Below are positions 1-64,000 of a DNA stretch of 64,000 nucleotides, piece after piece. Numbering within the stretch: position 1 is the stretch's first letter; the number at the start of each line of letters is the position of its first letter. The stretch spans positions 62,001 through 126,000 of the forward strand of contig NZ_FTMZ01000004.1 of the NCBI RefSeq assembly GCF_900156335.1. The letters are read 5' to 3'. The DNA comes from Sphaerotilus natans (GTDB taxonomy: Bacteria; Pseudomonadota; Gammaproteobacteria; Burkholderiales; Burkholderiaceae_C). The notes beneath the pieces were generated by a model. It did not search any database and was not told the DNA's origin. It was given only the letters and a program-made list of their open reading frames with translations. The translations under genes were made by a program, and so were the position numbers.

Positions 1-55
1 CATGATTCTAAGAAGTGTGATCGTCGTCAGTCCGGCGTGAGCGGCATCCGTCAGA

Positions 56-95
56 ATCGAACGACCGTTCTTTTTCCGAACCCGGCTCGGGTTCG
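56..95 (+). promoter_or_regulatory. Two dyad elements upstream of the hydroxybutyryl-CoA dehydrogenase gene
   Basis: Two inverted repeats sit side by side before the first gene. The first is GAACG-AC-CGTTC (59-70). The second is CGAACCCG-GCT-CGGGTTCG (77-95), with perfect 8-base arms. They lie 31 to 67 bases upstream of the start codon. They could be operators for an acyl-CoA-responsive repressor or a structured leader. No regulator gene is in view, so the role is a guess. Confidence 0.35.
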
Positions 96-125
96 CGTCA
101 TTCTCACTTTCGCGGGAGCATCCAC

Positions 126-974
126 ATGAGCATCCAGACCGTCGGCATCATCGGCGCCGGCACCATGGGCAACGGCATCGCGCAGGTCTGCGCGCAGGCC
201 GGTCTCGACGTCGTCATGGTCGACATCAGCGAGGCGGCGGTCCAGAAGGGCCTGGCCACCGTCGCCGGCAGCTTCGACCGCCTGATCAAGAAGGACAAGC
301 TCACCGCCGAGCAGAAGGCCGCCGCGCTGGCGCGCATCCAGCCCTCGACGAGCTACGACGACCTGAAGGCCGCGCAGCTGGTCATCGAGGCCGCCACCGA
401 GAACGAGGCGCTGAAGATCAAGATCCTCGGCCAGCTCGACGCGCTGCTGGCGCCGGAAGTGATCGTCGCCACCAACACCAGCTCGATCTCGATCACCCAG
501 CTCGCCGCCAAGACCCAGCGCGCCGACCGCTTCATCGGCATGCACTTCTTCAACCCGGTGCCGATGATGGCGCTGGTGGAGATCATCCGCGGCCTGCAGA
601 CCTCGGACGCCACCCACGCCGCAGTGCACGATCTGGCCACCCGCCTGGGCAAGTCGCCGATCACGGTCAAGAACGCACCGGGCTTCGTCGTCAACCGCAT
701 CCTGATCCCGATGATCAACGAGGCCTTCTTCGTGCTGGCCGAGGGCCTGGCCTCGCCGGAGGACATCGACGCGGGCATGAAGCTGGGCTGCAACCAGCCG
801 ATCGGCCCGCTGGCGCTGGCCGACATGATCGGCCTGGATGTGTGCCTGGCGGTGATGGATGTCTACATGCAGGAGTTCAACGACTCCAAGTACCGCCCCT
901 GCCCGCTGCTGAAGGAATACGTGGCCGCCGGCTGGCTGGGCCGCAAGACCGGCCGCGGCGTCTACAGCTACTGA
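126..974 (+). CDS. hbd: 3-hydroxybutyryl-CoA dehydrogenase
   Basis: This 282-residue protein is a full-length member of the short 3-hydroxyacyl-CoA dehydrogenase family. It oxidises 3-hydroxybutyryl-CoA (or a related acyl-CoA) to the 3-keto form, or runs the reverse reaction, with NAD(P). The N-terminus carries the dinucleotide loop GAGTMG (residues 10-15). The middle has the family signature GMHFFNPVP followed by the conserved region around KNAPGFVVNRI. The C-terminal helical domain ends in the usual GRKTGRGVYSY. A GGGAG ribosome-binding site lies 8 bases before the ATG. It is expected in the cytoplasm, in butanoate, polyhydroxybutyrate or phenylacetate-type pathways. No other gene of those pathways is in the window, so the exact pathway is open. 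Confidence 0.95.
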   Translation: MSIQTVGIIGAGTMGNGIAQVCAQAGLDVVMVDISEAAVQKGLATVAGSFDRLIKKDKLTAEQKAAALARIQPSTSYDDLKAAQLVIEAATENEALKIKILGQLDALLAPEVIVATNTSSISITQLAAKTQRADRFIGMHFFNPVPMMALVEIIRGLQTSDATHAAVHDLATRLGKSPITVKNAPGFVVNRILIPMINEAFFVLAEGLASPEDIDAGMKLGCNQPIGPLALADMIGLDVCLAVMDVYMQEFNDSKYRPCPLLKEYVAAGWLGRKTGRGVYSY

Positions 975-993
975 AGATACGGGCAGCCGCACC

Positions 994-1815
994 GTGGCGC
1001 CGCCGGCGGTCGTGCTGCTCAACCCGCTGGCCGCGCTGGGACGGGCCGGCGAGCTGCGCCGCCCGGTGGCCGACTGGCTGGCGCACCATGCGCCCGGCGT
1101 GCCGCTGCTGAGCGCCGCCAGCGTGACCGAGGCCCGGGCACGGCTGAGCATCCTGGCGCCGCGCACCCGCATCGTGCTGATCGGCGGCGACGGCACGCTG
1201 CACGCGATGCTGCCGGCGCTGCTGAAAGGTGGCTTGCGGGTCGGCCTGGTGCCGGCGGGCCGGCGCAACGAGGTCGCCTGCAGCCTGCACCTCGACCAGC
1301 TCGACTGGCGCCAGGCCCTGCTGCATGCGCTGCATGCACCGACCGCCGCGGTCGACATCGGCCTGATCGAGACCGACGCGACGGTGCTGCACTTCGCCGG
1401 CCTGGTGCGGGTCGAAGCGGATCAGCCGCTGTCGCTGTGGATCGACCAGCACCGCGTCGCGCTGGCGCGGCCGGTGCTGCGCCTGCGCCTGTGCAACGCC
1501 ACCCCGCCGCCGGCCGATCGCGACGCCCCCGAGCGCATCGCCCCGGTGCTGATCGACGACGCGCTGCTGCACCTGCTCGACGAGCCGCAGCGCCCGCTCT
1601 GGCAGCGCCTGCTGCACCCCGCGGCGCAGCCGCCGGCCCGCCCGGCCCTGCGCATCCGCATCGAGGCCGCGCAGCCGATGCCGCTGCTCATCGACGGCGA
1701 GCCGCAGCCCGCCACCCGCCAGATCCGCGCCGAGCTGCTGCCCGGTGCGCTGCAGATGACCGGCTCGCATGTGCCGACGCTGGACCCGCATCGCCTGTCC
1801 GACACCACCTGGTGA
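994..1815 (+). CDS. Diacylglycerol-kinase-like protein (DAGK catalytic fold), degenerate
   Basis: The 273-residue product starts at a GTG 19 bases after the dehydrogenase stop. It shows the nucleotide-binding core of the DAGK/sphingosine kinase family: LIGGDGTLHAMLPALL near residue 70, followed by RVGLVPAGRRNEVA. In the family the second motif normally reads P-x-G-T-x-N-D. Here it is P-A-G-R-R-N-E, so two usually conserved residues differ. The C-terminal beta-sandwich half is short and poorly recognisable. It may be a divergent lipid kinase or one that has lost activity. No clear ribosome-binding site precedes the GTG, so expression may be coupled to the gene before it. Confidence 0.7.
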   Translation: MAPPAVVLLNPLAALGRAGELRRPVADWLAHHAPGVPLLSAASVTEARARLSILAPRTRIVLIGGDGTLHAMLPALLKGGLRVGLVPAGRRNEVACSLHLDQLDWRQALLHALHAPTAAVDIGLIETDATVLHFAGLVRVEADQPLSLWIDQHRVALARPVLRLRLCNATPPPADRDAPERIAPVLIDDALLHLLDEPQRPLWQRLLHPAAQPPARPALRIRIEAAQPMPLLIDGEPQPATRQIRAELLPGALQMTGSHVPTLDPHRLSDTTW

Positions 1816-1861
1816 GCGCTGAGGCCCACCCGTGCTTGATGGCCCTAAGCTTTGCCGGAGT

Positions 1862-1889
1862 GTTGCCAAAAGTAACCTTTCGTTAAATA
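1862..1889 (+). promoter_or_regulatory. Possible sigma70 promoter for the double-glycine peptide gene
   Basis: TTGCCA (1863-1868) and TAAATA (1884-1889) resemble -35 and -10 boxes. The spacer is 15 bases, or 16 if the -35 box is read as GTTGCC. The stretch is visibly more AT-rich than its surroundings and lies about 105 bases before the peptide start. This rests on pattern only. Confidence 0.35.
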
Positions 1890-1994
1890 CTGCACACAGC
1901 GCAACGCACAGGACAGCGCGCTCCGATCCGGCACCGGATGGCACCGGCTCGGCTCGTCCACACCATTCATTCATCACACACGGAAGGAACGATC

Positions 1995-2138
1995 ATGCGT
2001 GAACTCAAGAAGGAAGAACTGAAGGCAGTCTCGGGCGGCTTCTTCCTGTTCGGCGGCCTGCTGCGCCACCTGTTCGGCTTCAAGAGCTACAGCTACCACC
2101 AGCCGGTCAAGCACGAGCCGCCGAAGTCGAAGCACTGA
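1995..2138 (+). CDS. Double-glycine leader peptide, putative class II bacteriocin/microcin precursor
   Basis: This 47-residue peptide begins MRELKKEELKAVSGG, a textbook double-glycine leader of the type cut by C39 peptidases. Cleavage after Gly15 would release 32 residues. The first half of the product is hydrophobic with glycine, phenylalanine and leucine (FFLFGGLLRHLFGF). The tail is rich in Lys, His and Pro (PVKHEPPKSKH). The start is set by a GGAAGGA ribosome-binding site at 1982-1988; a longer reading from 1938 lacks one. A strong terminator follows at 2187. The C39 exporter and HlyD adaptor lie convergently just downstream. No cysteines are present, so disulfide bonds are excluded. No immunity gene is apparent. 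It could instead be a signalling peptide. Confidence 0.75.
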   Translation: MRELKKEELKAVSGGFFLFGGLLRHLFGFKSYSYHQPVKHEPPKSKH

Positions 2139-2186
2139 TGCCGCGAACATGGTGATGAACCGGCTGGACCGGTTCATGCCTCTGCC

Positions 2187-2215
2187 AGGGCCGCCTCGTG
2201 CGGCCCTTTGTGCTT
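2187..2215 (+). terminator. Rho-independent terminator after the peptide gene
   Basis: GGGCCGC (2188-2194) pairs perfectly with GCGGCCC (2200-2206) around the loop CTCGT. A flanking A-T pair extends the stem to 8. TTTGTGCTTTT follows. It lies 49 bases after the peptide stop and would end that transcript before the convergent exporter gene. Confidence 0.8.
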
Positions 2216-2260
2216 TTCATCGGCCTGCGGACAGACCTGCGGACAGGCCCGGGCCCGGCC

Positions 2261-4474
2261 TCAGCCCTGCCGGGCCACCCGCTGCAGCCACGCCGCCGGC
2301 GGCCCGTCGAAGACGATGCGCCCGCCCTCCAGCGCCACCACCCGCTCGGCCGCGGCCACCGTCTCGGGGCGGTGCGCGATGACGATGCGGGTGATGCCCA
2401 TGCGCGCGACCGCGGCGTTGACGCCGGCCTCGCGCTGCAGGTCGAGGTGGCTGGTGGCCTCGTCGAGGATCAGCACCCGCGGCCCCTTGTAGAGCGCACG
2501 CGCCAGCAGGATGCGCTGCTTCTGCCCGCCCGAGAGCGTCGTGCCCATGTCGCCGACGAGGGTGTGCAGGCCCATCGGCATCGCCTCGATGTCCTCGCGG
2601 ATCGCCGCCAGCTCGGCGCACAGGCCGATGCGCGCCAGGTCGGGCTGCGGATCGAAGAAGGCGATGTTCTCGGCCAGCGTGCCGGCAAACAGCGCGTCAT
2701 CCTGCATCACCGCGCCGACGCAGGCACGCCAGGGCGTGCGGCCGATGCGCGCCAGCGGCACGCCGGCGACGCGGATCTCGCCCTCGACCGGCTTCAGGTC
2801 GCCCAGCAGCAGGTTGACCAGCGTGCTCTTGCCGCCGCCCGAGGGCCCCACGACGGCCACGCACTGGCCCTCGGGAATCACCAGGTCCAGGCCGTCGATG
2901 ACGAAGGGCTCGTGGTCGGAGTAGCGAAAGCGCACGCCCTGGCAGCGGATGTCGAGCGGCTGGCCCGAGCCCGGCGGCGGCAGCCCTTGCGGCGCGCGGC
3001 CGTCCTGCTCCTCGGTCTCGGTGGGCGTGAGCACGATGTCGGCCAGGCGCTCGGCGTCCAGCCGCAGCAGGCGCAGCTCCAGCAGCTTCATCACCAGGTC
3101 GGTCATGCGGCCGTCGAACTGGGTGCGGTAGGCGATGAAGGCCAGCAGCATGCCCAGCGTCAGCTCGCCGGCGAGCACCGCCTGCGCGCCCATCCACAGG
3201 ATGGCCACCGTCGACAGGCCGGAGAACAGGCTGCGGCCGATGCTGCGCACCAGCTGCAGCGCCTGCACCCGCAGGCCGGCATTGAGCTCGGCCGCCAGCA
3301 GCGACTGCCAGTGCGCGCGCCGCTCGACCTGACGGCCGAAGAGCTTGAGCGCGCGCACGCCGCGCACCGACTCCAGCACATGCGAGGACTGGGTGGCCTC
3401 GCGCACGATCTCCTCCTCGCGCGCGCGCAGCAGCGGCCGGAAGATCAGCACCAGCAGCAGCGCGTACAGCCCCACCGCCAGCACCGCCACGCCGGCCAGC
3501 TTCGGGCTGTACATCAGCATCAGCCCGAGCGCGAACAGCGCCATCACCCCGTCGAGCGTGGCCTCGACGAAGGTGGTGGTCAGCACCTGCTGGATGTGGT
3601 CGATCGACTGGAAGCGCGAGATCACGTCGCCCAGATGGCGCTTCTGGAACCAGGCCACCGGCAGGTCGAGCAGGTGCTGCAGCACATTGCTGCGCCACTG
3701 CAGCTTCAGCGAGGCCGACACCGCCGCCAGCAGCCAGCCGCGCAGCAGCGTCAGGCCCTGCTCGGTCACGGTGATCAGCACGAAGCCCAGGCCGAGCAGG
3801 GTCAGCAGCTCATGGTCGCGCGACAGCAGCACCTGGTCGGTCACCCACTGGGTGAACTGCGGATGCGCCAGCGCGAACACCTCCAGCGCCAGCGACAGCG
3901 CCAGCAGCCGCGCCAGCATCGCGCCGCCGCCGCGCACCTGGCCGATCAGCCGCGGCAGCGTGACGCGGGTGCGCTCGCTGCGCGGGCGGAACCCTTCAGC
4001 CGGCCACAGCTCCAGCGCCACACCGGTGAAATGCTCCGACAGCTCGCGCCGGCTCACCCGGCGCTCGCCGCGCGCGGGGTCGAGGATGACCGCGCCGCGC
4101 GCGTCGGCCTCCTTCAGCACCACGAAATGGCTCAGATCCCAGTGCAGGATGCAGGGCCGGCGCAGCTGCACCAGCTCGTCGACCTCCAGTCGCAGCGCGC
4201 GCGAGGCCAGATGCTCGGCCGCAGCCACCGTCACCAGGCCGCCCAGGCTCAGGCCCGACATCGACACCGCATGGCGCTGGCGCAGCGCCAGCAGATCGGT
4301 GCGCACCCCGAAATGGCCCAGCACCATGGCCAGGCAGGCCAGGCCGCACTCGGCCGCCTCGGTCTGCAGCACCACCGGCACGCGCGATCGCATCGCCAGC
4401 GCGATGCGCAGGCTGTCGATCAGCAGCTGCGCCCGGCCCGCACCGGCGCTCTTCATGTCCATGTTCTCGCTCAC
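2261..4474 (-). CDS. Peptidase-containing ABC transporter (C39 family bacteriocin exporter)
   Basis: The protein of about 737 residues both matures and exports double-glycine peptides across the inner membrane. The N-terminal C39 peptidase carries its catalytic set: Cys43 in TEAAECGLAC, His116 in DLSHFVVL and Asp132 in ILDPARG. A six-helix membrane domain follows. The ATPase has Walker A GPSGGGKST, signature LSGGQKQR, Walker B VLILDEATSHLD and an H-loop IAHRPET. I placed the start at the GTG (4474), which overlaps the upstream HlyD stop as GTGA. An in-frame ATG at 4462 is the alternative. With the HlyD gene it forms a two-gene operon facing the precursor peptide at 1995, its likely substrate. 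An outer-membrane TolC-type partner is not adjacent. Confidence 0.93.
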   Translation of the reverse strand: MSENMDMKSAGAGRAQLLIDSLRIALAMRSRVPVVLQTEAAECGLACLAMVLGHFGVRTDLLALRQRHAVSMSGLSLGGLVTVAAAEHLASRALRLEVDELVQLRRPCILHWDLSHFVVLKEADARGAVILDPARGERRVSRRELSEHFTGVALELWPAEGFRPRSERTRVTLPRLIGQVRGGGAMLARLLALSLALEVFALAHPQFTQWVTDQVLLSRDHELLTLLGLGFVLITVTEQGLTLLRGWLLAAVSASLKLQWRSNVLQHLLDLPVAWFQKRHLGDVISRFQSIDHIQQVLTTTFVEATLDGVMALFALGLMLMYSPKLAGVAVLAVGLYALLLVLIFRPLLRAREEEIVREATQSSHVLESVRGVRALKLFGRQVERRAHWQSLLAAELNAGLRVQALQLVRSIGRSLFSGLSTVAILWMGAQAVLAGELTLGMLLAFIAYRTQFDGRMTDLVMKLLELRLLRLDAERLADIVLTPTETEEQDGRAPQGLPPPGSGQPLDIRCQGVRFRYSDHEPFVIDGLDLVIPEGQCVAVVGPSGGGKSTLVNLLLGDLKPVEGEIRVAGVPLARIGRTPWRACVGAVMQDDALFAGTLAENIAFFDPQPDLARIGLCAELAAIREDIEAMPMGLHTLVGDMGTTLSGGQKQRILLARALYKGPRVLILDEATSHLDLQREAGVNAAVARMGITRIVIAHRPETVAAAERVVALEGGRIVFDGPPAAWLQRVARQG

Positions 4475-5868
4475 GACTTCACCGCCTTGGCCGCGGTCAG
4501 CAGCGGCTCGAGCATCCATTCCCACAGCCGGCGCTGCTCCATCATCAGATCGGCCTGCACCCGCAGGCCCGGGCGCAGCGGTGCGCTCGCCAGCGCCGGG
4601 AAGACCTGACGCTCCAGCCGCACGGTGATCGCGTAGAGCGGCTCGGCGCTCGCTCCGCCCCCGGCGCCCGCGGCCTCCGGCGCGAAGCTGGCCAGGCCGA
4701 GCTGGTCGTCCAGACCGGCCGGATAGGTCGACACCGCCACCACCTCGCCGCGCTGGTGGCCGAACTTCTGGTACGGGAAGGCCTCATGGCGCAGCCAGAC
4801 CGCGGTGCCCGGCCGCACGAAGCCGACGGTGCGGCTGGGCGCGTACAGCACCGCCTGCAGCGTCGTGTCGTCGGGCACCAGCACCAGCAGCGGGCGCACC
4901 GCGTCGACCGTCGTGCCGGGCGCGCCCTGCAGCAGCGTGGCGCGCCCGTCCTGCGGCGCGGTGATGACGATGCGCCGGCGTGCCTCGGCGTCGGCCAGCT
5001 GCTCGCCCAGCAGCGCCAGCTCGCGCTCGATCGACTGCTCGCGGGTCTGGCGCGCGGCGCGGGCCTGGTCGAGCTGCTGCTCGACCTGCGCCTGCTCGCG
5101 CGCCAGCGCCAGCGCGTCGCGCCCGAGCGCCTGCAGGCGCTGGCGCTGGTCGGAGAGATCGCGCTCGCGCTCCTGCCAGGCCTCGCGGGTCACCAGGCCC
5201 TGCTCGAACAGCAGGCGCTGGCGCTGCGCGCTCTCCTCGGCCAGCGCGACGCGGCGGCGCTGCTCGGTCTGCTGCTGGCTGATCTGGCCGCGCTCGGCGC
5301 CCATCGCGCTCACCCGGCGCTGCAGCGCGCCGATGTCGGCCTCCAGCGATTCGACGGTGCGGCGGCGCTCGGCCTCGAGCAGCTCGCGGCGCTGCGCGAT
5401 GCTGCCGCTGATCTGCGCCTGGTAGCCGGCGAGCGTCTCGGCGCCGGCCGGCCGGTCGGTGCCCAGCACATAGAGCACCTCGCCGCGGCGTACCGGCTGG
5501 CCCTCGCGCACGCGCTGCTCGATGACGGTGGCGCCCTGGGGCGCGACGATGCGCATCACGCCCTGCACCGGCACCAGCTGGCCGCCGACGGTGGCGCGCC
5601 GGGTGTAGCCGCCCTGCGCGACCAGCAGCACCAGCGCGCCGGCCAGCAGCAGCGCGATCAGCGTGACCGCGTTCCACAGCGGCCGCGCGCCCAGCAGCAC
5701 CTCGCCGGCCAGACGCGGACGCCGTCCGGCCATCACCTCGGGGCGGAACAGCGGGCTGTCGTCGTCCTCGTCGGTGGAAGACGGCGCGGCGCCGGGCAGC
5801 GGCTCCTGGATCGTCGCGGGAAAGCCGGAATCGTCATCGTCGGCGGGCGGGGCGGCAGCGCGGGGCAT
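4471..5868 (-). CDS. HlyD-family periplasmic adaptor of the C39 exporter
   Basis: This 465-residue membrane-fusion protein links the inner-membrane C39 ABC transporter to an outer-membrane channel. An acidic, proline-rich cytoplasmic tail (about residues 1-55) precedes one membrane segment (WNAVTLIALLLAGALVLLVA). A lipoyl-like half (GGQLVPVQGVMRIVAPQGATV), a long coiled coil rich in Arg, Glu and Gln, and a beta-barrel part (TAPQDGRATLLQGAPG onwards) follow. The start was set at ATG 5868. Readings further upstream run into the divergent promoter region of the restriction operon and look non-coding. Its last bases overlap the exporter start, so the two are probably translationally coupled. Confidence 0.9.
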   Translation of the reverse strand: MPRAAAPPADDDDSGFPATIQEPLPGAAPSSTDEDDDSPLFRPEVMAGRRPRLAGEVLLGARPLWNAVTLIALLLAGALVLLVAQGGYTRRATVGGQLVPVQGVMRIVAPQGATVIEQRVREGQPVRRGEVLYVLGTDRPAGAETLAGYQAQISGSIAQRRELLEAERRRTVESLEADIGALQRRVSAMGAERGQISQQQTEQRRRVALAEESAQRQRLLFEQGLVTREAWQERERDLSDQRQRLQALGRDALALAREQAQVEQQLDQARAARQTREQSIERELALLGEQLADAEARRRIVITAPQDGRATLLQGAPGTTVDAVRPLLVLVPDDTTLQAVLYAPSRTVGFVRPGTAVWLRHEAFPYQKFGHQRGEVVAVSTYPAGLDDQLGLASFAPEAAGAGGGASAEPLYAITVRLERQVFPALASAPLRPGLRVQADLMMEQRRLWEWMLEPLLTAAKAVKS

Positions 5869-6002
5869 CTTCGGACGGAAACAATGGGATACACATCGTA
5901 ACCATCGCGCGCGACGCGCTGTGACCGCCCCCCTGACTGCGGGCACTGGATCCGGCAGGCGCGGTACGCTCCGCCCCGCGTTTTCAGCCAACCGGGACCA
6001 AG

Positions 6003-9000
6003 ATGGCCGTCAAGAAATCAGAACTGTATGCATCGCTGTGGAAGAGCTGCGATGAGCTGCGCGGCGGCATGGACGCCAGCCAGTACAAGGACTACGTGCT
6101 GGTGCTGCTGTTCATGAAATACGTCAGCGACCGCTATGCGGGTGATCCGGACGGCCAGATCTTCGTGCCCGAGGGCAGCCGTTTCAGCGATCTGGTGGCG
6201 CTGAAGGGCGACAAGGAGATCGGCGACAAGCTGAACAAGGCGATCGCCGCGCTGGCGGAGGAAAACGACCTGACGGGCGTGATCACGCTGGTGGATTTCA
6301 ACGACCCGGACAAGCTCGGCAAGGGCCGGGAGATGGTCGATCGGCTCTCCAACCTGATCGGCATCTTCAACGCGCCGGGGCTGGACTTCAGCGGCAACCG
6401 GGCCGAGGGCGACGACCTGCTCGGCGACGCCTACGAGTTCCTGATGCGCCACTTCGCCACCGAGAGCGGCAAGAGCAAGGGCCAGTTCTACACGCCCGCC
6501 GAGGTGTCGACGGTGATGGCGCGGCTGCTGGGCATCGGGGCGGACACGCCGGCCTCAAGAAGCGCGCATGACCCGACCTGCGGCTCCGGCTCGCTGTTGC
6601 TGAAGGTGGCGGCCGAGGCGCCGCACGGGCTGACGCTCTACGGCCAGGAAATGGACAACGCCACCAGCGCGCTGGCGACGATGAACATGATCCTGCACGA
6701 CTGCACCACGGCCGCGATCGAGAAGGGCAACACGCTGTCGTCGCCGCAGTTCCGCGACGCGGCGGGGCAGTTGAAGACCTTCGATTACGTGGTGGCCAAT
6801 CCGCCCTTCTCCAGCAAGGCCTGGAGCAACGGGCTGCAGCCGCAGGACGACGAGTTCGGCCGCTTCACCTACGGCGTGCCGCCGGAGAAGAACGGCGACT
6901 ACGCGTTCCTGCTGCACATCCTGAAGGTGTTGAAGAGCACCGGGCGGGCGGCGGTGATCCTGCCGCACGGGGTGCTGTTCCGGGGTGGCGCGGAGGGGCT
7001 GATCCGGCAGCGGCTGCTGAAGCAGGGCTTCATCCAGACGCTGATCGGGCTGCCGGCGAACCTGTTCTATGGCACCGGCATTCCGGCCTGCATCCTCGTG
7101 CTGGACAAGTCGCAGGCGGCGACGCGGGACAGCGTGTTCGTGGTCGATGCGAGCCGGGGTTTCCGCAAGGACGGCAACAAGAACCGGCTGCGGGCGCAGG
7201 ACATCCACCGCATCGTGGACGTGGTGACGCGCCAGCGCGAGGCGGAGCGGTACGCGCGCCGGGTGCCGCTGGCGGAGATCGAGGCCAACGACTGGAACCT
7301 GAACATCCCGCGCTACATCGACGGCAGCGAGCCGGAGGATCTGCAGGACATCGAGGCGCACCTGCGCGGCGGCATTCCGCGGCGGGACATCGACGCGCTG
7401 CAGCGCTACTGGGCGGTGTTTCCGGGGGTGCGGGCGGCCTTGTTCGAGGATCTCGCGGGGCGGCCGGAGCATGTGCGGCTGAAGGTGCCGGCGGCGGAGA
7501 TCCGGGCGGCGATCTTCGGCCATGCGGAGTTCACGGCGTTCAACGCGACCGTGAGCGGGCGGTTTGCGGCGTGGCGCGAGGAGCGCACGGCGGGGCTGCG
7601 GGCGCTGGCGGTGGGCGACTCGGCGCGGGCGCTGGTGCGGGATCTGGGGGAATCGATCCTGGCGCGGTTCGAGGGGGCGCCGCTGATCGACGCCTATGAC
7701 GTGTACCAGCACCTGATGGACTACTGGGACGAGGTGATGCAGGACGACGTGGCGCAGATCGTCCAGGACGGCTGGCGGGCGCAGCGGCCAGGGGCGACGG
7801 CGGGGCGGATGGAGCCGAACACGGACCTGATCCCGATGGCGCTGGTGATCGGGCGGTTTCTGGCGGCCGAGGCGGCGCTGGTCGAGCAGCTGGAGGGCGT
7901 GCGCGACGGCTTCACCCGGCTGCGCGAGGAGCTGGAGGAGGAGCACGGCGGCGAGGACGGCCTGTTCGCCGAGGCGCGCACCGACAAGGGCAAGCTGACG
8001 GCGGCGAGCGTGAAGGCGCGGCTGAAGGCGATCAAGGGCGATGCGGACCAAGCGGACGAGCGGGCGCTGCTGGACCAGTGGCTCGGGCTCAACGACCAGG
8101 AAACCGACGCGGGCCGGCGCATCAAGGACGCCCGCAAGGCGCTGGAGACAAAGGCCGCCCGGCAATACGCCGCGCTGACCGACGACGAGATCCGGGCGCT
8201 GGTGATCGACGACAAGTGGATGGCGCGGCTGGCGGCGGATGTGCAGTCGGAGCTGGATCGGGTGTCGCAGGGGTTGACGGGGCGGGTGCGGGAGTTGGGG
8301 GAGCGGTATGCGGTGCCGTTGCCCATATTGATAGAAAAACACAAAGAAATTTCATCCCGACTGGATATTCATTTTCGTGAAATAAATTCAACCGCATGGC
8401 AAGACCTATTAAGTGGTGAGCGACGCCTACCAAATTACACGGCACCACGGATTAATCGCCCACTAAGCTATGTAATTGCAGACCTCGAAGCTGGCGTAAG
8501 CGTCAATTCCGTGGAATGTGACAACCCAGCAAGCACCGGCAAACCTTGCATACTCAAGACTTCAGCAATTTACGATGGCGAATTTAATCCTGCAGAATGC
8601 AAATTGATCGAACCAAAAGACACCAGTCGCGCTCGGCTGTCCCCGCGAAAAGACACGATCTTGGTCAGCCGGATGAACACGCCGAACCTCGTCGGGGAAG
8701 TCGGCTACGTCGCCAACGACCACCCAAACCTGTACTTGCCCGATCGCCTCTGGATGACACGATTTCACCAAGGCGCCAAAGTCTGTCCACGCTGGCTGGC
8801 CTACATGCTCAGCAGTACGCACATCAAGGACAAGATCAAGGGCCTCGCCACGGGCACCAGCGGCAGCATGAAGAACATTTCGAAGGGCGCCTTGTTGGGG
8901 CTGGAGTTGGCATTTCCCGTGCTCGAAGAACAAATCGAAATTGCCATGATTCTCAGTGACATGGACACCGAGATCACCGCCCTCGAAGCCCGCCGAGAAA

Positions 9001-9065
9001 AAACCCGCCTCATCAAACAAGGGATGATGCAAGAGCTATTGAGCGGCCGGGTTCGGTTGATCTGA
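6003..9065 (+). CDS. hsdM-hsdS: Type I restriction-modification fused HsdM-HsdS protein with one recognition domain
   Basis: One 1020-residue chain joins a DNA adenine methylase to a specificity subunit. Residues 1-150 form the HsdM N-terminal domain. The SAM-binding motif DPTCGSG is at 190-196 and the catalytic NPPF at 266-269. A long helical region runs to about 770. From about residue 773 (base 8320) the chain becomes an HsdS half: a single target-recognition domain, then the typical C-terminal helix EQIEIAMILSDMDTEI...LIKQGMMQELLSGRVRL. Ordinary HsdS has two such domains, so this protein probably dimerises and reads a symmetric bipartite site. Bases 8320 to about 8640 are AT-rich against a GC-rich methylase part, which suggests a swapped recognition domain. 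HsdR is 2.5 kb downstream. Confidence 0.92.
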   Translation: MAVKKSELYASLWKSCDELRGGMDASQYKDYVLVLLFMKYVSDRYAGDPDGQIFVPEGSRFSDLVALKGDKEIGDKLNKAIAALAEENDLTGVITLVDFNDPDKLGKGREMVDRLSNLIGIFNAPGLDFSGNRAEGDDLLGDAYEFLMRHFATESGKSKGQFYTPAEVSTVMARLLGIGADTPASRSAHDPTCGSGSLLLKVAAEAPHGLTLYGQEMDNATSALATMNMILHDCTTAAIEKGNTLSSPQFRDAAGQLKTFDYVVANPPFSSKAWSNGLQPQDDEFGRFTYGVPPEKNGDYAFLLHILKVLKSTGRAAVILPHGVLFRGGAEGLIRQRLLKQGFIQTLIGLPANLFYGTGIPACILVLDKSQAATRDSVFVVDASRGFRKDGNKNRLRAQDIHRIVDVVTRQREAERYARRVPLAEIEANDWNLNIPRYIDGSEPEDLQDIEAHLRGGIPRRDIDALQRYWAVFPGVRAALFEDLAGRPEHVRLKVPAAEIRAAIFGHAEFTAFNATVSGRFAAWREERTAGLRALAVGDSARALVRDLGESILARFEGAPLIDAYDVYQHLMDYWDEVMQDDVAQIVQDGWRAQRPGATAGRMEPNTDLIPMALVIGRFLAAEAALVEQLEGVRDGFTRLREELEEEHGGEDGLFAEARTDKGKLTAASVKARLKAIKGDADQADERALLDQWLGLNDQETDAGRRIKDARKALETKAARQYAALTDDEIRALVIDDKWMARLAADVQSELDRVSQGLTGRVRELGERYAVPLPILIEKHKEISSRLDIHFREINSTAWQDLLSGERRLPNYTAPRINRPLSYVIADLEAGVSVNSVECDNPASTGKPCILKTSAIYDGEFNPAECKLIEPKDTSRARLSPRKDTILVSRMNTPNLVGEVGYVANDHPNLYLPDRLWMTRFHQGAKVCPRWLAYMLSSTHIKDKIKGLATGTSGSMKNISKGALLGLELAFPVLEEQIEIAMILSDMDTEITALEARREKTRLIKQGMMQELLSGRVRLI

Positions 9066-9411
9066 TCAAACTACCCGCCAGGCCGGAATGCACCGGTTTG
9101 GCGCACCACGCGGCGGCATTCGTTCGCCGCGAGATCCCACCATGTGAATGCATGGATCTGGATCAAGAAATCCCCTCGATGAACTGAAAACCGCCCGCGT
9201 TGGCGGTGTTGGGCTTTCGCTTTCGGTAGCACTTTTGCGTGAAATTTTCCACATTTGCGGTGTGACAAATTTCACGCTTTTTGCATTTCAACTCGAAAGT
9301 TTAAGGGTTTTTGATGTGAGGACAAGGGTTGCAGGTTGAGGCTTTGAGCGTGCGTGAAGGTACTTATATTGGAAGTAGTGGACCAATTACCCCTTACTCG
9401 GGAGATGTCGA
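9066..9411 (+). other. Intergenic stretch between hsdM-S and the metalloprotease
   Basis: No convincing gene is present in these 346 bases. The composition falls from GC-rich to AT-rich along it. It holds the hairpin described at 9237 and a TATATT (9365-9370) that could be the -10 box of the protease gene. Confidence 0.6.
9237..9282 (+). terminator. Hairpin with 11-base arms followed by a T run, likely terminator
   Basis: GCGTGAAATTT (9237-9247) pairs perfectly with AAATTTCACGC (9267-9277) across a 19-base loop, and TTTTT follows. It could end the hsdM-S transcript before the cargo genes. The loop is longer than usual, so a protein-binding or recombination site is also possible. Confidence 0.5.
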
Positions 9412-10707
9412 ATGGACCGAAAAATCACCGCCATTGCAGTGATGTTGTTTGCCACCTCACACGCTTACGCGCAACTGGACTCGTATCCACCGGCACTTTC
9501 TGAAAAGTTAGCCGCACAGAGAGCAGCAGAAATAAGCGCCAGCCAAAAGCTTCCTGATCAAACCGCAAACTATCTATTCGCCAGAAAGCGTTGGACTCCC
9601 GGATCAACCATACTTATCGCATTCAATGGCGGCGAGTCGGCAATGCATGGTGCAATTGCCAAACAAGCCGCACAGTGGGAAAAATATGCAAACATAAAAC
9701 TCGATTTCGGCTTTAATCCAAAAACCAAAAAATACAGAACTTGGTCAACTGAAGACACCAATCGCTCAGCCCATATTCGCATCGGATTTTCGGAACCTGG
9801 ATATTGGTCATATGTCGGGACTGACAGCGTCAGCAGCATCGCTCCAGAAAACGCCTCTTCCATGAATTTCGAGGGATTTATTGAAAGTTGGCCGAAACTC
9901 ATGCCCGACCGTTGGAAAACGGTAGTGATTCATGAGTTTGGACATGCACTGGGGCTTCATCATGAACATCAGCATCCAACTTGCGGCGCTGAATTTAGAT
10001 GGGAAACCGGACCGAACAAAGAACCGAGCGTGTACGAGGTATTTCAAGATTGGCAACGATGGGATCGCCAAACTGTTGATGTCAATCTTCGCCCGAGTGA
10101 AATCAATCAAACATATTCATCAAAAATCGCCGACAGAGCATCAGTAATGTTCTACGCAATGCCTGAGCAATCCTTCATTAAGGGGCGAAAAAGTATCTGC
10201 TACATTCCCAAAGAGAACCGAGGAATATCAAGAATAGATGGCATCGGCGCAGCAGCCTCGTATCCCAAAAATCCAACGCACGCAGTAGAAATGGCCCTCG
10301 CATATGCTCAAACCTCAGCATTACTCTCCTCTCTATCGAAAGAAAACTTAAATTCAGAAGAACAACAGGCAATCAAAAATAGGGTTCAATCAGGAATCGA
10401 AGCCAAAAAACCTTTGCTCTACATTCAAATACAACGTGAATCCGATCGCGCAATTGCCAGCAAAATACAGATTGCAGCCCAAAACAACGGGTTTCTTGCT
10501 CCCGGTATAGAAAATGTAGCCGCAAAAAAATTAAAGTCTGGAGCAAAAACAGAAATAAGGTATTTTAGAGAAATTGATGCGCCATATGCAAAAAATATTG
10601 CAGAAATATTTGAAGAGTCACTTACCGGCAACGACTATCGCATAGTGCATGTCAAGTCGCTGGCATCGTCAGTCAGTCGAAATCTGGTTGAAATATGGCT
10701 TCCGTAA
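9412..10707 (+). CDS. Secreted metzincin-type zinc metalloprotease
   Basis: The 431-residue protein has a cleavable signal peptide (MDRKITAIAVMLFATSHAYA). Its catalytic domain has the extended zinc motif HEFGHALGLHHE (174-185), with ligands His174, His178 and His184 and general base Glu175. A methionine turn SVMFYAM (244-250) follows, as in astacin-like and related metzincins. The last ~90 residues form a separate domain (LLYIQIQRESDRAIASKIQ...TEIRYFREIDAPYAKNIAEIF) that resembles the small alpha/beta LytR_C-type fold; that match is by eye. A GGGAG ribosome-binding site precedes the ATG. The gene is markedly AT-rich and sits between hsdM-S and hsdR, as acquired cargo would. Its substrate is unknown. 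The lipoprotein gene next to it may be a partner. Confidence 0.85.
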   Translation: MDRKITAIAVMLFATSHAYAQLDSYPPALSEKLAAQRAAEISASQKLPDQTANYLFARKRWTPGSTILIAFNGGESAMHGAIAKQAAQWEKYANIKLDFGFNPKTKKYRTWSTEDTNRSAHIRIGFSEPGYWSYVGTDSVSSIAPENASSMNFEGFIESWPKLMPDRWKTVVIHEFGHALGLHHEHQHPTCGAEFRWETGPNKEPSVYEVFQDWQRWDRQTVDVNLRPSEINQTYSSKIADRASVMFYAMPEQSFIKGRKSICYIPKENRGISRIDGIGAAASYPKNPTHAVEMALAYAQTSALLSSLSKENLNSEEQQAIKNRVQSGIEAKKPLLYIQIQRESDRAIASKIQIAAQNNGFLAPGIENVAAKKLKSGAKTEIRYFREIDAPYAKNIAEIFEESLTGNDYRIVHVKSLASSVSRNLVEIWLP

Positions 10708-10779
10708 AAAGTCATCACGTCAGTCAAGCCCATCACGCAAATAGCACGGCCTCACCCCAACTTTAAATCGGAGTCAATT

Positions 10780-11505
10780 ATGCTACGTATTACCATGCTC
10801 GCGTTGTGCGTTTTCACCGCAAGCGGCTGCTCTCACATCTCCGACAGAAAATTCTCGCCAGAAGAAACCATGAACCCACCCAAGATTCATGGTGCGAACG
10901 ATGAAAAAGATCTTTCGAAAAATGCCGAAAAAATTCCAGTGGACGACTATTTCAATGCTCTCAGACTGGCGCAGCCAATTTATAGAGAAAAATCAATTGA
11001 ATTACCACAAAACAATCAAGCGGCTATCGAAAACTATGTATCAGAAGGCATCGGACTAGTTGACTCCTACTGCAGCAGATGGTTTAGAAAAATAGACGAT
11101 CTGAGTCGACTTCTTAATTATCAGAGCGAAAACCTGAACGTAATCACACAACTCGGAACGACACTTCTTGGCATTGGCACAGCAAACGCCAACTTCATCA
11201 CAGGCTATGGTGCCGCAACTGCCGCGATTGCCGGAATGTCAAACAATGTAAACAGCTCATTCTTCGCCACGCCCACTGCCTCAAAAGTTCAGAGGCACAT
11301 AGAAAACCTCATGAAGGATGAGGCCACGGCACTCAAATCCGCAGCAAAAAACAATCAACTCAATTTCAAGGACGCTTATACACGCCTAGAAAAATACGCG
11401 GACCTATGCACCCATGCTCGAGCAAAGGAAGTCGTTGAATCCGCCTTAGACTCGACGAAGACCGAAATAAATCATGGCGTAATGAAAAGCATCTCCATCA
11501 AATAG
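10780..11505 (+). CDS. Hypothetical lipoprotein beside the metalloprotease
   Basis: I do not recognise a family for this 241-residue product. It opens with a lipoprotein signal, MLRITMLALCVFTASGC, with Cys17 as the lipidation site. A mature chain of charged helices follows. One glycine- and alanine-rich hydrophobic stretch (LLGIGTANANFITGYGAATAAIAG, given here only to mark it near residues 130-152) could insert in a membrane or form a helical pair. A short run before it contains a Cys (SYCSRWF). The gene follows the metalloprotease after 72 bases, is equally AT-rich, and probably shares its transcript. It could be a membrane anchor, an inhibitor or immunity protein for the protease, or a delivery partner. 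Confidence 0.7.
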   Translation: MLRITMLALCVFTASGCSHISDRKFSPEETMNPPKIHGANDEKDLSKNAEKIPVDDYFNALRLAQPIYREKSIELPQNNQAAIENYVSEGIGLVDSYCSRWFRKIDDLSRLLNYQSENLNVITQLGTTLLGIGTANANFITGYGAATAAIAGMSNNVNSSFFATPTASKVQRHIENLMKDEATALKSAAKNNQLNFKDAYTRLEKYADLCTHARAKEVVESALDSTKTEINHGVMKSISIK

Positions 11506-11524
11506 CCCAACTACACGAATATAT

Positions 11525-11589
11525 TCCCCTTGCCAAACAACGACACCGGATCACAAAATGGATGATGCCGTAGAATTGAGGCAAGGGGA
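11525..11589 (+). promoter_or_regulatory. Inverted repeat that can sequester the hsdR ribosome-binding site
   Basis: TCCCCTTGCC (11525-11534) is perfectly complementary to GGCAAGGGGA (11580-11589) across a 45-base loop. The second arm contains the AAGGGGAG Shine-Dalgarno sequence of hsdR. In the mRNA a 10-pair stem could therefore block hsdR translation. The sequence and complementarity are seen; the regulatory role is inferred. Confidence 0.55.
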
Positions 11590-11594
11590 GCGCC

Positions 11595-14500
11595 ATGACC
11601 AAATCCATCAATCAAAAAGAATCCACCACCCAAGCCCGAGTGACTCGCCTCTTCACCGAGTCCCTCGGCTACACCTACCTCGGCCGCTGGTCCGACCGCC
11701 CCGACAACCGCAACATCGAGCCCGCCCTGCTGCGGGCTTTTCTCTTGGCGCAGGGCGTGGACGCCGCACTCGCGGACCGCGCCATCTACCAACTCGAACA
11801 GACCGCCAACGACCGCGTCCAGCGCCTGCACGACCGCAACCGCGCCGTGTACGAGCTGCTGCGCTACGGCGTCAAGGTGCGCCCCGACGCGGGCGAGCAG
11901 ACCCGCGATGTCTGGCTGATCGACTGGAAACACCCCGAGCGCAATCACTTCGGCATCGCCGAGGAAGTCACCGTCAAGCCGCACGACCCGCGCGCCCACA
12001 CCAAGCGCCCCGACCTCGTGCTGTATGTCAACGGCATGGCTCTGGCCGTGATCGAGCTGAAACGCTCCACCGTCTCGGTGTCCGAAGGCATCCGCCAGAA
12101 CCTCGACAACCAGAAACCCGAATTCATCGAAGGCTTCTTCTCGACGCTGCAGTTCGTCATGGCCGGCAGCGACACCGAGGGCCTGCGCTACGGCACCGTC
12201 GGCACGCCCGAACGCCATTACCTGACCTGGCGCGAAGACGGCGCCGACCTCGCCGACGACCCGCGCAGCCCGCTCGACCAGCACCTCGGCTGGCTCTGCA
12301 ACAAGGCGCGGCTGCTGGAGCTGATCCACGACTTCGTGGTGTTCGACAGCGGGCGCAAGAAACTCTGTCGCCACAACCAGTATTTCGGCGTGCGTGCCGC
12401 CCAGGCCCGCCTGCAGCGCCGCGAGGGCGGCATCCTCTGGCACACGCAAGGTTCCGGCAAGAGCCTGACGATGGTGTGGCTGGCCAAATGGATCCGCGAA
12501 CACATCCGGGACGCCCGCGTCCTCATCATCACCGACCGCACCGAACTCGACGCCCAGATCGAAAAGGTCTTCCACGGCGTGCAGGAACAGCTCCACCGCA
12601 CCCGCGACGGCGCCGACCTCGTGTGCGTGCTGGGCGACGACCGGCCGTGGCTGATCGGCTCGCTGGTCCACAAGTTCGGCGGCGTCAGCCGCAAGAGCGC
12701 GCGCGCCGACAACGACGGCGATGCGGGCGACGTGGCCGGTTACGTCCAGGAGATCCGCAAGGCGCTGCCCCCGGGCTTCCGGGCGCGGGGCCGGCTCCAC
12801 GTCTTCGTGGACGAATGCCACCGCACCCAGTCCGGCCTGCTGCACGAGGCGATGAAGGCCATCCTGCCCGACGCGGTCTTCATCGGCTTCACCGGCACGC
12901 CGCTGCTGAAAAGCGACAAGCAACGCAGCATCGAGGTCTTCGGCGGCTACATCCACACCTACAAGTTCAACGAGGCGGTGCGCGACCGCGTGGTGCTCGA
13001 CCTGCGCTACGAGGCGCGCGACATCGACCAGCGCATCACCTCGCAGCGCAAGATCGACGACTGGTTCGAGGCCCACACCGCCGCGCTGACCGACCTCGCC
13101 AAGGCGCAGCTCAAGGCCCGCTGGGGCACGATGCAGACGCTGCTGTCGAGCCGCAGCCGGCTGGAGCAGATCGTGGCCGACATCCTGCTCGACATGGCCA
13201 CCCGCGACCGCCTGAAGAGCGGGCGCGGCAACGCGATGCTGGTGGCAGGCAGCGTGTACGAGGCCTGCCGTTACCACGACCTGTTTGCGCGCACGCCGCT
13301 GGCCGGGCGCTGCGCGGTGGTCAGCTCCTACGTGCCGAAGGTCGCGGACGTGAAGGGCGAGGCCACCGGCGAAGGCGTGACGGACGCGCTGCAGAAATAC
13401 GAGACCTACCGCCGGATGCTGGCCGACTGGTTCAAGCTGCCGCCGGATGAAGCGGTGCTGCGCATCGACGACTTCGAGACCGAGGTGAAGCAGCGCTTCA
13501 TCGACGAGCCGGCGCAGATGCAGTTGCTGATCGTCGTGGACAAGCTGCTGACCGGCTTCGACGCACCGCCCGCGACCGTGCTCTACATCGACAAGCCGAT
13601 GCGCGACCACGGCCTGTTCCAGGCGATCTGCCGCGTCAACCGACTGGACGGCGACGACAAGGAGGTGGGCTGCATCGTCGACTACAAGCACCTGTTCGAG
13701 CGCGTCGAGGGCGCGATCCAGGACTACACCCGCGGCGCGCTCGACGGCTACGACGCCAGCGACATCGCCGGCCTCATCACCAGCCGCATCGACAAGGCCC
13801 GCGAGCGGCTGGACGAGGTGCTCGAATCGGTGCGGGCGCTGTGCGAGCCGGTCGAGACGCCGCGCACGATGGAAACCTACCTGCGCTTCTTCTGCGGCAC
13901 GGCAGCGGGCGACGCGGCGGAACTCAAGGCCCGCGAAGGCCAGCGGCTGGCGCTCTACAAGCTGACCGCGGCGCTGGTACGCGCCTATGCGAACCTCGCG
14001 GGCGATTTTGCGGAAGCTGGCATCACGCCCGACGAAGCGACGGCGCTGAAAGCCGAGGTGACGCAGTTCGAGGCGGTGCGCAGCGCGGTGAAGATCCGCA
14101 GCGGCGACTACATCGACCTGAAGGCCTACGAGCCGGCGATGCGCCACCTGATCGACACCTACGTGCAGGCGGGCGACAGCGAGAAGCTCTCGGCCTTCGA
14201 TGACCTGACGCTGGTGCAGATGCTCGCCACACGCGGCCCCGAAGCGGTCGAGGCGCTGCCGGACGGGCTGCGCACCAGCCCCGAGTCGGTGGCCGAGACG
14301 ATCGAGAACAACGTGCGCCGGGTCATCATCGACGAGTCGCCGGTCAACCCGAAATACTACGAGCGCATGTCGGCGCTGCTGGACGCGCTGATCGCGCAGC
14401 GGCGGGAACAGGCGATCGACTACGCCGAGTTTCTCCAGCAGGCCAGCGCGCTGGCGCGGCAGGTGCAGTCGCCATCCTCCAGCGCGGCCTACCCGCGCGC

Positions 14501-14774
14501 CATCGACACGCCCGGCAAGCAGGCGCTGTTCGACAACCTCGGCCAGAACCAGCCGCTCGCGCTCAGCGTCCACCACGCAGTGATCACGCACCGCGAGGAC
14601 GACTGGCGCACGGTCAACGCGAAGATGAAGACACGCAAGCTGCGCACGGCGATCAAGCTGGCCTTGGGTGCGCCGGGCGTGCTGGTCGCAGCGGAAGGCC
14701 ACGGCGTGCAGGAAGACCTGGATGCGCGGGCGGACCGTATCCTTGAGCTGGTCCGGAACCAGCCCGAATACTGA
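11595..14774 (+). CDS. hsdR: Type I restriction enzyme R subunit (nuclease-translocase)
   Basis: The 1059-residue HsdR translocates DNA using ATP and cuts it when the enzyme meets unmodified sites. The N-terminal PD-(D/E)xK nuclease shows Asp140 and Glu154-x-Lys156 (RPDLVLYVNGMALAVIELK). The helicase motor shows Walker A QGSGKS (285-290), DECH (406-409), the GFTGTP motif and a later LLTGFDAPP...RVNR region. The C-terminal helical domain would dock on the methylase. The length is normal. A strong AAGGGGAG ribosome-binding site precedes the ATG but can pair with an upstream arm. The partner HsdM and HsdS functions are fused in the gene at 6003. Base composition is back to GC-rich, unlike the cargo genes before it. 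Confidence 0.96.
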   Translation: MTKSINQKESTTQARVTRLFTESLGYTYLGRWSDRPDNRNIEPALLRAFLLAQGVDAALADRAIYQLEQTANDRVQRLHDRNRAVYELLRYGVKVRPDAGEQTRDVWLIDWKHPERNHFGIAEEVTVKPHDPRAHTKRPDLVLYVNGMALAVIELKRSTVSVSEGIRQNLDNQKPEFIEGFFSTLQFVMAGSDTEGLRYGTVGTPERHYLTWREDGADLADDPRSPLDQHLGWLCNKARLLELIHDFVVFDSGRKKLCRHNQYFGVRAAQARLQRREGGILWHTQGSGKSLTMVWLAKWIREHIRDARVLIITDRTELDAQIEKVFHGVQEQLHRTRDGADLVCVLGDDRPWLIGSLVHKFGGVSRKSARADNDGDAGDVAGYVQEIRKALPPGFRARGRLHVFVDECHRTQSGLLHEAMKAILPDAVFIGFTGTPLLKSDKQRSIEVFGGYIHTYKFNEAVRDRVVLDLRYEARDIDQRITSQRKIDDWFEAHTAALTDLAKAQLKARWGTMQTLLSSRSRLEQIVADILLDMATRDRLKSGRGNAMLVAGSVYEACRYHDLFARTPLAGRCAVVSSYVPKVADVKGEATGEGVTDALQKYETYRRMLADWFKLPPDEAVLRIDDFETEVKQRFIDEPAQMQLLIVVDKLLTGFDAPPATVLYIDKPMRDHGLFQAICRVNRLDGDDKEVGCIVDYKHLFERVEGAIQDYTRGALDGYDASDIAGLITSRIDKARERLDEVLESVRALCEPVETPRTMETYLRFFCGTAAGDAAELKAREGQRLALYKLTAALVRAYANLAGDFAEAGITPDEATALKAEVTQFEAVRSAVKIRSGDYIDLKAYEPAMRHLIDTYVQAGDSEKLSAFDDLTLVQMLATRGPEAVEALPDGLRTSPESVAETIENNVRRVIIDESPVNPKYYERMSALLDALIAQRREQAIDYAEFLQQASALARQVQSPSSSAAYPRAIDTPGKQALFDNLGQNQPLALSVHHAVITHREDDWRTVNAKMKTRKLRTAIKLALGAPGVLVAAEGHGVQEDLDARADRILELVRNQPEY

Positions 14775-14797
14775 TAAATCCTGAGGCCCCTGACACC

Positions 14798-14936
14798 GTC
14801 ATGCCCGCGCAAGCGGGCACCCACGCAGTCCGACACCCGCGCGCATCGTGGATGCCCGCTTGCGCGGGCATGACGGACGCGCTGGAACGCGCGCTCCAGC
14901 CCGCCGAGCCGGGTTGCCCGCTTGCGCGGGCATGAC
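14798..14936. repeat. Three copies of a 22-base palindromic intergenic repeat
   Basis: The unit GTCATGCCCGCGCAAGCGGG plus CA occurs at 14798-14819. Its reverse complement occurs at 14853-14874 and again at 14915-14936. Each copy contains its own dyad (GCCCGC / GCGGGC). Copies one and two face each other and could form one long hairpin after hsdR. Such elements are common dispersed repeats in Proteobacteria. Three copies at irregular spacing rule out a CRISPR array. Confidence 0.85.
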
Positions 14937-14982
14937 GGCGTGCCAGGACAGGCCAAGAATCGACAACATCCAACGTCCGTCC

Positions 14983-15732
14983 ATGCCATCGACGCCGCCC
15001 CACCATCTCGACATCAGCGGCCTGCGCATCGAGATCGCCCGCCAGCGCATCAAGCACCTGCACCTCGGCGTCTACCCGCCGGACGGCCGCGTGCGTGTGG
15101 CGGCACCGCTGGCGGTGGACGATGAGGCGGTGCGACTCGCGGTCGTGCAGCGGCTGGGCTGGATCCGCCGCCAGCAGGCCCAGTTTGCGGCACAGCCCCG
15201 CGAGTCACGGCGCGAGATGGTCAGCGGCGAGAGCCACCAGGTCTTCGGTCAGCGGCGCCGGCTGCGCGTGGTCGAGGTGGACGCACCGCCCAAGGTGGAA
15301 CGCGTCGGACTGACGACGCTACGGCTGCAGGTGCGCCCCGGTGCGGACCGGGACCAGCGTGAGCAGGTGCTGCAGAACTGGTACCGAGTCGAACTGAAAG
15401 CGCTGATCCCGGCGCTGCTGGCACGCTGGCAGCCGGTGCTGGGCGTGGAGGCCAGCGCCTGGGGCGTCAAGCGCATGAAGACAAAATGGGGCAGCTGCAC
15501 GCCGGCCAGCGGACGGATCTGGCTCAACCTGGATCTGGCTCGCCAGCGACCCGCCTGCATCGAGTACGTTCTGGTGCACGAGCTGGCCCATCTGCGGGTG
15601 CGCCGGCATGACGAGCAGTTCACCGCACTGCTCGACCACGCGCTGCCGTCCTGGCCGTCATTGCGATCTGAACTGAACCAGACGCTGCTGCCCGCCAGCA
15701 GCGTCAGCCGACCTCCACCGTCCCGGCGTTGA
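14983..15732 (+). CDS. YgjP/DUF45-type zinc metallohydrolase (SprT-like)
   Basis: This 249-residue protein belongs to the YgjP (DUF45) family, often found beside type I restriction genes. The metal-binding core HELAHLRVRRHDEQF is at about residues 198-212. It is preceded by the family hallmark VKRMKTKWGSCTPASGRIWLN. The N-terminal half matches the family beta-rich region (IEIARQRIKHLHLGVYPPDGRVRVAAP). I set the start at ATG 14983, because longer readings run through the palindromic repeats. No ribosome-binding site is obvious. The 3' end overlaps the convergent phosphatase gene by 29 bases. Its molecular role is not settled; a DNA- or protein-processing function is inferred from SprT relatives. 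Confidence 0.88.
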   Translation: MPSTPPHHLDISGLRIEIARQRIKHLHLGVYPPDGRVRVAAPLAVDDEAVRLAVVQRLGWIRRQQAQFAAQPRESRREMVSGESHQVFGQRRRLRVVEVDAPPKVERVGLTTLRLQVRPGADRDQREQVLQNWYRVELKALIPALLARWQPVLGVEASAWGVKRMKTKWGSCTPASGRIWLNLDLARQRPACIEYVLVHELAHLRVRRHDEQFTALLDHALPSWPSLRSELNQTLLPASSVSRPPPSRR

Positions 15733-17491
15733 CCCGCAGGGTCTTCTGCGACAGCAAGGGGCTGGCCGGCGCCGTGCCATCCGCATTCAGCGGCCGGACC
15801 TTGTGGAAGGTGACGTCGAACGATGTCGCGGTCACGACCGCCGACGCATAGCCCTGGGCGTCATGGTCGGCATGGCGCAGGTCCGGGTTGTGCGCCTGCA
15901 GCGTCGCGTCAAAGATGGCCGGCGTGGCGGCCAGCGCGGCCAGCGGCGTAGTGCCGGCCCCGGCCTTGATGTAGCTGTAGAAGCTCGAGCTGCTGATGCC
16001 GGCGCTGACGAAGTCGACCAGCACCGGCGTGCCCACGGCCGGATCGGGATCGTCGCGCACGACGTGGCACTGGAAGGCGTGCAGGTCGCCGGTGATGGCC
16101 ACGACATTGCGGATGCCGGCGGTCTTCAGATGCGCCATCAGCTCGGCGCGGTGACGGGTGAAGCCGTCCCAGCCGTCGGCGTTGACGACATAGAGCGCGT
16201 TGTACGGCGCCGGCGCCAGCGTGCGCAGGTCCAGCCCCATGCGGCCGAGCGTGACCTCGTTGCCCCAGACCTTCCAGGTGGCGCTCGAAGCCTGCATCGT
16301 GGCCTTCCACCACGCGGTCTGGGTGGCGCCCAGGATGGAGGGCGCGCGGCCGAGCGCGGCGGTCCGAGCCGCCTCGAACTGCGCCAGCACCGGCTGCTGC
16401 ACGAAGTAGCGCGCGCCGATGGAGTCGCTGCCGTTGACCGGATCGTGGCCCTGGGCCGCGGCGAGGGTCGCCTCGTCGACCACATGGTCGTCGCGGTAGA
16501 GGCGCTGGTCGGTCATCACCAGATGCATCAGCGTGCCGAAGCGGAAGTCGCGGTAGATGCGCAGGTTGTCGTAGGCCGCGTTCGCCGTGTCGAACGAGAC
16601 ATCGCCGAAGTCGACCGGCATGTACTCGACCCAGGCCTGGCTGGCGGCGCGGCGCCGGGCGGTCTGCTGCAGGTTGGCGTTGGTGTAGGTCTGGTGGTCC
16701 TGCCAGCAGTCGTCGCTGAACTCGTGGTCGTCCCAGATGCCGATGAAGGCGAACTTCGCGTGCACCGCCTGCAGGCGCGTGTCGCCGCGGTAGGTGCGGT
16801 AGAGCGTGCGGTAGTCGGCCAGCGTGGTCGCGTAGCGGCCGCCGCCGGGCAGGGCCGCGCCGTCGGGCAGGCGGATCGCGCCGTGCGCCGGCTCGGCCAC
16901 GCCGGCCTGGAAGGCCGCGTCGGTGGTCTCGTAGATGTAGTCGCCGACGTGGACGACGAAGTCGTGGTCGCCGGCGGCGATCAGGTCCATCGCGCCCCAG
17001 TGGTTGATGCTCCAGTCTTGGCAGGTGAACCAGGCGAACTTCAGCTGCGCGGGCGTGCTGGTGGCGGCCGGCGCGGTGCGGGTGCGGCCGGTCGGGCTGA
17101 GATCGCGGCCGGCGCGGAAGCGGTAGAACAGCGCGGTGGCCGCCGGCAGGCCGGTGACCTTGGCGCGCACCGTGTGGTCCCAGGTCGCGCGGGCGCCCAG
17201 CGCCACCGAGGCGAGCAGCGGGGCGAAGTTCTCGGCGGTCGAGACCTCCAGCGTCAGCGCGATGTCGGCGCCGCTGCCGTCGGCGCGCACGCAGCGGCTC
17301 CAGAACACCACGCTGTCCGGGCGCGGATCGCCGCTGGCCACGCCCTGCGGGAAGTGGTGGGTGCCGGCGGGCGGCAGGGCCTCGGTCTCGTCCGCGTCGC
17401 TGCCGCCACAGGCGGCCAGCCCGACCGGCAGCGCCGGCACGACAGCGAAGAAGACGGAGCGGCTCAGGAACTGGCGTCGGTCAAGCGTCAT
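15704..17491 (-). CDS. phoD: PhoD-family alkaline phosphatase/phosphodiesterase, Tat-exported
   Basis: The 595-residue enzyme opens with a twin-arginine signal (LDRRQFLSRS) and a cysteine after LAA (LAACGG). It should be Tat-exported and possibly lipidated. The N-terminal domain (HFPQGVASGDPRPDSVVFWSR) is typical of PhoD. The metallophosphatase core shows FTCQDWS, VHVGDYIYE, IWDDHEFSDD, ITGDLHAFQ and surrounding metal ligands. PhoD enzymes hydrolyse phosphodiesters and phosphomonoesters outside the cytoplasm, usually under phosphate limitation. No Pho box was recognised in the 122-base gap to the divergent ATPase gene. The length is typical. Confidence 0.93.
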   Translation of the reverse strand: MTLDRRQFLSRSVFFAVVPALPVGLAACGGSDADETEALPPAGTHHFPQGVASGDPRPDSVVFWSRCVRADGSGADIALTLEVSTAENFAPLLASVALGARATWDHTVRAKVTGLPAATALFYRFRAGRDLSPTGRTRTAPAATSTPAQLKFAWFTCQDWSINHWGAMDLIAAGDHDFVVHVGDYIYETTDAAFQAGVAEPAHGAIRLPDGAALPGGGRYATTLADYRTLYRTYRGDTRLQAVHAKFAFIGIWDDHEFSDDCWQDHQTYTNANLQQTARRRAASQAWVEYMPVDFGDVSFDTANAAYDNLRIYRDFRFGTLMHLVMTDQRLYRDDHVVDEATLAAAQGHDPVNGSDSIGARYFVQQPVLAQFEAARTAALGRAPSILGATQTAWWKATMQASSATWKVWGNEVTLGRMGLDLRTLAPAPYNALYVVNADGWDGFTRHRAELMAHLKTAGIRNVVAITGDLHAFQCHVVRDDPDPAVGTPVLVDFVSAGISSSSFYSYIKAGAGTTPLAALAATPAIFDATLQAHNPDLRHADHDAQGYASAVVTATSFDVTFHKVRPLNADGTAPASPLLSQKTLRVNAGTVEVG

Positions 17492-17613
17492 GCGTCAAGT
17501 CTCGATGAAGAATTGAAAATTCATGCAAGGCCATGCTTCGCGATGGTGACAGCTGGCGACGACCTCGGCGTGACAGGTTGCCGATACCAGAGCGGCGCAC
17601 GAGAATCGCGGCC

Positions 17614-19089
17614 ATGCCTGCTTCTGCCCTGGACGACCGCCGTCCCCTGCCCTCCCCCGAGCGCCTGCGCGCGCTGATCGACACGCTCGGCGACGGCCTG
17701 CTCGAGCGCGACACCGAGACCCGCCTGGCGCTGCTGGCCGCGCTGGCCGGCGAGCATGTGCTGCTGCTCGGCCCGCCCGGCACCGCCAAGAGCGAGCTGG
17801 CGCGCCGCCTGCATCGCGCCTTCGAAGGCGCCCCCTATTTCGAGCGGCTGCTGACGCGCTTCTCCACGCCGGAAGAGCTGTTCGGCCCGCTGTCGCTGAA
17901 GGCGCTGGAGGAAGACCGCCACGAGCGGCTGACCGCCGGCTTCCTGCCCGAGGCCGGCATCGCCTTTCTCGACGAGGTCTTCAAGGCCAACTCGGCGATC
18001 CTGAACGCGCTGCTGACGCTGCTCAACGAGCGCGAGTTCGACAACGGCAGCGGCCGGGTGCGCGTGCCGCTGCTGAGCGTCGTCGGCGCCAGCAACGAGG
18101 TGCCGGGCGACGAGGCGCTGCGGGCCTTCTTCGATCGTTTCCTGGTGCGCCTGCCGGTGGCGCCGGTCAGCGAGGCGCGCTTCGAGGCGCTGCTGCGGCT
18201 CGACGAGGGCGATAACCAGGCCCGGTCGCTGCTGCGCACGCCGCCCGAGCGCGGCCTGGACGCAGCCGAGCGCGAGGCGGTGCGCCTGGCCGCGGACCGT
18301 GTCGCGCTGAGCGACGAGGCGGTCGAGGCGCTGCACCGGCTGCGCCGCTGGCTGGCCGCGCAGCAGCCGGCGCAGGCGCTGTCGGACCGGCGCTGGCGCC
18401 AGCTCGTCGGCCTGATGAAGGTGGCCGCCGCCACCGAGGGCCGCACGCAGGTCGACGCGCTCGACCTGTGGCTGGCACCGCAGACCGCCGCGCCGCTGCC
18501 CGAGCTGGCGCCGGCGCTGCAGGACTGGTTCGCGCACGAGATCGTCGGCGCGGTGCCGCAGGACGCGCCATGGCTGACGCGGGCGGTCGAGGCGCTGGAG
18601 CGCCAGCTCCAGCTCGAGCAGCGCGCCGAGGCCGAGGAGACCGGCAGCGGCGAGAGCGATCTGGCCGGCAAGATGGCGCTGGCCCGCGCGATCGGCGGCG
18701 GGCGCGACGCGGACGGCAGCGCCGGCACGATGCGCCTGATGTCGCAGGCGCTCGACGCCGCCTCGCGCCGGCGCTGGAGCCCGGTGCATGTCGCAGCCCG
18801 GGTGGCGCAGGTCGACGAGACCCTCGCCCTGGCGCGTCCGCACCACGAGGCCGCGCTGGCCGCGGCCGAAGCCCTGTCGGCACGGCTCGAGGGCAGGCTG
18901 TGGATGCCGCCGGCCTGCGTGGCCGCGCTGCTGGGCGCGCATCTGCACACCGCGCTGGTGCTGCAGGCGCTGCTGGACCGGCTCGAGGCGGTGCGCGCCG
19001 GCTTCGCCGGCCTGCCGGTGCAGGCCACGGCCGAAGGCACGGAAGGCGCCGAAGCGCCGCCCCCCGCGCCGGTGCTGCTGGAAGACTGA
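17614..19089 (+). CDS. MoxR/RavA-type AAA+ ATPase
   Basis: The 491-residue ATPase has Walker A GPPGTAKS (53-60) and Walker B GIAFLDEVFK (115-124). A sensor region VVGASNEVPGDEALRAFFDRFLVR, typical of the MoxR branch, follows. The C-terminal half is a helical domain like that of RavA. MoxR ATPases act as chaperones that remodel protein complexes with a VWA-domain partner. Here that partner is the next gene, 34 bases downstream. The start was chosen at ATG 17614, just before the conserved part; upstream sequence in frame lacks coding character. Confidence 0.9.
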   Translation: MPASALDDRRPLPSPERLRALIDTLGDGLLERDTETRLALLAALAGEHVLLLGPPGTAKSELARRLHRAFEGAPYFERLLTRFSTPEELFGPLSLKALEEDRHERLTAGFLPEAGIAFLDEVFKANSAILNALLTLLNEREFDNGSGRVRVPLLSVVGASNEVPGDEALRAFFDRFLVRLPVAPVSEARFEALLRLDEGDNQARSLLRTPPERGLDAAEREAVRLAADRVALSDEAVEALHRLRRWLAAQQPAQALSDRRWRQLVGLMKVAAATEGRTQVDALDLWLAPQTAAPLPELAPALQDWFAHEIVGAVPQDAPWLTRAVEALERQLQLEQRAEAEETGSGESDLAGKMALARAIGGGRDADGSAGTMRLMSQALDAASRRRWSPVHVAARVAQVDETLALARPHHEAALAAAEALSARLEGRLWMPPACVAALLGAHLHTALVLQALLDRLEAVRAGFAGLPVQATAEGTEGAEAPPPAPVLLED

Positions 19090-19123
19090 AGCCCCGCCCG
19101 GGACCGCGCACCGGACCGCGTCG

Positions 19124-20605
19124 ATGCGCCGCTCGCCCGACCTGCCGTGGAACCGTCTGGCCGAGCTGCCGCGCGAGCTGTGGCTGCCAGCCCTGGTGAG
19201 CAGCATCGGCCACGCCGAGGCGCGGCTGCGCGACACGCGGCGCTGGCAGCAGGCGCTGGAGGCCGGCACCCTGCCGCCGCCCGAGGCCGACCTGGGCGAT
19301 GCCGCCGCGCTGGCCCCGATGCGCGAGGCCGCCGCCGAGCTCGGCCTGCCCGGCCTGAGCCGAGGCCGCCCGGCGATGGCGCAGCAGGTGCTGCGCACGC
19401 TGCTGTGGCATCTGGACCGCATCGTCGATCAGCAGCCCCGGCTGACGCGGGCCGAGGCCATCACGGGCGCTGCAGCCGGCTTCCGGGCCGAATGGCAGCT
19501 CGAGGGCAGCGGCTGGGACGAGCGGCTGGTGCTGCTCGACAGCCTGGGCGATCCCTCGCGGCTGAGCTGGGACGAACTGCGCGGCCATCTGCGCTCGCGC
19601 GCCTGGCGCGAGGCCCAGCAGGCCGCGGCCTGGCTGGAGCGCCTGCCGCAGCTCGCCGCGCTGATCAGCCGCCTGGGCCGCGCCGAGCGCCAGGGCGGCC
19701 CGCCGCCGCAGGACGCGCCCGAGCCGCAGGCCGAGGCCCGCGCGGCCCACGGCCTGCGCGCCGTCGAGACCCGTCTGCCCGATGCGCCCGGCGAGCTCAC
19801 CGGCCTGCAGCTCACCGGGCGCATCGACCGGATGCTGGCCTCCGAGGCGGTGATGCTGCGCCACCCGCTGCTGCGCCGCCTCTGGCGCGCCCGTCAGGCC
19901 GAGTGCCGTCTGCTGGGATGGCAGTCCGAAGCGGTGCTGACCGACTGGCGCCCGGACCCGGCCGCGCCGCCGCGTGCCGCCCTGTCGCCGCCGGACCCGG
20001 AGCCGCTCGGCCGCGGCCCCTTCATCCTGTGCCTGGACACCTCCGGCTCGATGCGCGGCGCGCCCGAGAACATCGCCCGCGCGGTCGTCATCGCCGCGAT
20101 GCGCGCGGCCCACGCCGAGCGGCGCGGCTGCGTGCTGATCGCCTTTGGCGGCCCCGGCGAGGTGATCGAGCGCGAGCTCGACCTGAGCCCGGCCGGCCTG
20201 CAGGCACTGATGGACCTGATGGGCCAGACCTTCGACGGCGGCACCGACGTGCAGACGCCGATCGAGCGTGCGGTCGAGCGCGTCCACCAGGCACGCTGGC
20301 GCCAGGCCGACCTGCTGATCGTCAGCGACGGCGAGTTCGGCTGCATGCCCGCCACGCTGGCGCGGCTCGACCAGGCGCGCGAGCGCTTCGGCCTGCGGGT
20401 GCAGGGCGTGCTGGTGGGCGACCGCGAGACGATGGGCCTGCTCGACGCCTGCGACGACATCCACGGGGTGCGCGACTGGCGCCGCTACACCGACGATCCG
20501 CGCGCGGTCACCGAGGTCTCGCCGGTGCACAGCCGCAGCCTGACCGCGCTGTATTTCCCCAATGCGCTGTCGGGTCGGGCCGCAAGGCATCACAAAGTAC
20601 CCTAA
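19124..20605 (+). CDS. VWA-domain protein partner of the MoxR ATPase (ViaA-like)
   Basis: The 493-residue protein has an N-terminal helical region and a C-terminal von Willebrand A domain. The metal-dependent adhesion site is complete: DTSGSM (305-310), then a Thr in FDGGTDVQTPI and an Asp in LIVSDGEFGC. The arrangement with the preceding MoxR/RavA-type gene matches RavA-ViaA pairs, in which the VWA protein is client-binding and stimulates the ATPase. No lipid or export signal is seen, so both are expected in the cytoplasm. Its stop codon (20603-20605) lies inside the operator-like dyad of the next gene. Confidence 0.88.
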   Translation: MRRSPDLPWNRLAELPRELWLPALVSSIGHAEARLRDTRRWQQALEAGTLPPPEADLGDAAALAPMREAAAELGLPGLSRGRPAMAQQVLRTLLWHLDRIVDQQPRLTRAEAITGAAAGFRAEWQLEGSGWDERLVLLDSLGDPSRLSWDELRGHLRSRAWREAQQAAAWLERLPQLAALISRLGRAERQGGPPPQDAPEPQAEARAAHGLRAVETRLPDAPGELTGLQLTGRIDRMLASEAVMLRHPLLRRLWRARQAECRLLGWQSEAVLTDWRPDPAAPPRAALSPPDPEPLGRGPFILCLDTSGSMRGAPENIARAVVIAAMRAAHAERRGCVLIAFGGPGEVIERELDLSPAGLQALMDLMGQTFDGGTDVQTPIERAVERVHQARWRQADLLIVSDGEFGCMPATLARLDQARERFGLRVQGVLVGDRETMGLLDACDDIHGVRDWRRYTDDPRAVTEVSPVHSRSLTALYFPNALSGRAARHHKVP

Positions 20606-20617
20606 TGGGTATATAGA
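20598..20617 (+). promoter_or_regulatory. CsoR/CstR-like operator overlapping the -10 box of the MBL gene
   Basis: The dyad TACCC-TAAT-GGGTA (20598-20611) is followed directly by TATAGA (20612-20617), a good -10 box. The same 15-base string, with two mismatches, lies at 39162-39176 upstream of the RND operon that ends in a CsoR-family gene. A bound repressor would cover the -10 box. The expected transcription start (about 20624-20627) coincides with the ATG, and no Shine-Dalgarno sequence is present. The message may be leaderless. Confidence 0.65.
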
Positions 20618-20626
20618 ATCGCGGCC

Positions 20627-21547
20627 ATGAACACCGCCGCCCCCTTCGCCAGCCAGACCACCGGCCGGCTGCGCATCGACACCTTCTTCGACGAGGCCAC
20701 CTCGACCTTCTCGCATCTGGTGATCGACCTGGACAGCCGCCAGGCCGCGATCGTCGACAGCGTGCTCGACTACGACCCGAAGTCCGGCCGCACCGGCACG
20801 CGCGGCGCCGAGCGCTTGGCCGCGCAGGTCGAGGCGCTCGGGCTGACGGTGCAGTGGCTGCTCGAGACGCATGTGCACGCCGACCACCTCTCGGCGGCGC
20901 CGTGGCTGCAGGCGCGCCTGGGCGGCACGATCGCCATCGGCGCGCAGATCACCACGGTGCAGAAGACCTTCGGCGCGCTGTTCAACGCCGGCGAGGACTT
21001 CGCCCGCGACGGGCGCCAGTTCGGCCGGCTGTTCGCCGACGGCGACACCTTCGCGATCGGCGGCCTGCGCGCGACGGCGCTGCACACGCCCGGCCACACG
21101 CCGGCCTGCCTGACCTATGTGGTCGAGGATCCGGCCGACCCGCAGGCCACGCCGGCCGCCTTCGTCGGCGACACGCTGTTCATGCCCGACTACGGCACCG
21201 CGCGCTGCGACTTTCCCGGCGGCGATGCCGCGACGCTGTACCGCTCGATCCAGCGGGTGCTGGCCTTGCCCGGCGACACCCGGCTGTTCATGTGCCACGA
21301 CTACCGCCCGGGCGGACGCGCGCTGGCGCATGCGACGACGGTGGCCGAGCAGCGTGCGGCCAATGTGCATGTGCACCAAGGCATCGCCGAGGATGCCTTC
21401 GTGGCCATGCGCCGCGCACGCGACGCGACGCTGGACATGCCGGTGCTGATGCTGCCCTCGGTGCAGGTCAACATGCGCGCCGGCCACCTGCCGCCGCCGG
21501 AATCCAACGGCGTGCGCTATCTGAAAATCCCGCTCGACCGGCTCTGA
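20627..21547 (+). CDS. MBL-fold hydrolase, probable persulfide dioxygenase (ETHE1/Blh-like)
   Basis: This 306-residue metallo-beta-lactamase-fold enzyme has the metal motif THVHADH (81-87), a second ligand region HTPGHTPACLTY, then FVGDTLFMPDYGTARCDFPGGD and CHDYRPGG. The GDTLFMPDYGTARCDFPGG stretch is characteristic of the Blh/ETHE1 branch, which oxidises glutathione persulfide to sulfite. Function by family is well supported but sequence alone cannot fix the substrate. The operator-like dyad upstream, shared with the RND/CsoR operon, fits control by reactive sulfur. It is the only gene between the VWA gene and the SHOCT gene and is probably transcribed alone. Confidence 0.87.
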   Translation: MNTAAPFASQTTGRLRIDTFFDEATSTFSHLVIDLDSRQAAIVDSVLDYDPKSGRTGTRGAERLAAQVEALGLTVQWLLETHVHADHLSAAPWLQARLGGTIAIGAQITTVQKTFGALFNAGEDFARDGRQFGRLFADGDTFAIGGLRATALHTPGHTPACLTYVVEDPADPQATPAAFVGDTLFMPDYGTARCDFPGGDAATLYRSIQRVLALPGDTRLFMCHDYRPGGRALAHATTVAEQRAANVHVHQGIAEDAFVAMRRARDATLDMPVLMLPSVQVNMRAGHLPPPESNGVRYLKIPLDRL

Positions 21548-21605
21548 CATGCCGCGGTGCGGAGGGGTCTGCTAGGCTGACCGGCAGCACTCCCGAGGAA
21601 ACCCC

Positions 21606-22376
21606 ATGCTCCAGCTCTCCGACACCGGCCTTCAGGCCGTCGCCTCGATCGCCGCGCGCCACGGCTTCAGCACGGAGGCGGTGACCGTGATGCTGCAGGC
21701 GGTGCAGGCCGGCGGCGGCACGATGGCGCAGTTCAGCCATCCCGAGTTCGGCGGCTCCGGCCAGTGGATGAGCGGCGGCATGCTGATGCTCGGCGACATG
21801 TTCAACCACGGCCTGAAGGCGCGGGTCGACGGCCTGTGCCACGAGCTGGCCACGCTGGCAGCCACCCGCGGCGACCTGTGGCTGAGCGCACCGGTCTTCG
21901 GCGGCGGCAGCGCCTGGTGGCCGGCCGAGCTCGGCCAGCCGGCCGCCAGCGGCGCGCAGAACCAGATGCGCTACGCCTGGTTCCCGCAGGCCCGCCGCCT
22001 GGCGCTCGACAGCGGCGGCGAGGTGTGGATCTACGACACGCTCGACCACCAGATCGGCGGCTTCTCGCAGCAGCAGGGCGGCAGCGGCGGCATCGCGATG
22101 AGCAGCCAGTTCGGCCCGGTCGACCTGGCGCGGCTGCCGGTGGTGATGCGCGGCGGCGTGCCGGTCGCGCCGGCTCCGGTGCCCGCGCCCGCCCCGGCCT
22201 TCGCGCCGATCGCCCAGATCGCTCCGATGGCCCCGCCCGCAGCGATGTCGACCGGATCCACCGGCGGCGAGGACATCCTGGCGACGATCGAGAAGCTCGG
22301 CGCGCTGCTGCAGCGCGGCCTGCTGACCGAGCAGGAGTTCGCCGCGAAGAAGGCCGAATTGCTGGCGCGGCTCTGA
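21606..22376 (+). CDS. SHOCT-domain protein of unknown function
   Basis: The 256-residue product ends in a SHOCT domain (EDILATIEKLGALLQRGLLTEQEFAAKKAELLARL), a short helical module found at protein ends. The first ~180 residues contain a conserved-looking globular part (GGGTMAQFSHPEFGGSGQWMSGGMLMLGDMF...WFPQARRLALDSGGEVWIYDTLDHQIGGFSQQQ). A Pro/Ala linker of about 40 residues joins the two. No signal peptide or membrane segment is seen. The start follows a GAGGAAA ribosome-binding site. I do not know a function for the N-terminal part. Confidence 0.8.
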   Translation: MLQLSDTGLQAVASIAARHGFSTEAVTVMLQAVQAGGGTMAQFSHPEFGGSGQWMSGGMLMLGDMFNHGLKARVDGLCHELATLAATRGDLWLSAPVFGGGSAWWPAELGQPAASGAQNQMRYAWFPQARRLALDSGGEVWIYDTLDHQIGGFSQQQGGSGGIAMSSQFGPVDLARLPVVMRGGVPVAPAPVPAPAPAFAPIAQIAPMAPPAAMSTGSTGGEDILATIEKLGALLQRGLLTEQEFAAKKAELLARL

Positions 22377-22454
22377 AACCGCAATGATCCGATCCGCAAC
22401 AGTCGCATCGCGGACGGATCTACAAGAATCGGTGCGCTGCGGGCAGAATGGGCC

Positions 22455-23945
22455 ATGTCGCGCACCGTCATCACCACCCAAAGCTTCACCGACGCCGAGG
22501 CCGCGTTTGCGCACGCCAAGGCGATCTACGACTCCGGCATCGCGCACCTGCGCCAGTCGCTGAAGGAATTCGTCGGCGGCCGCGACGACTTCGGCGGGCG
22601 GGTGCGGGCCTGCTACCCCTTCGTGCGGGTGCGGGTCGACACCGTCGAGCGCGCCGACTCCCGGCTGGCCTACGGCTTCGTCGCCGGCCCCGGCGTGCAC
22701 GAGACCACGCTGACCCGGCCGGACCTGTTCCGCTACTACTACCGCGAGCAGTTCAAGCTGCTGCTGCGCAACCACGGCGTGGCGCTGGAGGTCGGGCTGT
22801 CGAGCCAGCCGATCCCGGTGCATTTCAGCTTCGCCGAGAACGACCACATCGAGGGCACGATGAGCGCGGAGCGGCGCACGCGCCTGCGCGACCTGTTCGA
22901 CCTGCCCGACCTGGCGGCGATGGACGACGGCATCGCCAACGGCACGCATGAGCCGCACACCGGCCACGACGGCCAGCTGCGCCACCCGCTGGCGCTGTTC
23001 ACCGCACCGCGGGTCGACTACTCGCTGCACCGGCTGCGCCACTACACCGGCACGCTGCCCGAGCACTTCCAGAACTACGTCCTGTTCACGAACTACCAGT
23101 TCTACATCGACGAGTTCGTGCGCCTGGGCCATGAGCTGATGGCCGACGACGCGGGCGAATACACCGCCTTCGTCGAGCCCGGCAATGTGCTGACGCGCCG
23201 CGCCGGCCTGCCCGCCGAGCCGGGCGACGCGCTGGGCGCGCCGCCGCCGCGTCTGCCGCAGATGCCGGCCTATCACCTGAAGCGCCACGGCCACAGCGGC
23301 ATCACGATGGTCAACATCGGCGTGGGGCCCAGCAACGCCAAGACCATCACCGACCACATCGCGGTGCTGCGCCCGCACGCCTGGCTGATGCTCGGCCACT
23401 GCGCCGGCCTGCGCAACACGCAGCAGCTTGGCGACTACGTGCTCGCCCACGGCTATGTGCGCGAGGACCATGTGCTCGACGAGGAACTGCCGCTGTGGGT
23501 GCCGATCCCGCCGCTGGCGGAGATCCAGGTCGCGCTCGAGTCGGCGGTGGCCGAGGTCACGCAGCTCTCCGGCTACGAGCTGAAGAAGATCATGCGCACC
23601 GGCACGGTGGCCTCCACCGACAACCGCAACTGGGAGCTGCTGCCGCATCCGGGTCCGGAGCGCCGCTTCAGCCAGAGCCGCGCCGTGGCGCTCGACATGG
23701 AAAGCGCGACGATCGCCGCGAACGGGTTCCGTTTCCGGGTTCCATACGGTACCCTGTTGTGTGTCTCCGACAAGCCGCTCCACGGCGAAATCAAGCTGCC
23801 CGGCATGGCCAACCACTTCTACCGCGAGCGGGTCGACCAGCACCTGCGCATCGGCATCCGCGCCATCGAGATCCTGCGCCACCAGGGGCTGGACCACCTG
23901 CACAGCCGCAAGCTGCGCAGCTTCGACGAGGTGGCCTTCCAGTGA
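22455..23945 (+). CDS. amn: AMP nucleosidase
   Basis: The 496-residue enzyme splits AMP into adenine and ribose 5-phosphate and helps control adenylate pools. The N-terminal AMP nucleosidase domain (YPFVRVRVDTVERADSRLAYGFV) precedes the phosphorylase-like core. The core shows GITMVNIGVGPSNAKTITDHIAVLRPHAWLMLGHCAGLR, then the substrate-binding ALDMESATIAANG and CVSDKPLHGEIKLPGMANHFYRERVDQHL. The length matches the family. It stands alone, 78 bases after the SHOCT gene. Confidence 0.95.
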   Translation: MSRTVITTQSFTDAEAAFAHAKAIYDSGIAHLRQSLKEFVGGRDDFGGRVRACYPFVRVRVDTVERADSRLAYGFVAGPGVHETTLTRPDLFRYYYREQFKLLLRNHGVALEVGLSSQPIPVHFSFAENDHIEGTMSAERRTRLRDLFDLPDLAAMDDGIANGTHEPHTGHDGQLRHPLALFTAPRVDYSLHRLRHYTGTLPEHFQNYVLFTNYQFYIDEFVRLGHELMADDAGEYTAFVEPGNVLTRRAGLPAEPGDALGAPPPRLPQMPAYHLKRHGHSGITMVNIGVGPSNAKTITDHIAVLRPHAWLMLGHCAGLRNTQQLGDYVLAHGYVREDHVLDEELPLWVPIPPLAEIQVALESAVAEVTQLSGYELKKIMRTGTVASTDNRNWELLPHPGPERRFSQSRAVALDMESATIAANGFRFRVPYGTLLCVSDKPLHGEIKLPGMANHFYRERVDQHLRIGIRAIEILRHQGLDHLHSRKLRSFDEVAFQ

Positions 23946-24009
23946 GGTGCGCTCCCTGAGATGACAGGCCGGGCACATCGCGCCCGCCTGCGGCCACGGC
24001 AGCAGATCC

Positions 24010-25185
24010 ATGGAACTTGATGTCCGAACGCTGATGGTCGCGTTCTCGGTGAACCTGTTCGCCGGCGCGATCGCCCTGCCGACCATCATGGGCTGGCGCC
24101 GCATCGGCATCGCGGCGCGCCATGCGGTGCTGGCCACCGGGCTGCAGGCCCTGGGCTGGCTGTGCCTGGTTCTGTCGACCCTGGTTCGCAACGAATGGCC
24201 CGACCGGCTGCTGTCGACGCTGGCGATGGGCGCGATGTCGGCCAGCCTGGTCACGCTGTGGCGGGCGATCCGGCTCTGGACCGGCCATGGCCGGCCCGAC
24301 GAGCGCAGTCTGGGCCTGATCGCGCTGTGGCTGCTGACCGGCCTGATGACGCTGGGCTACGGCATCGGCTTTACCAGCTACCCCTGGCGGGTCGGGTTGG
24401 CCAACGGGGTCCTGGGGCTGCAGATGCTGATGGTGGCAATGGCGGCGCTGACGCACTCGCCCGGCACGCACCGCGGCTGGCGCGCGGTGATCGCCGCCAG
24501 CATGGCGATCATGGCGACCATCACCTTCTGGCGCGGCATCCTGGGCGCCTTCTTCACCGAGAGCTATCCCTTCCTGACCGCACCGCATCCGATCAACCAG
24601 CTCTCGGCGCTGGTCAGCAGCGTGGTGCTGCTGCTGAACTCGATGGCGCTGCTGATGGCCTACCGCGAGGAAGCCGAGCGCCAGCTGCGCGAGCAGGCGA
24701 TCACCGATGGCCTGACCGGCCTGCTCAACCGCCGCGCCTGGACCGAGCGTGCCGAGGTGCTGCTGGCCGACGCACGCCGCTATCAGCAGCCACTCGGGCT
24801 GATGATGATCGACATCGATCATTTCAAGCGGGTCAACGACGAGCACGGCCATGCCCGGGGCGACCAGGCGCTGCAGCTGGTGGCGCGCATGCTGCACGAG
24901 CAGCTGCGCTCGGGCGATCTGGCCGGGCGCTACGGCGGCGAGGAGTTCTGCGTGCTGCTGACCCACACCCGCGAGGGCCCGGCGCTGTCGCTCGACCAGC
25001 GCCTGCGCCAGTGCCTGCGGCTGGAGTCGGAGCAGGCGCTGGGCTTCGTGCTGGAGTACAGCGCCGGCCTGGCCGCGCTCGGCGAGAACGACCGCACGCT
25101 CGACGACCTGCTGCGCCGCGCCGACGACGCGCTCTACGAAGCCAAGCGCGCCGGCCGCGCCCAGGTGGTGCTGGCCGCACGCTGA
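24010..25185 (+). CDS. Membrane-bound diguanylate cyclase (GGEEF)
   Basis: The 391-residue protein makes cyclic di-GMP. About seven hydrophobic segments fill residues 5-220 and probably form a membrane sensor. The GGDEF domain then begins at DGLTGLLNRRAW. It has DIDHFKRVNDEHGHARGDQAL and the active-site RYGGEEFCVL. An inhibitory-site RxxD (RSGD) lies five residues before GGEEF, so product inhibition is likely. No EAL domain is present. The signal sensed by the membrane part is unknown. Confidence 0.92.
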   Translation: MELDVRTLMVAFSVNLFAGAIALPTIMGWRRIGIAARHAVLATGLQALGWLCLVLSTLVRNEWPDRLLSTLAMGAMSASLVTLWRAIRLWTGHGRPDERSLGLIALWLLTGLMTLGYGIGFTSYPWRVGLANGVLGLQMLMVAMAALTHSPGTHRGWRAVIAASMAIMATITFWRGILGAFFTESYPFLTAPHPINQLSALVSSVVLLLNSMALLMAYREEAERQLREQAITDGLTGLLNRRAWTERAEVLLADARRYQQPLGLMMIDIDHFKRVNDEHGHARGDQALQLVARMLHEQLRSGDLAGRYGGEEFCVLLTHTREGPALSLDQRLRQCLRLESEQALGFVLEYSAGLAALGENDRTLDDLLRRADDALYEAKRAGRAQVVLAAR

Positions 25186-25312
25186 GCCCGCACGCGGCGA
25201 CATGATTCTTTACCGGGGACGCATCAGGAACCCGGAGCGGGCTTGATAAAAATCAGGGTAAACCCTTGGCTTCGCCACGAGCATGCTTCCACATGCCGTT
25301 GCAGCCCCCGCG

Positions 25313-26782
25313 ATGACCCTGACCCCTCCGCACCTCGCGCCACCGGTGCCCCGCCGGCTGACCCTGCTGGCCCTGGCGCTGCTGCTGGTCGGCTGCACCA
25401 GCCTGCCGCACACCACGGCCACGACACGCGCCGAAGCTGCCCTGCCGCCGATCACCGGCACAGACACCCCGGCCGCGACGCTGCCCGCGCTGTCGCGCTG
25501 GTGGCAGCAGTTCGATGATCCGCAGCTCGGCGCGCTGGTCGAAGAGGCGCTGACCGGCAATCTGGACATCGCCTCGGCCCGGGCCCGGGTGAACCAGGCG
25601 CGGGCGCTGCGCGAGCAGGCCGCCGCCGCGCTGGCGCCGCAGCTCGGCCTGGGCGCCAGCCTCACCCGCCAGCGCAGTAGCGGCAGCACGACGACGGTGC
25701 TGGCGCCCCAGCTTTCGGCCAGCTGGGAGCTCGACGCCAGCGGCCAGCTGGCCGCCACCGAGCGCGGTGCGGCGGCCGACCTGGCCTCGGCCGAGGCCAG
25801 CGCGCAGGCCAGCGCGCACAGCGTCGCTGGCGAGGTCGCGCTGGCGCATGTCGCGCTGCGCGGCAATCTGGCGCGGCGCGCGCTGGTGCAGGCCAGCCTC
25901 GAGGCGCAGCAGCAGACGCTGCAGCTCACGCAGTGGCGCGCGCAGGCCGGCCTGGCTTCGACGCTGGATGTCGAGCAGGCGCGCACCAGCCTCGAGCAGA
26001 CCCGCGCCCAGCTGCCGGCCTGGGACACCGCGATCACCCAGGGCGAACATGCGCTGGCGGTGCTGCTCGGCCTGGCGCCGAAGGCGCTGCAGGCCCGGCT
26101 CGGCCGCGACGACCGCCTGCCCTCGCCCGGCGAGGCGCTGGCCACGCTCGACCGCCAGCTCGAAGCCGGGGTTCCCGCCGGGTTGTTGCGCCGCCGCCCC
26201 GATCTGGTCGCCGCCGAGGCCACGATCGGCGCCGAGCTGGCCCGGCTGGATGCGCGCCAGGCGGCACGCCGGCCGGACTTCTCGCTGTCGGGCACGCTGG
26301 GCTGGCGAGCGCTGACGCTGGCCGCGCTGGGCGGCAGCGGCACGCTGGTGGCCACGCTGGCCGCCTCGGTCGACTGGCCGGTGCATGACGGCGGCCTGCG
26401 CGCCGCGCAGGTCGAGGCGCAGCAGGCGGTGCTGGCGCAGGCGCGACTGAGCTGGCGCGCCGCCACGCTGGCCGCCGCCCAGGACGCCGAGGACAGCCTG
26501 GCCGCAGCCGCCGGCAGCCGGGCGCAGGCGCGTGCGCTCGGGGAGGCGGTCAGCGCCGCCACCCAGGCGCTGGCGCTGGCCCGCCAGCGCTACCAGGCCG
26601 GCCTGATCGACTTCACCACGCTGCTCGACGCGCAGCGCACGCTGCTGACGCTGCAGACCAGCCAGGTCGGCGCCGAGGTCGAGCTGCGCCAGAACCTGAT
26701 CCGCCTGTTCAAGGCCCTCGGCGGTGGTCTGTCCGCCGCCGATCTGGCGGCGCTGCCCGTGCACGCCGCCTCCACCCGCTGA
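25313..26782 (+). CDS. NodT-type outer-membrane efflux lipoprotein (TolC family)
   Basis: The ~489-residue protein is the outer-membrane channel of the efflux operon that follows. A lipoprotein signal (RRLTLLALALLLVGC) places a lipid on the cysteine after LLVG. Two TolC-type repeats follow, with the usual WWQQFDDPQLGALVEEAL start and the ...LARQRYQAGLIDFTTLLDAQRTLLTLQTS motif in the second. The start at ATG 25313 gives a compact signal peptide; ATG 25283 is possible. Neither has a clear ribosome-binding site. The next gene begins 21 bases later. Confidence 0.9.
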   Translation: MTLTPPHLAPPVPRRLTLLALALLLVGCTSLPHTTATTRAEAALPPITGTDTPAATLPALSRWWQQFDDPQLGALVEEALTGNLDIASARARVNQARALREQAAAALAPQLGLGASLTRQRSSGSTTTVLAPQLSASWELDASGQLAATERGAAADLASAEASAQASAHSVAGEVALAHVALRGNLARRALVQASLEAQQQTLQLTQWRAQAGLASTLDVEQARTSLEQTRAQLPAWDTAITQGEHALAVLLGLAPKALQARLGRDDRLPSPGEALATLDRQLEAGVPAGLLRRRPDLVAAEATIGAELARLDARQAARRPDFSLSGTLGWRALTLAALGGSGTLVATLAASVDWPVHDGGLRAAQVEAQQAVLAQARLSWRAATLAAAQDAEDSLAAAAGSRAQARALGEAVSAATQALALARQRYQAGLIDFTTLLDAQRTLLTLQTSQVGAEVELRQNLIRLFKALGGGLSAADLAALPVHAASTR

Positions 26783-26803
26783 ATTCCCCCCCTCCCGTCT
26801 GCC

Positions 26804-28164
26804 ATGGCCTCCGCTGAACCCCACCGCTCCCGCGCCGATGACCCGGCCGCCGTCGCCGACCTGCTGGGCAGCGCCGCATTGCCCCGCCCGTGGTGGCGCC
26901 GCCGCAGCGTCTGGATCGGCGCGGCGCTGCTGCTGGCCGCCGGCGCCGGCCTGCTCGCCTGGCAGGGCCGCCAGCAGGCCCAGGCCGCGCCGCGCTTTCT
27001 CACCGAGCCGCTGGCCCGCGGTGACCTGACGATCACCGTGACCGCCAACGGCACGCTGCAGCCGATCCGCCAGGTCACGATCGGCTCGGAGCTCTCCGGC
27101 ACGATCCGCAAGGTCCATGTCGACGTCAACGACGAGGTGCGCGCCGGCCAGGTGCTGATCGAGCTCGACACCACCAAGCTCGACGACCAGATCGCCCGCT
27201 CGCGGGCGACGCTGGCCTCGGCCCAGGCCACGGTGCGCCAGGCCGAGGCCACGCTGGCCGAGCAGCGCGCCAGCCTGACGCGGCTGGAGGAGGTGTCGCG
27301 GCTGTCGGGCGGCCAGGTGCCCTCGGGCACCGAGCTGGACGCCGCCCGCGCCGCGCTGGCCCGCGCCGAAGCCGCGCTGGGCAGCGCCCGCGCCAGCGTG
27401 ACCGACGCCACCGCCGCGCTGCGCATGGACGAGACCAGCCGGGGCAAGGCCGAGATCCGCTCGCCGATCGACGGCGTGGTGCTGACCCGCTCGGCCGAGC
27501 CGGGCAATGCGGTGGCCGCCTCGCTGCAGGCGGTCACGCTGCTGACGCTGGCGCAGGACCTGCGGCAGATGAAGCTGCAGGTCAAGGTCGACGAGGCCGA
27601 CGTCGGCCTGGTGCAGGCCGGCCAGCGCGCCAGCTTCAGCGTCAGCACCTGGCCGGCGCGGCGCTTTCCGGCCGAGATCGCCCGGGTGGCCTACGGCTCG
27701 ACCACCACCGACAACGTCGTGACCTACGCCACCGACCTGAAGGTCGACAATGCCGACCTGAGCCTGCGCCCAGGCATGACCGCCACCGCCACCATCGCCG
27801 CCACCGAGCGCCGTGGCGTGCTGACGGTGCCCAACACCGCGCTGCGCTTCACGCCGGCCGCCGCCGGCACGGAGGCGGCAGCCGGCGACACCGGGCTGCT
27901 GTCGAAGCTGATGCCGCGCCCGCCCGGCGCCAGCACCCCGAAGCGCAGCGGCGGCGCGAAGACGACCGAAGGCGGCCAGCGCCAGATCTGGATCCTGAAG
28001 GACGGCGTGCCGCAGCCGCTCACCGTCACCACCGGCCTGAGCGACGGCCGCCGCACCGAGGTCAGCGGCGAAGGCCTGGCCGAGGGCGCGCCGGTCATCA
28101 CCGGCCAGGCCAGCGCCAGCGCCAGCGCCGGTGCCGGTGCCGGCAGCACACCGGGCAGCACCCG

Positions 28165-28168
<4 letters not shown>
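26804..28168 (+). CDS. macA: MacA-like periplasmic adaptor of an ABC efflux pump
   Basis: The 454-residue membrane-fusion protein has one N-terminal anchor (WIGAALLLAAGAGLLAW). A lipoyl half LTITVTANGTLQPIRQVTIGSELSGTI, an alpha-helical hairpin with heptads, and barrel domains follow. A Gly/Pro/Lys-rich insert precedes QRQIWILKDGVPQPLTVTTGLSDG. It matches MacA adaptors, which dock on MacB and a TolC-type channel. The last four bases overlap the ATPase start (ATGA). The C-terminal tail is Ala/Ser/Gly-rich. Confidence 0.92.
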
Positions 28169-28871
<703 letters not shown>

Positions 28872-28875
<4 letters not shown>

Positions 28876-30080
28876 TCGGCAACACCCTGCTGCTGGCGAT
28901 CCGCGAGATCCGCCGCAACCTGCTGCGCTCCTTCCTGACGATCCTGGGCATCGTCATCGGGGTGAGCGCCGTCATCACCATGGTCACGCTGGGCCGCGGC
29001 GCCACGCAGGCGGTGCAGGCGCAGATCGCCAGCCTGGGCAGCAACCTGCTGCAGGTCCGCCCCGGCCAGCGCATGGGGCCGGGCGGCGGGGGCTCGGGCG
29101 CGCCCTCGTTCCGCGAGGCCGATCTGGACGCGATCGCCGCCCAGATCGCCGGCGTGGCCGCGGTCGCGCCGGAGGCGCGCAGCAGCGTCACCGTGGTGGC
29201 CGGATCACGCAACTGGTCGACCAGCGTGACCGGCACCACCAACGCCTGGCTGAAGACCGGCAACTGGACGCTCTCGGCCGGCCGCGCCTTCGAGGACACC
29301 GAGCTGCGCGCCGGCAGCGCGGTCTGCCTGATCGGCGCGACGCTGCTGCGCGAGCTGTTCGCCGGCACCGATCCGCTGGGGCAGACCCTGCGCATCAAGC
29401 AGTTCTCGTGCACGGTCGTCGGCGTGCTGGCCTCCAAGGGCCAGGCGGCGATGGGCATGGACCAGGACGACACGGTGATCGTGCCGCTGCGCACGCTGCA
29501 GCGCCGCGTCACCGGCAGCCTGAACATCGGCACGCTGCTGGTCTCGCTCGAGGACAGCGCCGACAGCCGAGCGGTGCAGTCCAGCCTGCGCCAGCTGCTG
29601 CGCGAGCGGCGCAAGCTGGGCGCGAGCGACGACGACAACTTCAACATTCTCGACACGCAGCAGCTGGCCGAGACGATGAGCGGCACCACGCAGCTGATGA
29701 CCTCGCTGCTCGGGGCGGTGGCGGCGGTGAGCCTGCTGGTGGGCGGCATCGGCATCATGAACATCATGCTGGTGAGCGTGACCGAGCGCACCCGCGAGAT
29801 CGGCGTGCGCCTGGCCATCGGCGCGCTGGAGCACGAGGTGCTGCTGCAGTTCCTGATCGAGGCGGTGGTGCTCTCGAGCTTCGGCGGCCTGGTGGGCATC
29901 GCGCTGGCGACCGTGGCCTCGATCGGGCTGTCCTCGCTGCTGGCCATGCCCTACGCCTTCCAGCCCGGCATCAACGGCCTGGCCTTCGTGTTTTCGGCCG
30001 CGATCGGCGTGGTGTTCGGCTATGTGCCGGCACGGCGCGCGGCACGCCTCGATCCGATCGAGGCGCTGCGGCACGAATGA
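28872..30080 (+). CDS. MacB-type ABC transporter permease (FtsX family)
   Basis: The 402-residue permease has one N-terminal membrane helix (SFLTILGIVIGVSAVITMVTLGRGA). A large periplasmic domain of about 220 residues follows, then three helices near the C-terminus (LLGAVAAVSLLVGGIGIMNIMLVSVTERTREIG and two more). It ends PARRAARLDPIEALRHE, the usual FtsX/MacB close. Together with the preceding three genes it completes a tripartite efflux or secretion system. Substrates of such systems include macrolides, peptides and siderophores. None can be assigned here. Confidence 0.94.
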
Positions 30081-30514
30081 TCAATCCGCACTGATCGTGG
30101 TCTTGAGTATTCGCCGCAGGCCGCTTCTCTGCGGCGGAAAACTCGCTTTCCGGTGCACGGCGCCTGATGGCAGTGCAACACCCGAGTTTTCATCGCACCA
30201 CAAGATGACATGCCGATGAAAATCGCACCAATACTGCACCGGAGCAGGAATATTCATCGTCACCGATGCACCAGATAATCCACCACAAATAAGGGTTGAC
30301 CCGGGGCACCCGCCCCGAATAGATTGTCGACACCTGATGCATCCGGTTTTCCGGAATCCGGTTCATTCGACAGTTCATTCGACTTTTCTGGTTCCTGAGT
30401 CTCTTCTGGCGACCTCTTTCCTGCTGTCCTTGCGGCCTTCTTTCCGCTCGTTCCCGTGTCCGCCGCGACCGTGGTCGCCATCGCAGCGGACCCCCTCGAT
30501 GTCCGGAGACGATC
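30081..30514 (+). other. Intergenic stretch with hairpin, promoter and short tandem repeat
   Basis: No gene is supported in these 434 bases, which are more AT-rich than the flanks. CGCCGCAG (30113-30120) pairs with CTGCGGCG (30130-30137) and may help end the efflux transcript, although no T run follows. A promoter lies at 30296. An 11-base direct repeat GTTCATTCGAC occurs at 30361-30371 and 30373-30383 inside the leader of the next gene. Confidence 0.6.
30296..30325 (+). promoter_or_regulatory. Sigma70-like promoter with a dyad in its spacer
   Basis: TTGACC (30296-30301) and TAGATT (30320-30325) are separated by 18 bases; ATAGAT one base earlier gives 17. Within the spacer, CGGGGC (30302-30307) and GCCCCG (30312-30317) form a perfect dyad around ACCC. 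The gene it would serve starts at 30515, giving a leader of nearly 190 bases. Confidence 0.55.
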
Positions 30515-30922
30515 ATGCGCAAGACCGCACCATCGGCCGACATGCCGTCGGTCCCCGTGCCGCCGGCGCCGGCGCCGATGCCGGGCAGTGGCGTGCCGCG
30601 CGAGCTGCTGATGCGCCACCCACGCACCGGCGAGGAGCGCATCGCGCCGGTGGGCTATGCCTGGTCGGTGCTGCTGGCCGGTCCGTTCGTGCTGGCCCGG
30701 CGCGGTGACTGGTCGATGGCGCTGGCCTGCCTGCTGCTGCCGCTGCTGGGTCAGGTGCTGCTGGCGCCGCAGGCCAATCGCCGCCATCTGCGCCGGCTGG
30801 TGGCACGCGGCTACCGGGCGGTGAGCACGGTTCCCGGCCGCGTCAGTCATGTGGAATGGGCGCTGGGCATGCAGATCCCGCGCTACAGCGGTCGCCGAGA
30901 AGACATCTCGCGCTTCGAGTAG
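30515..30922 (+). CDS. Small membrane protein of unknown function
   Basis: The 135-residue product has a Pro-rich N-terminus and then two hydrophobic segments (VGYAWSVLLAGPFVLARRG and MALACLLLPLLGQVLLAP). A basic cytoplasmic-looking tail follows (RRHLRRLVARGYRAVS). It resembles DUF2628-type membrane proteins by layout, but I cannot name it with certainty. A GGAG ribosome-binding site sits 8 bases before the ATG, and a promoter candidate lies about 190 bases upstream. It appears to be a single-gene unit. Confidence 0.65.
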   Translation: MRKTAPSADMPSVPVPPAPAPMPGSGVPRELLMRHPRTGEERIAPVGYAWSVLLAGPFVLARRGDWSMALACLLLPLLGQVLLAPQANRRHLRRLVARGYRAVSTVPGRVSHVEWALGMQIPRYSGRREDISRFE

Positions 30923-31108
30923 GACGCCGACCTGGCCCGATCCCGCAGCCGACGTGAGCGGGTGCGGGTCGTTCAGGGCCACCGTCTTCACGCGCTCGGG
31001 CCCATGGTCCTGCCACCGGCCCCGCGCATCCGGCAGAGAAGCGCCACCGCCATGCCGCTCATCGGCGCGGGTCCGGCCTCAAGTCGGCGCCCGTGAGGCC
31101 GACGCCGC

Positions 31109-32746
31109 TCAGCGCGGCCGTCCCTCGCCCGGTTCGGGGCGCAGTCCCAGCTTCTGCCCGACCGTCAGCCGCTCGTCCGACAGCACGTCGAGAAAGTCCG
31201 ACAGGCGCTTGGAGCGCACGATCATGTAGCCGGTCAGCAGCAGCGAAGCCAGCAGCGTGATCCCGAGAATCAGCAGGCGCTCGGGCCAGGGACGATCGGC
31301 CTCGTCGAGCAGGTTCATGCCGAGAAAGCCGGTCGACAGCGTGCCGATCAGCCCGGCGATCGTCACCACCGTCAGCCGCACCACGGTGTTGGCCTGCCGG
31401 CGCAGGCTGTCGGTGTCGAGGTAGGTGTTCATCTCGCTGACACGCTCGCGCACCTCGGGGTGCAGCGCATCCAGGCCGAGGTGATCGGCGCACAGTCGGT
31501 GCAGCGCGCGGGTCTGGGCCTGCTCGGACAGGTCGTGGAACCAGTAGCGGTGGGTGAAGCGCAGGAAGGTCTCGAAGTTGCCGCGCACCGCGCGCTTGAA
31601 GCGCTTGACCGAGCTGGCGTCATGGATCTCCAGCGCGTCGAGCGCCACCACCAGCCGGTCGGAGAACATCAGCAGCGCCGCCTTCTGGAAGTGCGCGATC
31701 AGGAACATCAGGAAATGCTGGTGGCGGAACTGCGCCAGCACGCCGCGCTCGCGGTCGACGAAGAAGCGCGAGCCCGCGCGCCCGACCACCACCAGCGCAT
31801 GGCCGCAGCACAGATAGCGGGTGAAGGGCGCCGCGCCGCCGGGGCGCCAGAAGCGGTCGTAGCAGTGGCGGGCCTCGAAGTCGGCGACATGGCGCTCGGC
31901 GAAGGGCAGCTCGTCCTCGCCGTCGCTGCCCTGCCCGGCCACCAGCCCGAGGCGGATGAAGTCGGCGCGCCCGAGCGCGGCCGGATCGTCCAGCGCCAGC
32001 CAGGCCATCACCGGCATGCGGTGGTACTCGATCTGGCGCACCCGCAGCAGCGGGCCCGCGCCATCGTCGGGTTCCTCGTCCTGCTCCGGGCGCAGCGGCT
32101 GCAGCAGCCAGCGCCAGTGCGCCGCCAGCCGCGGCGCGCGGTGCAGGCCGACGAAGTCCAGAAAGGCCTGGCGGTCGGCCGCGTCCGACGCGCACAGCGT
32201 CCGGTCGTCGGCGCCGAGCCACTCGACCTCGCTGGCGCAGTGCAGCGGCTGGCCCTCGCCGTCCCAGCCCGGCGGATAGGCGCGGCCGAAGCGGTAGAGC
32301 AGCTCCTGCGCCACCGGCAGCGGCAGCTCGTCGGCATGGACCTCGACATGCAGCACCACCACGTCGACATCGTGGAAGAAGTAGAGGTCGACATGCTCGA
32401 CCGCCAGCCGCAGCGCCGGTTGGTCCGGCGCCAGACGCAGGCGCACCGCCCGCACGTCATCGCGGCGCAGCACCCGCATCGACGAGCCCCCTCCGGTGCG
32501 CGCACTGCCGGCGCGCGGCCCGTCGCCGTAGAGGAAGCGCTGCACATGCGGCAGGAAGGTCACGAACTCCTGGTAGTGGCGCTCGCTCGACGGGCCGTGG
32601 CGCATCTCGGCGGCCTCGCGCCACGGACTGCCCGGGCGCTCGAGCACCGCGGTCCAGGGCTGCAGGCGCAGCCGCTCGTCCTGGCGCGGCAGCAGCTGCA
32701 GCGGCCACAGCAGGCGCTGGCGGAAGTGGCGAATCATCAGGCTCAT
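31109..32746 (-). CDS. CorA-like divalent metal ion transporter with a long N-terminal domain
   Basis: The 545-residue protein ends with two membrane helices. The first is followed by the CorA hallmark Gly-Met-Asn (STGFLGMNLLD). CorA family members form pentameric channels for Mg2+, Co2+ or Ni2+. The cytoplasmic part is much longer than the ~260 residues usual for CorA. It contains acidic stretches (EQDEEPDDGAG) and Cys-containing segments (RYLCCGHALVVVGR). That places it in a divergent CorA-like branch whose ion is unknown. It is transcribed away from the glycosyltransferase gene, with 84 bases between the two starts. Confidence 0.8.
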   Translation of the reverse strand: MSLMIRHFRQRLLWPLQLLPRQDERLRLQPWTAVLERPGSPWREAAEMRHGPSSERHYQEFVTFLPHVQRFLYGDGPRAGSARTGGGSSMRVLRRDDVRAVRLRLAPDQPALRLAVEHVDLYFFHDVDVVVLHVEVHADELPLPVAQELLYRFGRAYPPGWDGEGQPLHCASEVEWLGADDRTLCASDAADRQAFLDFVGLHRAPRLAAHWRWLLQPLRPEQDEEPDDGAGPLLRVRQIEYHRMPVMAWLALDDPAALGRADFIRLGLVAGQGSDGEDELPFAERHVADFEARHCYDRFWRPGGAAPFTRYLCCGHALVVVGRAGSRFFVDRERGVLAQFRHQHFLMFLIAHFQKAALLMFSDRLVVALDALEIHDASSVKRFKRAVRGNFETFLRFTHRYWFHDLSEQAQTRALHRLCADHLGLDALHPEVRERVSEMNTYLDTDSLRRQANTVVRLTVVTIAGLIGTLSTGFLGMNLLDEADRPWPERLLILGITLLASLLLTGYMIVRSKRLSDFLDVLSDERLTVGQKLGLRPEPGEGRPR

Positions 32747-32830
32747 GGCTCAGGATTGTCCACATCGCTCGGCTGCAGCGGCGATGCAGCCTTCTTTCAA
32801 TTCCGGAACCTCGCGATACTGCCCGGCATC

Positions 32831-34078
32831 ATGCGCATCCTCTTCGTCCACCAGAACTTTCCCGGCCAGTACGTCCACCTCGCCCCGGCGCTGGCCCAGG
32901 CCGGTCACGAGGTGCGCGCGCTGATGCTCGAGCCCACCGCGCGGCCGCTGCCCGGCGTGGCCTGCACCCGCTACAAGGTCACGCGCAGCAGCACGCCGCA
33001 GATCCACCCGTGGGTGGCGGAATACGAGACCAAGGTGCTGCGCGGCGAGGGCTGCGCACGCGCCGCGCTGGCGCTGCGCGAGCAGCACGGCTTCATGCCC
33101 GACGTGATCTGCGTGCATCCCGGCTGGGGCGAGGCGCTGTTCCTGCGCGACATCTGGCCCGAGGCGCGCCAGCTGCACTTCGTCGAGTGGTTCTACGGCT
33201 GGGAGGGCCACGACGTGACCTTCGATCCGGAGTTCCCGCCGCGCGGCATCGAGGCGCGGCTGAGGCTGCGCGCGAAGAACACCCACCTGCTGCAGGGCCT
33301 GGTCGACATGGACGCCGGCGTGTCGCCGACCGCCTGGCAGCGCTCGACGGTGCCGCAGGCCTTCCAGCACAAGATCCGCACGCTGCACGACGGCGTCGAC
33401 ACCGACCTGATCCGCCCCGACCCCGAAGCGGTCTTCGAGCACGGCGCGCTGCGACTGCGCCACGGCGACGAGGTGCTGAGCTTCATCAACCGCAACTTCG
33501 AGCCCAACCGCGGCTATCACGTCTTCATGCGTGCGCTGCCGGCGCTGCTGCGCGAGCGCCCGCAGGCGCAGGTGGTGCTGGTCGGCGGCAGCGGCGTGTC
33601 CTACGGCGCGCGCCCGCAGGACGGCCGCAGCTGGCAGGACACGCTGCTCGCGGAGATCGCGCCGCAGCTCGACGAGGCGATGCGCGCGCGCCTGCACTTC
33701 GTCGGCCGGCTGCCGCATCCGCAGCTGATGAAGCTCTACCAGGTGACCCGCGCCCATGTCTACCTGACCTACCCCTTCGTGCTGTCGTGGTCGATGCTGG
33801 AGGCGATGTCGGCCGGTGCGCTGGTGATCGGCTCGCGCACCGCGCCGGTCGAGGAGGTGATCGAGCACGGCCGCAACGGCCTGCTGGTCGACTTCTTCGA
33901 CCGCGAGGGCCTGGTGCGCACGATGGCCGACGCGCTGGCCGCGCCGCCCGGCACGCATGACGCGATCCGCAGCACCGCGCGCGAGACGATCGTGCGCCGC
34001 TACGACCTGCGCCGCGTCTGCCTGCCGGGGCAGGTGGCGCTGGTCGAGGAGATCGGGCGCGGCCCGCGGGTCGCCTGA
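32831..34078 (+). CDS. GT4-type glycosyltransferase
   Basis: The 415-residue enzyme has the GT-B fold. The N-terminal domain starts MRILFVHQNFPGQYVHLAPALAQAGHEV. The C-terminal nucleotide-sugar domain shows VLVGGSGVSYG, HFVGRLPHPQLMKLYQVTRAHVYLTYPFVLSWSMLEAMSAGALVIGS and APVEEVIEHGRNGLLVDFFD. The last includes the usual Glu-containing E-x7-E region of family GT4. No membrane segment is seen. No other polysaccharide gene is adjacent, so the acceptor is unknown. The ATG was chosen because the frame continues far upstream without coding signature. Confidence 0.88.
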   Translation: MRILFVHQNFPGQYVHLAPALAQAGHEVRALMLEPTARPLPGVACTRYKVTRSSTPQIHPWVAEYETKVLRGEGCARAALALREQHGFMPDVICVHPGWGEALFLRDIWPEARQLHFVEWFYGWEGHDVTFDPEFPPRGIEARLRLRAKNTHLLQGLVDMDAGVSPTAWQRSTVPQAFQHKIRTLHDGVDTDLIRPDPEAVFEHGALRLRHGDEVLSFINRNFEPNRGYHVFMRALPALLRERPQAQVVLVGGSGVSYGARPQDGRSWQDTLLAEIAPQLDEAMRARLHFVGRLPHPQLMKLYQVTRAHVYLTYPFVLSWSMLEAMSAGALVIGSRTAPVEEVIEHGRNGLLVDFFDREGLVRTMADALAAPPGTHDAIRSTARETIVRRYDLRRVCLPGQVALVEEIGRGPRVA

Positions 34079-34103
34079 CGGCCACGGTCAATGCCGCGAC
34101 CGG

Positions 34104-35011
34104 TCAACCGGCCTCGCGCATCGCCTCGGCCAGGAAGTCGACCACCGCCTGGATGCGCGGCAGCCGGTCGCGCTCGGGCAGCATCACCGCCCAGACCGGC
34201 GCCCAGCCCGGATCGCGGAACGGCGCCAGCACCTCGACCAGCTCGCCGCGCGCCAGCAGCGGCGCAACCAGCAGCGTGCTGTGCCAGCCCAGGCCGAGAC
34301 CTGAGCGCACCATTTCCAGCCCGAGCCAGGTGGTGTTGGCACTGAAGCGACCGCTCACCGGCCAGGGCCGGCGCTCGCCGTCGACCACGAAGGTCCAGCG
34401 GTTCAGATGCCCGGCGTTCAGGTGCGTGACCAGCGGAAAGCGCGCCAGATCGGCCGGCGTCTGCGGCGTGCCCAGCCGCGCCAGCAGCGCAGGCGCCGCG
34501 CAGACGACGCGCCGGAAGCGCCCGACCCGGCGCGCCACCAACCCCTCGTGGCGCAGATGGTTGGTGCGCAGCGCAACATCGAAGCCTTCGGCCGCCAGAT
34601 CGACGATGCGGTCGTCGGCATGCAGCTCGATGCGCAGGTCGGGTGACGCGCCGCCAGCGCGGGCAGCGCCGGCACGACAAAGCACTGCGCCAGCGCCGGG
34701 CTGACCGCCAGCCGCACGACGCCGCTGGCGCGCTCGCGCCGTGCCGACAGCTCGTCGGCCAGATCGCCCAGCGCGGCCAGCACCTGGCGGGCATGCTGCA
34801 GCAGCGTGCCGCCCTCCGGCGTCAGGCTCAGGCCGTGGGTCGAGCGGCGCAGCAGCCGCACCCGGTAGAGCGCCTCCAGCCGGTCGACCGCGCGCGCCAC
34901 CGCCGAGAACGAGCCCAGCTCGGCCACGTGCACGAACAGCGCCAGGTCGGCTGGCGCGGCATGGGCGGGCGCCTCGGGCGGAAAGGCATCAGGACGGGTC
35001 TTGCTCGGCAT
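34104..35011 (-). pseudogene. LysR-family regulator, disrupted by an internal deletion and a frameshift
   Basis: Two lesions are visible. First, the N-terminal helix-turn-helix reads GSFSAVARAV directly into DRLEALYRVRLLRRS. About a dozen residues that normally form the recognition helix (the x-S-x-S-A-V-S-R type segment) are missing. Second, the reading frame shifts near 34640-34645. Frame one runs ...PALAARHP and then becomes nonsense. The effector-binding part (PDLRIELHADDRIVDLAAEGFDVALRTNHL onward) continues in another frame to the stop at 34104. One missing base in the GGG run would explain it. Even with the frame repaired it should not bind DNA normally. It is divergent from the tautomerase gene, its probable former target. 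Confidence 0.85.
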
Positions 35012-35092
35012 GCAAAGGCGCTGGGCACGGCGGGGACTGTCCCCGGGCGGGCGTGAAACCTAGTCTAGCGCCATGTTCCACGGGAGATCCCC

Positions 35093-35509
35093 ATGCCTCT
35101 GCTGACCCTGAGCACCTGGCCGGCGCTGACGCAGCCCGAGCAGCGCCACGCCATCGCCCGCGAGCTGACCGGCCACACCGAGCGGCTGCTCGGCAAGAAG
35201 CGCGCGCTGACCGCGGTCGCGGTGCTGGCCGAGCCGATCGGCTGGACGATCGGCGGCGAGCCGGTCGAGCCACCGGACCGCGCCGCCGAGGCCGGCCCGG
35301 CGCGGTCCACCTTCGCGCTGGAGATCCGCATCACCGCAGGCACCAACACCGCGCAGCAGAAGGCCGACTGGATCGCCGCGGCCTGGGACACGCTGCGCCG
35401 CGCGCTGCCGGAGGCGCTGGTCGAGGCCAGCTACGTCAGCGTGCTCGAGCTGCCGGCCGACGACTGGGGCTGGGGCGGCCGCACGCAGGCGGCGCGGCTG
35501 CCCCGCTGA
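35093..35509 (+). CDS. Tautomerase-superfamily protein
   Basis: The 138-residue protein begins MPLLTLSTWPALT. After removal of Met this exposes the N-terminal proline that serves as catalytic base in the 4-oxalocrotonate tautomerase superfamily. The beta-alpha-beta pattern continues with QRHAIARELTGHTERLLGKKRALTAVAVL and a second half after a linker. The length fits a fused or long tautomerase. A GGGAGA ribosome-binding site precedes the ATG. It lies divergent from the broken LysR gene, whose loss may have altered its control. Confidence 0.78.
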   Translation: MPLLTLSTWPALTQPEQRHAIARELTGHTERLLGKKRALTAVAVLAEPIGWTIGGEPVEPPDRAAEAGPARSTFALEIRITAGTNTAQQKADWIAAAWDTLRRALPEALVEASYVSVLELPADDWGWGGRTQAARLPR

Positions 35510-35527
35510 GTGCGCCGAACCCGCGCC

Positions 35528-37036
<1,509 letters not shown>

Positions 37037-37037
<1 letters not shown>

Positions 37038-38314
37038 TGCGCCGCCGCCGCTGTCTCCAGGCCCTGATGGCCGCCGGCGTGACCGGCCTGAACGGCTGCG
37101 CCGCGCCGCGCGGCTCGGCGCTGGCGCGCGCGCGCGTGCTGGTCGTCGGCGGGGGCTACGCCGGCGCGACCGCGGCCAAATACCTGCGGCTGCTGTCGGA
37201 CCAGGCGATCGACGTCACGCTGGTCGAACCCAACCCGCAGCTGGTGTCCTGCCCGATATCGAACGGGGTGATCGGCGGGCTGCGCACGCTGGACGACATC
37301 ACGCTGTCCTACGACCGGCTGAGCGCACGCCATGGCGTGCGCCGGGTGCAGGACCGCGTCGCGGCGATCGACCCGCAGCGCCGCGTCGCGACGCTGGCCG
37401 GCGGCGCGCGGCTCGGCTACGACCGGCTGGTGCTGGCGCCGGGCGTCGATTTCCTCTGGGACCGCATCGAGGGCCTGAAGGCGGCGCATGACGCGGGCCG
37501 CGTGCTGCACGCCTGGAAGGCCGGCGCGGAAACGCTGGCGCTGGCGCGGCAGATCGAGGCGATGCCCGACGGCGGCACCTGCGTCATCGCCATTCCCGAG
37601 GCGCCCTACCGCTGCCCGCCTGGCCCCTACGAGCGCGCCTGCCTGATCGCCGCCCGGCTGCGCCGCACCCACCCGCGCGCGAAGGTGCTGGTGCTCGACG
37701 CCAATCCGGACATCACCTCCAAGGCGGCGCTGTTCCGCCAGGCCTGGAAGGATCTGTACCCGGGCATGATCGAGTACCGGCCGCAGCACCGCGTCACCGG
37801 CGTCGACGCGCGCACGATGACGCTGCGCTTCGAGGTCCAGGAGGACCTGCGCGCCGATGTCATCAACCTGCTGCCGGACATGCGTGCCGGCGACCTGGCC
37901 GCGCACGCTGGCCTGGCCACCGCCAACGGGCGCTGGTGCCCGGTGGACTTTCTCGACTTCCACTCGGTGCACGCGCCGGACCTGCATGTGCTGGGCGACG
38001 CGCTGCAGAGCGCGCCGGGCATGCCCAAGTCCGGCCACATGGCCAACGCGCAGGCCAAGGTCGCCGCCGCGGCCATCGTCGCGGCGCTGCTCGACCTGGA
38101 GGTCGATCCGCGGCCGATGCTCAACAACGTCTGCTACAGCCTGGTCGACACGGACCAGGCCATCCATGTCGCCAGCGTGCACGCCTGGCAGCCGCAGCAG
38201 CGCAGCTTCGTGCCGGTGCCCGGCGCCGGCGGCCTGTCGGCGCAGCGCTCCGCGCTGGAGGCCCGGCACGCCGAGGCCTGGGCGCGCAACATCTGGGCGG
38301 ACATGCTGGGCTGA
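37037..38314 (+). CDS. fccB: Flavocytochrome c sulfide dehydrogenase, flavoprotein subunit
   Basis: The 425-residue flavoprotein oxidises sulfide to sulfur or polysulfide in the periplasm and passes electrons to the cytochrome. An Arg-rich, Tat-like signal (RRRRCLQALMAAG) leads to the FAD-binding VLVVGGGYAGATAAKYLR. Redox cysteines are seen in QLVSCPISNGVIGG and in YRCPPGPYERACLIA. The C-terminal part has HVLGDALQSAPGMPKSGHMANAQ and a FCSD-type tail (MLNNVCYSLVDTDQAIHVASVH). The length is typical. The soxZ stop lies four bases away on the other strand. Confidence 0.94.
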
Positions 38315-38318
38315 AGCC

Positions 38319-38642
38319 TCAGCCGATCAGCGTCTCGTCGCTGCGCTGCTCGCCGCGGCTGTCGGTCCAGGTGACGGACAGCCGGCTGCCGGCCGGCGCG
38401 GCCGCCGCGCGCAGCACGAACTGCAGATAGGGATGGCGCGACACCGACGGCCCCCAGTGCGCCTGCATCACCACCCGGCCGTCGAGCCGGGCGACGACCT
38501 CGCGGATGTGCCAGGCCGGCACCCGGCGGCCCGCCTCGTCGAGGCGCCGGCCGTTCTCCATCTCGTGGCTCATCAGCACCCGCACGACGACGCGCTCGCC
38601 CTGGCGCAGCGCGCGGATGCGCATCGGCTGCGGCTCAGCCAC
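38319..38642 (-). CDS. soxZ: Sulfur-carrier complex protein SoxZ
   Basis: The 107-residue SoxZ pairs with SoxY to carry sulfur intermediates in the periplasm. It shows MRIRALRQGERVVVRVLMSHEMENGRR, PAWHIREVVARLDGRVV and the closing SRLSVTWTDSRGEQRSDETLIG. The start was placed at GTG 38642 because GGAGG lies 5 bases before it; the internal ATG at 38624 has none. It overlaps the soxY end by eight bases. Other sox genes (XA, B, CD) are not in this window, so the pair may serve another pathway, such as storing sulfur from FccAB. Confidence 0.9.
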   Translation of the reverse strand: MAEPQPMRIRALRQGERVVVRVLMSHEMENGRRLDEAGRRVPAWHIREVVARLDGRVVMQAHWGPSVSRHPYLQFVLRAAAAPAGSRLSVTWTDSRGEQRSDETLIG

Positions 38643-39102
38643 CGCAGCCTCCGAGCGTGACCTGCACCGCCTTGCGCGCGAACAGCACCCGGCCATCGTG
38701 CATCAGCGCGACCGCCCAGACCGGCGAGGACTCGGCCATGCGGGTGCGGATGACGACATCGGGCTCCAGTGCCGGATCGACCTCGAACAGCGCGCACAGC
38801 GCCGTCGGGTTGCGCTCGACCAGCAGCAGCAGCCGGCGCACGCCCTCGAGCCGGGTCGCGCAGCCCAGCGACACCGCCGCGCCGTTCTCGGCGATGTCGG
38901 GCGCGCTCAGGCGAATGTCGGCGCTCTCGACCGGCGCGGCCAGGCCGAGCGCGGCCAGCGCGGCGTCGATGCCGATGGCGGCGAAGGCGGCCTCGTTCCA
39001 GGCGGCCTGCGCCGGCGCGGGCAGCAGCCCGAGACCGGCCAGCAGGCCGGCAACGGCCGCGCTGCGACCGAGCAGCTCGCGACGGACAGGACAGGTGCAC
39101 AT
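38635..39102 (-). CDS. soxY: Sulfur-carrier protein SoxY
   Basis: The 155-residue protein has a Tat-like signal (RRELLGRSAAVAGLLAGLGLLPAPAQA). It ends in the swinging-arm motif GGCGG, whose cysteine holds the sulfur intermediate. The body shows the SoxY beta-sandwich (VESADIRLSAPDIAENGAAVSLGC). Like soxZ it runs opposite to fccAB. Its start lies 59 bases from the CsoR-type operator at 39161, which could also control it. Confidence 0.9.
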   Translation of the reverse strand: MCTCPVRRELLGRSAAVAGLLAGLGLLPAPAQAAWNEAAFAAIGIDAALAALGLAAPVESADIRLSAPDIAENGAAVSLGCATRLEGVRRLLLLVERNPTALCALFEVDPALEPDVVIRTRMAESSPVWAVALMHDGRVLFARKAVQVTLGGCGG

Positions 39103-39160
39103 GTCCGCATGCTAGCCGGGCGCAGCCTGCTGCGAAAAGCCCTTTTCTTCAGATCGATTG

Positions 39161-39179
39161 ATACCCTTATAGGTATTTT
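39161..39179. promoter_or_regulatory. CsoR/CstR-like operator in the soxY / RND divergent gap
   Basis: ATACC (39161-39165) and GGTAT (39172-39176) flank CTTATA. The 15 bases at 39162-39176 match 13 of 15 with the site at 20598-20612. TATTTT (39174-39179) could be the -10 box of the RND operon. The site sits before the operon whose last gene is the CsoR-family repressor, so autoregulation is likely. Its central position could also affect soxYZ. Confidence 0.65.
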
Positions 39180-39212
39180 GCTACCATGCATTCCATCATG
39201 GAGATCGCCGAG

Positions 39213-40301
39213 ATGAGCACCCCTGCCGCCCCCGACCGTCGAGCCGTCCTGCCCTGGCTGGCCGGCGCGCTGCTGCTGGCCGCCACCTGGCCGGGCGCCC
39301 GGGCCCAGCCCGCCGCCGCGGCCGGCCTGACGGTGCCGACGCTGACGGTGCAGGCCAGCCGCGACACCGCCAGCCTCTCGCTCGACGGCACGCTGGAGCC
39401 GCAGCGCCAGGCGGTGCTCGCCGCGCAGGCCGCCGGCAGCGTGCGGGAGCTGACGGTGCGCGCCGGCGACCGGGTGCGCGCCGGGCAGGTGATCGCGCGC
39501 ATCGACGCACGCAGCGCCGAGGCCGGCGTCGCGCAGAGCGAGGCCGGCGTGGTGCAGGCCGACGCGAACCTGCGCAATGCCCGCACCCAGCTCGAGCGCA
39601 CCCGCGAGCTGCGCGCGCAGGGCTACATCAGCCAGGCCGCGCTCGATGCGGCCGAGAACCAGTTCCGTGCCGCCGAGGCCGGGCTGGCGCAGGCACGCGC
39701 CGGACGCCGCCAGGCCACGCTCGGCCAGGACTTCACCAGCGTCGCCGCGCCCTTCGACGGCGTGGTGCTCGCCACCCACCTCGACGCCGGCGACCTGGCC
39801 GCACCGGGCCGGCCCGTGCTCACCCTCTACGCGCCCGGCGCGCTGCGCACCTCCGTGCAGGTGCCGGCCTCGCAGGCGACGCAGGCACGCGCGGCGCGCC
39901 AGGTCGAGATCGAGCTGCCCGACGGCCGCCGCGTCGCGCCGGTGCGCCGGGCCGAGCTGCCCGGCGCCGATCCGGTCGCGCAGACCGTCGAGTGGCGGCT
40001 CGACCTGGCGCCCGGCGACGCCACCGACCTGCGCCCGGGCCGCACGGTGCGGGTGCACTTCAGCGGCGCCGAGCTCGCGCCGACGGGCGCGCGCAGCGTG
40101 CCGACGGTGCCTGCGGCGGCGCTGCTGCGCCGCGGCGAGCTGACCGCCGTCTATGTCGTGCGGGAAAACGGCTTCGTGCTGCGCCAGGTGCGCGCCGGCG
40201 CCAGCCACGGCGGTCGCACCGAGGTGCTCGCCGGCCTGAAGACGGGCGAGCGCATTGCCGCCGACGCGGTGCGCGCCGGCCTGGCGGGAGCCCGTCCGTG
40301 A
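39213..40301 (+). CDS. RND efflux periplasmic adaptor (membrane-fusion protein)
   Basis: The ~362-residue adaptor has an N-terminal signal or anchor (AVLPWLAGALLLAATWPGARA). A lipoyl half (LDGTLEPQRQAVLAAQAAGSVRELTVRAGDRVRAGQVIARID), a short helical hairpin and barrel domains follow. I placed the start at ATG 39213, which has GGAG nine bases before it. ATG 39186 is in frame without one and would be nearly leaderless. Its stop overlaps the pump start (GTGA). It is the first gene of the operon controlled by the operator at 39161. Confidence 0.88.
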   Translation: MSTPAAPDRRAVLPWLAGALLLAATWPGARAQPAAAAGLTVPTLTVQASRDTASLSLDGTLEPQRQAVLAAQAAGSVRELTVRAGDRVRAGQVIARIDARSAEAGVAQSEAGVVQADANLRNARTQLERTRELRAQGYISQAALDAAENQFRAAEAGLAQARAGRRQATLGQDFTSVAAPFDGVVLATHLDAGDLAAPGRPVLTLYAPGALRTSVQVPASQATQARAARQVEIELPDGRRVAPVRRAELPGADPVAQTVEWRLDLAPGDATDLRPGRTVRVHFSGAELAPTGARSVPTVPAAALLRRGELTAVYVVRENGFVLRQVRAGASHGGRTEVLAGLKTGERIAADAVRAGLAGARP

Positions 40302-43300
40302 GCGGCCCCGGCGAGCGCGGCATCGCCGGCCGCATGGCGGCCTTCTTCCAGGCCAACGCGATCACGCCGCTGCTGGCGATCGTCGCGCTGCTGCTCGGCC
40401 TGTTCGCGGTGCTGGTGACGCCGCGCGAGGAAGAGCCGCAGATCAACGTCACGATGGCCAACGTGCTGATCCCCTTCCCCGGGGCCAGCAGCGTCGACGT
40501 GCAGAACATGGTCGCGCGACCGGCCGAGCAGGTGCTCTCGCAGATCGCCGGCATCGAGCACACCTACTCGGTCAGCCGTCCCGGCGTGGCGGTGCTGACG
40601 GTGCAGTTCCAGGTCGGCGTGCCGCGCACCGAGGCGCTGGTACGCCTGTACGACGTGCTCAATGCCAACCAGGACTGGCTGCCGGCGAGTCTGGGCACGC
40701 TGGCGCCGATCGTGCGTCCCAAGGGCATCGACGACGTGCCGGTGCTGGGCGTGACGCTGTGGAGCCGCGACGAGACCTCGGCGCTGGAGATCGAGCGCGT
40801 CGCGCGCACGCTGGAGGCCGAACTCAAGCGCGTGCCCGGCAGCCGCGAGGTGCAGACGATCGGCGGCCCGGGCCGCGCGGTGCAGGTCAGCCTCGACCCG
40901 AGCCGGCTGCGCGAGCGCGGCGTCGACCTGCTGCGCCTGCAGCAGACCCTGAAGGCCGCCAGCCTGGCGATGCCCGCCGGCACGGTGGTCGACCGCGAGG
41001 CCCAGCGCGCCCCGGACGGCAGCGCGCAGATGCTGTCGGTCGAGACCGGCGAATTCCTGCGCTCGGCCGACGAGGTCGGCGACCTGGTCGTCGGCGTGCA
41101 TGCCGGCCGGCCGGTCTACCTGCGCGAGGTCGCCGCGATCGAGGACGGCGCCGCGCAGCCGCAGCGCCATGTCTGGTTCACGCCGGGTGCCGCCGCCTCG
41201 GACGCCGGCAGCGTGCACCCGGCCGTGACGATCACCGTCACCAAGAAGCCCGGCCAGAACGCGGTCGACGTCGCGCAGGCCGCGCGCGCTCGCCTCGACG
41301 AGCTGCGCGGCACCGTGGTTCCAGACGGCATCGAGATGACGGTCACGCGCGACTACGGCCAGACCGCCGCCGAGAAGGCCGACAAGCTGATCCAGAAGCT
41401 CGCCTTCGCGACCGGCTCGGTGATCCTGCTGGTCGGCTTCGCGCTCGGCCGGCGCGAGGCGGTCATCGTCGGCGCCGCGGTGATCCTGACGCTGACGGCG
41501 ACGCTGTTCGCCAGCTGGGCCTGGGGCTTCACGCTGAACCGGGTGTCGCTGTTCGCGCTGATCTTCTCGATCGGCATCCTGGTCGACGACGCGATCGTGG
41601 TGGTCGAGAACATCCACCGCCACCAGCAGCTCGAGCCGCACCGACCGCTGCGGGAGATCATTCCGGTCGCGGTCGACGAGGTCGGCGGCCCGACCATCCT
41701 GGCGACCTTCACGGTGATCGCGGCGCTGCTGCCGATGGCCTTCGTCTCCGGGCTGATGGGGCCGTACATGGGCCCGATCCCGATCAACTCCAGCCTCGGC
41801 ATGGCGATCTCGCTGGCGATCGCGTTCTCGGTGACGCCGTGGCTGGCCGCCCATCTGATGAAGTCGCACGCGCAAGGCCACGGCAGCGACGGCCACGCCG
41901 CGCCGGGCGGGCTGGCCGCGAAGCTGCCGGCGTTCTTCACGCGCCTGCTGTCGCCCTTCCTGGAGAGCGCCGCCAAGCGCTGGCTGCTGCTGGCGGGCAT
42001 TCTCGGCGCGCTGCTGCTGAGCGTCGGGCTGGCGGTGGTGCAGCTCGTGGTGCTGAAGATGCTGCCCTTCGACAACAAGTCGGAATACCAGGTCATCGTC
42101 GAGATGCCGGCCGGCAGCGCGCTGGAGGACACCGCGGCGACGCTGCACGACCTCGGCGCCTACCTGGCCAAGCAGCCCGAGGTGCAGAACCTGCAGGGCT
42201 ACGCCGGCACCGCCAGCCCGATCACCTTCAACGGCCTGGTGCGGCAGTACTACCTGCGTGCCGACGCCGAGCAGGGCGACCTGCAGGTCAACCTGGTCGA
42301 CAAGCACCACCGCAGCGACAAGAGCCACGTCATCGCGCAGCGTCACCGCCCGGCGCTGGAGAAGATCGCCGCAGCGCATGGCGCGCGCCTGCAGGTCGTC
42401 GAGGTGCCGCCAGGCCCGCCGGTGATGAGCCCTCTGGTCGCCGAGGTCTACGGCCCCGACGAGACCGGTCGCCAGCGCCTCGCCGCACGCATCGCCGCGG
42501 CCTTCCGTGCCACGCCCGACATCGTCGGCGTCGAGACCTCGCTGAAGGAGGACGCGCCGCGCGCCTTCCTGCGCGTGCAGCGCCAGCGTGCCGAGTCGCT
42601 CGGCATCCCGGTGGCCGCGGTGGCGCAGACGGTGCACGGCGCGCTCTCGGGCCTGGACGCCGCCTGGCTGCACGACGGCCAGAGCAAGTACCCGGTGCCG
42701 GTGCGGCTGCAGCTGCCGCGCGAGGCGCAGGTCGGGCTCGACGCGCTGCTGGCCCTGCCGCTGCGCGCCGCCAACGGCCAGCTCGTGCCGCTGTCGGAGC
42801 TGGTGCGCGTCGAGAAGGGCGTGATCGACAAGCCGCTGTTCACGAAGGACCTGCACGGCGTGAGCTATGTCTTCGGCGACATGGCCGGCCGGCTCGACTC
42901 GCCGCTGTACGGCCTGTTCGCGATCCGCCCGAAGCTGAGTGACGCCGCGCTGCCCGGCACCGGCGAGATCGCCGAGTACTGGATCCGCCAGCCAAGCGAC
43001 CCCTACCGCCAGTACGCGATCAAGTGGGACGGCGAGTGGCAGATCACCTATGAGACCTTCCGCGACATGGGCGCCGCCTACGGCGTCGGCCTGATCCTGA
43101 TCTACCTGCTGGTGGTGGCGCAGTTCCGCAACTACCTGACGCCGCTGATCATCATGGCGCCGATCCCGCTGACGATGATCGGCGTGATGCCGGGCCACGC
43201 GCTGCTGGGCGCGCAGTTCACCGCGACCTCGATGATCGGGATGATCGCGCTGGCCGGCATCATCGTGCGCAACTCCATCCTGCTGGTGGACTTCATCGAG

Positions 43301-43591
43301 CTGCAGGTCGCGCAGGGCATGGCGTTCAAGGAGGCCGTCATGAGCTCGGCCGCGGTGCGCGCGCAGCCGATCGCGCTGACCGGCCTGGCCGCGATGATCG
43401 GCGCCTTCTTCATCCTCGACGACCCGATCTTCAACGGTCTGGCCATCGCGCTGATCTTCGGCATCCTGGTCTCGACGCTGCTGACGCTGGTCGTGATCCC
43501 GGTGCTGTACTACGCCGTCTACCGGCGGCGCCACCCCGACGTCCCTGCCCCCCCTGCATCCCCTGCATCCAACCTTCCCCAAGGAGCCTGA
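40298..43591 (+). CDS. RND-family inner-membrane efflux pump
   Basis: The 1097-residue pump has the RND layout: two repeats each with a large periplasmic loop, and about twelve membrane helices. Seen are AITPLLAIVALLLGLFAVLVTPREEEPQINV, PGASSVDVQNMVARPAE, SIGILVDDAIVVVENIHRH with the proton-relay Asp pair, and a C-terminal MIGMIALAGIIVRNSILLVDFIE. It starts at GTG 40298, with GGGAG upstream and a four-base overlap with the adaptor. RND pumps use the proton gradient to expel metals, drugs or small metabolites. The sulfur-gene context and CsoR control suggest a sulfur-related or thiol-reactive substrate. An outer-membrane channel is not in the operon. Confidence 0.93.
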   Translation: MSGPGERGIAGRMAAFFQANAITPLLAIVALLLGLFAVLVTPREEEPQINVTMANVLIPFPGASSVDVQNMVARPAEQVLSQIAGIEHTYSVSRPGVAVLTVQFQVGVPRTEALVRLYDVLNANQDWLPASLGTLAPIVRPKGIDDVPVLGVTLWSRDETSALEIERVARTLEAELKRVPGSREVQTIGGPGRAVQVSLDPSRLRERGVDLLRLQQTLKAASLAMPAGTVVDREAQRAPDGSAQMLSVETGEFLRSADEVGDLVVGVHAGRPVYLREVAAIEDGAAQPQRHVWFTPGAAASDAGSVHPAVTITVTKKPGQNAVDVAQAARARLDELRGTVVPDGIEMTVTRDYGQTAAEKADKLIQKLAFATGSVILLVGFALGRREAVIVGAAVILTLTATLFASWAWGFTLNRVSLFALIFSIGILVDDAIVVVENIHRHQQLEPHRPLREIIPVAVDEVGGPTILATFTVIAALLPMAFVSGLMGPYMGPIPINSSLGMAISLAIAFSVTPWLAAHLMKSHAQGHGSDGHAAPGGLAAKLPAFFTRLLSPFLESAAKRWLLLAGILGALLLSVGLAVVQLVVLKMLPFDNKSEYQVIVEMPAGSALEDTAATLHDLGAYLAKQPEVQNLQGYAGTASPITFNGLVRQYYLRADAEQGDLQVNLVDKHHRSDKSHVIAQRHRPALEKIAAAHGARLQVVEVPPGPPVMSPLVAEVYGPDETGRQRLAARIAAAFRATPDIVGVETSLKEDAPRAFLRVQRQRAESLGIPVAAVAQTVHGALSGLDAAWLHDGQSKYPVPVRLQLPREAQVGLDALLALPLRAANGQLVPLSELVRVEKGVIDKPLFTKDLHGVSYVFGDMAGRLDSPLYGLFAIRPKLSDAALPGTGEIAEYWIRQPSDPYRQYAIKWDGEWQITYETFRDMGAAYGVGLILIYLLVVAQFRNYLTPLIIMAPIPLTMIGVMPGHALLGAQFTATSMIGMIALAGIIVRNSILLVDFIELQVAQGMAFKEAVMSSAAVRAQPIALTGLAAMIGAFFILDDPIFNGLAIALIFGILVSTLLTLVVIPVLYYAVYRRRHPDVPAPPASPASNLPQGA

Positions 43592-43592
43592 C

Positions 43593-43826
43593 ATGACCGT
43601 CGACCGCCTGATCCGCATCTTCGCGGGCAGCTTCATCCTGATCTCGCTGGCGCTGGGCGTCGAGGGCAGCCCGCTGTTCGTCAGCCCGTGGGCGCTGGCC
43701 TTCACCGCCTTCGTCGGCGCCAACCTGCTGCAGTTCGGCTTCACGAACTTCTGCCCGCTCGGGCTGATCCTGCGCAAGCTCGGCGTGCGCGATGACACGG
43801 GCGGCGGCAGCAGCTGCTGCCGCTGA
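43593..43826 (+). CDS. DUF2892 small inner-membrane protein
   Basis: The 77-residue protein has two membrane helices and the DUF2892 pattern MTVDRLIRIFAGSFILISLALG...LLQFGFTNFCPLGLILRKLG. The same domain forms the membrane part of YgaP-type rhodaneses and often travels with sulfur-handling genes. Cysteines occur in FTNFCPLG and in the C-terminal SSCCR, the latter after a Gly/Ser linker. It starts two bases after the pump stop. Its role is unknown; sulfide or thiocyanate handling has been suggested for the family. Confidence 0.88.
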   Translation: MTVDRLIRIFAGSFILISLALGVEGSPLFVSPWALAFTAFVGANLLQFGFTNFCPLGLILRKLGVRDDTGGGSSCCR

Positions 43827-43888
43827 GCGGTGGAAACGATTCACTGAAATCTCAGGAATCCACCACGATCTGTCACGGAGCAGGGACA

Positions 43889-44224
43889 ATGCGCATCCCG
43901 AAACCCCCGGTCAATCCCCTCCAGGCTTGCAACATGGCCCAGCTCCAGGACGAATCCAGCCGCACCGACATCCTCAACCGGCTCAAGCGCGCAGAGGGCC
44001 AGCTGCGCGGCATCCAGCGCATGATCGAAGGCGGCGAGCCCTGTCTCGACATCGCCAGCCAGATGGCTGCGGTGCGCAAGGCACTCGACAGCGCCTATGT
44101 GCGCATGACGGTGTGCTTCATGCAACAGGAGATGCGCGCGCAGCTCCACCTCAGCGACGAGGACGCGCCGAAGCTCGAGGCGATGCTCGGCGACGTGCAG
44201 ACCCTGCTCGGCAAGGTTCGCTGA
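43889..44224 (+). CDS. CsoR/FrmR/CstR-family transcriptional repressor with atypical cysteines
   Basis: The 111-residue regulator has the family core ILNRLKRAEGQLRGIQRMIEGGEPCLDIASQMAAVRKALDSA. Cys52 matches the conserved first cysteine of CsoR, FrmR and CstR. By alignment the usual His and second Cys positions are Phe77 and Glu81, and a Cys lies instead at 76. Classical copper or nickel ligands are thus incomplete, which argues for a thiol- or sulfane-sulfur type of sensing. A GGAGCAGGGA ribosome-binding site supports the start at 43889; an internal ATG at 43934 is possible. As last gene of the RND operon, with dyads at 39161 and 20598 matching family operators, it probably represses both units. 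Confidence 0.88.
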   Translation: MRIPKPPVNPLQACNMAQLQDESSRTDILNRLKRAEGQLRGIQRMIEGGEPCLDIASQMAAVRKALDSAYVRMTVCFMQQEMRAQLHLSDEDAPKLEAMLGDVQTLLGKVR

Positions 44225-45125
44225 GCACCGGCCCGGCCTCGACCGGGCCCGAGGCCATCAGCCGCGCCACCAGCGGGTGCGGCACGCTGCGCTCGGCGCA
44301 GACCGCATGGAAAGGCTCGTCGACCCCGGCGCAGCCCCCGATGCGGCACACGCCATAGCGCGCCAGCAGGTCCTCCTCGACCCACTCGGCCGCAGGAAAC
44401 ACGCCCAGGCCGCGGGCGCCGAAGGTCTTGAGCAGCGCGCTGTCCTCGAACTCGCCCGCGATCCGCGGGCGCACGCCCTCGCGCTCGAACCAGGGATCGA
44501 GCTGCTGGCGCATCGTCGCCGGCGGCAGCGGCAGCAGCACCGGCACCTGCGCCAGCGAGCGCGGGAAGTCGGCCTGCGCCGCCTCGCGCAGCGCCGGCGG
44601 CGCATACCAGGCCACCGGCGAGACGCCCAGCAGCCAGGTGCGCAGCCGCAGACCCGGATGCGGCGCCGGCGCCCGGTCGACCAGCGCCAGGTCGAGCCGG
44701 TGCAGCGCCAGATCGGCCAGCAGATCCTCGACCGGCTGCTCGACCACCTTCAGGCGCAGATCGGGCTCGTCGAGCACCGGCTGCAGCAGCCGCCAGGTCA
44801 CCAGCTTGGGCACGCCGCCGCCGACGCCCACCTGCAGCCGCCGCACCGGCTGGGTCGCGGCTCCGCGCACCCGCTCGGGCAGCTGCTCGCCGAGCTGGAA
44901 GATCAGGTCGGCCTGGTGCATGGCCGCCTCGCCGGCCTCGGTCAGCGCGACGCCGCGCCCGGCCGGGCGCAGCAGCGCATGGCCGAGCTCGCGTTCGAGC
45001 TCGCGCACCTGGGCGCTGACGGTCTGCACCGCCATGCCCAGCCGGGCCGCCGCCCGAGAGATGCCGCCTTCCCGGGCAACGACCCAGAAGTAGTAGAGAT
45101 GCCGGTAGCTGAAGTCGAGACTCAT
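44151..45125 (-). CDS. LysR-family regulator, NhaR-like
   Basis: The 324-residue regulator has an N-terminal winged helix (YRHLYYFWVVAREGGISRAAARLGMAVQTVSAQVRELERELGHALL). Its opening words match the NhaR branch. The effector-binding domain follows from about residue 95 (RRLQVGVGGGVPKLVTWRLLQPVLDEPDLRLKVVEQ). The last ~30 residues are Arg/Ala/Ser-rich and overlap the convergent CsoR gene by 74 bases, so this tail may be a recent read-through extension. NhaR in E. coli controls a sodium/proton antiporter. A CPA2-type antiporter gene lies 3 kb away, but a link is speculative. Confidence 0.88.
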   Translation of the reverse strand: MSLDFSYRHLYYFWVVAREGGISRAAARLGMAVQTVSAQVRELERELGHALLRPAGRGVALTEAGEAAMHQADLIFQLGEQLPERVRGAATQPVRRLQVGVGGGVPKLVTWRLLQPVLDEPDLRLKVVEQPVEDLLADLALHRLDLALVDRAPAPHPGLRLRTWLLGVSPVAWYAPPALREAAQADFPRSLAQVPVLLPLPPATMRQQLDPWFEREGVRPRIAGEFEDSALLKTFGARGLGVFPAAEWVEEDLLARYGVCRIGGCAGVDEPFHAVCAERSVPHPLVARLMASGPVEAGPVLSEPCRAGSARRRASPRASARPRR

Positions 45126-45220
45126 CGTCCGTGACGGATCCGCGGTCTCGCCAGGAAGTTCCCCGGGACCGAGCGCAATTCATCAGAAAAATCCTGAACA
45201 TGCTTCAGCCTCATGCTGGT

Positions 45221-45248
45221 TTTACAGGAATGTCGACCGCCCTACGCT
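45221..45248 (+). promoter_or_regulatory. Possible promoter of the HPF-like gene
   Basis: TTTACA (45221-45226) and TACGCT (45243-45248) with a 16-base spacer lie about 50 bases before the HPF-like start. TCCTG and CAGGA half-sites occur just upstream (45192-45229) in the LysR divergent gap and could bind the neighbouring regulator. Confidence 0.4.
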
Positions 45249-45296
45249 GAAGGCCGTCATGTCACCCGACATGCCTGACAACCAGGAGCCCCGACG

Positions 45297-45641
45297 ATGG
45301 AAGTGCTGTTCGAGTCCCGTCATGCCGAGGCCCGATCGCTGCGCGATCAGGTGATCCGGCGTCTGCGTTTTGCCACCCGGCGCCTGGGTGCGCTGGCGCC
45401 CCGGGCGCGCATCCTGCTCGAGGATGTCAACGGTCCGCGCGGCGGCATCGACAAGCAGTGCCGCATCGAGCTGCGCGGGCCGCGCCTGGGCCACCTCACC
45501 GTGCAGGCCGAGGCCGACAGCTGGCAGCGCGCCTTCGAGCAGGCGCTCTCGCGGATCAGCCGGGCGCTGGCTGGCCAGTGGCGGCGACTGCGCGAGCAGT
45601 CCCGGCTGGAGCGCCGGCGTCAGCCCGCCACGGACCTCTGA
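45297..45641 (+). CDS. HPF/RaiA-like ribosome-associated protein
   Basis: The 114-residue product follows the S30AE (HPF/RaiA) pattern: an opening strand MEVLFESRHAEARSLRDQVIRRLRFATRRL, a strand-turn-strand (RARILLEDVNGPRGGIDKQCRIELRGPRLG), and a long basic helix (SWQRAFEQALSRISRALAGQWRRL). Such proteins bind the 30S subunit and help hibernate ribosomes in stress. The sequence is divergent and very Arg-rich at the end. No long-form C-terminal domain is present. It forms a probable pair with the TerB-like gene 54 bases later. Confidence 0.7.
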   Translation: MEVLFESRHAEARSLRDQVIRRLRFATRRLGALAPRARILLEDVNGPRGGIDKQCRIELRGPRLGHLTVQAEADSWQRAFEQALSRISRALAGQWRRLREQSRLERRRQPATDL

Positions 45642-45695
45642 GCCCTCGCTCCGCCATCTTCACGATCCCCACCCCGACACGACAGGAAACACGCC

Positions 45696-46127
45696 ATGCG
45701 CAGCTACCCCGCCAACAGCCCCGAAGCCGCCGCCCGCATCGTCGCGCTGGCCCTGGTCGCCGACGGTCATGTCAGCCTGATCGAGATCGACACGCTGCAG
45801 CGCCAGGACATCGCCCAGCGCCTGGGCCTGAGCGCCGAAGCCTTCCGCGACGTGCTGCACGGACTGTGCGAGGACCTGCTGGTGCAGTCCCCGATGATCT
45901 GGAACGACCCGGCCCGCATCGCCCCACGCCTGATCGGCGACCTGCTCGACGAAGTCGACGATCCTGGGCTGTGCACCGAGCTGATCCATCTGTGCCGCAC
46001 GGTGATCGAGGCCGACGCCCATGTCGCCGACGGCGAGGCGCTGATGCTCTCGACCGCCTTCGTGCACTGGCATCGCCGGCTGTCGCCGCCGGCGGGGGCC
46101 AGCCGCCCGAGCCCGCGGGCGGCCTGA
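45696..46127 (+). CDS. TerB-like protein
   Basis: The 143-residue helical protein resembles the TerB/DjlA-N family. It has two repeats of an acidic metal-binding pattern, ALVADGHVSLIEIDTL and VIEADAHVADGEALML. TerB-like domains occur in tellurite-resistance and membrane-stress complexes. Outside those clusters, as here, their function is unknown. No ter genes are in the window. A run of Pro, Ser and Arg closes the protein. Confidence 0.7.
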   Translation: MRSYPANSPEAAARIVALALVADGHVSLIEIDTLQRQDIAQRLGLSAEAFRDVLHGLCEDLLVQSPMIWNDPARIAPRLIGDLLDEVDDPGLCTELIHLCRTVIEADAHVADGEALMLSTAFVHWHRRLSPPAGASRPSPRAA

Positions 46128-46140
46128 GCGAGCGGATCGC

Positions 46141-48036
<1,896 letters not shown>

Positions 48037-48194
48037 GGCAGGGGTCAGAAGGGTAATCGGACATTATCCCCGGCCCGCCCCGGTTCACCGGCTGTCCCCG
48101 ATTTCAGCCGGTTGTTACGGTGCTGTCGCAATGCGTCGATACACTGGTTCGCCCCTGCGCCAGAGCGTGAAGCAGTTCACGATTCAACCCCAGC

Positions 48195-49538
48195 ATGCCG
48201 ACCGGGAGACCCGATTTGAGCCGCATCGCCCTGTCCGACACCATGGCCCGGCTGCTGCCGGCCAGCGAGGATCTGAACGCGCTCGAGCCGACCAGCGCCG
48301 GCGCGGCGACCGACTGGGGCCGCGAGATCGCGCTGTGGCCGATCGAGGCGCTGCGCGGCGCCGACCCGGTGCTGGGCCTGGCGGTGCTCATGATCATCGC
48401 GCTGCTGGCCGGCGAGGCGGTGCGCCGCGCCACCGGCCTGCCGCGTGCGCTGGGCGCAATGCTGGTGGGTGCGCTGGCCAGCCCGCTGGCGCTGAGCCTG
48501 GTCGCAAGGGCCGAGCTGGATGCCTGGAAACCGCTGATCGACCTGGCCGTCGGCCTGCTGGTGTTCGAGCTGGGCGCCCGCATCCGGCCGCGCTGGCTGC
48601 GCGACAACCCCTGGCTGACGCTCAAGAGCCTGGCCGAGGCGCTGCTGTCCGGTCTCGCGGTGGCCGGCGCGCTGGTGCTGCTGGGCATCGACCACCAGAG
48701 CGCCACACTGGCCGGTGCGGTGGCGATGGCCGGCTCGCCGGTCATCACGATGGCGGTGCTGGGCGAGCTGCGCCCGCGCGGCCAGGTCACCGAGCGGCTG
48801 CTGGTGATGACTGCGGTCAACACCGTCTGCGCGGTGCTGGCGCTGAGCCTCTGGCAGATCGCGGTCACGCTGGACGCCGACGGCTTCGACTGGCAGCCCG
48901 CGCTGGCCGGCGTGCTGTATGCGCTGTGCGGCTCCTACCTGCTGGGCGCCTTCGCCGGGCTGCTGCTGGAGCGGCTGAGCCGGCAGATCCGCGGCACCGG
49001 GCTGGCGACGCTGCAGCTCGCGCTGGTGGTGATCGCGGCGATGCTGGCGGCGCAGTTCACCGTCTCGCCGCTGCTGTCGCTGCTGGTGGCCGGCATGGTG
49101 GCGCGCGCGCGCATGGGCCACCGGCTGCAGGTCGAGCCGCAGCTCGGCAGCGGCGGCACGGCGCTGACGCTGCTGCTGCTGCTGACGCTGGGCCTGCTGT
49201 CGACGCTCGACGGGCTGCTCGGGCTGTGGCCACTGGTGGCGGCGATCATCGGCGCGCGGCTGCTGGCCAAGGTCGGCACGGTGCTGCTGCTGGCGCGCCC
49301 GAGCGGCCTGGGCTGGCGCCAGTCGCTCGGCCTGGGGCTGGCGCTGCAGCCGGCCTCGAGCCTGCCACTGCTGCTGACCAGCGCGACGCTGGGCTGGCCC
49401 GCCCACCTGCCCGCCCCGCCGGCCGAGCCGATGCAGGCGTTGCTGATCGCGCTGACGCTGCTGCAGCTCAGCGGCCCGGTGTGGCTGCAGCTCGGCCTGC
49501 GGGCGGTCGCACGCGAGAGCGACGCCCGCCCCGACTGA
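48195..49538 (+). CDS. CPA2-type cation/proton antiporter
   Basis: The 447-residue protein has about twelve hydrophobic segments and the antiporter pattern VLMIIALLAGEAVRRATGLPRALGAMLVGALASPLA, LLVFELGARIRPRWL and TLAGAVAMAGSPVITMAVLGELRPRGQ. It matches the membrane half of CPA2 (Kef/NapA-like) exchangers, without a soluble RCK domain. The conserved acidic pair seen in sodium antiporters is not obvious, so the ion is unknown. The start may lie later: TTG 48216 has a GGGAG before it, and ATG 48243 is another option. Confidence 0.8.
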   Translation: MPTGRPDLSRIALSDTMARLLPASEDLNALEPTSAGAATDWGREIALWPIEALRGADPVLGLAVLMIIALLAGEAVRRATGLPRALGAMLVGALASPLALSLVARAELDAWKPLIDLAVGLLVFELGARIRPRWLRDNPWLTLKSLAEALLSGLAVAGALVLLGIDHQSATLAGAVAMAGSPVITMAVLGELRPRGQVTERLLVMTAVNTVCAVLALSLWQIAVTLDADGFDWQPALAGVLYALCGSYLLGAFAGLLLERLSRQIRGTGLATLQLALVVIAAMLAAQFTVSPLLSLLVAGMVARARMGHRLQVEPQLGSGGTALTLLLLLTLGLLSTLDGLLGLWPLVAAIIGARLLAKVGTVLLLARPSGLGWRQSLGLGLALQPASSLPLLLTSATLGWPAHLPAPPAEPMQALLIALTLLQLSGPVWLQLGLRAVARESDARPD

Positions 49539-49587
49539 CGCCGGACCGACGACGACACGCCCCCTCCCCGACAGGAAACCACCCGCC

Positions 49588-50703
49588 ATGCCGCTGCAGG
49601 ACTTCGCCACCTCCGAGCCGCTGACGCTGGGCGTCGAGCTCGAGCTTCAGCTGATCTCCACCCACGACCAGAACCTGGTGCCGCAGGCCGAGGACCTGCT
49701 GCGCGAGACCGCCCGCCACACCGGCGCCTGGGACATCAAGCCCGAGATCGCGCGCTCGATGATCGAGATCGGCAGCTCGATCCAGCGCGAGCACGGCCCG
49801 CTGCTGGCCGAGCTGCGCGACATGCGCGACCAGCTGGTGCACGCCTCGCGCCGGCTCAACATCGGCATCGCCGGCGGCGGCACGCACGCCTACCAGCACT
49901 GGAGCGAGCAGCAGATCTATCCCGGCGAGCGCTTCCACTACCTCAGCGACCTCTATGGCTACCTGGCCAAGCAGTTCATCGTCTTCGGCCAGCATGTGCA
50001 TGTCGGCTGCCCGAACGGCGACGACGCGCTGTGGCTGCTGCATGCGCTGTCGCGCTATGTGCCGCATTTCATCGCGCTGGCGGGCTCCTCGCCCTTCGTG
50101 CAGGGGCAGGACACCGGCTTCGACTCGGCGCGGCTGAACGCGGTCTTCGCCTTCCCGCTGTCGGGGCGCGCGCCCTTCGTGCGCAGCTGGTCCGAGTTCG
50201 GCACCTACTTCGACAAGATGACCGACACCGGCGTGGTCAAGTCGATGAAGGACTTCTACTGGGACATCCGCCCCAAGCCCGAGTACGGCACCATCGAGCT
50301 GCGCGTGTGCGACACGCCGCTGACGGTGGAGAAGGCCGCGGCGCTGGCCTGCTACCTGCAGGCGATCTGCCGCTACCTGATCCAGGAGCGCCCCTTCGAG
50401 CCGGCCGAGGACGACTATCTGGTCTACACCTACAACCGCTTCCAGGCCTGCCGCTTCGGGCTGGACGGCGAGGTGGTCAATCCGCAGACCAAGCAGCGCT
50501 CGCGGCTGCGCGACGACATCGTGCGCACGCTGGCCAAGGTCGACGCGCATGCGGTCGACCTGAAGTCCTGGGACGCCTGCCAGCAGATCCGCGACTCGCT
50601 CGGCGAGGGCAACGACGCCACCTGGCTGCGCCGGCTGCACCGCACCGGCATGCCGCTGTCGGAGGTGGTGGAGACCGCCGCCCGGCGCTGGAGCGGCGCG
50701 TAG
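49588..50703 (+). CDS. ybdK: YbdK-type carboxylate-amine ligase (glutamate-cysteine ligase 2 family)
   Basis: The 371-residue enzyme belongs to the GCS2 family. It has the opening TLGVELELQLI with the metal-binding Glu residues. Further motifs are MIEIGSSIQREHGPLLAEL, GGGTHAYQHW, FGQHVHVGCPNGDDALWLLHAL and YGTIELRVCDTP. Family members show weak glutamate-cysteine ligase activity in vitro; their natural substrate is not settled. A ribosome-binding site (AGGAAA) precedes the ATG. It is convergent with rtcB, six bases apart. Confidence 0.92.
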   Translation: MPLQDFATSEPLTLGVELELQLISTHDQNLVPQAEDLLRETARHTGAWDIKPEIARSMIEIGSSIQREHGPLLAELRDMRDQLVHASRRLNIGIAGGGTHAYQHWSEQQIYPGERFHYLSDLYGYLAKQFIVFGQHVHVGCPNGDDALWLLHALSRYVPHFIALAGSSPFVQGQDTGFDSARLNAVFAFPLSGRAPFVRSWSEFGTYFDKMTDTGVVKSMKDFYWDIRPKPEYGTIELRVCDTPLTVEKAAALACYLQAICRYLIQERPFEPAEDDYLVYTYNRFQACRFGLDGEVVNPQTKQRSRLRDDIVRTLAKVDAHAVDLKSWDACQQIRDSLGEGNDATWLRRLHRTGMPLSEVVETAARRWSGA

Positions 50704-50709
50704 AGCGCC

Positions 50710-51930
<1,221 letters not shown>

Positions 51931-51949
51931 CTCGAATGCTCCTTGTCGG

Positions 51950-53482
51950 TCAGCCACGGTGTCTCGACCGGAAGCCGGTCGACGCGACGACAGCCAGCCC
52001 GAGCGCCCACAGCGGCAGCAGCCCGAAGCGCCCCGCCCACCAAGCGAACGGCGTCGTGCCCTCGCGGCCCTGCACCTGCGCCTCCAGCACGCCGCGCACA
52101 TGCGGAGCCAGCCGGTGGGTGACGCGGCCGCGGTGGTCGATCGCCACCGTCGCGCCGGTGTTGGTGGCGCGCACCATCGGCCGCTGCAGCTCCAGCGTGC
52201 GCAGGCGCGAGATCTGCAGGTGCTGGTCGACCGCCACCGTCTCGCCGAACCAGCCGATGTTGCTGACATTGGCCAGCACCGTCGGCGCCTGCGCGGCGTC
52301 GACGAAGCGGGTGGCGAGCTCCTCGCCGAACAGATCCTCGTAGCAGATGTTCGGCCCGACCCGCTCGGTGCCGACCGCGAAGGACGGCGCGGCCAGCGGC
52401 CCGCGCGAGAAGTCGCCCAGCGGCATGCGCATCATGTCGACGAACCAGCGGAAGCCCCAGGGGATGAACTCGCCGAAGGGCACCAGATGGTGCTTGTCGT
52501 AGCGGTAGAGATCGGCGCCAGCCCGGCCGGGCCCGAAGCCGACGACCGAGTTGCTGTAGCCGCTGTCGGCATCGCCCAGCGGCACGCCGACCAGCGCCGA
52601 GGTGGTGCGACGCGAGAAATGGGCTTCCAGGCCCTGCCACAGCCCCTGCGGCAGCTGCGCCGGCAGCAGTGGAATGGCCGTCTCGGGCGCCACCACCAGA
52701 TCGGCGGTCGAGGCGAAGAGCGCCCGCACATGCCAGTCCAGCGTCTGCGGCAGCCGGCTGAAGTCGAATTTCTCGTCCTGCGGCACATTGCCCTGCAGCA
52801 GCGTGACCGCCAGGCCGCCGGTGGCGCGGGTGAAGTCCGGCCCGCGCAGCGCCGGGGCCAACGCCAGCGCCGCGGTCAGCCCCAGCGCCGCGGCCCGGGC
52901 CGGCTGGCGCGGCTGCAGCACCAGCCGCGCCAGCACGAAGCCCAGCGCCGCGCCGGCCGCGCCCATGCCATGCACACCCAGCCACGGCGCCAGCAGCGCC
53001 AGCGGCCCGTCGACATGCGCGTAGCCCGCGGCGCCCCAGGGAAATCCGGTCAGCAGCTGCGCGCGCGCCAGCTCGGCCAGCAGCCACAGCGCGCTCCACA
53101 GCAGCAGGTCGTGCCCGAAGCCGCCGCGCCCGCGCCAGCGCGCGAACAGCGCCATCGCGCCCGCCAGATAGAGCGACAGCGCCGCGGCAAGTGCCAGCAC
53201 CGCGCCGGCCGACAGCCAGGCCGGCAGGTTGCCGTAGCGATGCATGCTGATGAACAGCCACCAGAAGGTGCCCGCCAGCCAGGCCACGCCCGCCAGCGCC
53301 CCCAGCACGAAGGCGCGCCGCGGTGCGGCCTGCGCCACCAGCGCTGCCAGCAGCGCCGCGCCCAGCACCTGCAGCACGCCGCGCGGCTCAGGGGCCAGCG
53401 ACAGGGCCTGCAGGCCACCGGCGCCGAGCGCAAGCAGCCCGACGACCGGCGCCGGCATGCGAGACAGGCCGCGCTCAGCCAC
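51950..53482 (-). CDS. lnt: Apolipoprotein N-acyltransferase
   Basis: The 510-residue inner-membrane enzyme adds the third acyl chain to lipoproteins. Several N-terminal helices precede the nitrilase-like catalytic domain. The triad can be read as Glu in VVAPETAIPLLP, Lys in YRYDKHHLVPFGEFIPWG and Cys in GPNICYEDLFGEEL. A C-terminal helix closes the protein. The start is given at GTG 53482, which overlaps the corC end by eight bases; an ATG at 53458 is possible. The order corC-lnt is the usual one. Confidence 0.94.
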   Translation of the reverse strand: MAERGLSRMPAPVVGLLALGAGGLQALSLAPEPRGVLQVLGAALLAALVAQAAPRRAFVLGALAGVAWLAGTFWWLFISMHRYGNLPAWLSAGAVLALAAALSLYLAGAMALFARWRGRGGFGHDLLLWSALWLLAELARAQLLTGFPWGAAGYAHVDGPLALLAPWLGVHGMGAAGAALGFVLARLVLQPRQPARAAALGLTAALALAPALRGPDFTRATGGLAVTLLQGNVPQDEKFDFSRLPQTLDWHVRALFASTADLVVAPETAIPLLPAQLPQGLWQGLEAHFSRRTTSALVGVPLGDADSGYSNSVVGFGPGRAGADLYRYDKHHLVPFGEFIPWGFRWFVDMMRMPLGDFSRGPLAAPSFAVGTERVGPNICYEDLFGEELATRFVDAAQAPTVLANVSNIGWFGETVAVDQHLQISRLRTLELQRPMVRATNTGATVAIDHRGRVTHRLAPHVRGVLEAQVQGREGTTPFAWWAGRFGLLPLWALGLAVVASTGFRSRHRG

Positions 53483-54344
53483 CGCTGGCGTCGTCGCCCG
53501 CAGACACGCGCGACACCCGGAACCAGCGCACCGCGCCGCCGCGGGTCAGCATCACCACGAAGCGCAGCGGACCGACGTCGACGCTCTCGCCGCGGCGCGG
53601 CACGCGGCCGTTGCTGTGCGCCACCAGCCCGCCGATGGTCTCGAACTCGTCGGCCGGCAGGTCGGTGGCGAAATGGGCGTTGACCGCCACCACCGCCGCG
53701 TCGCCCGCCACCCGCGAGCTGCCATCGGTCAGGGTGTAGAGACCGGACTCGCCCTCGCGCTTCTCGTCGTGCTCGTCCTCGATCTCGCCGACGATCTGCT
53801 CGAGCACATCCTCGATGGTGATCATGCCGGCCAGGCCGCCGAACTCGTCGATGACGATGGCGAGGTGGTTGCGGTTGGAGCGGAAGTCGCGCAGCAGCTC
53901 GTTGAGGCCCTTGGACTCGGGCACGAACAGCGCCGGGCGCAGCAGCGTGCGCAGGTCGGGCGCGCCGAGGCCGCGCGTGCGCAGCAGATCCTTGGCCAGC
54001 AGCACGCCGATGATGTTGTCGCGCGAGTCCTCGAAGACCGGAAAGCGCGAATGTCCGGTGCTGGCCACCGCGTCGAGCACCTCGTCGAACGGGGTGGCGA
54101 TGTCGATCATGTCGATGCGGGGTGCGGCCACCATCGCATCGCCTGCTGTCAGGTCGGCCATGCGGATCACGCCCTCGAGCATCGCGCGTGATTCGGGATC
54201 GATCAGCTCGCGCCGCTCCGCGTCGGCCAGCGTCTCCATCAGCTCGTCGCGCGAGTCGGGGCCGGGAGAGATGAACTCGATCACCCGCGCGAACAGGCTG
54301 CGGTGGTCCGCAGTGCTGCGGGAACTCGGCTGGGGTTCGGACAC
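53475..54344 (-). CDS. corC: CorC/HlyC-type CBS-domain protein
   Basis: The 289-residue cytoplasmic protein has a helical N-terminus, a CBS pair (GDAMVAAPRIDMIDIATPFDEVLDAVASTGHSRFPVFEDSRDNIIGVLLAKDLL and IVIDEFGGLAGMITIEDVLEQIVGEIEDEHD), and the C-terminal CorC_HlyC domain. It lacks the DUF21 membrane part of larger relatives. CorC is linked to magnesium and cobalt efflux. The start was taken at GTG 54344, the first plausible codon before the conserved part. No good ribosome-binding site precedes it, so it is uncertain. Confidence 0.9.
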   Translation of the reverse strand: MSEPQPSSRSTADHRSLFARVIEFISPGPDSRDELMETLADAERRELIDPESRAMLEGVIRMADLTAGDAMVAAPRIDMIDIATPFDEVLDAVASTGHSRFPVFEDSRDNIIGVLLAKDLLRTRGLGAPDLRTLLRPALFVPESKGLNELLRDFRSNRNHLAIVIDEFGGLAGMITIEDVLEQIVGEIEDEHDEKREGESGLYTLTDGSSRVAGDAAVVAVNAHFATDLPADEFETIGGLVAHSNGRVPRRGESVDVGPLRFVVMLTRGGAVRWFRVSRVSAGDDASGG

Positions 54345-54462
54345 GGTGTGTGCCGGAAGTGAAGATGGACGAAGAATACCGCAAGGACCGGGGTCGACTT
54401 GACAGGCCCGGGGGCTTGACAGACAGTCGTCCATCCATTTTTCCCCTGACCTGCTGCCCGCC

Positions 54463-55551
54463 ATGTCCAACGGCCTCATTCCCGCGACCATCCTGACCGG
54501 CTTTCTCGGCTCGGGCAAGACGACGCTGCTCAAGCGCGTGCTCTCCGAATCGCACGGCCAGAAGATCGCCGTCATCGAGAACGAGTTCGGCGAGGAGAAC
54601 ATCGACAACGACATCCTCGTCGCCGACACCGAGGAGCAGATCATCCAGATGAGCAACGGCTGCGTCTGCTGCACCATCCGCGAGGATCTGCGCTCGACGC
54701 TGGCCACGCTGGCCGAGAAGCGCCGCAAGGGCGAGCTGCAGTTCGACCGCATCGTCATCGAGACCACCGGCCTGGCCGATCCGGGCCCGGTCGCGCAGAC
54801 CTTCTTCATGGACGACGAGGTCGCCGAGAGCTTCCTGCTCGACTCGATCCTGACGCTGGTCGATGCCAAGCACGGCGACACGCAGCTCGACACCCGCCAG
54901 GAGGCGCGCCGCCAGGTGGGCTTCGCCGACCAGATCTTCCTCAGCAAGGCCGACCTGGTGGACGCTGGCACGCTCGACGCGCTGTCGCACCGCATCAAGC
55001 ACATGAACCCGCGCGCGCCGCAGCACCGCGTCGACTTCGGCGTCGTGCCGATCAAGGACGTTTTCGACCTGCGCGGCTTCAACCTCAACGCCAAGCTCGA
55101 GATCGACCCGGCCTTCCTCGACGCCGACGACCACGGCCACCCCCATCACGACCATGACCACGGTCATGAGCACGGTCATGAGCACGGTCACGACTGCGGC
55201 CACGACCACGCGCCCGGCGAAGCCTGCGATCACGCGCATCACCATCGCCACGACGACGACGTCAAGTCCTTCGTCTTCCGCTCGGACAAGGCCTTCAATC
55301 CGGCCAAGCTGGAGGACTTCCTCGGCTCGGTGGTGCAGATCTACGGCCCGAAGATGCTGCGCTACAAGGGCGTGCTGAACATGAAGGGCACCGAGCGCAA
55401 GGTGATCTTCCAGGGCGTGCACCAGCTGATGGGCAGCGATCTGGGTCCGAAATGGATGCCCGGCGAGAAGCGCGAGAGCCGCATGGTCTTCATCGGCATC
55501 GACCTGCCGCGCGACGTGTTCCAGGCTGGCCTGAGCCAGTGCCTGGCCTGA
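54463..55551 (+). CDS. COG0523 (CobW/ZigA-type) G3E GTPase with histidine-rich loop
   Basis: The 362-residue GTPase has the P-loop GFLGSGKT (13-20), the metal motif NGCVCC (65-70, cysteines 67, 69, 70), a SKADLVDAG guanine-specificity motif and the CobW C-terminal domain. Between them lies a His/Asp-rich stretch (about residues 222-263) that should bind several metal ions. COG0523 proteins deliver zinc, cobalt or other metals to client proteins. The next gene is a DksA lacking its zinc-finger cysteines, a pairing known in zinc-starvation regulons. No Zur box was recognised upstream, so the metal is not proven. Confidence 0.92.
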   Translation: MSNGLIPATILTGFLGSGKTTLLKRVLSESHGQKIAVIENEFGEENIDNDILVADTEEQIIQMSNGCVCCTIREDLRSTLATLAEKRRKGELQFDRIVIETTGLADPGPVAQTFFMDDEVAESFLLDSILTLVDAKHGDTQLDTRQEARRQVGFADQIFLSKADLVDAGTLDALSHRIKHMNPRAPQHRVDFGVVPIKDVFDLRGFNLNAKLEIDPAFLDADDHGHPHHDHDHGHEHGHEHGHDCGHDHAPGEACDHAHHHRHDDDVKSFVFRSDKAFNPAKLEDFLGSVVQIYGPKMLRYKGVLNMKGTERKVIFQGVHQLMGSDLGPKWMPGEKRESRMVFIGIDLPRDVFQAGLSQCLA

Positions 55552-55654
55552 GGCTGGCGACAATCGCTGGCGACCCTTCCCCCGAGCGGATGAAGCAAAT
55601 GCAGCGGATGCGCCACGCCCTGCCGCGGATCAGCGTTGCGCAGGCCGAGATCGC

Positions 55655-55660
55655 TACAAT
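55655..55660 (+). promoter_or_regulatory. Likely -10 box of dksA
   Basis: TACAAT lies 75 bases before the dksA ATG and matches the sigma70 -10 consensus closely. No convincing -35 box stands at 16-18 bases, so an activator or an extended promoter form may be needed. Confidence 0.45.
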
Positions 55661-55735
55661 CCGCGCGCCCGGAATCGGCACGATCGACCCGGTGGCCATC
55701 ACGGCCTTCTCCACTGCCAGCCACCCGAGGCTCCC

Positions 55736-56209
55736 ATGCCCCAGAACGACCTGAAGACCGACCCGAACCTCGCCAACGCCTGGAAGACCAAGGCGGGCCG
55801 CGACCTGACGGATGCCGAGCTGCTGGCCATGCCCGACAGCGAGTACATGAGCGACCAGCAGCTCGAGTTCTTCCGCTCGCGCCTGCAGCGGCAGAAGGAG
55901 GACCTGCTGGCCAACGCCGGCGAGACCACCGAGCACCTGCGCGAGGACACCTCGATCGTGCCCGATCCGGCCGATCGCGCCACCATCGAGGAAGAGCACG
56001 CCCTGGAGCTGCGCACACGCGACCGCGAGCGCAAGCTGCTGAAGAAGATCTCGCAGTCGATCAGCCGCATCGATGCCGGTGACTACGGTTACTGTGACGA
56101 AACCGGCGAACCGATCGGCCTGGGCCGCCTGCTGGCACGCCCGACCGCTACACTGTCGCTGGAAGCGCAGCAGCGCAGGGAACTGAAACAAAAGCTCTTC
56201 GGCGACTGA
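55736..56209 (+). CDS. dksA: RNA polymerase-binding factor DksA, zinc-finger cysteines mostly lost
   Basis: The 157-residue protein has the long coiled coil with the tip acids expected of DksA (residues ~35-105). The globular end reads DYGYCDETGEPIGLGRLLARPTATLSLEAQ. Canonical DksA has four cysteines here (C-x2-C and C-x2-C); only one remains. The fold is therefore probably zinc-independent, as in several alphaproteobacterial DksA proteins and P. aeruginosa DksA2. DksA binds the secondary channel of RNA polymerase and works with ppGpp to adjust rRNA and amino-acid gene transcription. It is followed by a STAS-like gene and hslVU. Confidence 0.93.
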   Translation: MPQNDLKTDPNLANAWKTKAGRDLTDAELLAMPDSEYMSDQQLEFFRSRLQRQKEDLLANAGETTEHLREDTSIVPDPADRATIEEEHALELRTRDRERKLLKKISQSISRIDAGDYGYCDETGEPIGLGRLLARPTATLSLEAQQRRELKQKLFGD

Positions 56210-56282
56210 CCGCAGACGATGTTCCGGGGAGACGGCCGGAGTCCGCGCGAAGCGCCGTCAGCAGCGCCATCAGGCAACACAC

Positions 56283-58022
56283 ATGGCTGACTCCAAGGAC
56301 TCCCCGAAAAGCGGGTTCTTCCGCAAGGTGGTGCGCTTCGCGCTCAACCCGACCACCGACTGGGCAGATCTGAACGGCAGCGAATCCGACTCCCGTCAGG
56401 ACGACTACGCCCGCTCGGAACTCAAGGCGATGATCGAGCGCAAGCGCCGCAACGACTTCGTGCGCAAGCGCGAGTTCGACGCGCTGCGCCGCATCCGCCG
56501 TGAAGGCCTGACCGGCGACCGGCTCGCCGGCCTCGAGGGCCTGGAGGGCCTGTCCCACCTCGACGACTCCGAGGTGCGCAGCCACGACAGCTACGGCACC
56601 CGCCCCGACGGCGACGACGTCAAGGACAAGATCGACGCGATCGAGCGCCAGATGGTCGGCGAAGGCCTGACGCAGCGCCGCGGCGCCGCGGTCATGGGGC
56701 GGCCTGCGCCACCGCGCATCGAGTCGCGCTTCGACGCCACCACCGCGCCGCAGGTCATGGCCACCAGCCCGCACCTGTCGGACGCCTTCAAGCCAACGGC
56801 GCCGATGCAGATGGAATCGGTGCTGATGCGCACCGACAGCGGCCCGAGCACCGCCAACCCGGGACGCATCAGCGTGCACGGCCCCGGTGTCGAGGGCGGC
56901 GATCAGGTGCTGGTGTCCGAGCTGGCCCATGATCCCGACCTGGACGAGGCGGTCATCGCCTTCGCCAATGCCGACTTCGAGCTGTGCGAACGCTCGCTGC
57001 TGGCGCTGATCAGCCTGAGCGGGCCGCGAGCCCGGCATGCCGAGACCTGGCATGTGCTGTTCGACCACTACCGCGCCACCGGCAACCAGACCCGCTTCGA
57101 TGCGGCTGCGCTCGACTACCAGGAGCGCTTCGGCATGTCGCCGCCGCAGTGGTTCTCGATCCCGCAGCTCGCCTCCGACGCGAAGCGCCAGGACACGCAG
57201 CATGCGTCCGGCAACCCGGGCATGCCGGCCCAGATCGATGGCCATCTCGGCTGGGTCAGCCCGGAGCGGCTCGAGGTCGATGCGGTCGGCCAGCTGCGCG
57301 CCCAGCTGCTGCAGATGCCGCTGCCCTGGGTGCTGGACTGGCGGCCGCTGCGGCGCATCGAGCCGCAGGCCGCCGGCATGCTGCACCGGCTGCTGCATGA
57401 ATGGTCGGACGAGCCGATCGAGATGCGCTGGATCGGCGCCGACCGCATGCTGGCGGTGCTGGCCGAGATGGCGCCCAACGGCATGCGCGACGCCGACCCG
57501 GCCTTCTGGCTGCTGCGCATGGAAGCGCTGCGCCTGGCGCACCGCACCAACGAATTCGATCAGGCCGCGATCGACTACTGCATGACCTACGAGGTCTCGC
57601 CGCCCTCCTGGATGCCGGCTCGCTGCAGCGTGCGGCTGTCGGACGCCTCCGGGCAGGTGGTGGTCGAGACGCCCACCACCGGCATCGCCGATGTCGCCAC
57701 CAGCTTCATGGAGTCGCAGTCGCCCGACGAGGGCATGCTGGAGGTGGCGCAGGTCGAGCTCAACGGCCAGCTGCTCGGCGACATCAGCCGGCTGCTGCTG
57801 TCGATGGACGAGCAGATCGGCAAGTCGAGCATCATCCACATCTCCTGCGCGCGGCTGATGCGCATCGATTTCATCGCCGCCGGCGACCTGCTCAACTGGG
57901 TCATCGGCCGGCGTGGCGAGGGTCGCCACGTCACCTTCGTCGATGCGCACCGGCTGGTGGCGCTGTTCTGCGGCGCCATGGGCATCACCGAACAGGCGCG
58001 CGTGGCCATCCGCCGCGACTGA
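56283..58022 (+). CDS. STAS-like protein of unknown function between dksA and hslV
   Basis: The 579-residue protein has a charged N-terminal half, a middle helical domain ([23 protein letters not shown]...[29 protein letters not shown]) and a repeat of the same type ([35 protein letters not shown]). The last ~130 residues, and part of the middle ([24 protein letters not shown]), look like STAS domains ([52 protein letters not shown]). No membrane segment is seen. It may be a scaffold or anti-anti-sigma-like regulator. Its place in this conserved block is typical for Burkholderiales. Confidence 0.78.
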
Positions 58023-58126
58023 GCGCCCTCCTCGCCGCGCCCCGCCACCGCAGCCCTTGCAAGCGCTGCGGCGCGCCCCATCTGCCCTCTGCCTTGTCCA
58101 CGCCCTCAGCGAGCCCACGCCCTATC

Positions 58127-58669
58127 ATGTCCACCGAATCCTTTCACGGCACGACCATCGTCAGCGTGCGTCGCGGCAACACCGTGGCCATTGGCGGCGA
58201 CGGCCAGGTCACGCTCGGCCACATCGTCGTCAAGTCCAGCGCGCGCAAGGTGCGCAAGCTCTACCGCGAGCAGGTGCTGGCCGGATTTGCCGGTGCGACC
58301 GCCGACGCCTTCACGCTGTTCGAGCGCTTCGAGGCCAAGCTGGAAAAGCACCAGGGCCATCTGGTACGCGCCGCCGTCGAGCTCACGCGCGACTGGCGCA
58401 CCGACCGGGTGCTGCGCCGCCTCGAGGCCATGCTGGCGGTGGCCGACCGCAGCGCCTCGCTGATCATCACCGGCAACGGCGACGTGCTCGAGCCCGAGCA
58501 CGGCATCGTGGCGATCGGCTCAGGCGGCGCCTATGCGCAGGCCGCCGCCCGCGCGCTGCTGCAGCACACCGAGATGGCGCCGGCCGAGGTGGTCAAGCGC
58601 TCGCTGGAGATCGCCGGCGACCTGTGCATCTACACCAACCAGTCCCATACCATCGAAACCCTGGAATGA
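58127..58669 (+). CDS. hslV: ATP-dependent protease subunit HslV
   Basis: The 180-residue peptidase forms a double hexamer that is activated by HslU. The short propeptide ends in HG, and the catalytic Thr is the first of TTIVSVRRG (residue 9). The following [14 protein letters not shown] and the Lys-containing SSARKVRKL are canonical. The closing ETLE is the C-terminal form usual in the family. The start at ATG 58127 fits the usual propeptide; longer readings enter the STAS gene. hslU follows after 14 bases. Confidence 0.96.
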
Positions 58670-58683
58670 GCCGGAGCACCCCC

Positions 58684-60063
58684 ATGAGCAGCGCCATGAC
58701 CCCGCAGGAGATCGTCTCCGAGCTCGACCGCCACATCGTCGGCCAGCAAGGCGCCAAGCGCGCCGTGGCCATCGCGCTGCGCAACCGCTGGCGCCGCCAG
58801 CAGGTCGACGAGAAGCTGCGCCCCGAGATCACGCCGAAGAACATCCTGATGATCGGCCCGACCGGCGTGGGCAAGACCGAGATCGCCCGGCGCCTAGCCC
58901 GACTGGCCGACGCGCCCTTCATCAAGGTCGAGGCCACCAAGTTCACCGAGGTGGGCTATGTCGGCAAGGACGTCGACACCATCATCCGCGACCTGGTGGA
59001 GAGCGCCGTCAAGCAGGAGCGCGACCGCCAGGTGAAGCTGATGCGCCACCGCGCCGAGGACGCCGCCGAGGAGCGCATTCTCGACGTGCTGGTGCCGCCG
59101 CCGCGCCCGGCCGCCGCACCCGGCCTGGGCGGCCTGGGCTTCGGCTTCGCCGAGCCGGCGGCCCCCGCGCCAGCGCCGGTCGACAGCACCGCGCGCCAGA
59201 CCTTCCGCAAGCGCCTGCGCGAGGGCTCAATGGAGGACAAGCAGATCGAGATCGAGGTCGCCGAGGCGCGGCCCGCGGTCGAGATCATGGGCCCGGCCGG
59301 CATGGAGGACATGGCCGAGCAGTTGAAGGGCATGTTCTCGCAGCTCGGTCAGGGCAAGCGCAAGGCCCGCAAGCTGACCATCGCCGAGGCGCGCCGCCTG
59401 CTGATCGACGAGGAGGCGCAGCGCCTGGTCAACGAGGAGGAGATCGTCACCCGCGCGCTGCACAGCACCGAGCAGAACGGCATCGTCTTCATCGACGAGA
59501 TCGACAAGGTCGCCAGCCGGGGCGAGGGCAGCGGCGGCGCCGACGTCTCGCGCCAGGGCGTGCAGCGCGACCTGCTGCCGCTGGTCGAGGGCACCACCGT
59601 CAAGACCAAGCACGGCATGGTGCGCACCGACCACATCCTGTTCATCGCCTCGGGGGCCTTCCACCTGTCGCGCCCGAGCGACCTGATCCCGGAGTTGCAG
59701 GGGCGCTTCCCGATCCGCGTCGAGCTGGGCTCGCTGAGCGTGGACGACTTCGAGGCGATTCTCAGCAGCACGCACGCCAGCCTGCTCAAGCAGTACCAGG
59801 CGCTGCTGGCCACCGAGGGCGTGACGCTCGACTTCCAGCCCGGCGCGATCCGGCGCATCGCCGAGATCGCGCACGGCGTCAACGAGCGCACCGAGAACAT
59901 CGGCGCACGCCGGCTCTCGACCGTGATGGAGCGCCTGCTCGACGACATCTCCTTCGACGCGCCGCGGCGCAGCGGCGAGACGGTGTCGATCGACGCCACG
60001 CAGGTCGATGCACGCCTGGGCGAGCTGGCCGGCAATGAGGATCTGTCGCGTTACATCCTCTGA
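58684..60063 (+). CDS. hslU: HslU ATPase/unfoldase
   Basis: The 459-residue AAA+ unfoldase feeds substrates to HslV. It shows [22 protein letters not shown], Walker [10 protein letters not shown], the pore loop GYVGKD, Walker [11 protein letters not shown] and the sensor region [18 protein letters not shown]. The C-terminal SRYIL is the HslV-docking tail. The intermediate domain contains a Pro/Ala/Gly-rich insert (about residues 136-165) that is common in betaproteobacterial HslU. GGAG precedes the ATG by about six bases. Confidence 0.97.
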
Positions 60064-60120
60064 CATTCCACGCGGTACCACCCTGAACAGGGGGAGGGAA
60101 CACCCCGGCCGGACCGGGGC

Positions 60121-62550
60121 GTGACCGATATGATGACCCGGCCCCGCCCGGATTGCGCCCGGATGCGGGGCGATTTCATCATTTTCGACATGCCCTGCCC
60201 GATTGCCCCGGAACTCGAGACTGCCTTGGCCGCCGCCGCCCTGCTCGGCCTGCCCGCGGTGGCGCTCGACCTGCGCGGGCAGGAGCTGGCGGGCGCCGGG
60301 CTCATGCTCGAGCCGGCCGGACGCGAGCGGCTGCTCGCGGCGCTGGCCGACCGGCACCGCGGGCCGATCGAGCCGCTGCAGGCCGCAGCCGGGCGCTGGC
60401 TGCAGCTGGACCTGTCCTGGCCGGCCGGTGCACAGGCCGCTCAGGCGCTGGCGCTGGTGCGCGAGGTCGGCGCGCCGCAGGTGGCCGAGCCGACCTTTCG
60501 CCGGGAGCGCGACCGCTTGTGCTGGCTGGCCGACAGCGCCCCGGTGCTGATGGCCTACTGCGAGAACGAGGCGCTGCGCTGCAGCTATGCCAACCGGGCC
60601 TTCGTGCAGTCGCTGTGCCCGGCCGCCTCTGAACGCGGCCCGATCGGCCAGCCGCTGGCCGGCGCGGTCACCCCGGATCTGGCCGACTGGCTGCAGGCCG
60701 CCACCGCGCAGCTCGAACGCGATGGCGAGGCGGTCTGCAACGAGCAGTGGCTCACGCTGGCCGACGGCACCGTGATCTGGGCCGAGCTGACGCTGGCGCC
60801 GCATGTCGACGCACGCGGTCGCCGCCACGGCCTGTACCTGCTGGTCAGCGACCACAGCCGCCACCACCATGCCGAGCGGGCGCTGCTCGAGTCCGAGGAG
60901 CGGCTTGCGCGCTTCATGCAGGCAGGCGTCGAGGGCATCGTCTTCCACCGCGACGGCCACATCGTCGATGCCAATCCGGCGCTGTGCACGCTGATCGGCC
61001 AGTCGCTGCACGAGCTGCTGGACCGGCCGCTGCTGGGTCTGATCGCGCCGGAATGCCAGTCCCGGCTGGCGCGCCGGCTCGATGCGCAGGAGGATCTGTG
61101 CATCGAGACCAGCCTGATCGCGAAGGACGGCCGGCGCATTCCGGTCGAGCTGATCGAGCGCGGCACGCTGCAGCGCGGCGCGCCGATGCGCATGACGGTG
61201 CTGCGCGACATCCGCGAGCGCCGCGACGTGCAGGACCAGCTGCACTACCTGGAGCATCACGACGCGCTGACCGGCCTGGCCAACCGCCACGCGCTGTTCA
61301 GTCAGCTCGAGCATCTGATGGTCGCCGCCCGGGCCTCCGACACCCGGCTGGCGCTGCTGTTCATCGACCTCGACCACTTCAAGCGGGTCAACGATTCGCT
61401 CGGCCATGCCGCGGGCGATGCGCTGCTCAAGACCCTGGCCAGCCGCCTGGGCGAGCGGGTGCGCAGCACCGACCGGGTGGCGCGCTTCGGCGGCGACGAG
61501 TTCATCGTGCTGCTGCCGGGCGTGCGCAGCCGCGAGGCAATCGCCCATGTGGCGCGCAAGCTGCTCGAGGCGCTGGCGCGTCCGGTGCGGATCGCCGGCT
61601 CGTCGCAGGACATCTCGATCACGCCCTCGATCGGCATCGCGGTCTATCCGGACGACGGCGACACGCCCGATGTGCTGATCCAGCATGCCGACGCGGCGCT
61701 GCATGCGGCCAAGGCCCAAGGCCGTGCCCACAGCGTCTTCTTCGAGCCCCGCCAGGTCAGCCTGGCGCGGGACAACCTGGTGCTGGAGGGCCAGCTCGGC
61801 CAGGCGATCGCACAGCAGGAGTTCGCGCTGCTGTTCCAGCCGCAGGTCTGTGCCCGCGATGGCCGCTTCGTCGGCGTCGAGGCGCTGATCCGCTGGAATC
61901 ATCCCGAGCGCGGCCTGCTGGTGCCCGACGCCTTCATCGCGCTGGCCGAGCAGCACCGGCTGATCGTGCCGATCGGCGCCTGGGTGCTGCGCGAGGCCGC
62001 GCGCCAGGCGCGCCTGTGGCATGAGGCCGGTCTGCCGCTGACGGTGGCGGTCAACCTGTCGACGCTGCAGTTCCAGGCGCCCGACTTCGTCGCCTCGATC
62101 GAGCAGCTGCTGGCCGAGACCGCCCTGCCTCCCGGCTGGCTCGAGCTCGAGCTGACCGAACGCATGCTGATGGACGATGTGCCCGGCGTGCTGGCGCGGC
62201 TGGCCCAGCTGCGCCAGCTCGGGGTGAAGCTCTCGGTCGACGACTTCGGCACCGGCTACTCCTCGCTGAGCCATCTGAAGGAGCTGCCGATCGACAAGAT
62301 GAAGATCGACCGCTCCTTCGTGCGGGAGCTGCCGCATCAGCGCGAATCGGCAGCGATCGCCGGCGCGATCATCGAGCTGGCACGCGGCCTGGGCCTGACG
62401 GTCGTCGCCGAGGGCGTCGAGACCGAGGCGCAGCGCGAGTTCCTGCTCGCGCATGGCTGCGACCAGCTGCAGGGCATGGGCATCGGCGCGCCGATGGACG
62501 CCGCGGCCCTGCAGGCCTGGCAGCGCGCCCGCACCGTCGCCCCGCCCTGA
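60121..62550 (+). CDS. PAS-GGDEF-EAL cyclic di-GMP protein
   Basis: The ~809-residue protein lacks membrane segments. Residues ~130-260 and 265-375 form two PAS-like sensor domains. The GGDEF domain has HHDALTGLANRHALF and an intact RFGGDEFIVLLPG. The EAL domain has GVEALIRWNHP, NLSTLQFQ, LELTERMLMDD, DDFGTGYSSLSHLKELPIDKMKIDRSFV and AEGVETEAQ. Both catalytic sites therefore look usable, and activity may switch with the PAS signal. The last motif QGMGIGAPM departs from the more common QGY-x-x-x-x-P. The start is uncertain: GTG 60121 or one of the ATGs at 60130, 60133 or 60163. Confidence 0.92.
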   Translation: MTDMMTRPRPDCARMRGDFIIFDMPCPIAPELETALAAAALLGLPAVALDLRGQELAGAGLMLEPAGRERLLAALADRHRGPIEPLQAAAGRWLQLDLSWPAGAQAAQALALVREVGAPQVAEPTFRRERDRLCWLADSAPVLMAYCENEALRCSYANRAFVQSLCPAASERGPIGQPLAGAVTPDLADWLQAATAQLERDGEAVCNEQWLTLADGTVIWAELTLAPHVDARGRRHGLYLLVSDHSRHHHAERALLESEERLARFMQAGVEGIVFHRDGHIVDANPALCTLIGQSLHELLDRPLLGLIAPECQSRLARRLDAQEDLCIETSLIAKDGRRIPVELIERGTLQRGAPMRMTVLRDIRERRDVQDQLHYLEHHDALTGLANRHALFSQLEHLMVAARASDTRLALLFIDLDHFKRVNDSLGHAAGDALLKTLASRLGERVRSTDRVARFGGDEFIVLLPGVRSREAIAHVARKLLEALARPVRIAGSSQDISITPSIGIAVYPDDGDTPDVLIQHADAALHAAKAQGRAHSVFFEPRQVSLARDNLVLEGQLGQAIAQQEFALLFQPQVCARDGRFVGVEALIRWNHPERGLLVPDAFIALAEQHRLIVPIGAWVLREAARQARLWHEAGLPLTVAVNLSTLQFQAPDFVASIEQLLAETALPPGWLELELTERMLMDDVPGVLARLAQLRQLGVKLSVDDFGTGYSSLSHLKELPIDKMKIDRSFVRELPHQRESAAIAGAIIELARGLGLTVVAEGVETEAQREFLLAHGCDQLQGMGIGAPMDAAALQAWQRARTVAPP

Positions 62551-62609
62551 ACCCGGTGCGGCAGGTCCGGACGCACCGGCCTGCGGGCGCGCTCTGCTAG
62601 GCTGATCGC

Positions 62610-63401
62610 ATGGCTCCGGAGCGATCACCGTCGACACTCTCGTTCATGCCCTCGCGCCTGCCGCGGCACTGGCTGCTGCTGTGCAGCCTGGTCGCGACGA
62701 TTCCCGCCTTCTATCTCGAACTGCTGTCAGGCAGCGGCTCGCCCGCCGCCGCCGCGACCTACCTGATCGCGGCGCTGGTCGTCGTGCTCGCCGAGCGCCG
62801 GCACCACGGTCAAACGCCACGGCTGCGCCGGCTCCTGGCGCGACTGCTGATCGGCGGGCTACTCATCTCGGCCCTGCTGCCGCCCAGCTCGACCTCGACG
62901 CCCGCACTGGTGCTGCGCTCGCTGACGGCCGCACTGACGCTGATGCACATGGTCTGGTGCCTGCGTCACCTGCTCGCACGCGACAGCCTGCCGGCCATGC
63001 TGGGCACCGCGCTGGGCGTGCTGCTGCTGTGCGGCGCCGGCTTCTGGTGGCTGGAGCCGCTCACGCCGACGCTGGCTGACGGCCTGTGGCTGGCCTTCAC
63101 CACCGCGGCGACCGTCGGCTACGGCGATGTGGTGCCGAGCACGCCAGCCTCGAAGATCTTCTCGGTCTTCGTCGTGCTGCTGGGCTTCGGCATCCTGTCG
63201 CTGGTGACGGCCTCGATTGCGGCAATGTGGGTCGAGACCACCGAGCGCCAGGTCGAGCGCGACATCCTGCAGGACCTGCACGCCGAGATCGGTCGGCTGC
63301 GCACCGAGCTGCACGCCACCCACGCCGAGCTGCAGGCACTGCAGCGCCGGCTGCCGCCGACGCCTGCCGCGCACGACGATCAGCCGCCCGGGAACTCCTG
63401 A
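62610..63401 (+). CDS. Two-pore-helix type potassium channel with coiled-coil tail
   Basis: The 263-residue protein has about five or six hydrophobic segments. The potassium selectivity filter TVGYGD is at 168-173, between a pore helix and the last membrane helix ([27 protein letters not shown]). The C-terminal 40 residues form a coiled coil ([35 protein letters not shown]) that would hold a tetramer together. No regulatory RCK domain is present. It overlaps the end of coaX by 22 bases, convergently. Confidence 0.88.
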
Positions 63402-64000
63402 GCCCCGAGGCGCAGCAGGCCCTCGAAGATCAGCGTGTCGACCAGCTCGAAAGGCAGATCGGTCTCGGGCGCGAGCTTGACGGCCGCGCCACCGCCCATC
63501 AGCAGCATCGGCTCGGCCCCGCAGCGGCGCAGCAGGTGGCGGTGCATGCGCTCGATCGCGCCGGCGATGCCGTAGGTGCCGCCGCTCATCAGCGCGTCGC
63601 TGGTGTTGGTCGGGAACTCGCGCACCTCGCCGGTGGGCACCTTCAGTCCGGCCGTGCCCGACTCCAGCGCCTTGAGCATCAGCCCGAAGCCCGGCAGGAT
63701 CAGCCCGCCCAGGAAGCGCCCCTCGGCATCCATCGCGTCGATCGTCACCGCGGTGCCGACCATCACCACGAGCGCAGGCCGCGCCGGCCCCGCAGCCAGC
63801 ACCCGCGCGCGTGCGCCGATCAGCGCCAGCCAGCGGTCCGAGCCCAGCCGGGCCGGATGCTCGTAGCCGTTGACCACGCCGGCATCCTGCGGCTGCGACA
63901 CCACCCAGCGCGGCGTCAGATCCCACAGGTCGAGCTGCTCCTCCGCGCGGCGGCGCACGCCCTGACCGGCCACCGCGCTGCCCAGCATGCGCTGCGGCGC
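63380..64000 (-). CDS. coaX: Type III pantothenate kinase, 3' part (gene runs off the window)
   Basis: The visible ~205 residues are the C-terminal part of CoaX, which phosphorylates pantothenate in the first step of coenzyme A synthesis. Seen are [57 protein letters not shown] and a late [14 protein letters not shown], all typical of the ASKHA fold. The N-terminal phosphate loop lies beyond base 64000, so the start is not in the window. The usual neighbour birA may lie just outside. Confidence 0.92.

Follow-up and report, generated by a model that had tools for sequence, protein, structure and literature searches.

The window, the whole stretch of 64,000 nucleotides of Sphaerotilus natans DNA that was analysed, carried a gene for a predicted persulfide dioxygenase (PDO) and an RND efflux operon ending in a gene for a CsoR-family regulator, with a predicted operator in front of each (Table 1). 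The PDO homolog showed full-length homology to solved persulfide dioxygenases (best matches 4ysk/4ysl, E 3e-133, 446.8 bits over residues 14-306; ETHE1, 4chl, 4e-22, 81.9 bits), contained the HxHxDH motif as THVHADH, and stayed under the cut-off of the Blh model NF040641 (364 bits, cut-off 625). The adaptor and the permease of an RND efflux system exceeded their family cut-offs (TIGR01730 and PF00873); no gene for an outer-membrane factor was found in the operon (39186-44224). The family models bore out the sequence-only reading, which had placed the second dyad ahead of an MFP-RND-DUF2892 operon ending in a CsoR-family gene. The likelier start of the MFP gene was ATG 39213, with GGAG in front, and not 39186, a choice based on the SD sequence and the signal peptide. 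Genes for SoxY, SoxZ and a putative flavocytochrome c sulfide dehydrogenase lay beside the operon; no match to SQR was found in the S. natans genome. Sphaerotilus is a bacterium that tolerates sulfide.

Table 1. Features of the PDO and RND loci (positions in the window).
Feature	Position	Strand	Remarks
Operator 1 (predicted), TACCCTAATGGGTAT	20598-20612	.	core TACC-N6-GGTA 20598-20611; dioxygenase ATG 15 bp downstream
Putative -10 of dioxygenase gene, TAGAAT	20614-20619	+	by eye
PDO homolog	20627-21547	+	by homology; 306 aa, without rhodanese domain
Flavocytochrome c sulfide dehydrogenase, cytochrome-like ORF (putative)	36669-37037	+	weak cytochrome match, PF13442 under cut-off
Flavocytochrome c sulfide dehydrogenase, flavoprotein part	within ORF 36836-38314	+	PF21706, PF09242
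soxZ	38319-38696	-	PF08770, 91.8 bits
soxY	38635-39102	-	PF13501, 95.3 bits; divergent from RND operon
Promoter-like TTGATA-18-TACCAT	39158-39187	+	scan; 0.1 expected in shuffles; overlaps operator 2
Operator 2 (predicted), TACCCTTATAGGTAT	39162-39176	.	core 39162-39175
RND periplasmic adaptor (MFP)	39213-40301	+	TIGR01730, 188.2 bits, over cut-off; longer ORF from 39186
RND permease (ACR_tran)	40334-43591	+	PF00873, over Pfam cut-off; over no NCBIfam cut-off
DUF2892 transmembrane protein	43593-43826	+	77 aa; PF11127, 48.4 bits; current Pfam name YgaP-like_TM
CsoR-family regulator	43889-44224	+	111 aa, Cys52 and Cys76; PF02583, E 4.4e-20, 72.3 bits, cut-off 22.8

The dyad pair was a real observation: operators 1 and 2 were identical at 13 of 15 positions, as first noticed in the sequence-only reading and confirmed here by direct comparison, window search and shuffles. 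Searching the window with operator 1 and up to 2 mismatches returned operator 1 itself, operator 2 and nothing else (0 in 100 dinucleotide shuffles), and the TACC-N6-GGTA core occurred 2 times, at the two dyads (0.06 expected; none of 100 shuffles had 2). A genome-wide motif search, proposed in the same reading, found TACCYNWWNRGGTA at the two dyads only (4.63 Mb, 57 contigs). A larger regulon was sought in this genome; besides the two dyads, the search gave one third place for the looser TACC-N6-GGTAT (C38:34772; 3 places in all) and 3 further matches to ATACCCTTATAGGTAT with up to 3 mismatches, the nearest of which (C38:64486, 2 mismatches) was inside what we take to be a rhodanese coding sequence, for which no sulfur role is claimed. 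The operator of the BigR/SqrR repressors differs from the TACC-N6-GGTA dyad. The ViaA-like gene upstream of PDO had its stop codon (20603-20605) inside operator 1, and operator 2 was placed between the divergent soxY (start 59 bp away) and the MFP gene.

The overlap of each dyad with the -10 box of the downstream gene, as first described, proved only roughly right. Operator 1 adjoined a TATAGAAT stretch at the dioxygenase gene, where the promoter scan found no consensus promoter; the putative -10 was assigned by eye, TATATAGAAT being kept in 6 congeners, and an mRNA starting from it would be nearly leaderless. The promoter-like sequence found by the scan at the RND operon would place operator 2 mostly in the spacer, overlapping the -35.

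The 80 named relatives closest to the regulator provided 58 loci that could be tested, 22 being dropped for lack of an MFP gene preceded by more than 150 bases; in 51 of the 58, an exact TACC-N6-GGTA stood no more than 400 bp ahead of the MFP-RND operon. This count leans to close orthologs, since the 80 were the best of 516 confirmed candidates. A stricter MFP threshold gave the site at 49 of 56 loci, and 83 control palindromes (half-site/spacer combinations) reached 3 of 58 at the most. Of the 7 loci lacking the exact core, six had a 9-of-10 match, an uncontrolled figure left out of the counts. A wider set of 36 loci, several genomes of which were common to the 80-locus set, had the exact core at a distance of up to about 180 bp in 15 of 29 loci with an MFP gene, the 7 without one being dropped. 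Across 60 sites, for which the search fixed the half-sites, the unsearched outer A and T were each conserved in 59. In the 37 genomes that had an ortholog of the regulator, ATACC-N6-GGTAT occurred at 83 places and the reversed pattern at 10; in the 163 others the counts were 123 and 78. One genome (G139) accounted for 18 of the 83 (65 in 36 genomes without it). A large regulon of a regulator lacking both cysteines was rejected as the explanation for these 18, because 13 of the 15 examined looked coding; they were dropped as evidence and are still within the count of 83.

Of 10 congeners with a PDO gene, 6 had the site upstream of it, and the site took the corresponding position in G058, G204, G207, G208 and G209; in the PDO promoters of 6 congeners the half-sites were kept and the centre varied. 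The other four congeners (G170, G201, G203, G205) encoded the regulator and a PDO 68-72% identical, and had no PDO site. In the wider set, 2 of 13 genomes had the site before PDO, both within the genus; outside it, most dioxygenase genes of this type were without the site. The operons or loci of the 36 relatives included SQR in 13, OsmC in 21 and SLAC1/TDT in 11, and sites were located just ahead of SQR (L083, L167, L221, L230, L240), PDO (L216, L219) and SLAC1 (L229). Some sites in relatives, for instance three TACCCCGGCTGGTA-type or similar matches in SLAC1 genes (L192, L195, L208), were in coding sequence and were discounted. Comparative genomics, with the sites kept upstream of MFP and PDO, supports the small sulfur regulon that had been suggested from the window, and its sulfur character is supported by the genes for SQR, OsmC, SLAC1 and dioxygenase that relatives carry within or next to these operons.

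Two CsoR-family genes were found in the S. natans genome, the last gene of the RND operon and an FrmR-like one on C10, presumably in front of a dehydrogenase gene; the former was the only paralog not FrmR-like (28.4 bits with the FrmR model, cut-off 133). Its best family models included RicR and FrmR, both far under cut-off, and its best sequence match among solved structures was CstR (7mq1-7mq3); structure comparison, made with a monomer model, was weak for a helical bundle. Cys52 and Cys76, 24 residues apart, were present in 80 of 80 orthologs and position 81 was never Cys, so that the CstR-type pair, 29 apart, was absent, the alignment to CstR being gap-free over helix 2. Copper-sensing CsoR proteins use a Cys-His-Cys ligand set (C36, H61 and C65 in M. 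tuberculosis). The regulator has the first Cys and lacks the full set: in a gap-free profile alignment the His position was F/Y and the second Cys position E/Q/H/K/R in all 80 orthologs, which argues against Cu or Ni, named earlier as candidate inducers. Both cysteines were present in 36 of the 38 regulator sequences of the 36-locus set (L088 lacked the first and L099 lacked both; these two were left out of alignment A1). All 8 members fetched from a more distant clade also had the +24 pair, and in 3 of these a dioxygenase-like gene came directly after the regulator gene.

Comparison with known systems was made with the available parts of the cited reports. ScCsoR of Streptomyces coelicolor binds ATACC-N6-GGTAT before its persulfide dioxygenase gene (PMC7533328); for this reason the dyad is read as a putative CsoR-family operator, and the likeness of its TACCC-n-GGGTA pattern to CsoR/CstR operators, remarked on before, is supported. 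A TACC-N6-GGTA-type operator at sulfide/persulfide genes, the arrangement expected of CstR-type regulation, was also found here. ScCsoR, likewise a CsoR-family repressor, has PDO and its own gene as targets (predicted here), together with a sulfite transporter and a rhodanese, resembling the genes of SLAC1 and rhodanese type that accompany sites in relatives; its cysteines are Cys37/Cys66 (29 apart), not 24 apart as here, and the available part of the report names no RND pump or DUF2892, whereas the pump operon was the most constant target found in this work (PMC7533328). CstR (Staphylococcus aureus, S. pneumoniae) and YrkD (Bacillus licheniformis) share the family and the control of sulfide/persulfide enzymes, but CstR links Cys31 to Cys60 (29 apart), and the Cys60 position is not Cys here (PMC9774590, PMC9918477). 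TTHA1953 (Thermus thermophilus), a two-Cys protein of the CsoR family, is a repressor of sulfur-oxidation genes distant from the one that encodes it, sox genes among them, and a sox pair lies beside operator 2; it differs in its site (TACNNTACNNNNGTANNGTA) and in Cys39/Cys68, 29 apart (PMC10318464). BigR/SqrR also control dioxygenase genes against sulfide stress but belong to the unrelated ArsR repressor family (PMC5823870). The operator type and the CsoR-family control of PDO (Streptomyces) are known; the +24 cysteine pair and the RND pump operon are what differs.

It is likely, judging from gene families, sites and their conservation, that the regulator acts as a repressor of the CsoR family on a small regulon for sulfur detoxification and is released by sulfane sulfur. 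The reduced protein would bind both dyads and block RNA polymerase at the dioxygenase and MFP-RND-DUF2892-csoR promoters, and, csoR being the last gene of the repressed operon, would also repress itself. Sulfide would be oxidised, probably by flavocytochrome c, given the lack of an SQR match; sulfane sulfur would then modify Cys52 and/or Cys76 and release the repressor, after which the dioxygenase would convert persulfide to sulfite and the pump and its DUF2892 partner would be made. The soxYZ genes are a possible further target of operator 2. A point against this reading is that the regulator lacks the second cysteine that is canonical in known sulfur sensors.

A repressor answering disulfide or electrophile stress (general thiol oxidation), with sulfur genes only part of its response, would fit the frequent OsmC-family genes and the behaviour of the sox repressor TTHA1953, which, in the available text, loses binding on oxidation and not with NaHS (PMC10318464); the constant partners are nevertheless sulfide and persulfide enzymes, and we regard this as unlikely. 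Family membership and the RicR and FrmR matches could also point to a Cu or Ni sensor whose main target would be the RND pump, exporting metal, and for which the dioxygenase would be a side target. The 16-bp element resembles copper-sensor sites of Geobacillus and M. tuberculosis (RicR) in the accessible part of PMC7533328, so the operator is no guide to the signal. The ligand positions, the permease score (232.6 with the CusA/CzcA model, cut-off 701.45) and the operons of relatives, with SQR, OsmC, SLAC1 and PDO and no metal gene among the query families, make metal sensing very unlikely.

Binding of the regulator to the dyads is a prediction, and 5 of 12 congeners with the regulator had no TACC-N6-GGTAT near it, as would be expected if another protein bound both dyads and csoR were a bystander. 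This is highly improbable, because CsoR proteins are known to use operators of this type and the site stays with the csoR operon in relatives; sites also stand immediately ahead of csoR-like genes in a second clade (G012, G023) and ahead of DUF2892-csoR where MFP is absent (G133, L191). Chance likeness or a general promoter element might be suspected from the half-site GGTAT, which runs into the AT-rich -10 region, and from TACC-N6-GGTAT being no commoner than its reversed control in the S. natans genome (5 vs. 4 oriented matches), but chance was rejected by the shuffles, the positional conservation and the control palindromes, and has almost no probability left.

For the sulfane-sulfur-released repressor preferred here, a further and tentative proposal, rather doubtful at present, is that Burkholderiales have a separate class of CsoR-family sulfane-sulfur sensors with the second thiol five residues along helix 2 (+24, not +29), a shift that would imply a sensing geometry other than the di-, tri- or tetrasulfide bridge of CstR. 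The regulon of this class would centre on an RND pump that exports persulfide or other products of sulfane sulfur, accompanied by DUF2892, SQR, OsmC and a SLAC1-type anion channel. No CsoR-type sulfur regulator in Burkholderiales came up in the literature searched, in which subscription journals were poorly covered. The results may give a sequence-defined sulfur regulon for a large environmental group (Sphaerotilus, Leptothrix, Ideonella, Rubrivivax and kin) and would tie an efflux pump to sulfide detoxification; the displaced cysteine would make the discrimination between sulfur and metal in the CsoR family testable by swapping one residue position.

The two 15-base dyads lay where the sequence-only reading had placed them and, compared directly, were identical at 13 of 15 positions. 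In the 64-kb window (70% G+C) the core TACC-N6-GGTA occurred only at these two sites (expected 0.06). The genome-wide motif search showed that TACCYNWWNRGGTA, the core with an A/T-rich centre, was confined to the same two places in 4.63 Mb, and when the centre was left free but a terminal T required, the core was present at one further place. Judged from its sequence, the gene downstream of the first dyad is a persulfide dioxygenase homolog, and gene family identification bore out the operon proposed behind the second, which ends with a gene of the CsoR family preceded by a gap of 62 bp.

Features at the two sites of the window
Feature	Coordinates	Strand	Remark
Site 1, dyad (putative dioxygenase operator)	20598-20612		
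Stop codon of the ViaA-like VWA gene	20603-20605		within site 1
Persulfide dioxygenase homolog	20627-21547		3' of site 1
soxY, soxZ			divergent from the RND operon, 59 bp from site 2
Site 2, dyad	39162-39176		
RND periplasmic adaptor (MFP)		+	first gene 3' of site 2; start more likely at 39213
RND permease		+	second gene
DUF2892/YgaP-type membrane protein		+	third gene
CsoR-family regulator	43889-44224	+	fourth gene

Both dyads had been described as overlapping -10 boxes; relative to the putative promoter hexamers, their placement was rather in the gap or at a hexamer edge, not on the -10 box in both cases. TATAGAAT ended about 8 bases 5' of the dioxygenase ATG, no Shine-Dalgarno sequence was visible before it (20611-20627), and the transcript of this gene probably has almost no leader, a layout shared by congeners. 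The coding end of the upstream ViaA-like VWA gene and the putative operator overlapped.

A flavocytochrome c sulfide dehydrogenase flavoprotein gene and a cytochrome-like ORF adjoined soxY and soxZ, and a search of the S. natans genome gave no SQR match. According to excerpts of PMC13386937, fccAB is present in all 38 genomes studied of this group, and soxY and soxZ are the only sox genes of some Sphaerotilus. Since the divergent sox/RND layout with a dyad between was shared by two loci from relatives (L185 and L237), and TTHA1953 represses sox genes (excerpts of PMC10318464), control of soxYZ from the second dyad is possible.

Two PF02583 genes were found in the S. natans genome, the window regulator (nearest named relative in Sphaerotilus sulfidivorans, 96%) and one before a dehydrogenase gene. 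We take the latter pair to be FrmR-FrmA, which leaves the regulator of the MFP operon as the natural candidate for the reader of both dyads.

This regulator carried Cys52 and Cys76, 24 residues apart, a pair present in 80/80 close orthologs (the best 80 of 516 confirmed candidates) and, at the same spacing, in 36 of the 38 wider-set regulators, the window's included. In a profile alignment free of gaps over helix 2, Cys76 fell immediately before the copper-ligand His position of CsoR; in the same best 80 of 516, that position was Phe/Tyr and the second-Cys position E/Q/H/K/R (80/80). The predicted structure consisted of three helices; Cys52 was placed at the beginning of helix 2 and Cys76 within it. 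Eight more distant CsoR-like proteins fetched also had the pair, and in three of these genomes (G012, G023, G194) the next gene on the same strand was dioxygenase-like (28-33% identity); in G012 and G023, which were chosen for nearby sites and are an illustration giving no rate, the core lay directly upstream of the csoR-like gene. At L288, L289 and L295, where the distant csoR gene has this spacing, an ETHE1-like dioxygenase gene followed directly 3', and in L288 csoR is divergent from a gene that is presumably YeeE/YedE-like. Two homologs, neither near an RND operon, lacked both cysteines (L099, genome G139) or the first (L088, genome G076).

Among the 80 closest named loci (best 80 of 516), 58 had an MFP gene and enough upstream DNA to be counted, and the core was present within 400 bp upstream of MFP in 51 of them (49/56 with a stricter MFP threshold); the best of 83 other half-site/spacer combinations of equal composition reached 3/58. 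The outer A and outer T, which were outside the search pattern, were each found at 59/60 sites. Eleven named loci had two sites; in seven (L204, L207, L208, L222, L234, L249, L260) the two lay 24 bp (about two helical turns) apart, upstream of MFP. In the wider set (regulator orthologs from 36 genomes of the family), the exact core was found within about 180 bp upstream of MFP in 15 of the 29 loci with an MFP gene; at single loci it preceded an outer-membrane-factor-like ORF itself preceding MFP (L081), DUF2892-csoR (L079), SQR-csoR (L083) and csoR alone (L102).

In the 37 genomes whose ortholog scored >=85 bits, ATACC-N6-GGTAT occurred at 83 places and the reversed pattern at 10. The other 163 gave 123 and 78, respectively; they are not a clean negative, since some of them carry CsoR-like genes that are more distant. 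In total, 102 genomes had a match. G139 alone contributed 18 of the 83 places, 13 of the 15 seen falling apparently in coding sequence, and without it 65 places remained in 36 genomes.

The 36 wider-set loci included SQR-type genes in 13, OsmC-type in 21 and SLAC1/TDT in 11; SLAC1 we take, from fungal relatives, to be a sulfite exporter. Additional dyads in the genus preceded SQR (G202), a small rhodanese (G208) and a carboxymuconolactone-decarboxylase-family gene (G207). In L083 (8180-10245) the SQR gene lay between two csoR copies, and a separate dyad stood 11 bp before the aligned SQR start. In L158 and L165 (genomes G208 and G058) a dyad separated two divergent genes, of which we recognize one as a second adaptor-like gene and the other as FMN-reductase/ArsH-like. 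At seven congener loci (L188, L189, L193, L267, L269, L271, L272), some without an adjoining RND operon, csoR adjoined what are presumably an ArsR-type repressor and small cytochrome-like genes.

The proposed likeness to known CsoR/CstR operators was confirmed by identity with the operator of Streptomyces coelicolor CsoR (ScCsoR), the closest proven system, which also shares the enzyme target (excerpts of PMC7533328); the differences here lie in the RND pump and in the geometry of the cysteines. According to excerpts of the respective papers, the two cysteines are 29 residues apart in sulfur sensors already described for the family: ScCsoR (37/66; PMC7533328), CstR (31/60; PMC9774590) and TTHA1953 (39/68; PMC10318464). 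The best reading of these sequences is autoregulated, sulfane-sulfur-responsive CsoR-family repression, in which the regulator would repress the pump operon that encodes it and also act in trans on the dioxygenase gene.

The dioxygenase gene was present in 10 of 13 genomes of the genus, and the dyad stood directly before it in six (G000, G058, G204, G207, G208, G209), where the half-sites and TATATAGAAT were constant and the six central bases variable; the four congeners without the dyad had more distant dioxygenase genes (68-72%). A close dioxygenase was found in 13/37 genomes of the wider set, with the dyad in two, both of the genus. Of the six dioxygenase genes at the named loci, two (L216, L219) had the dyad directly upstream, and another two (L221, L240) were in loci where it precedes SQR. 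The putative trans link seen in the window is thus conserved within part of the genus and has independent counterparts outside it, but does not hold across the family.
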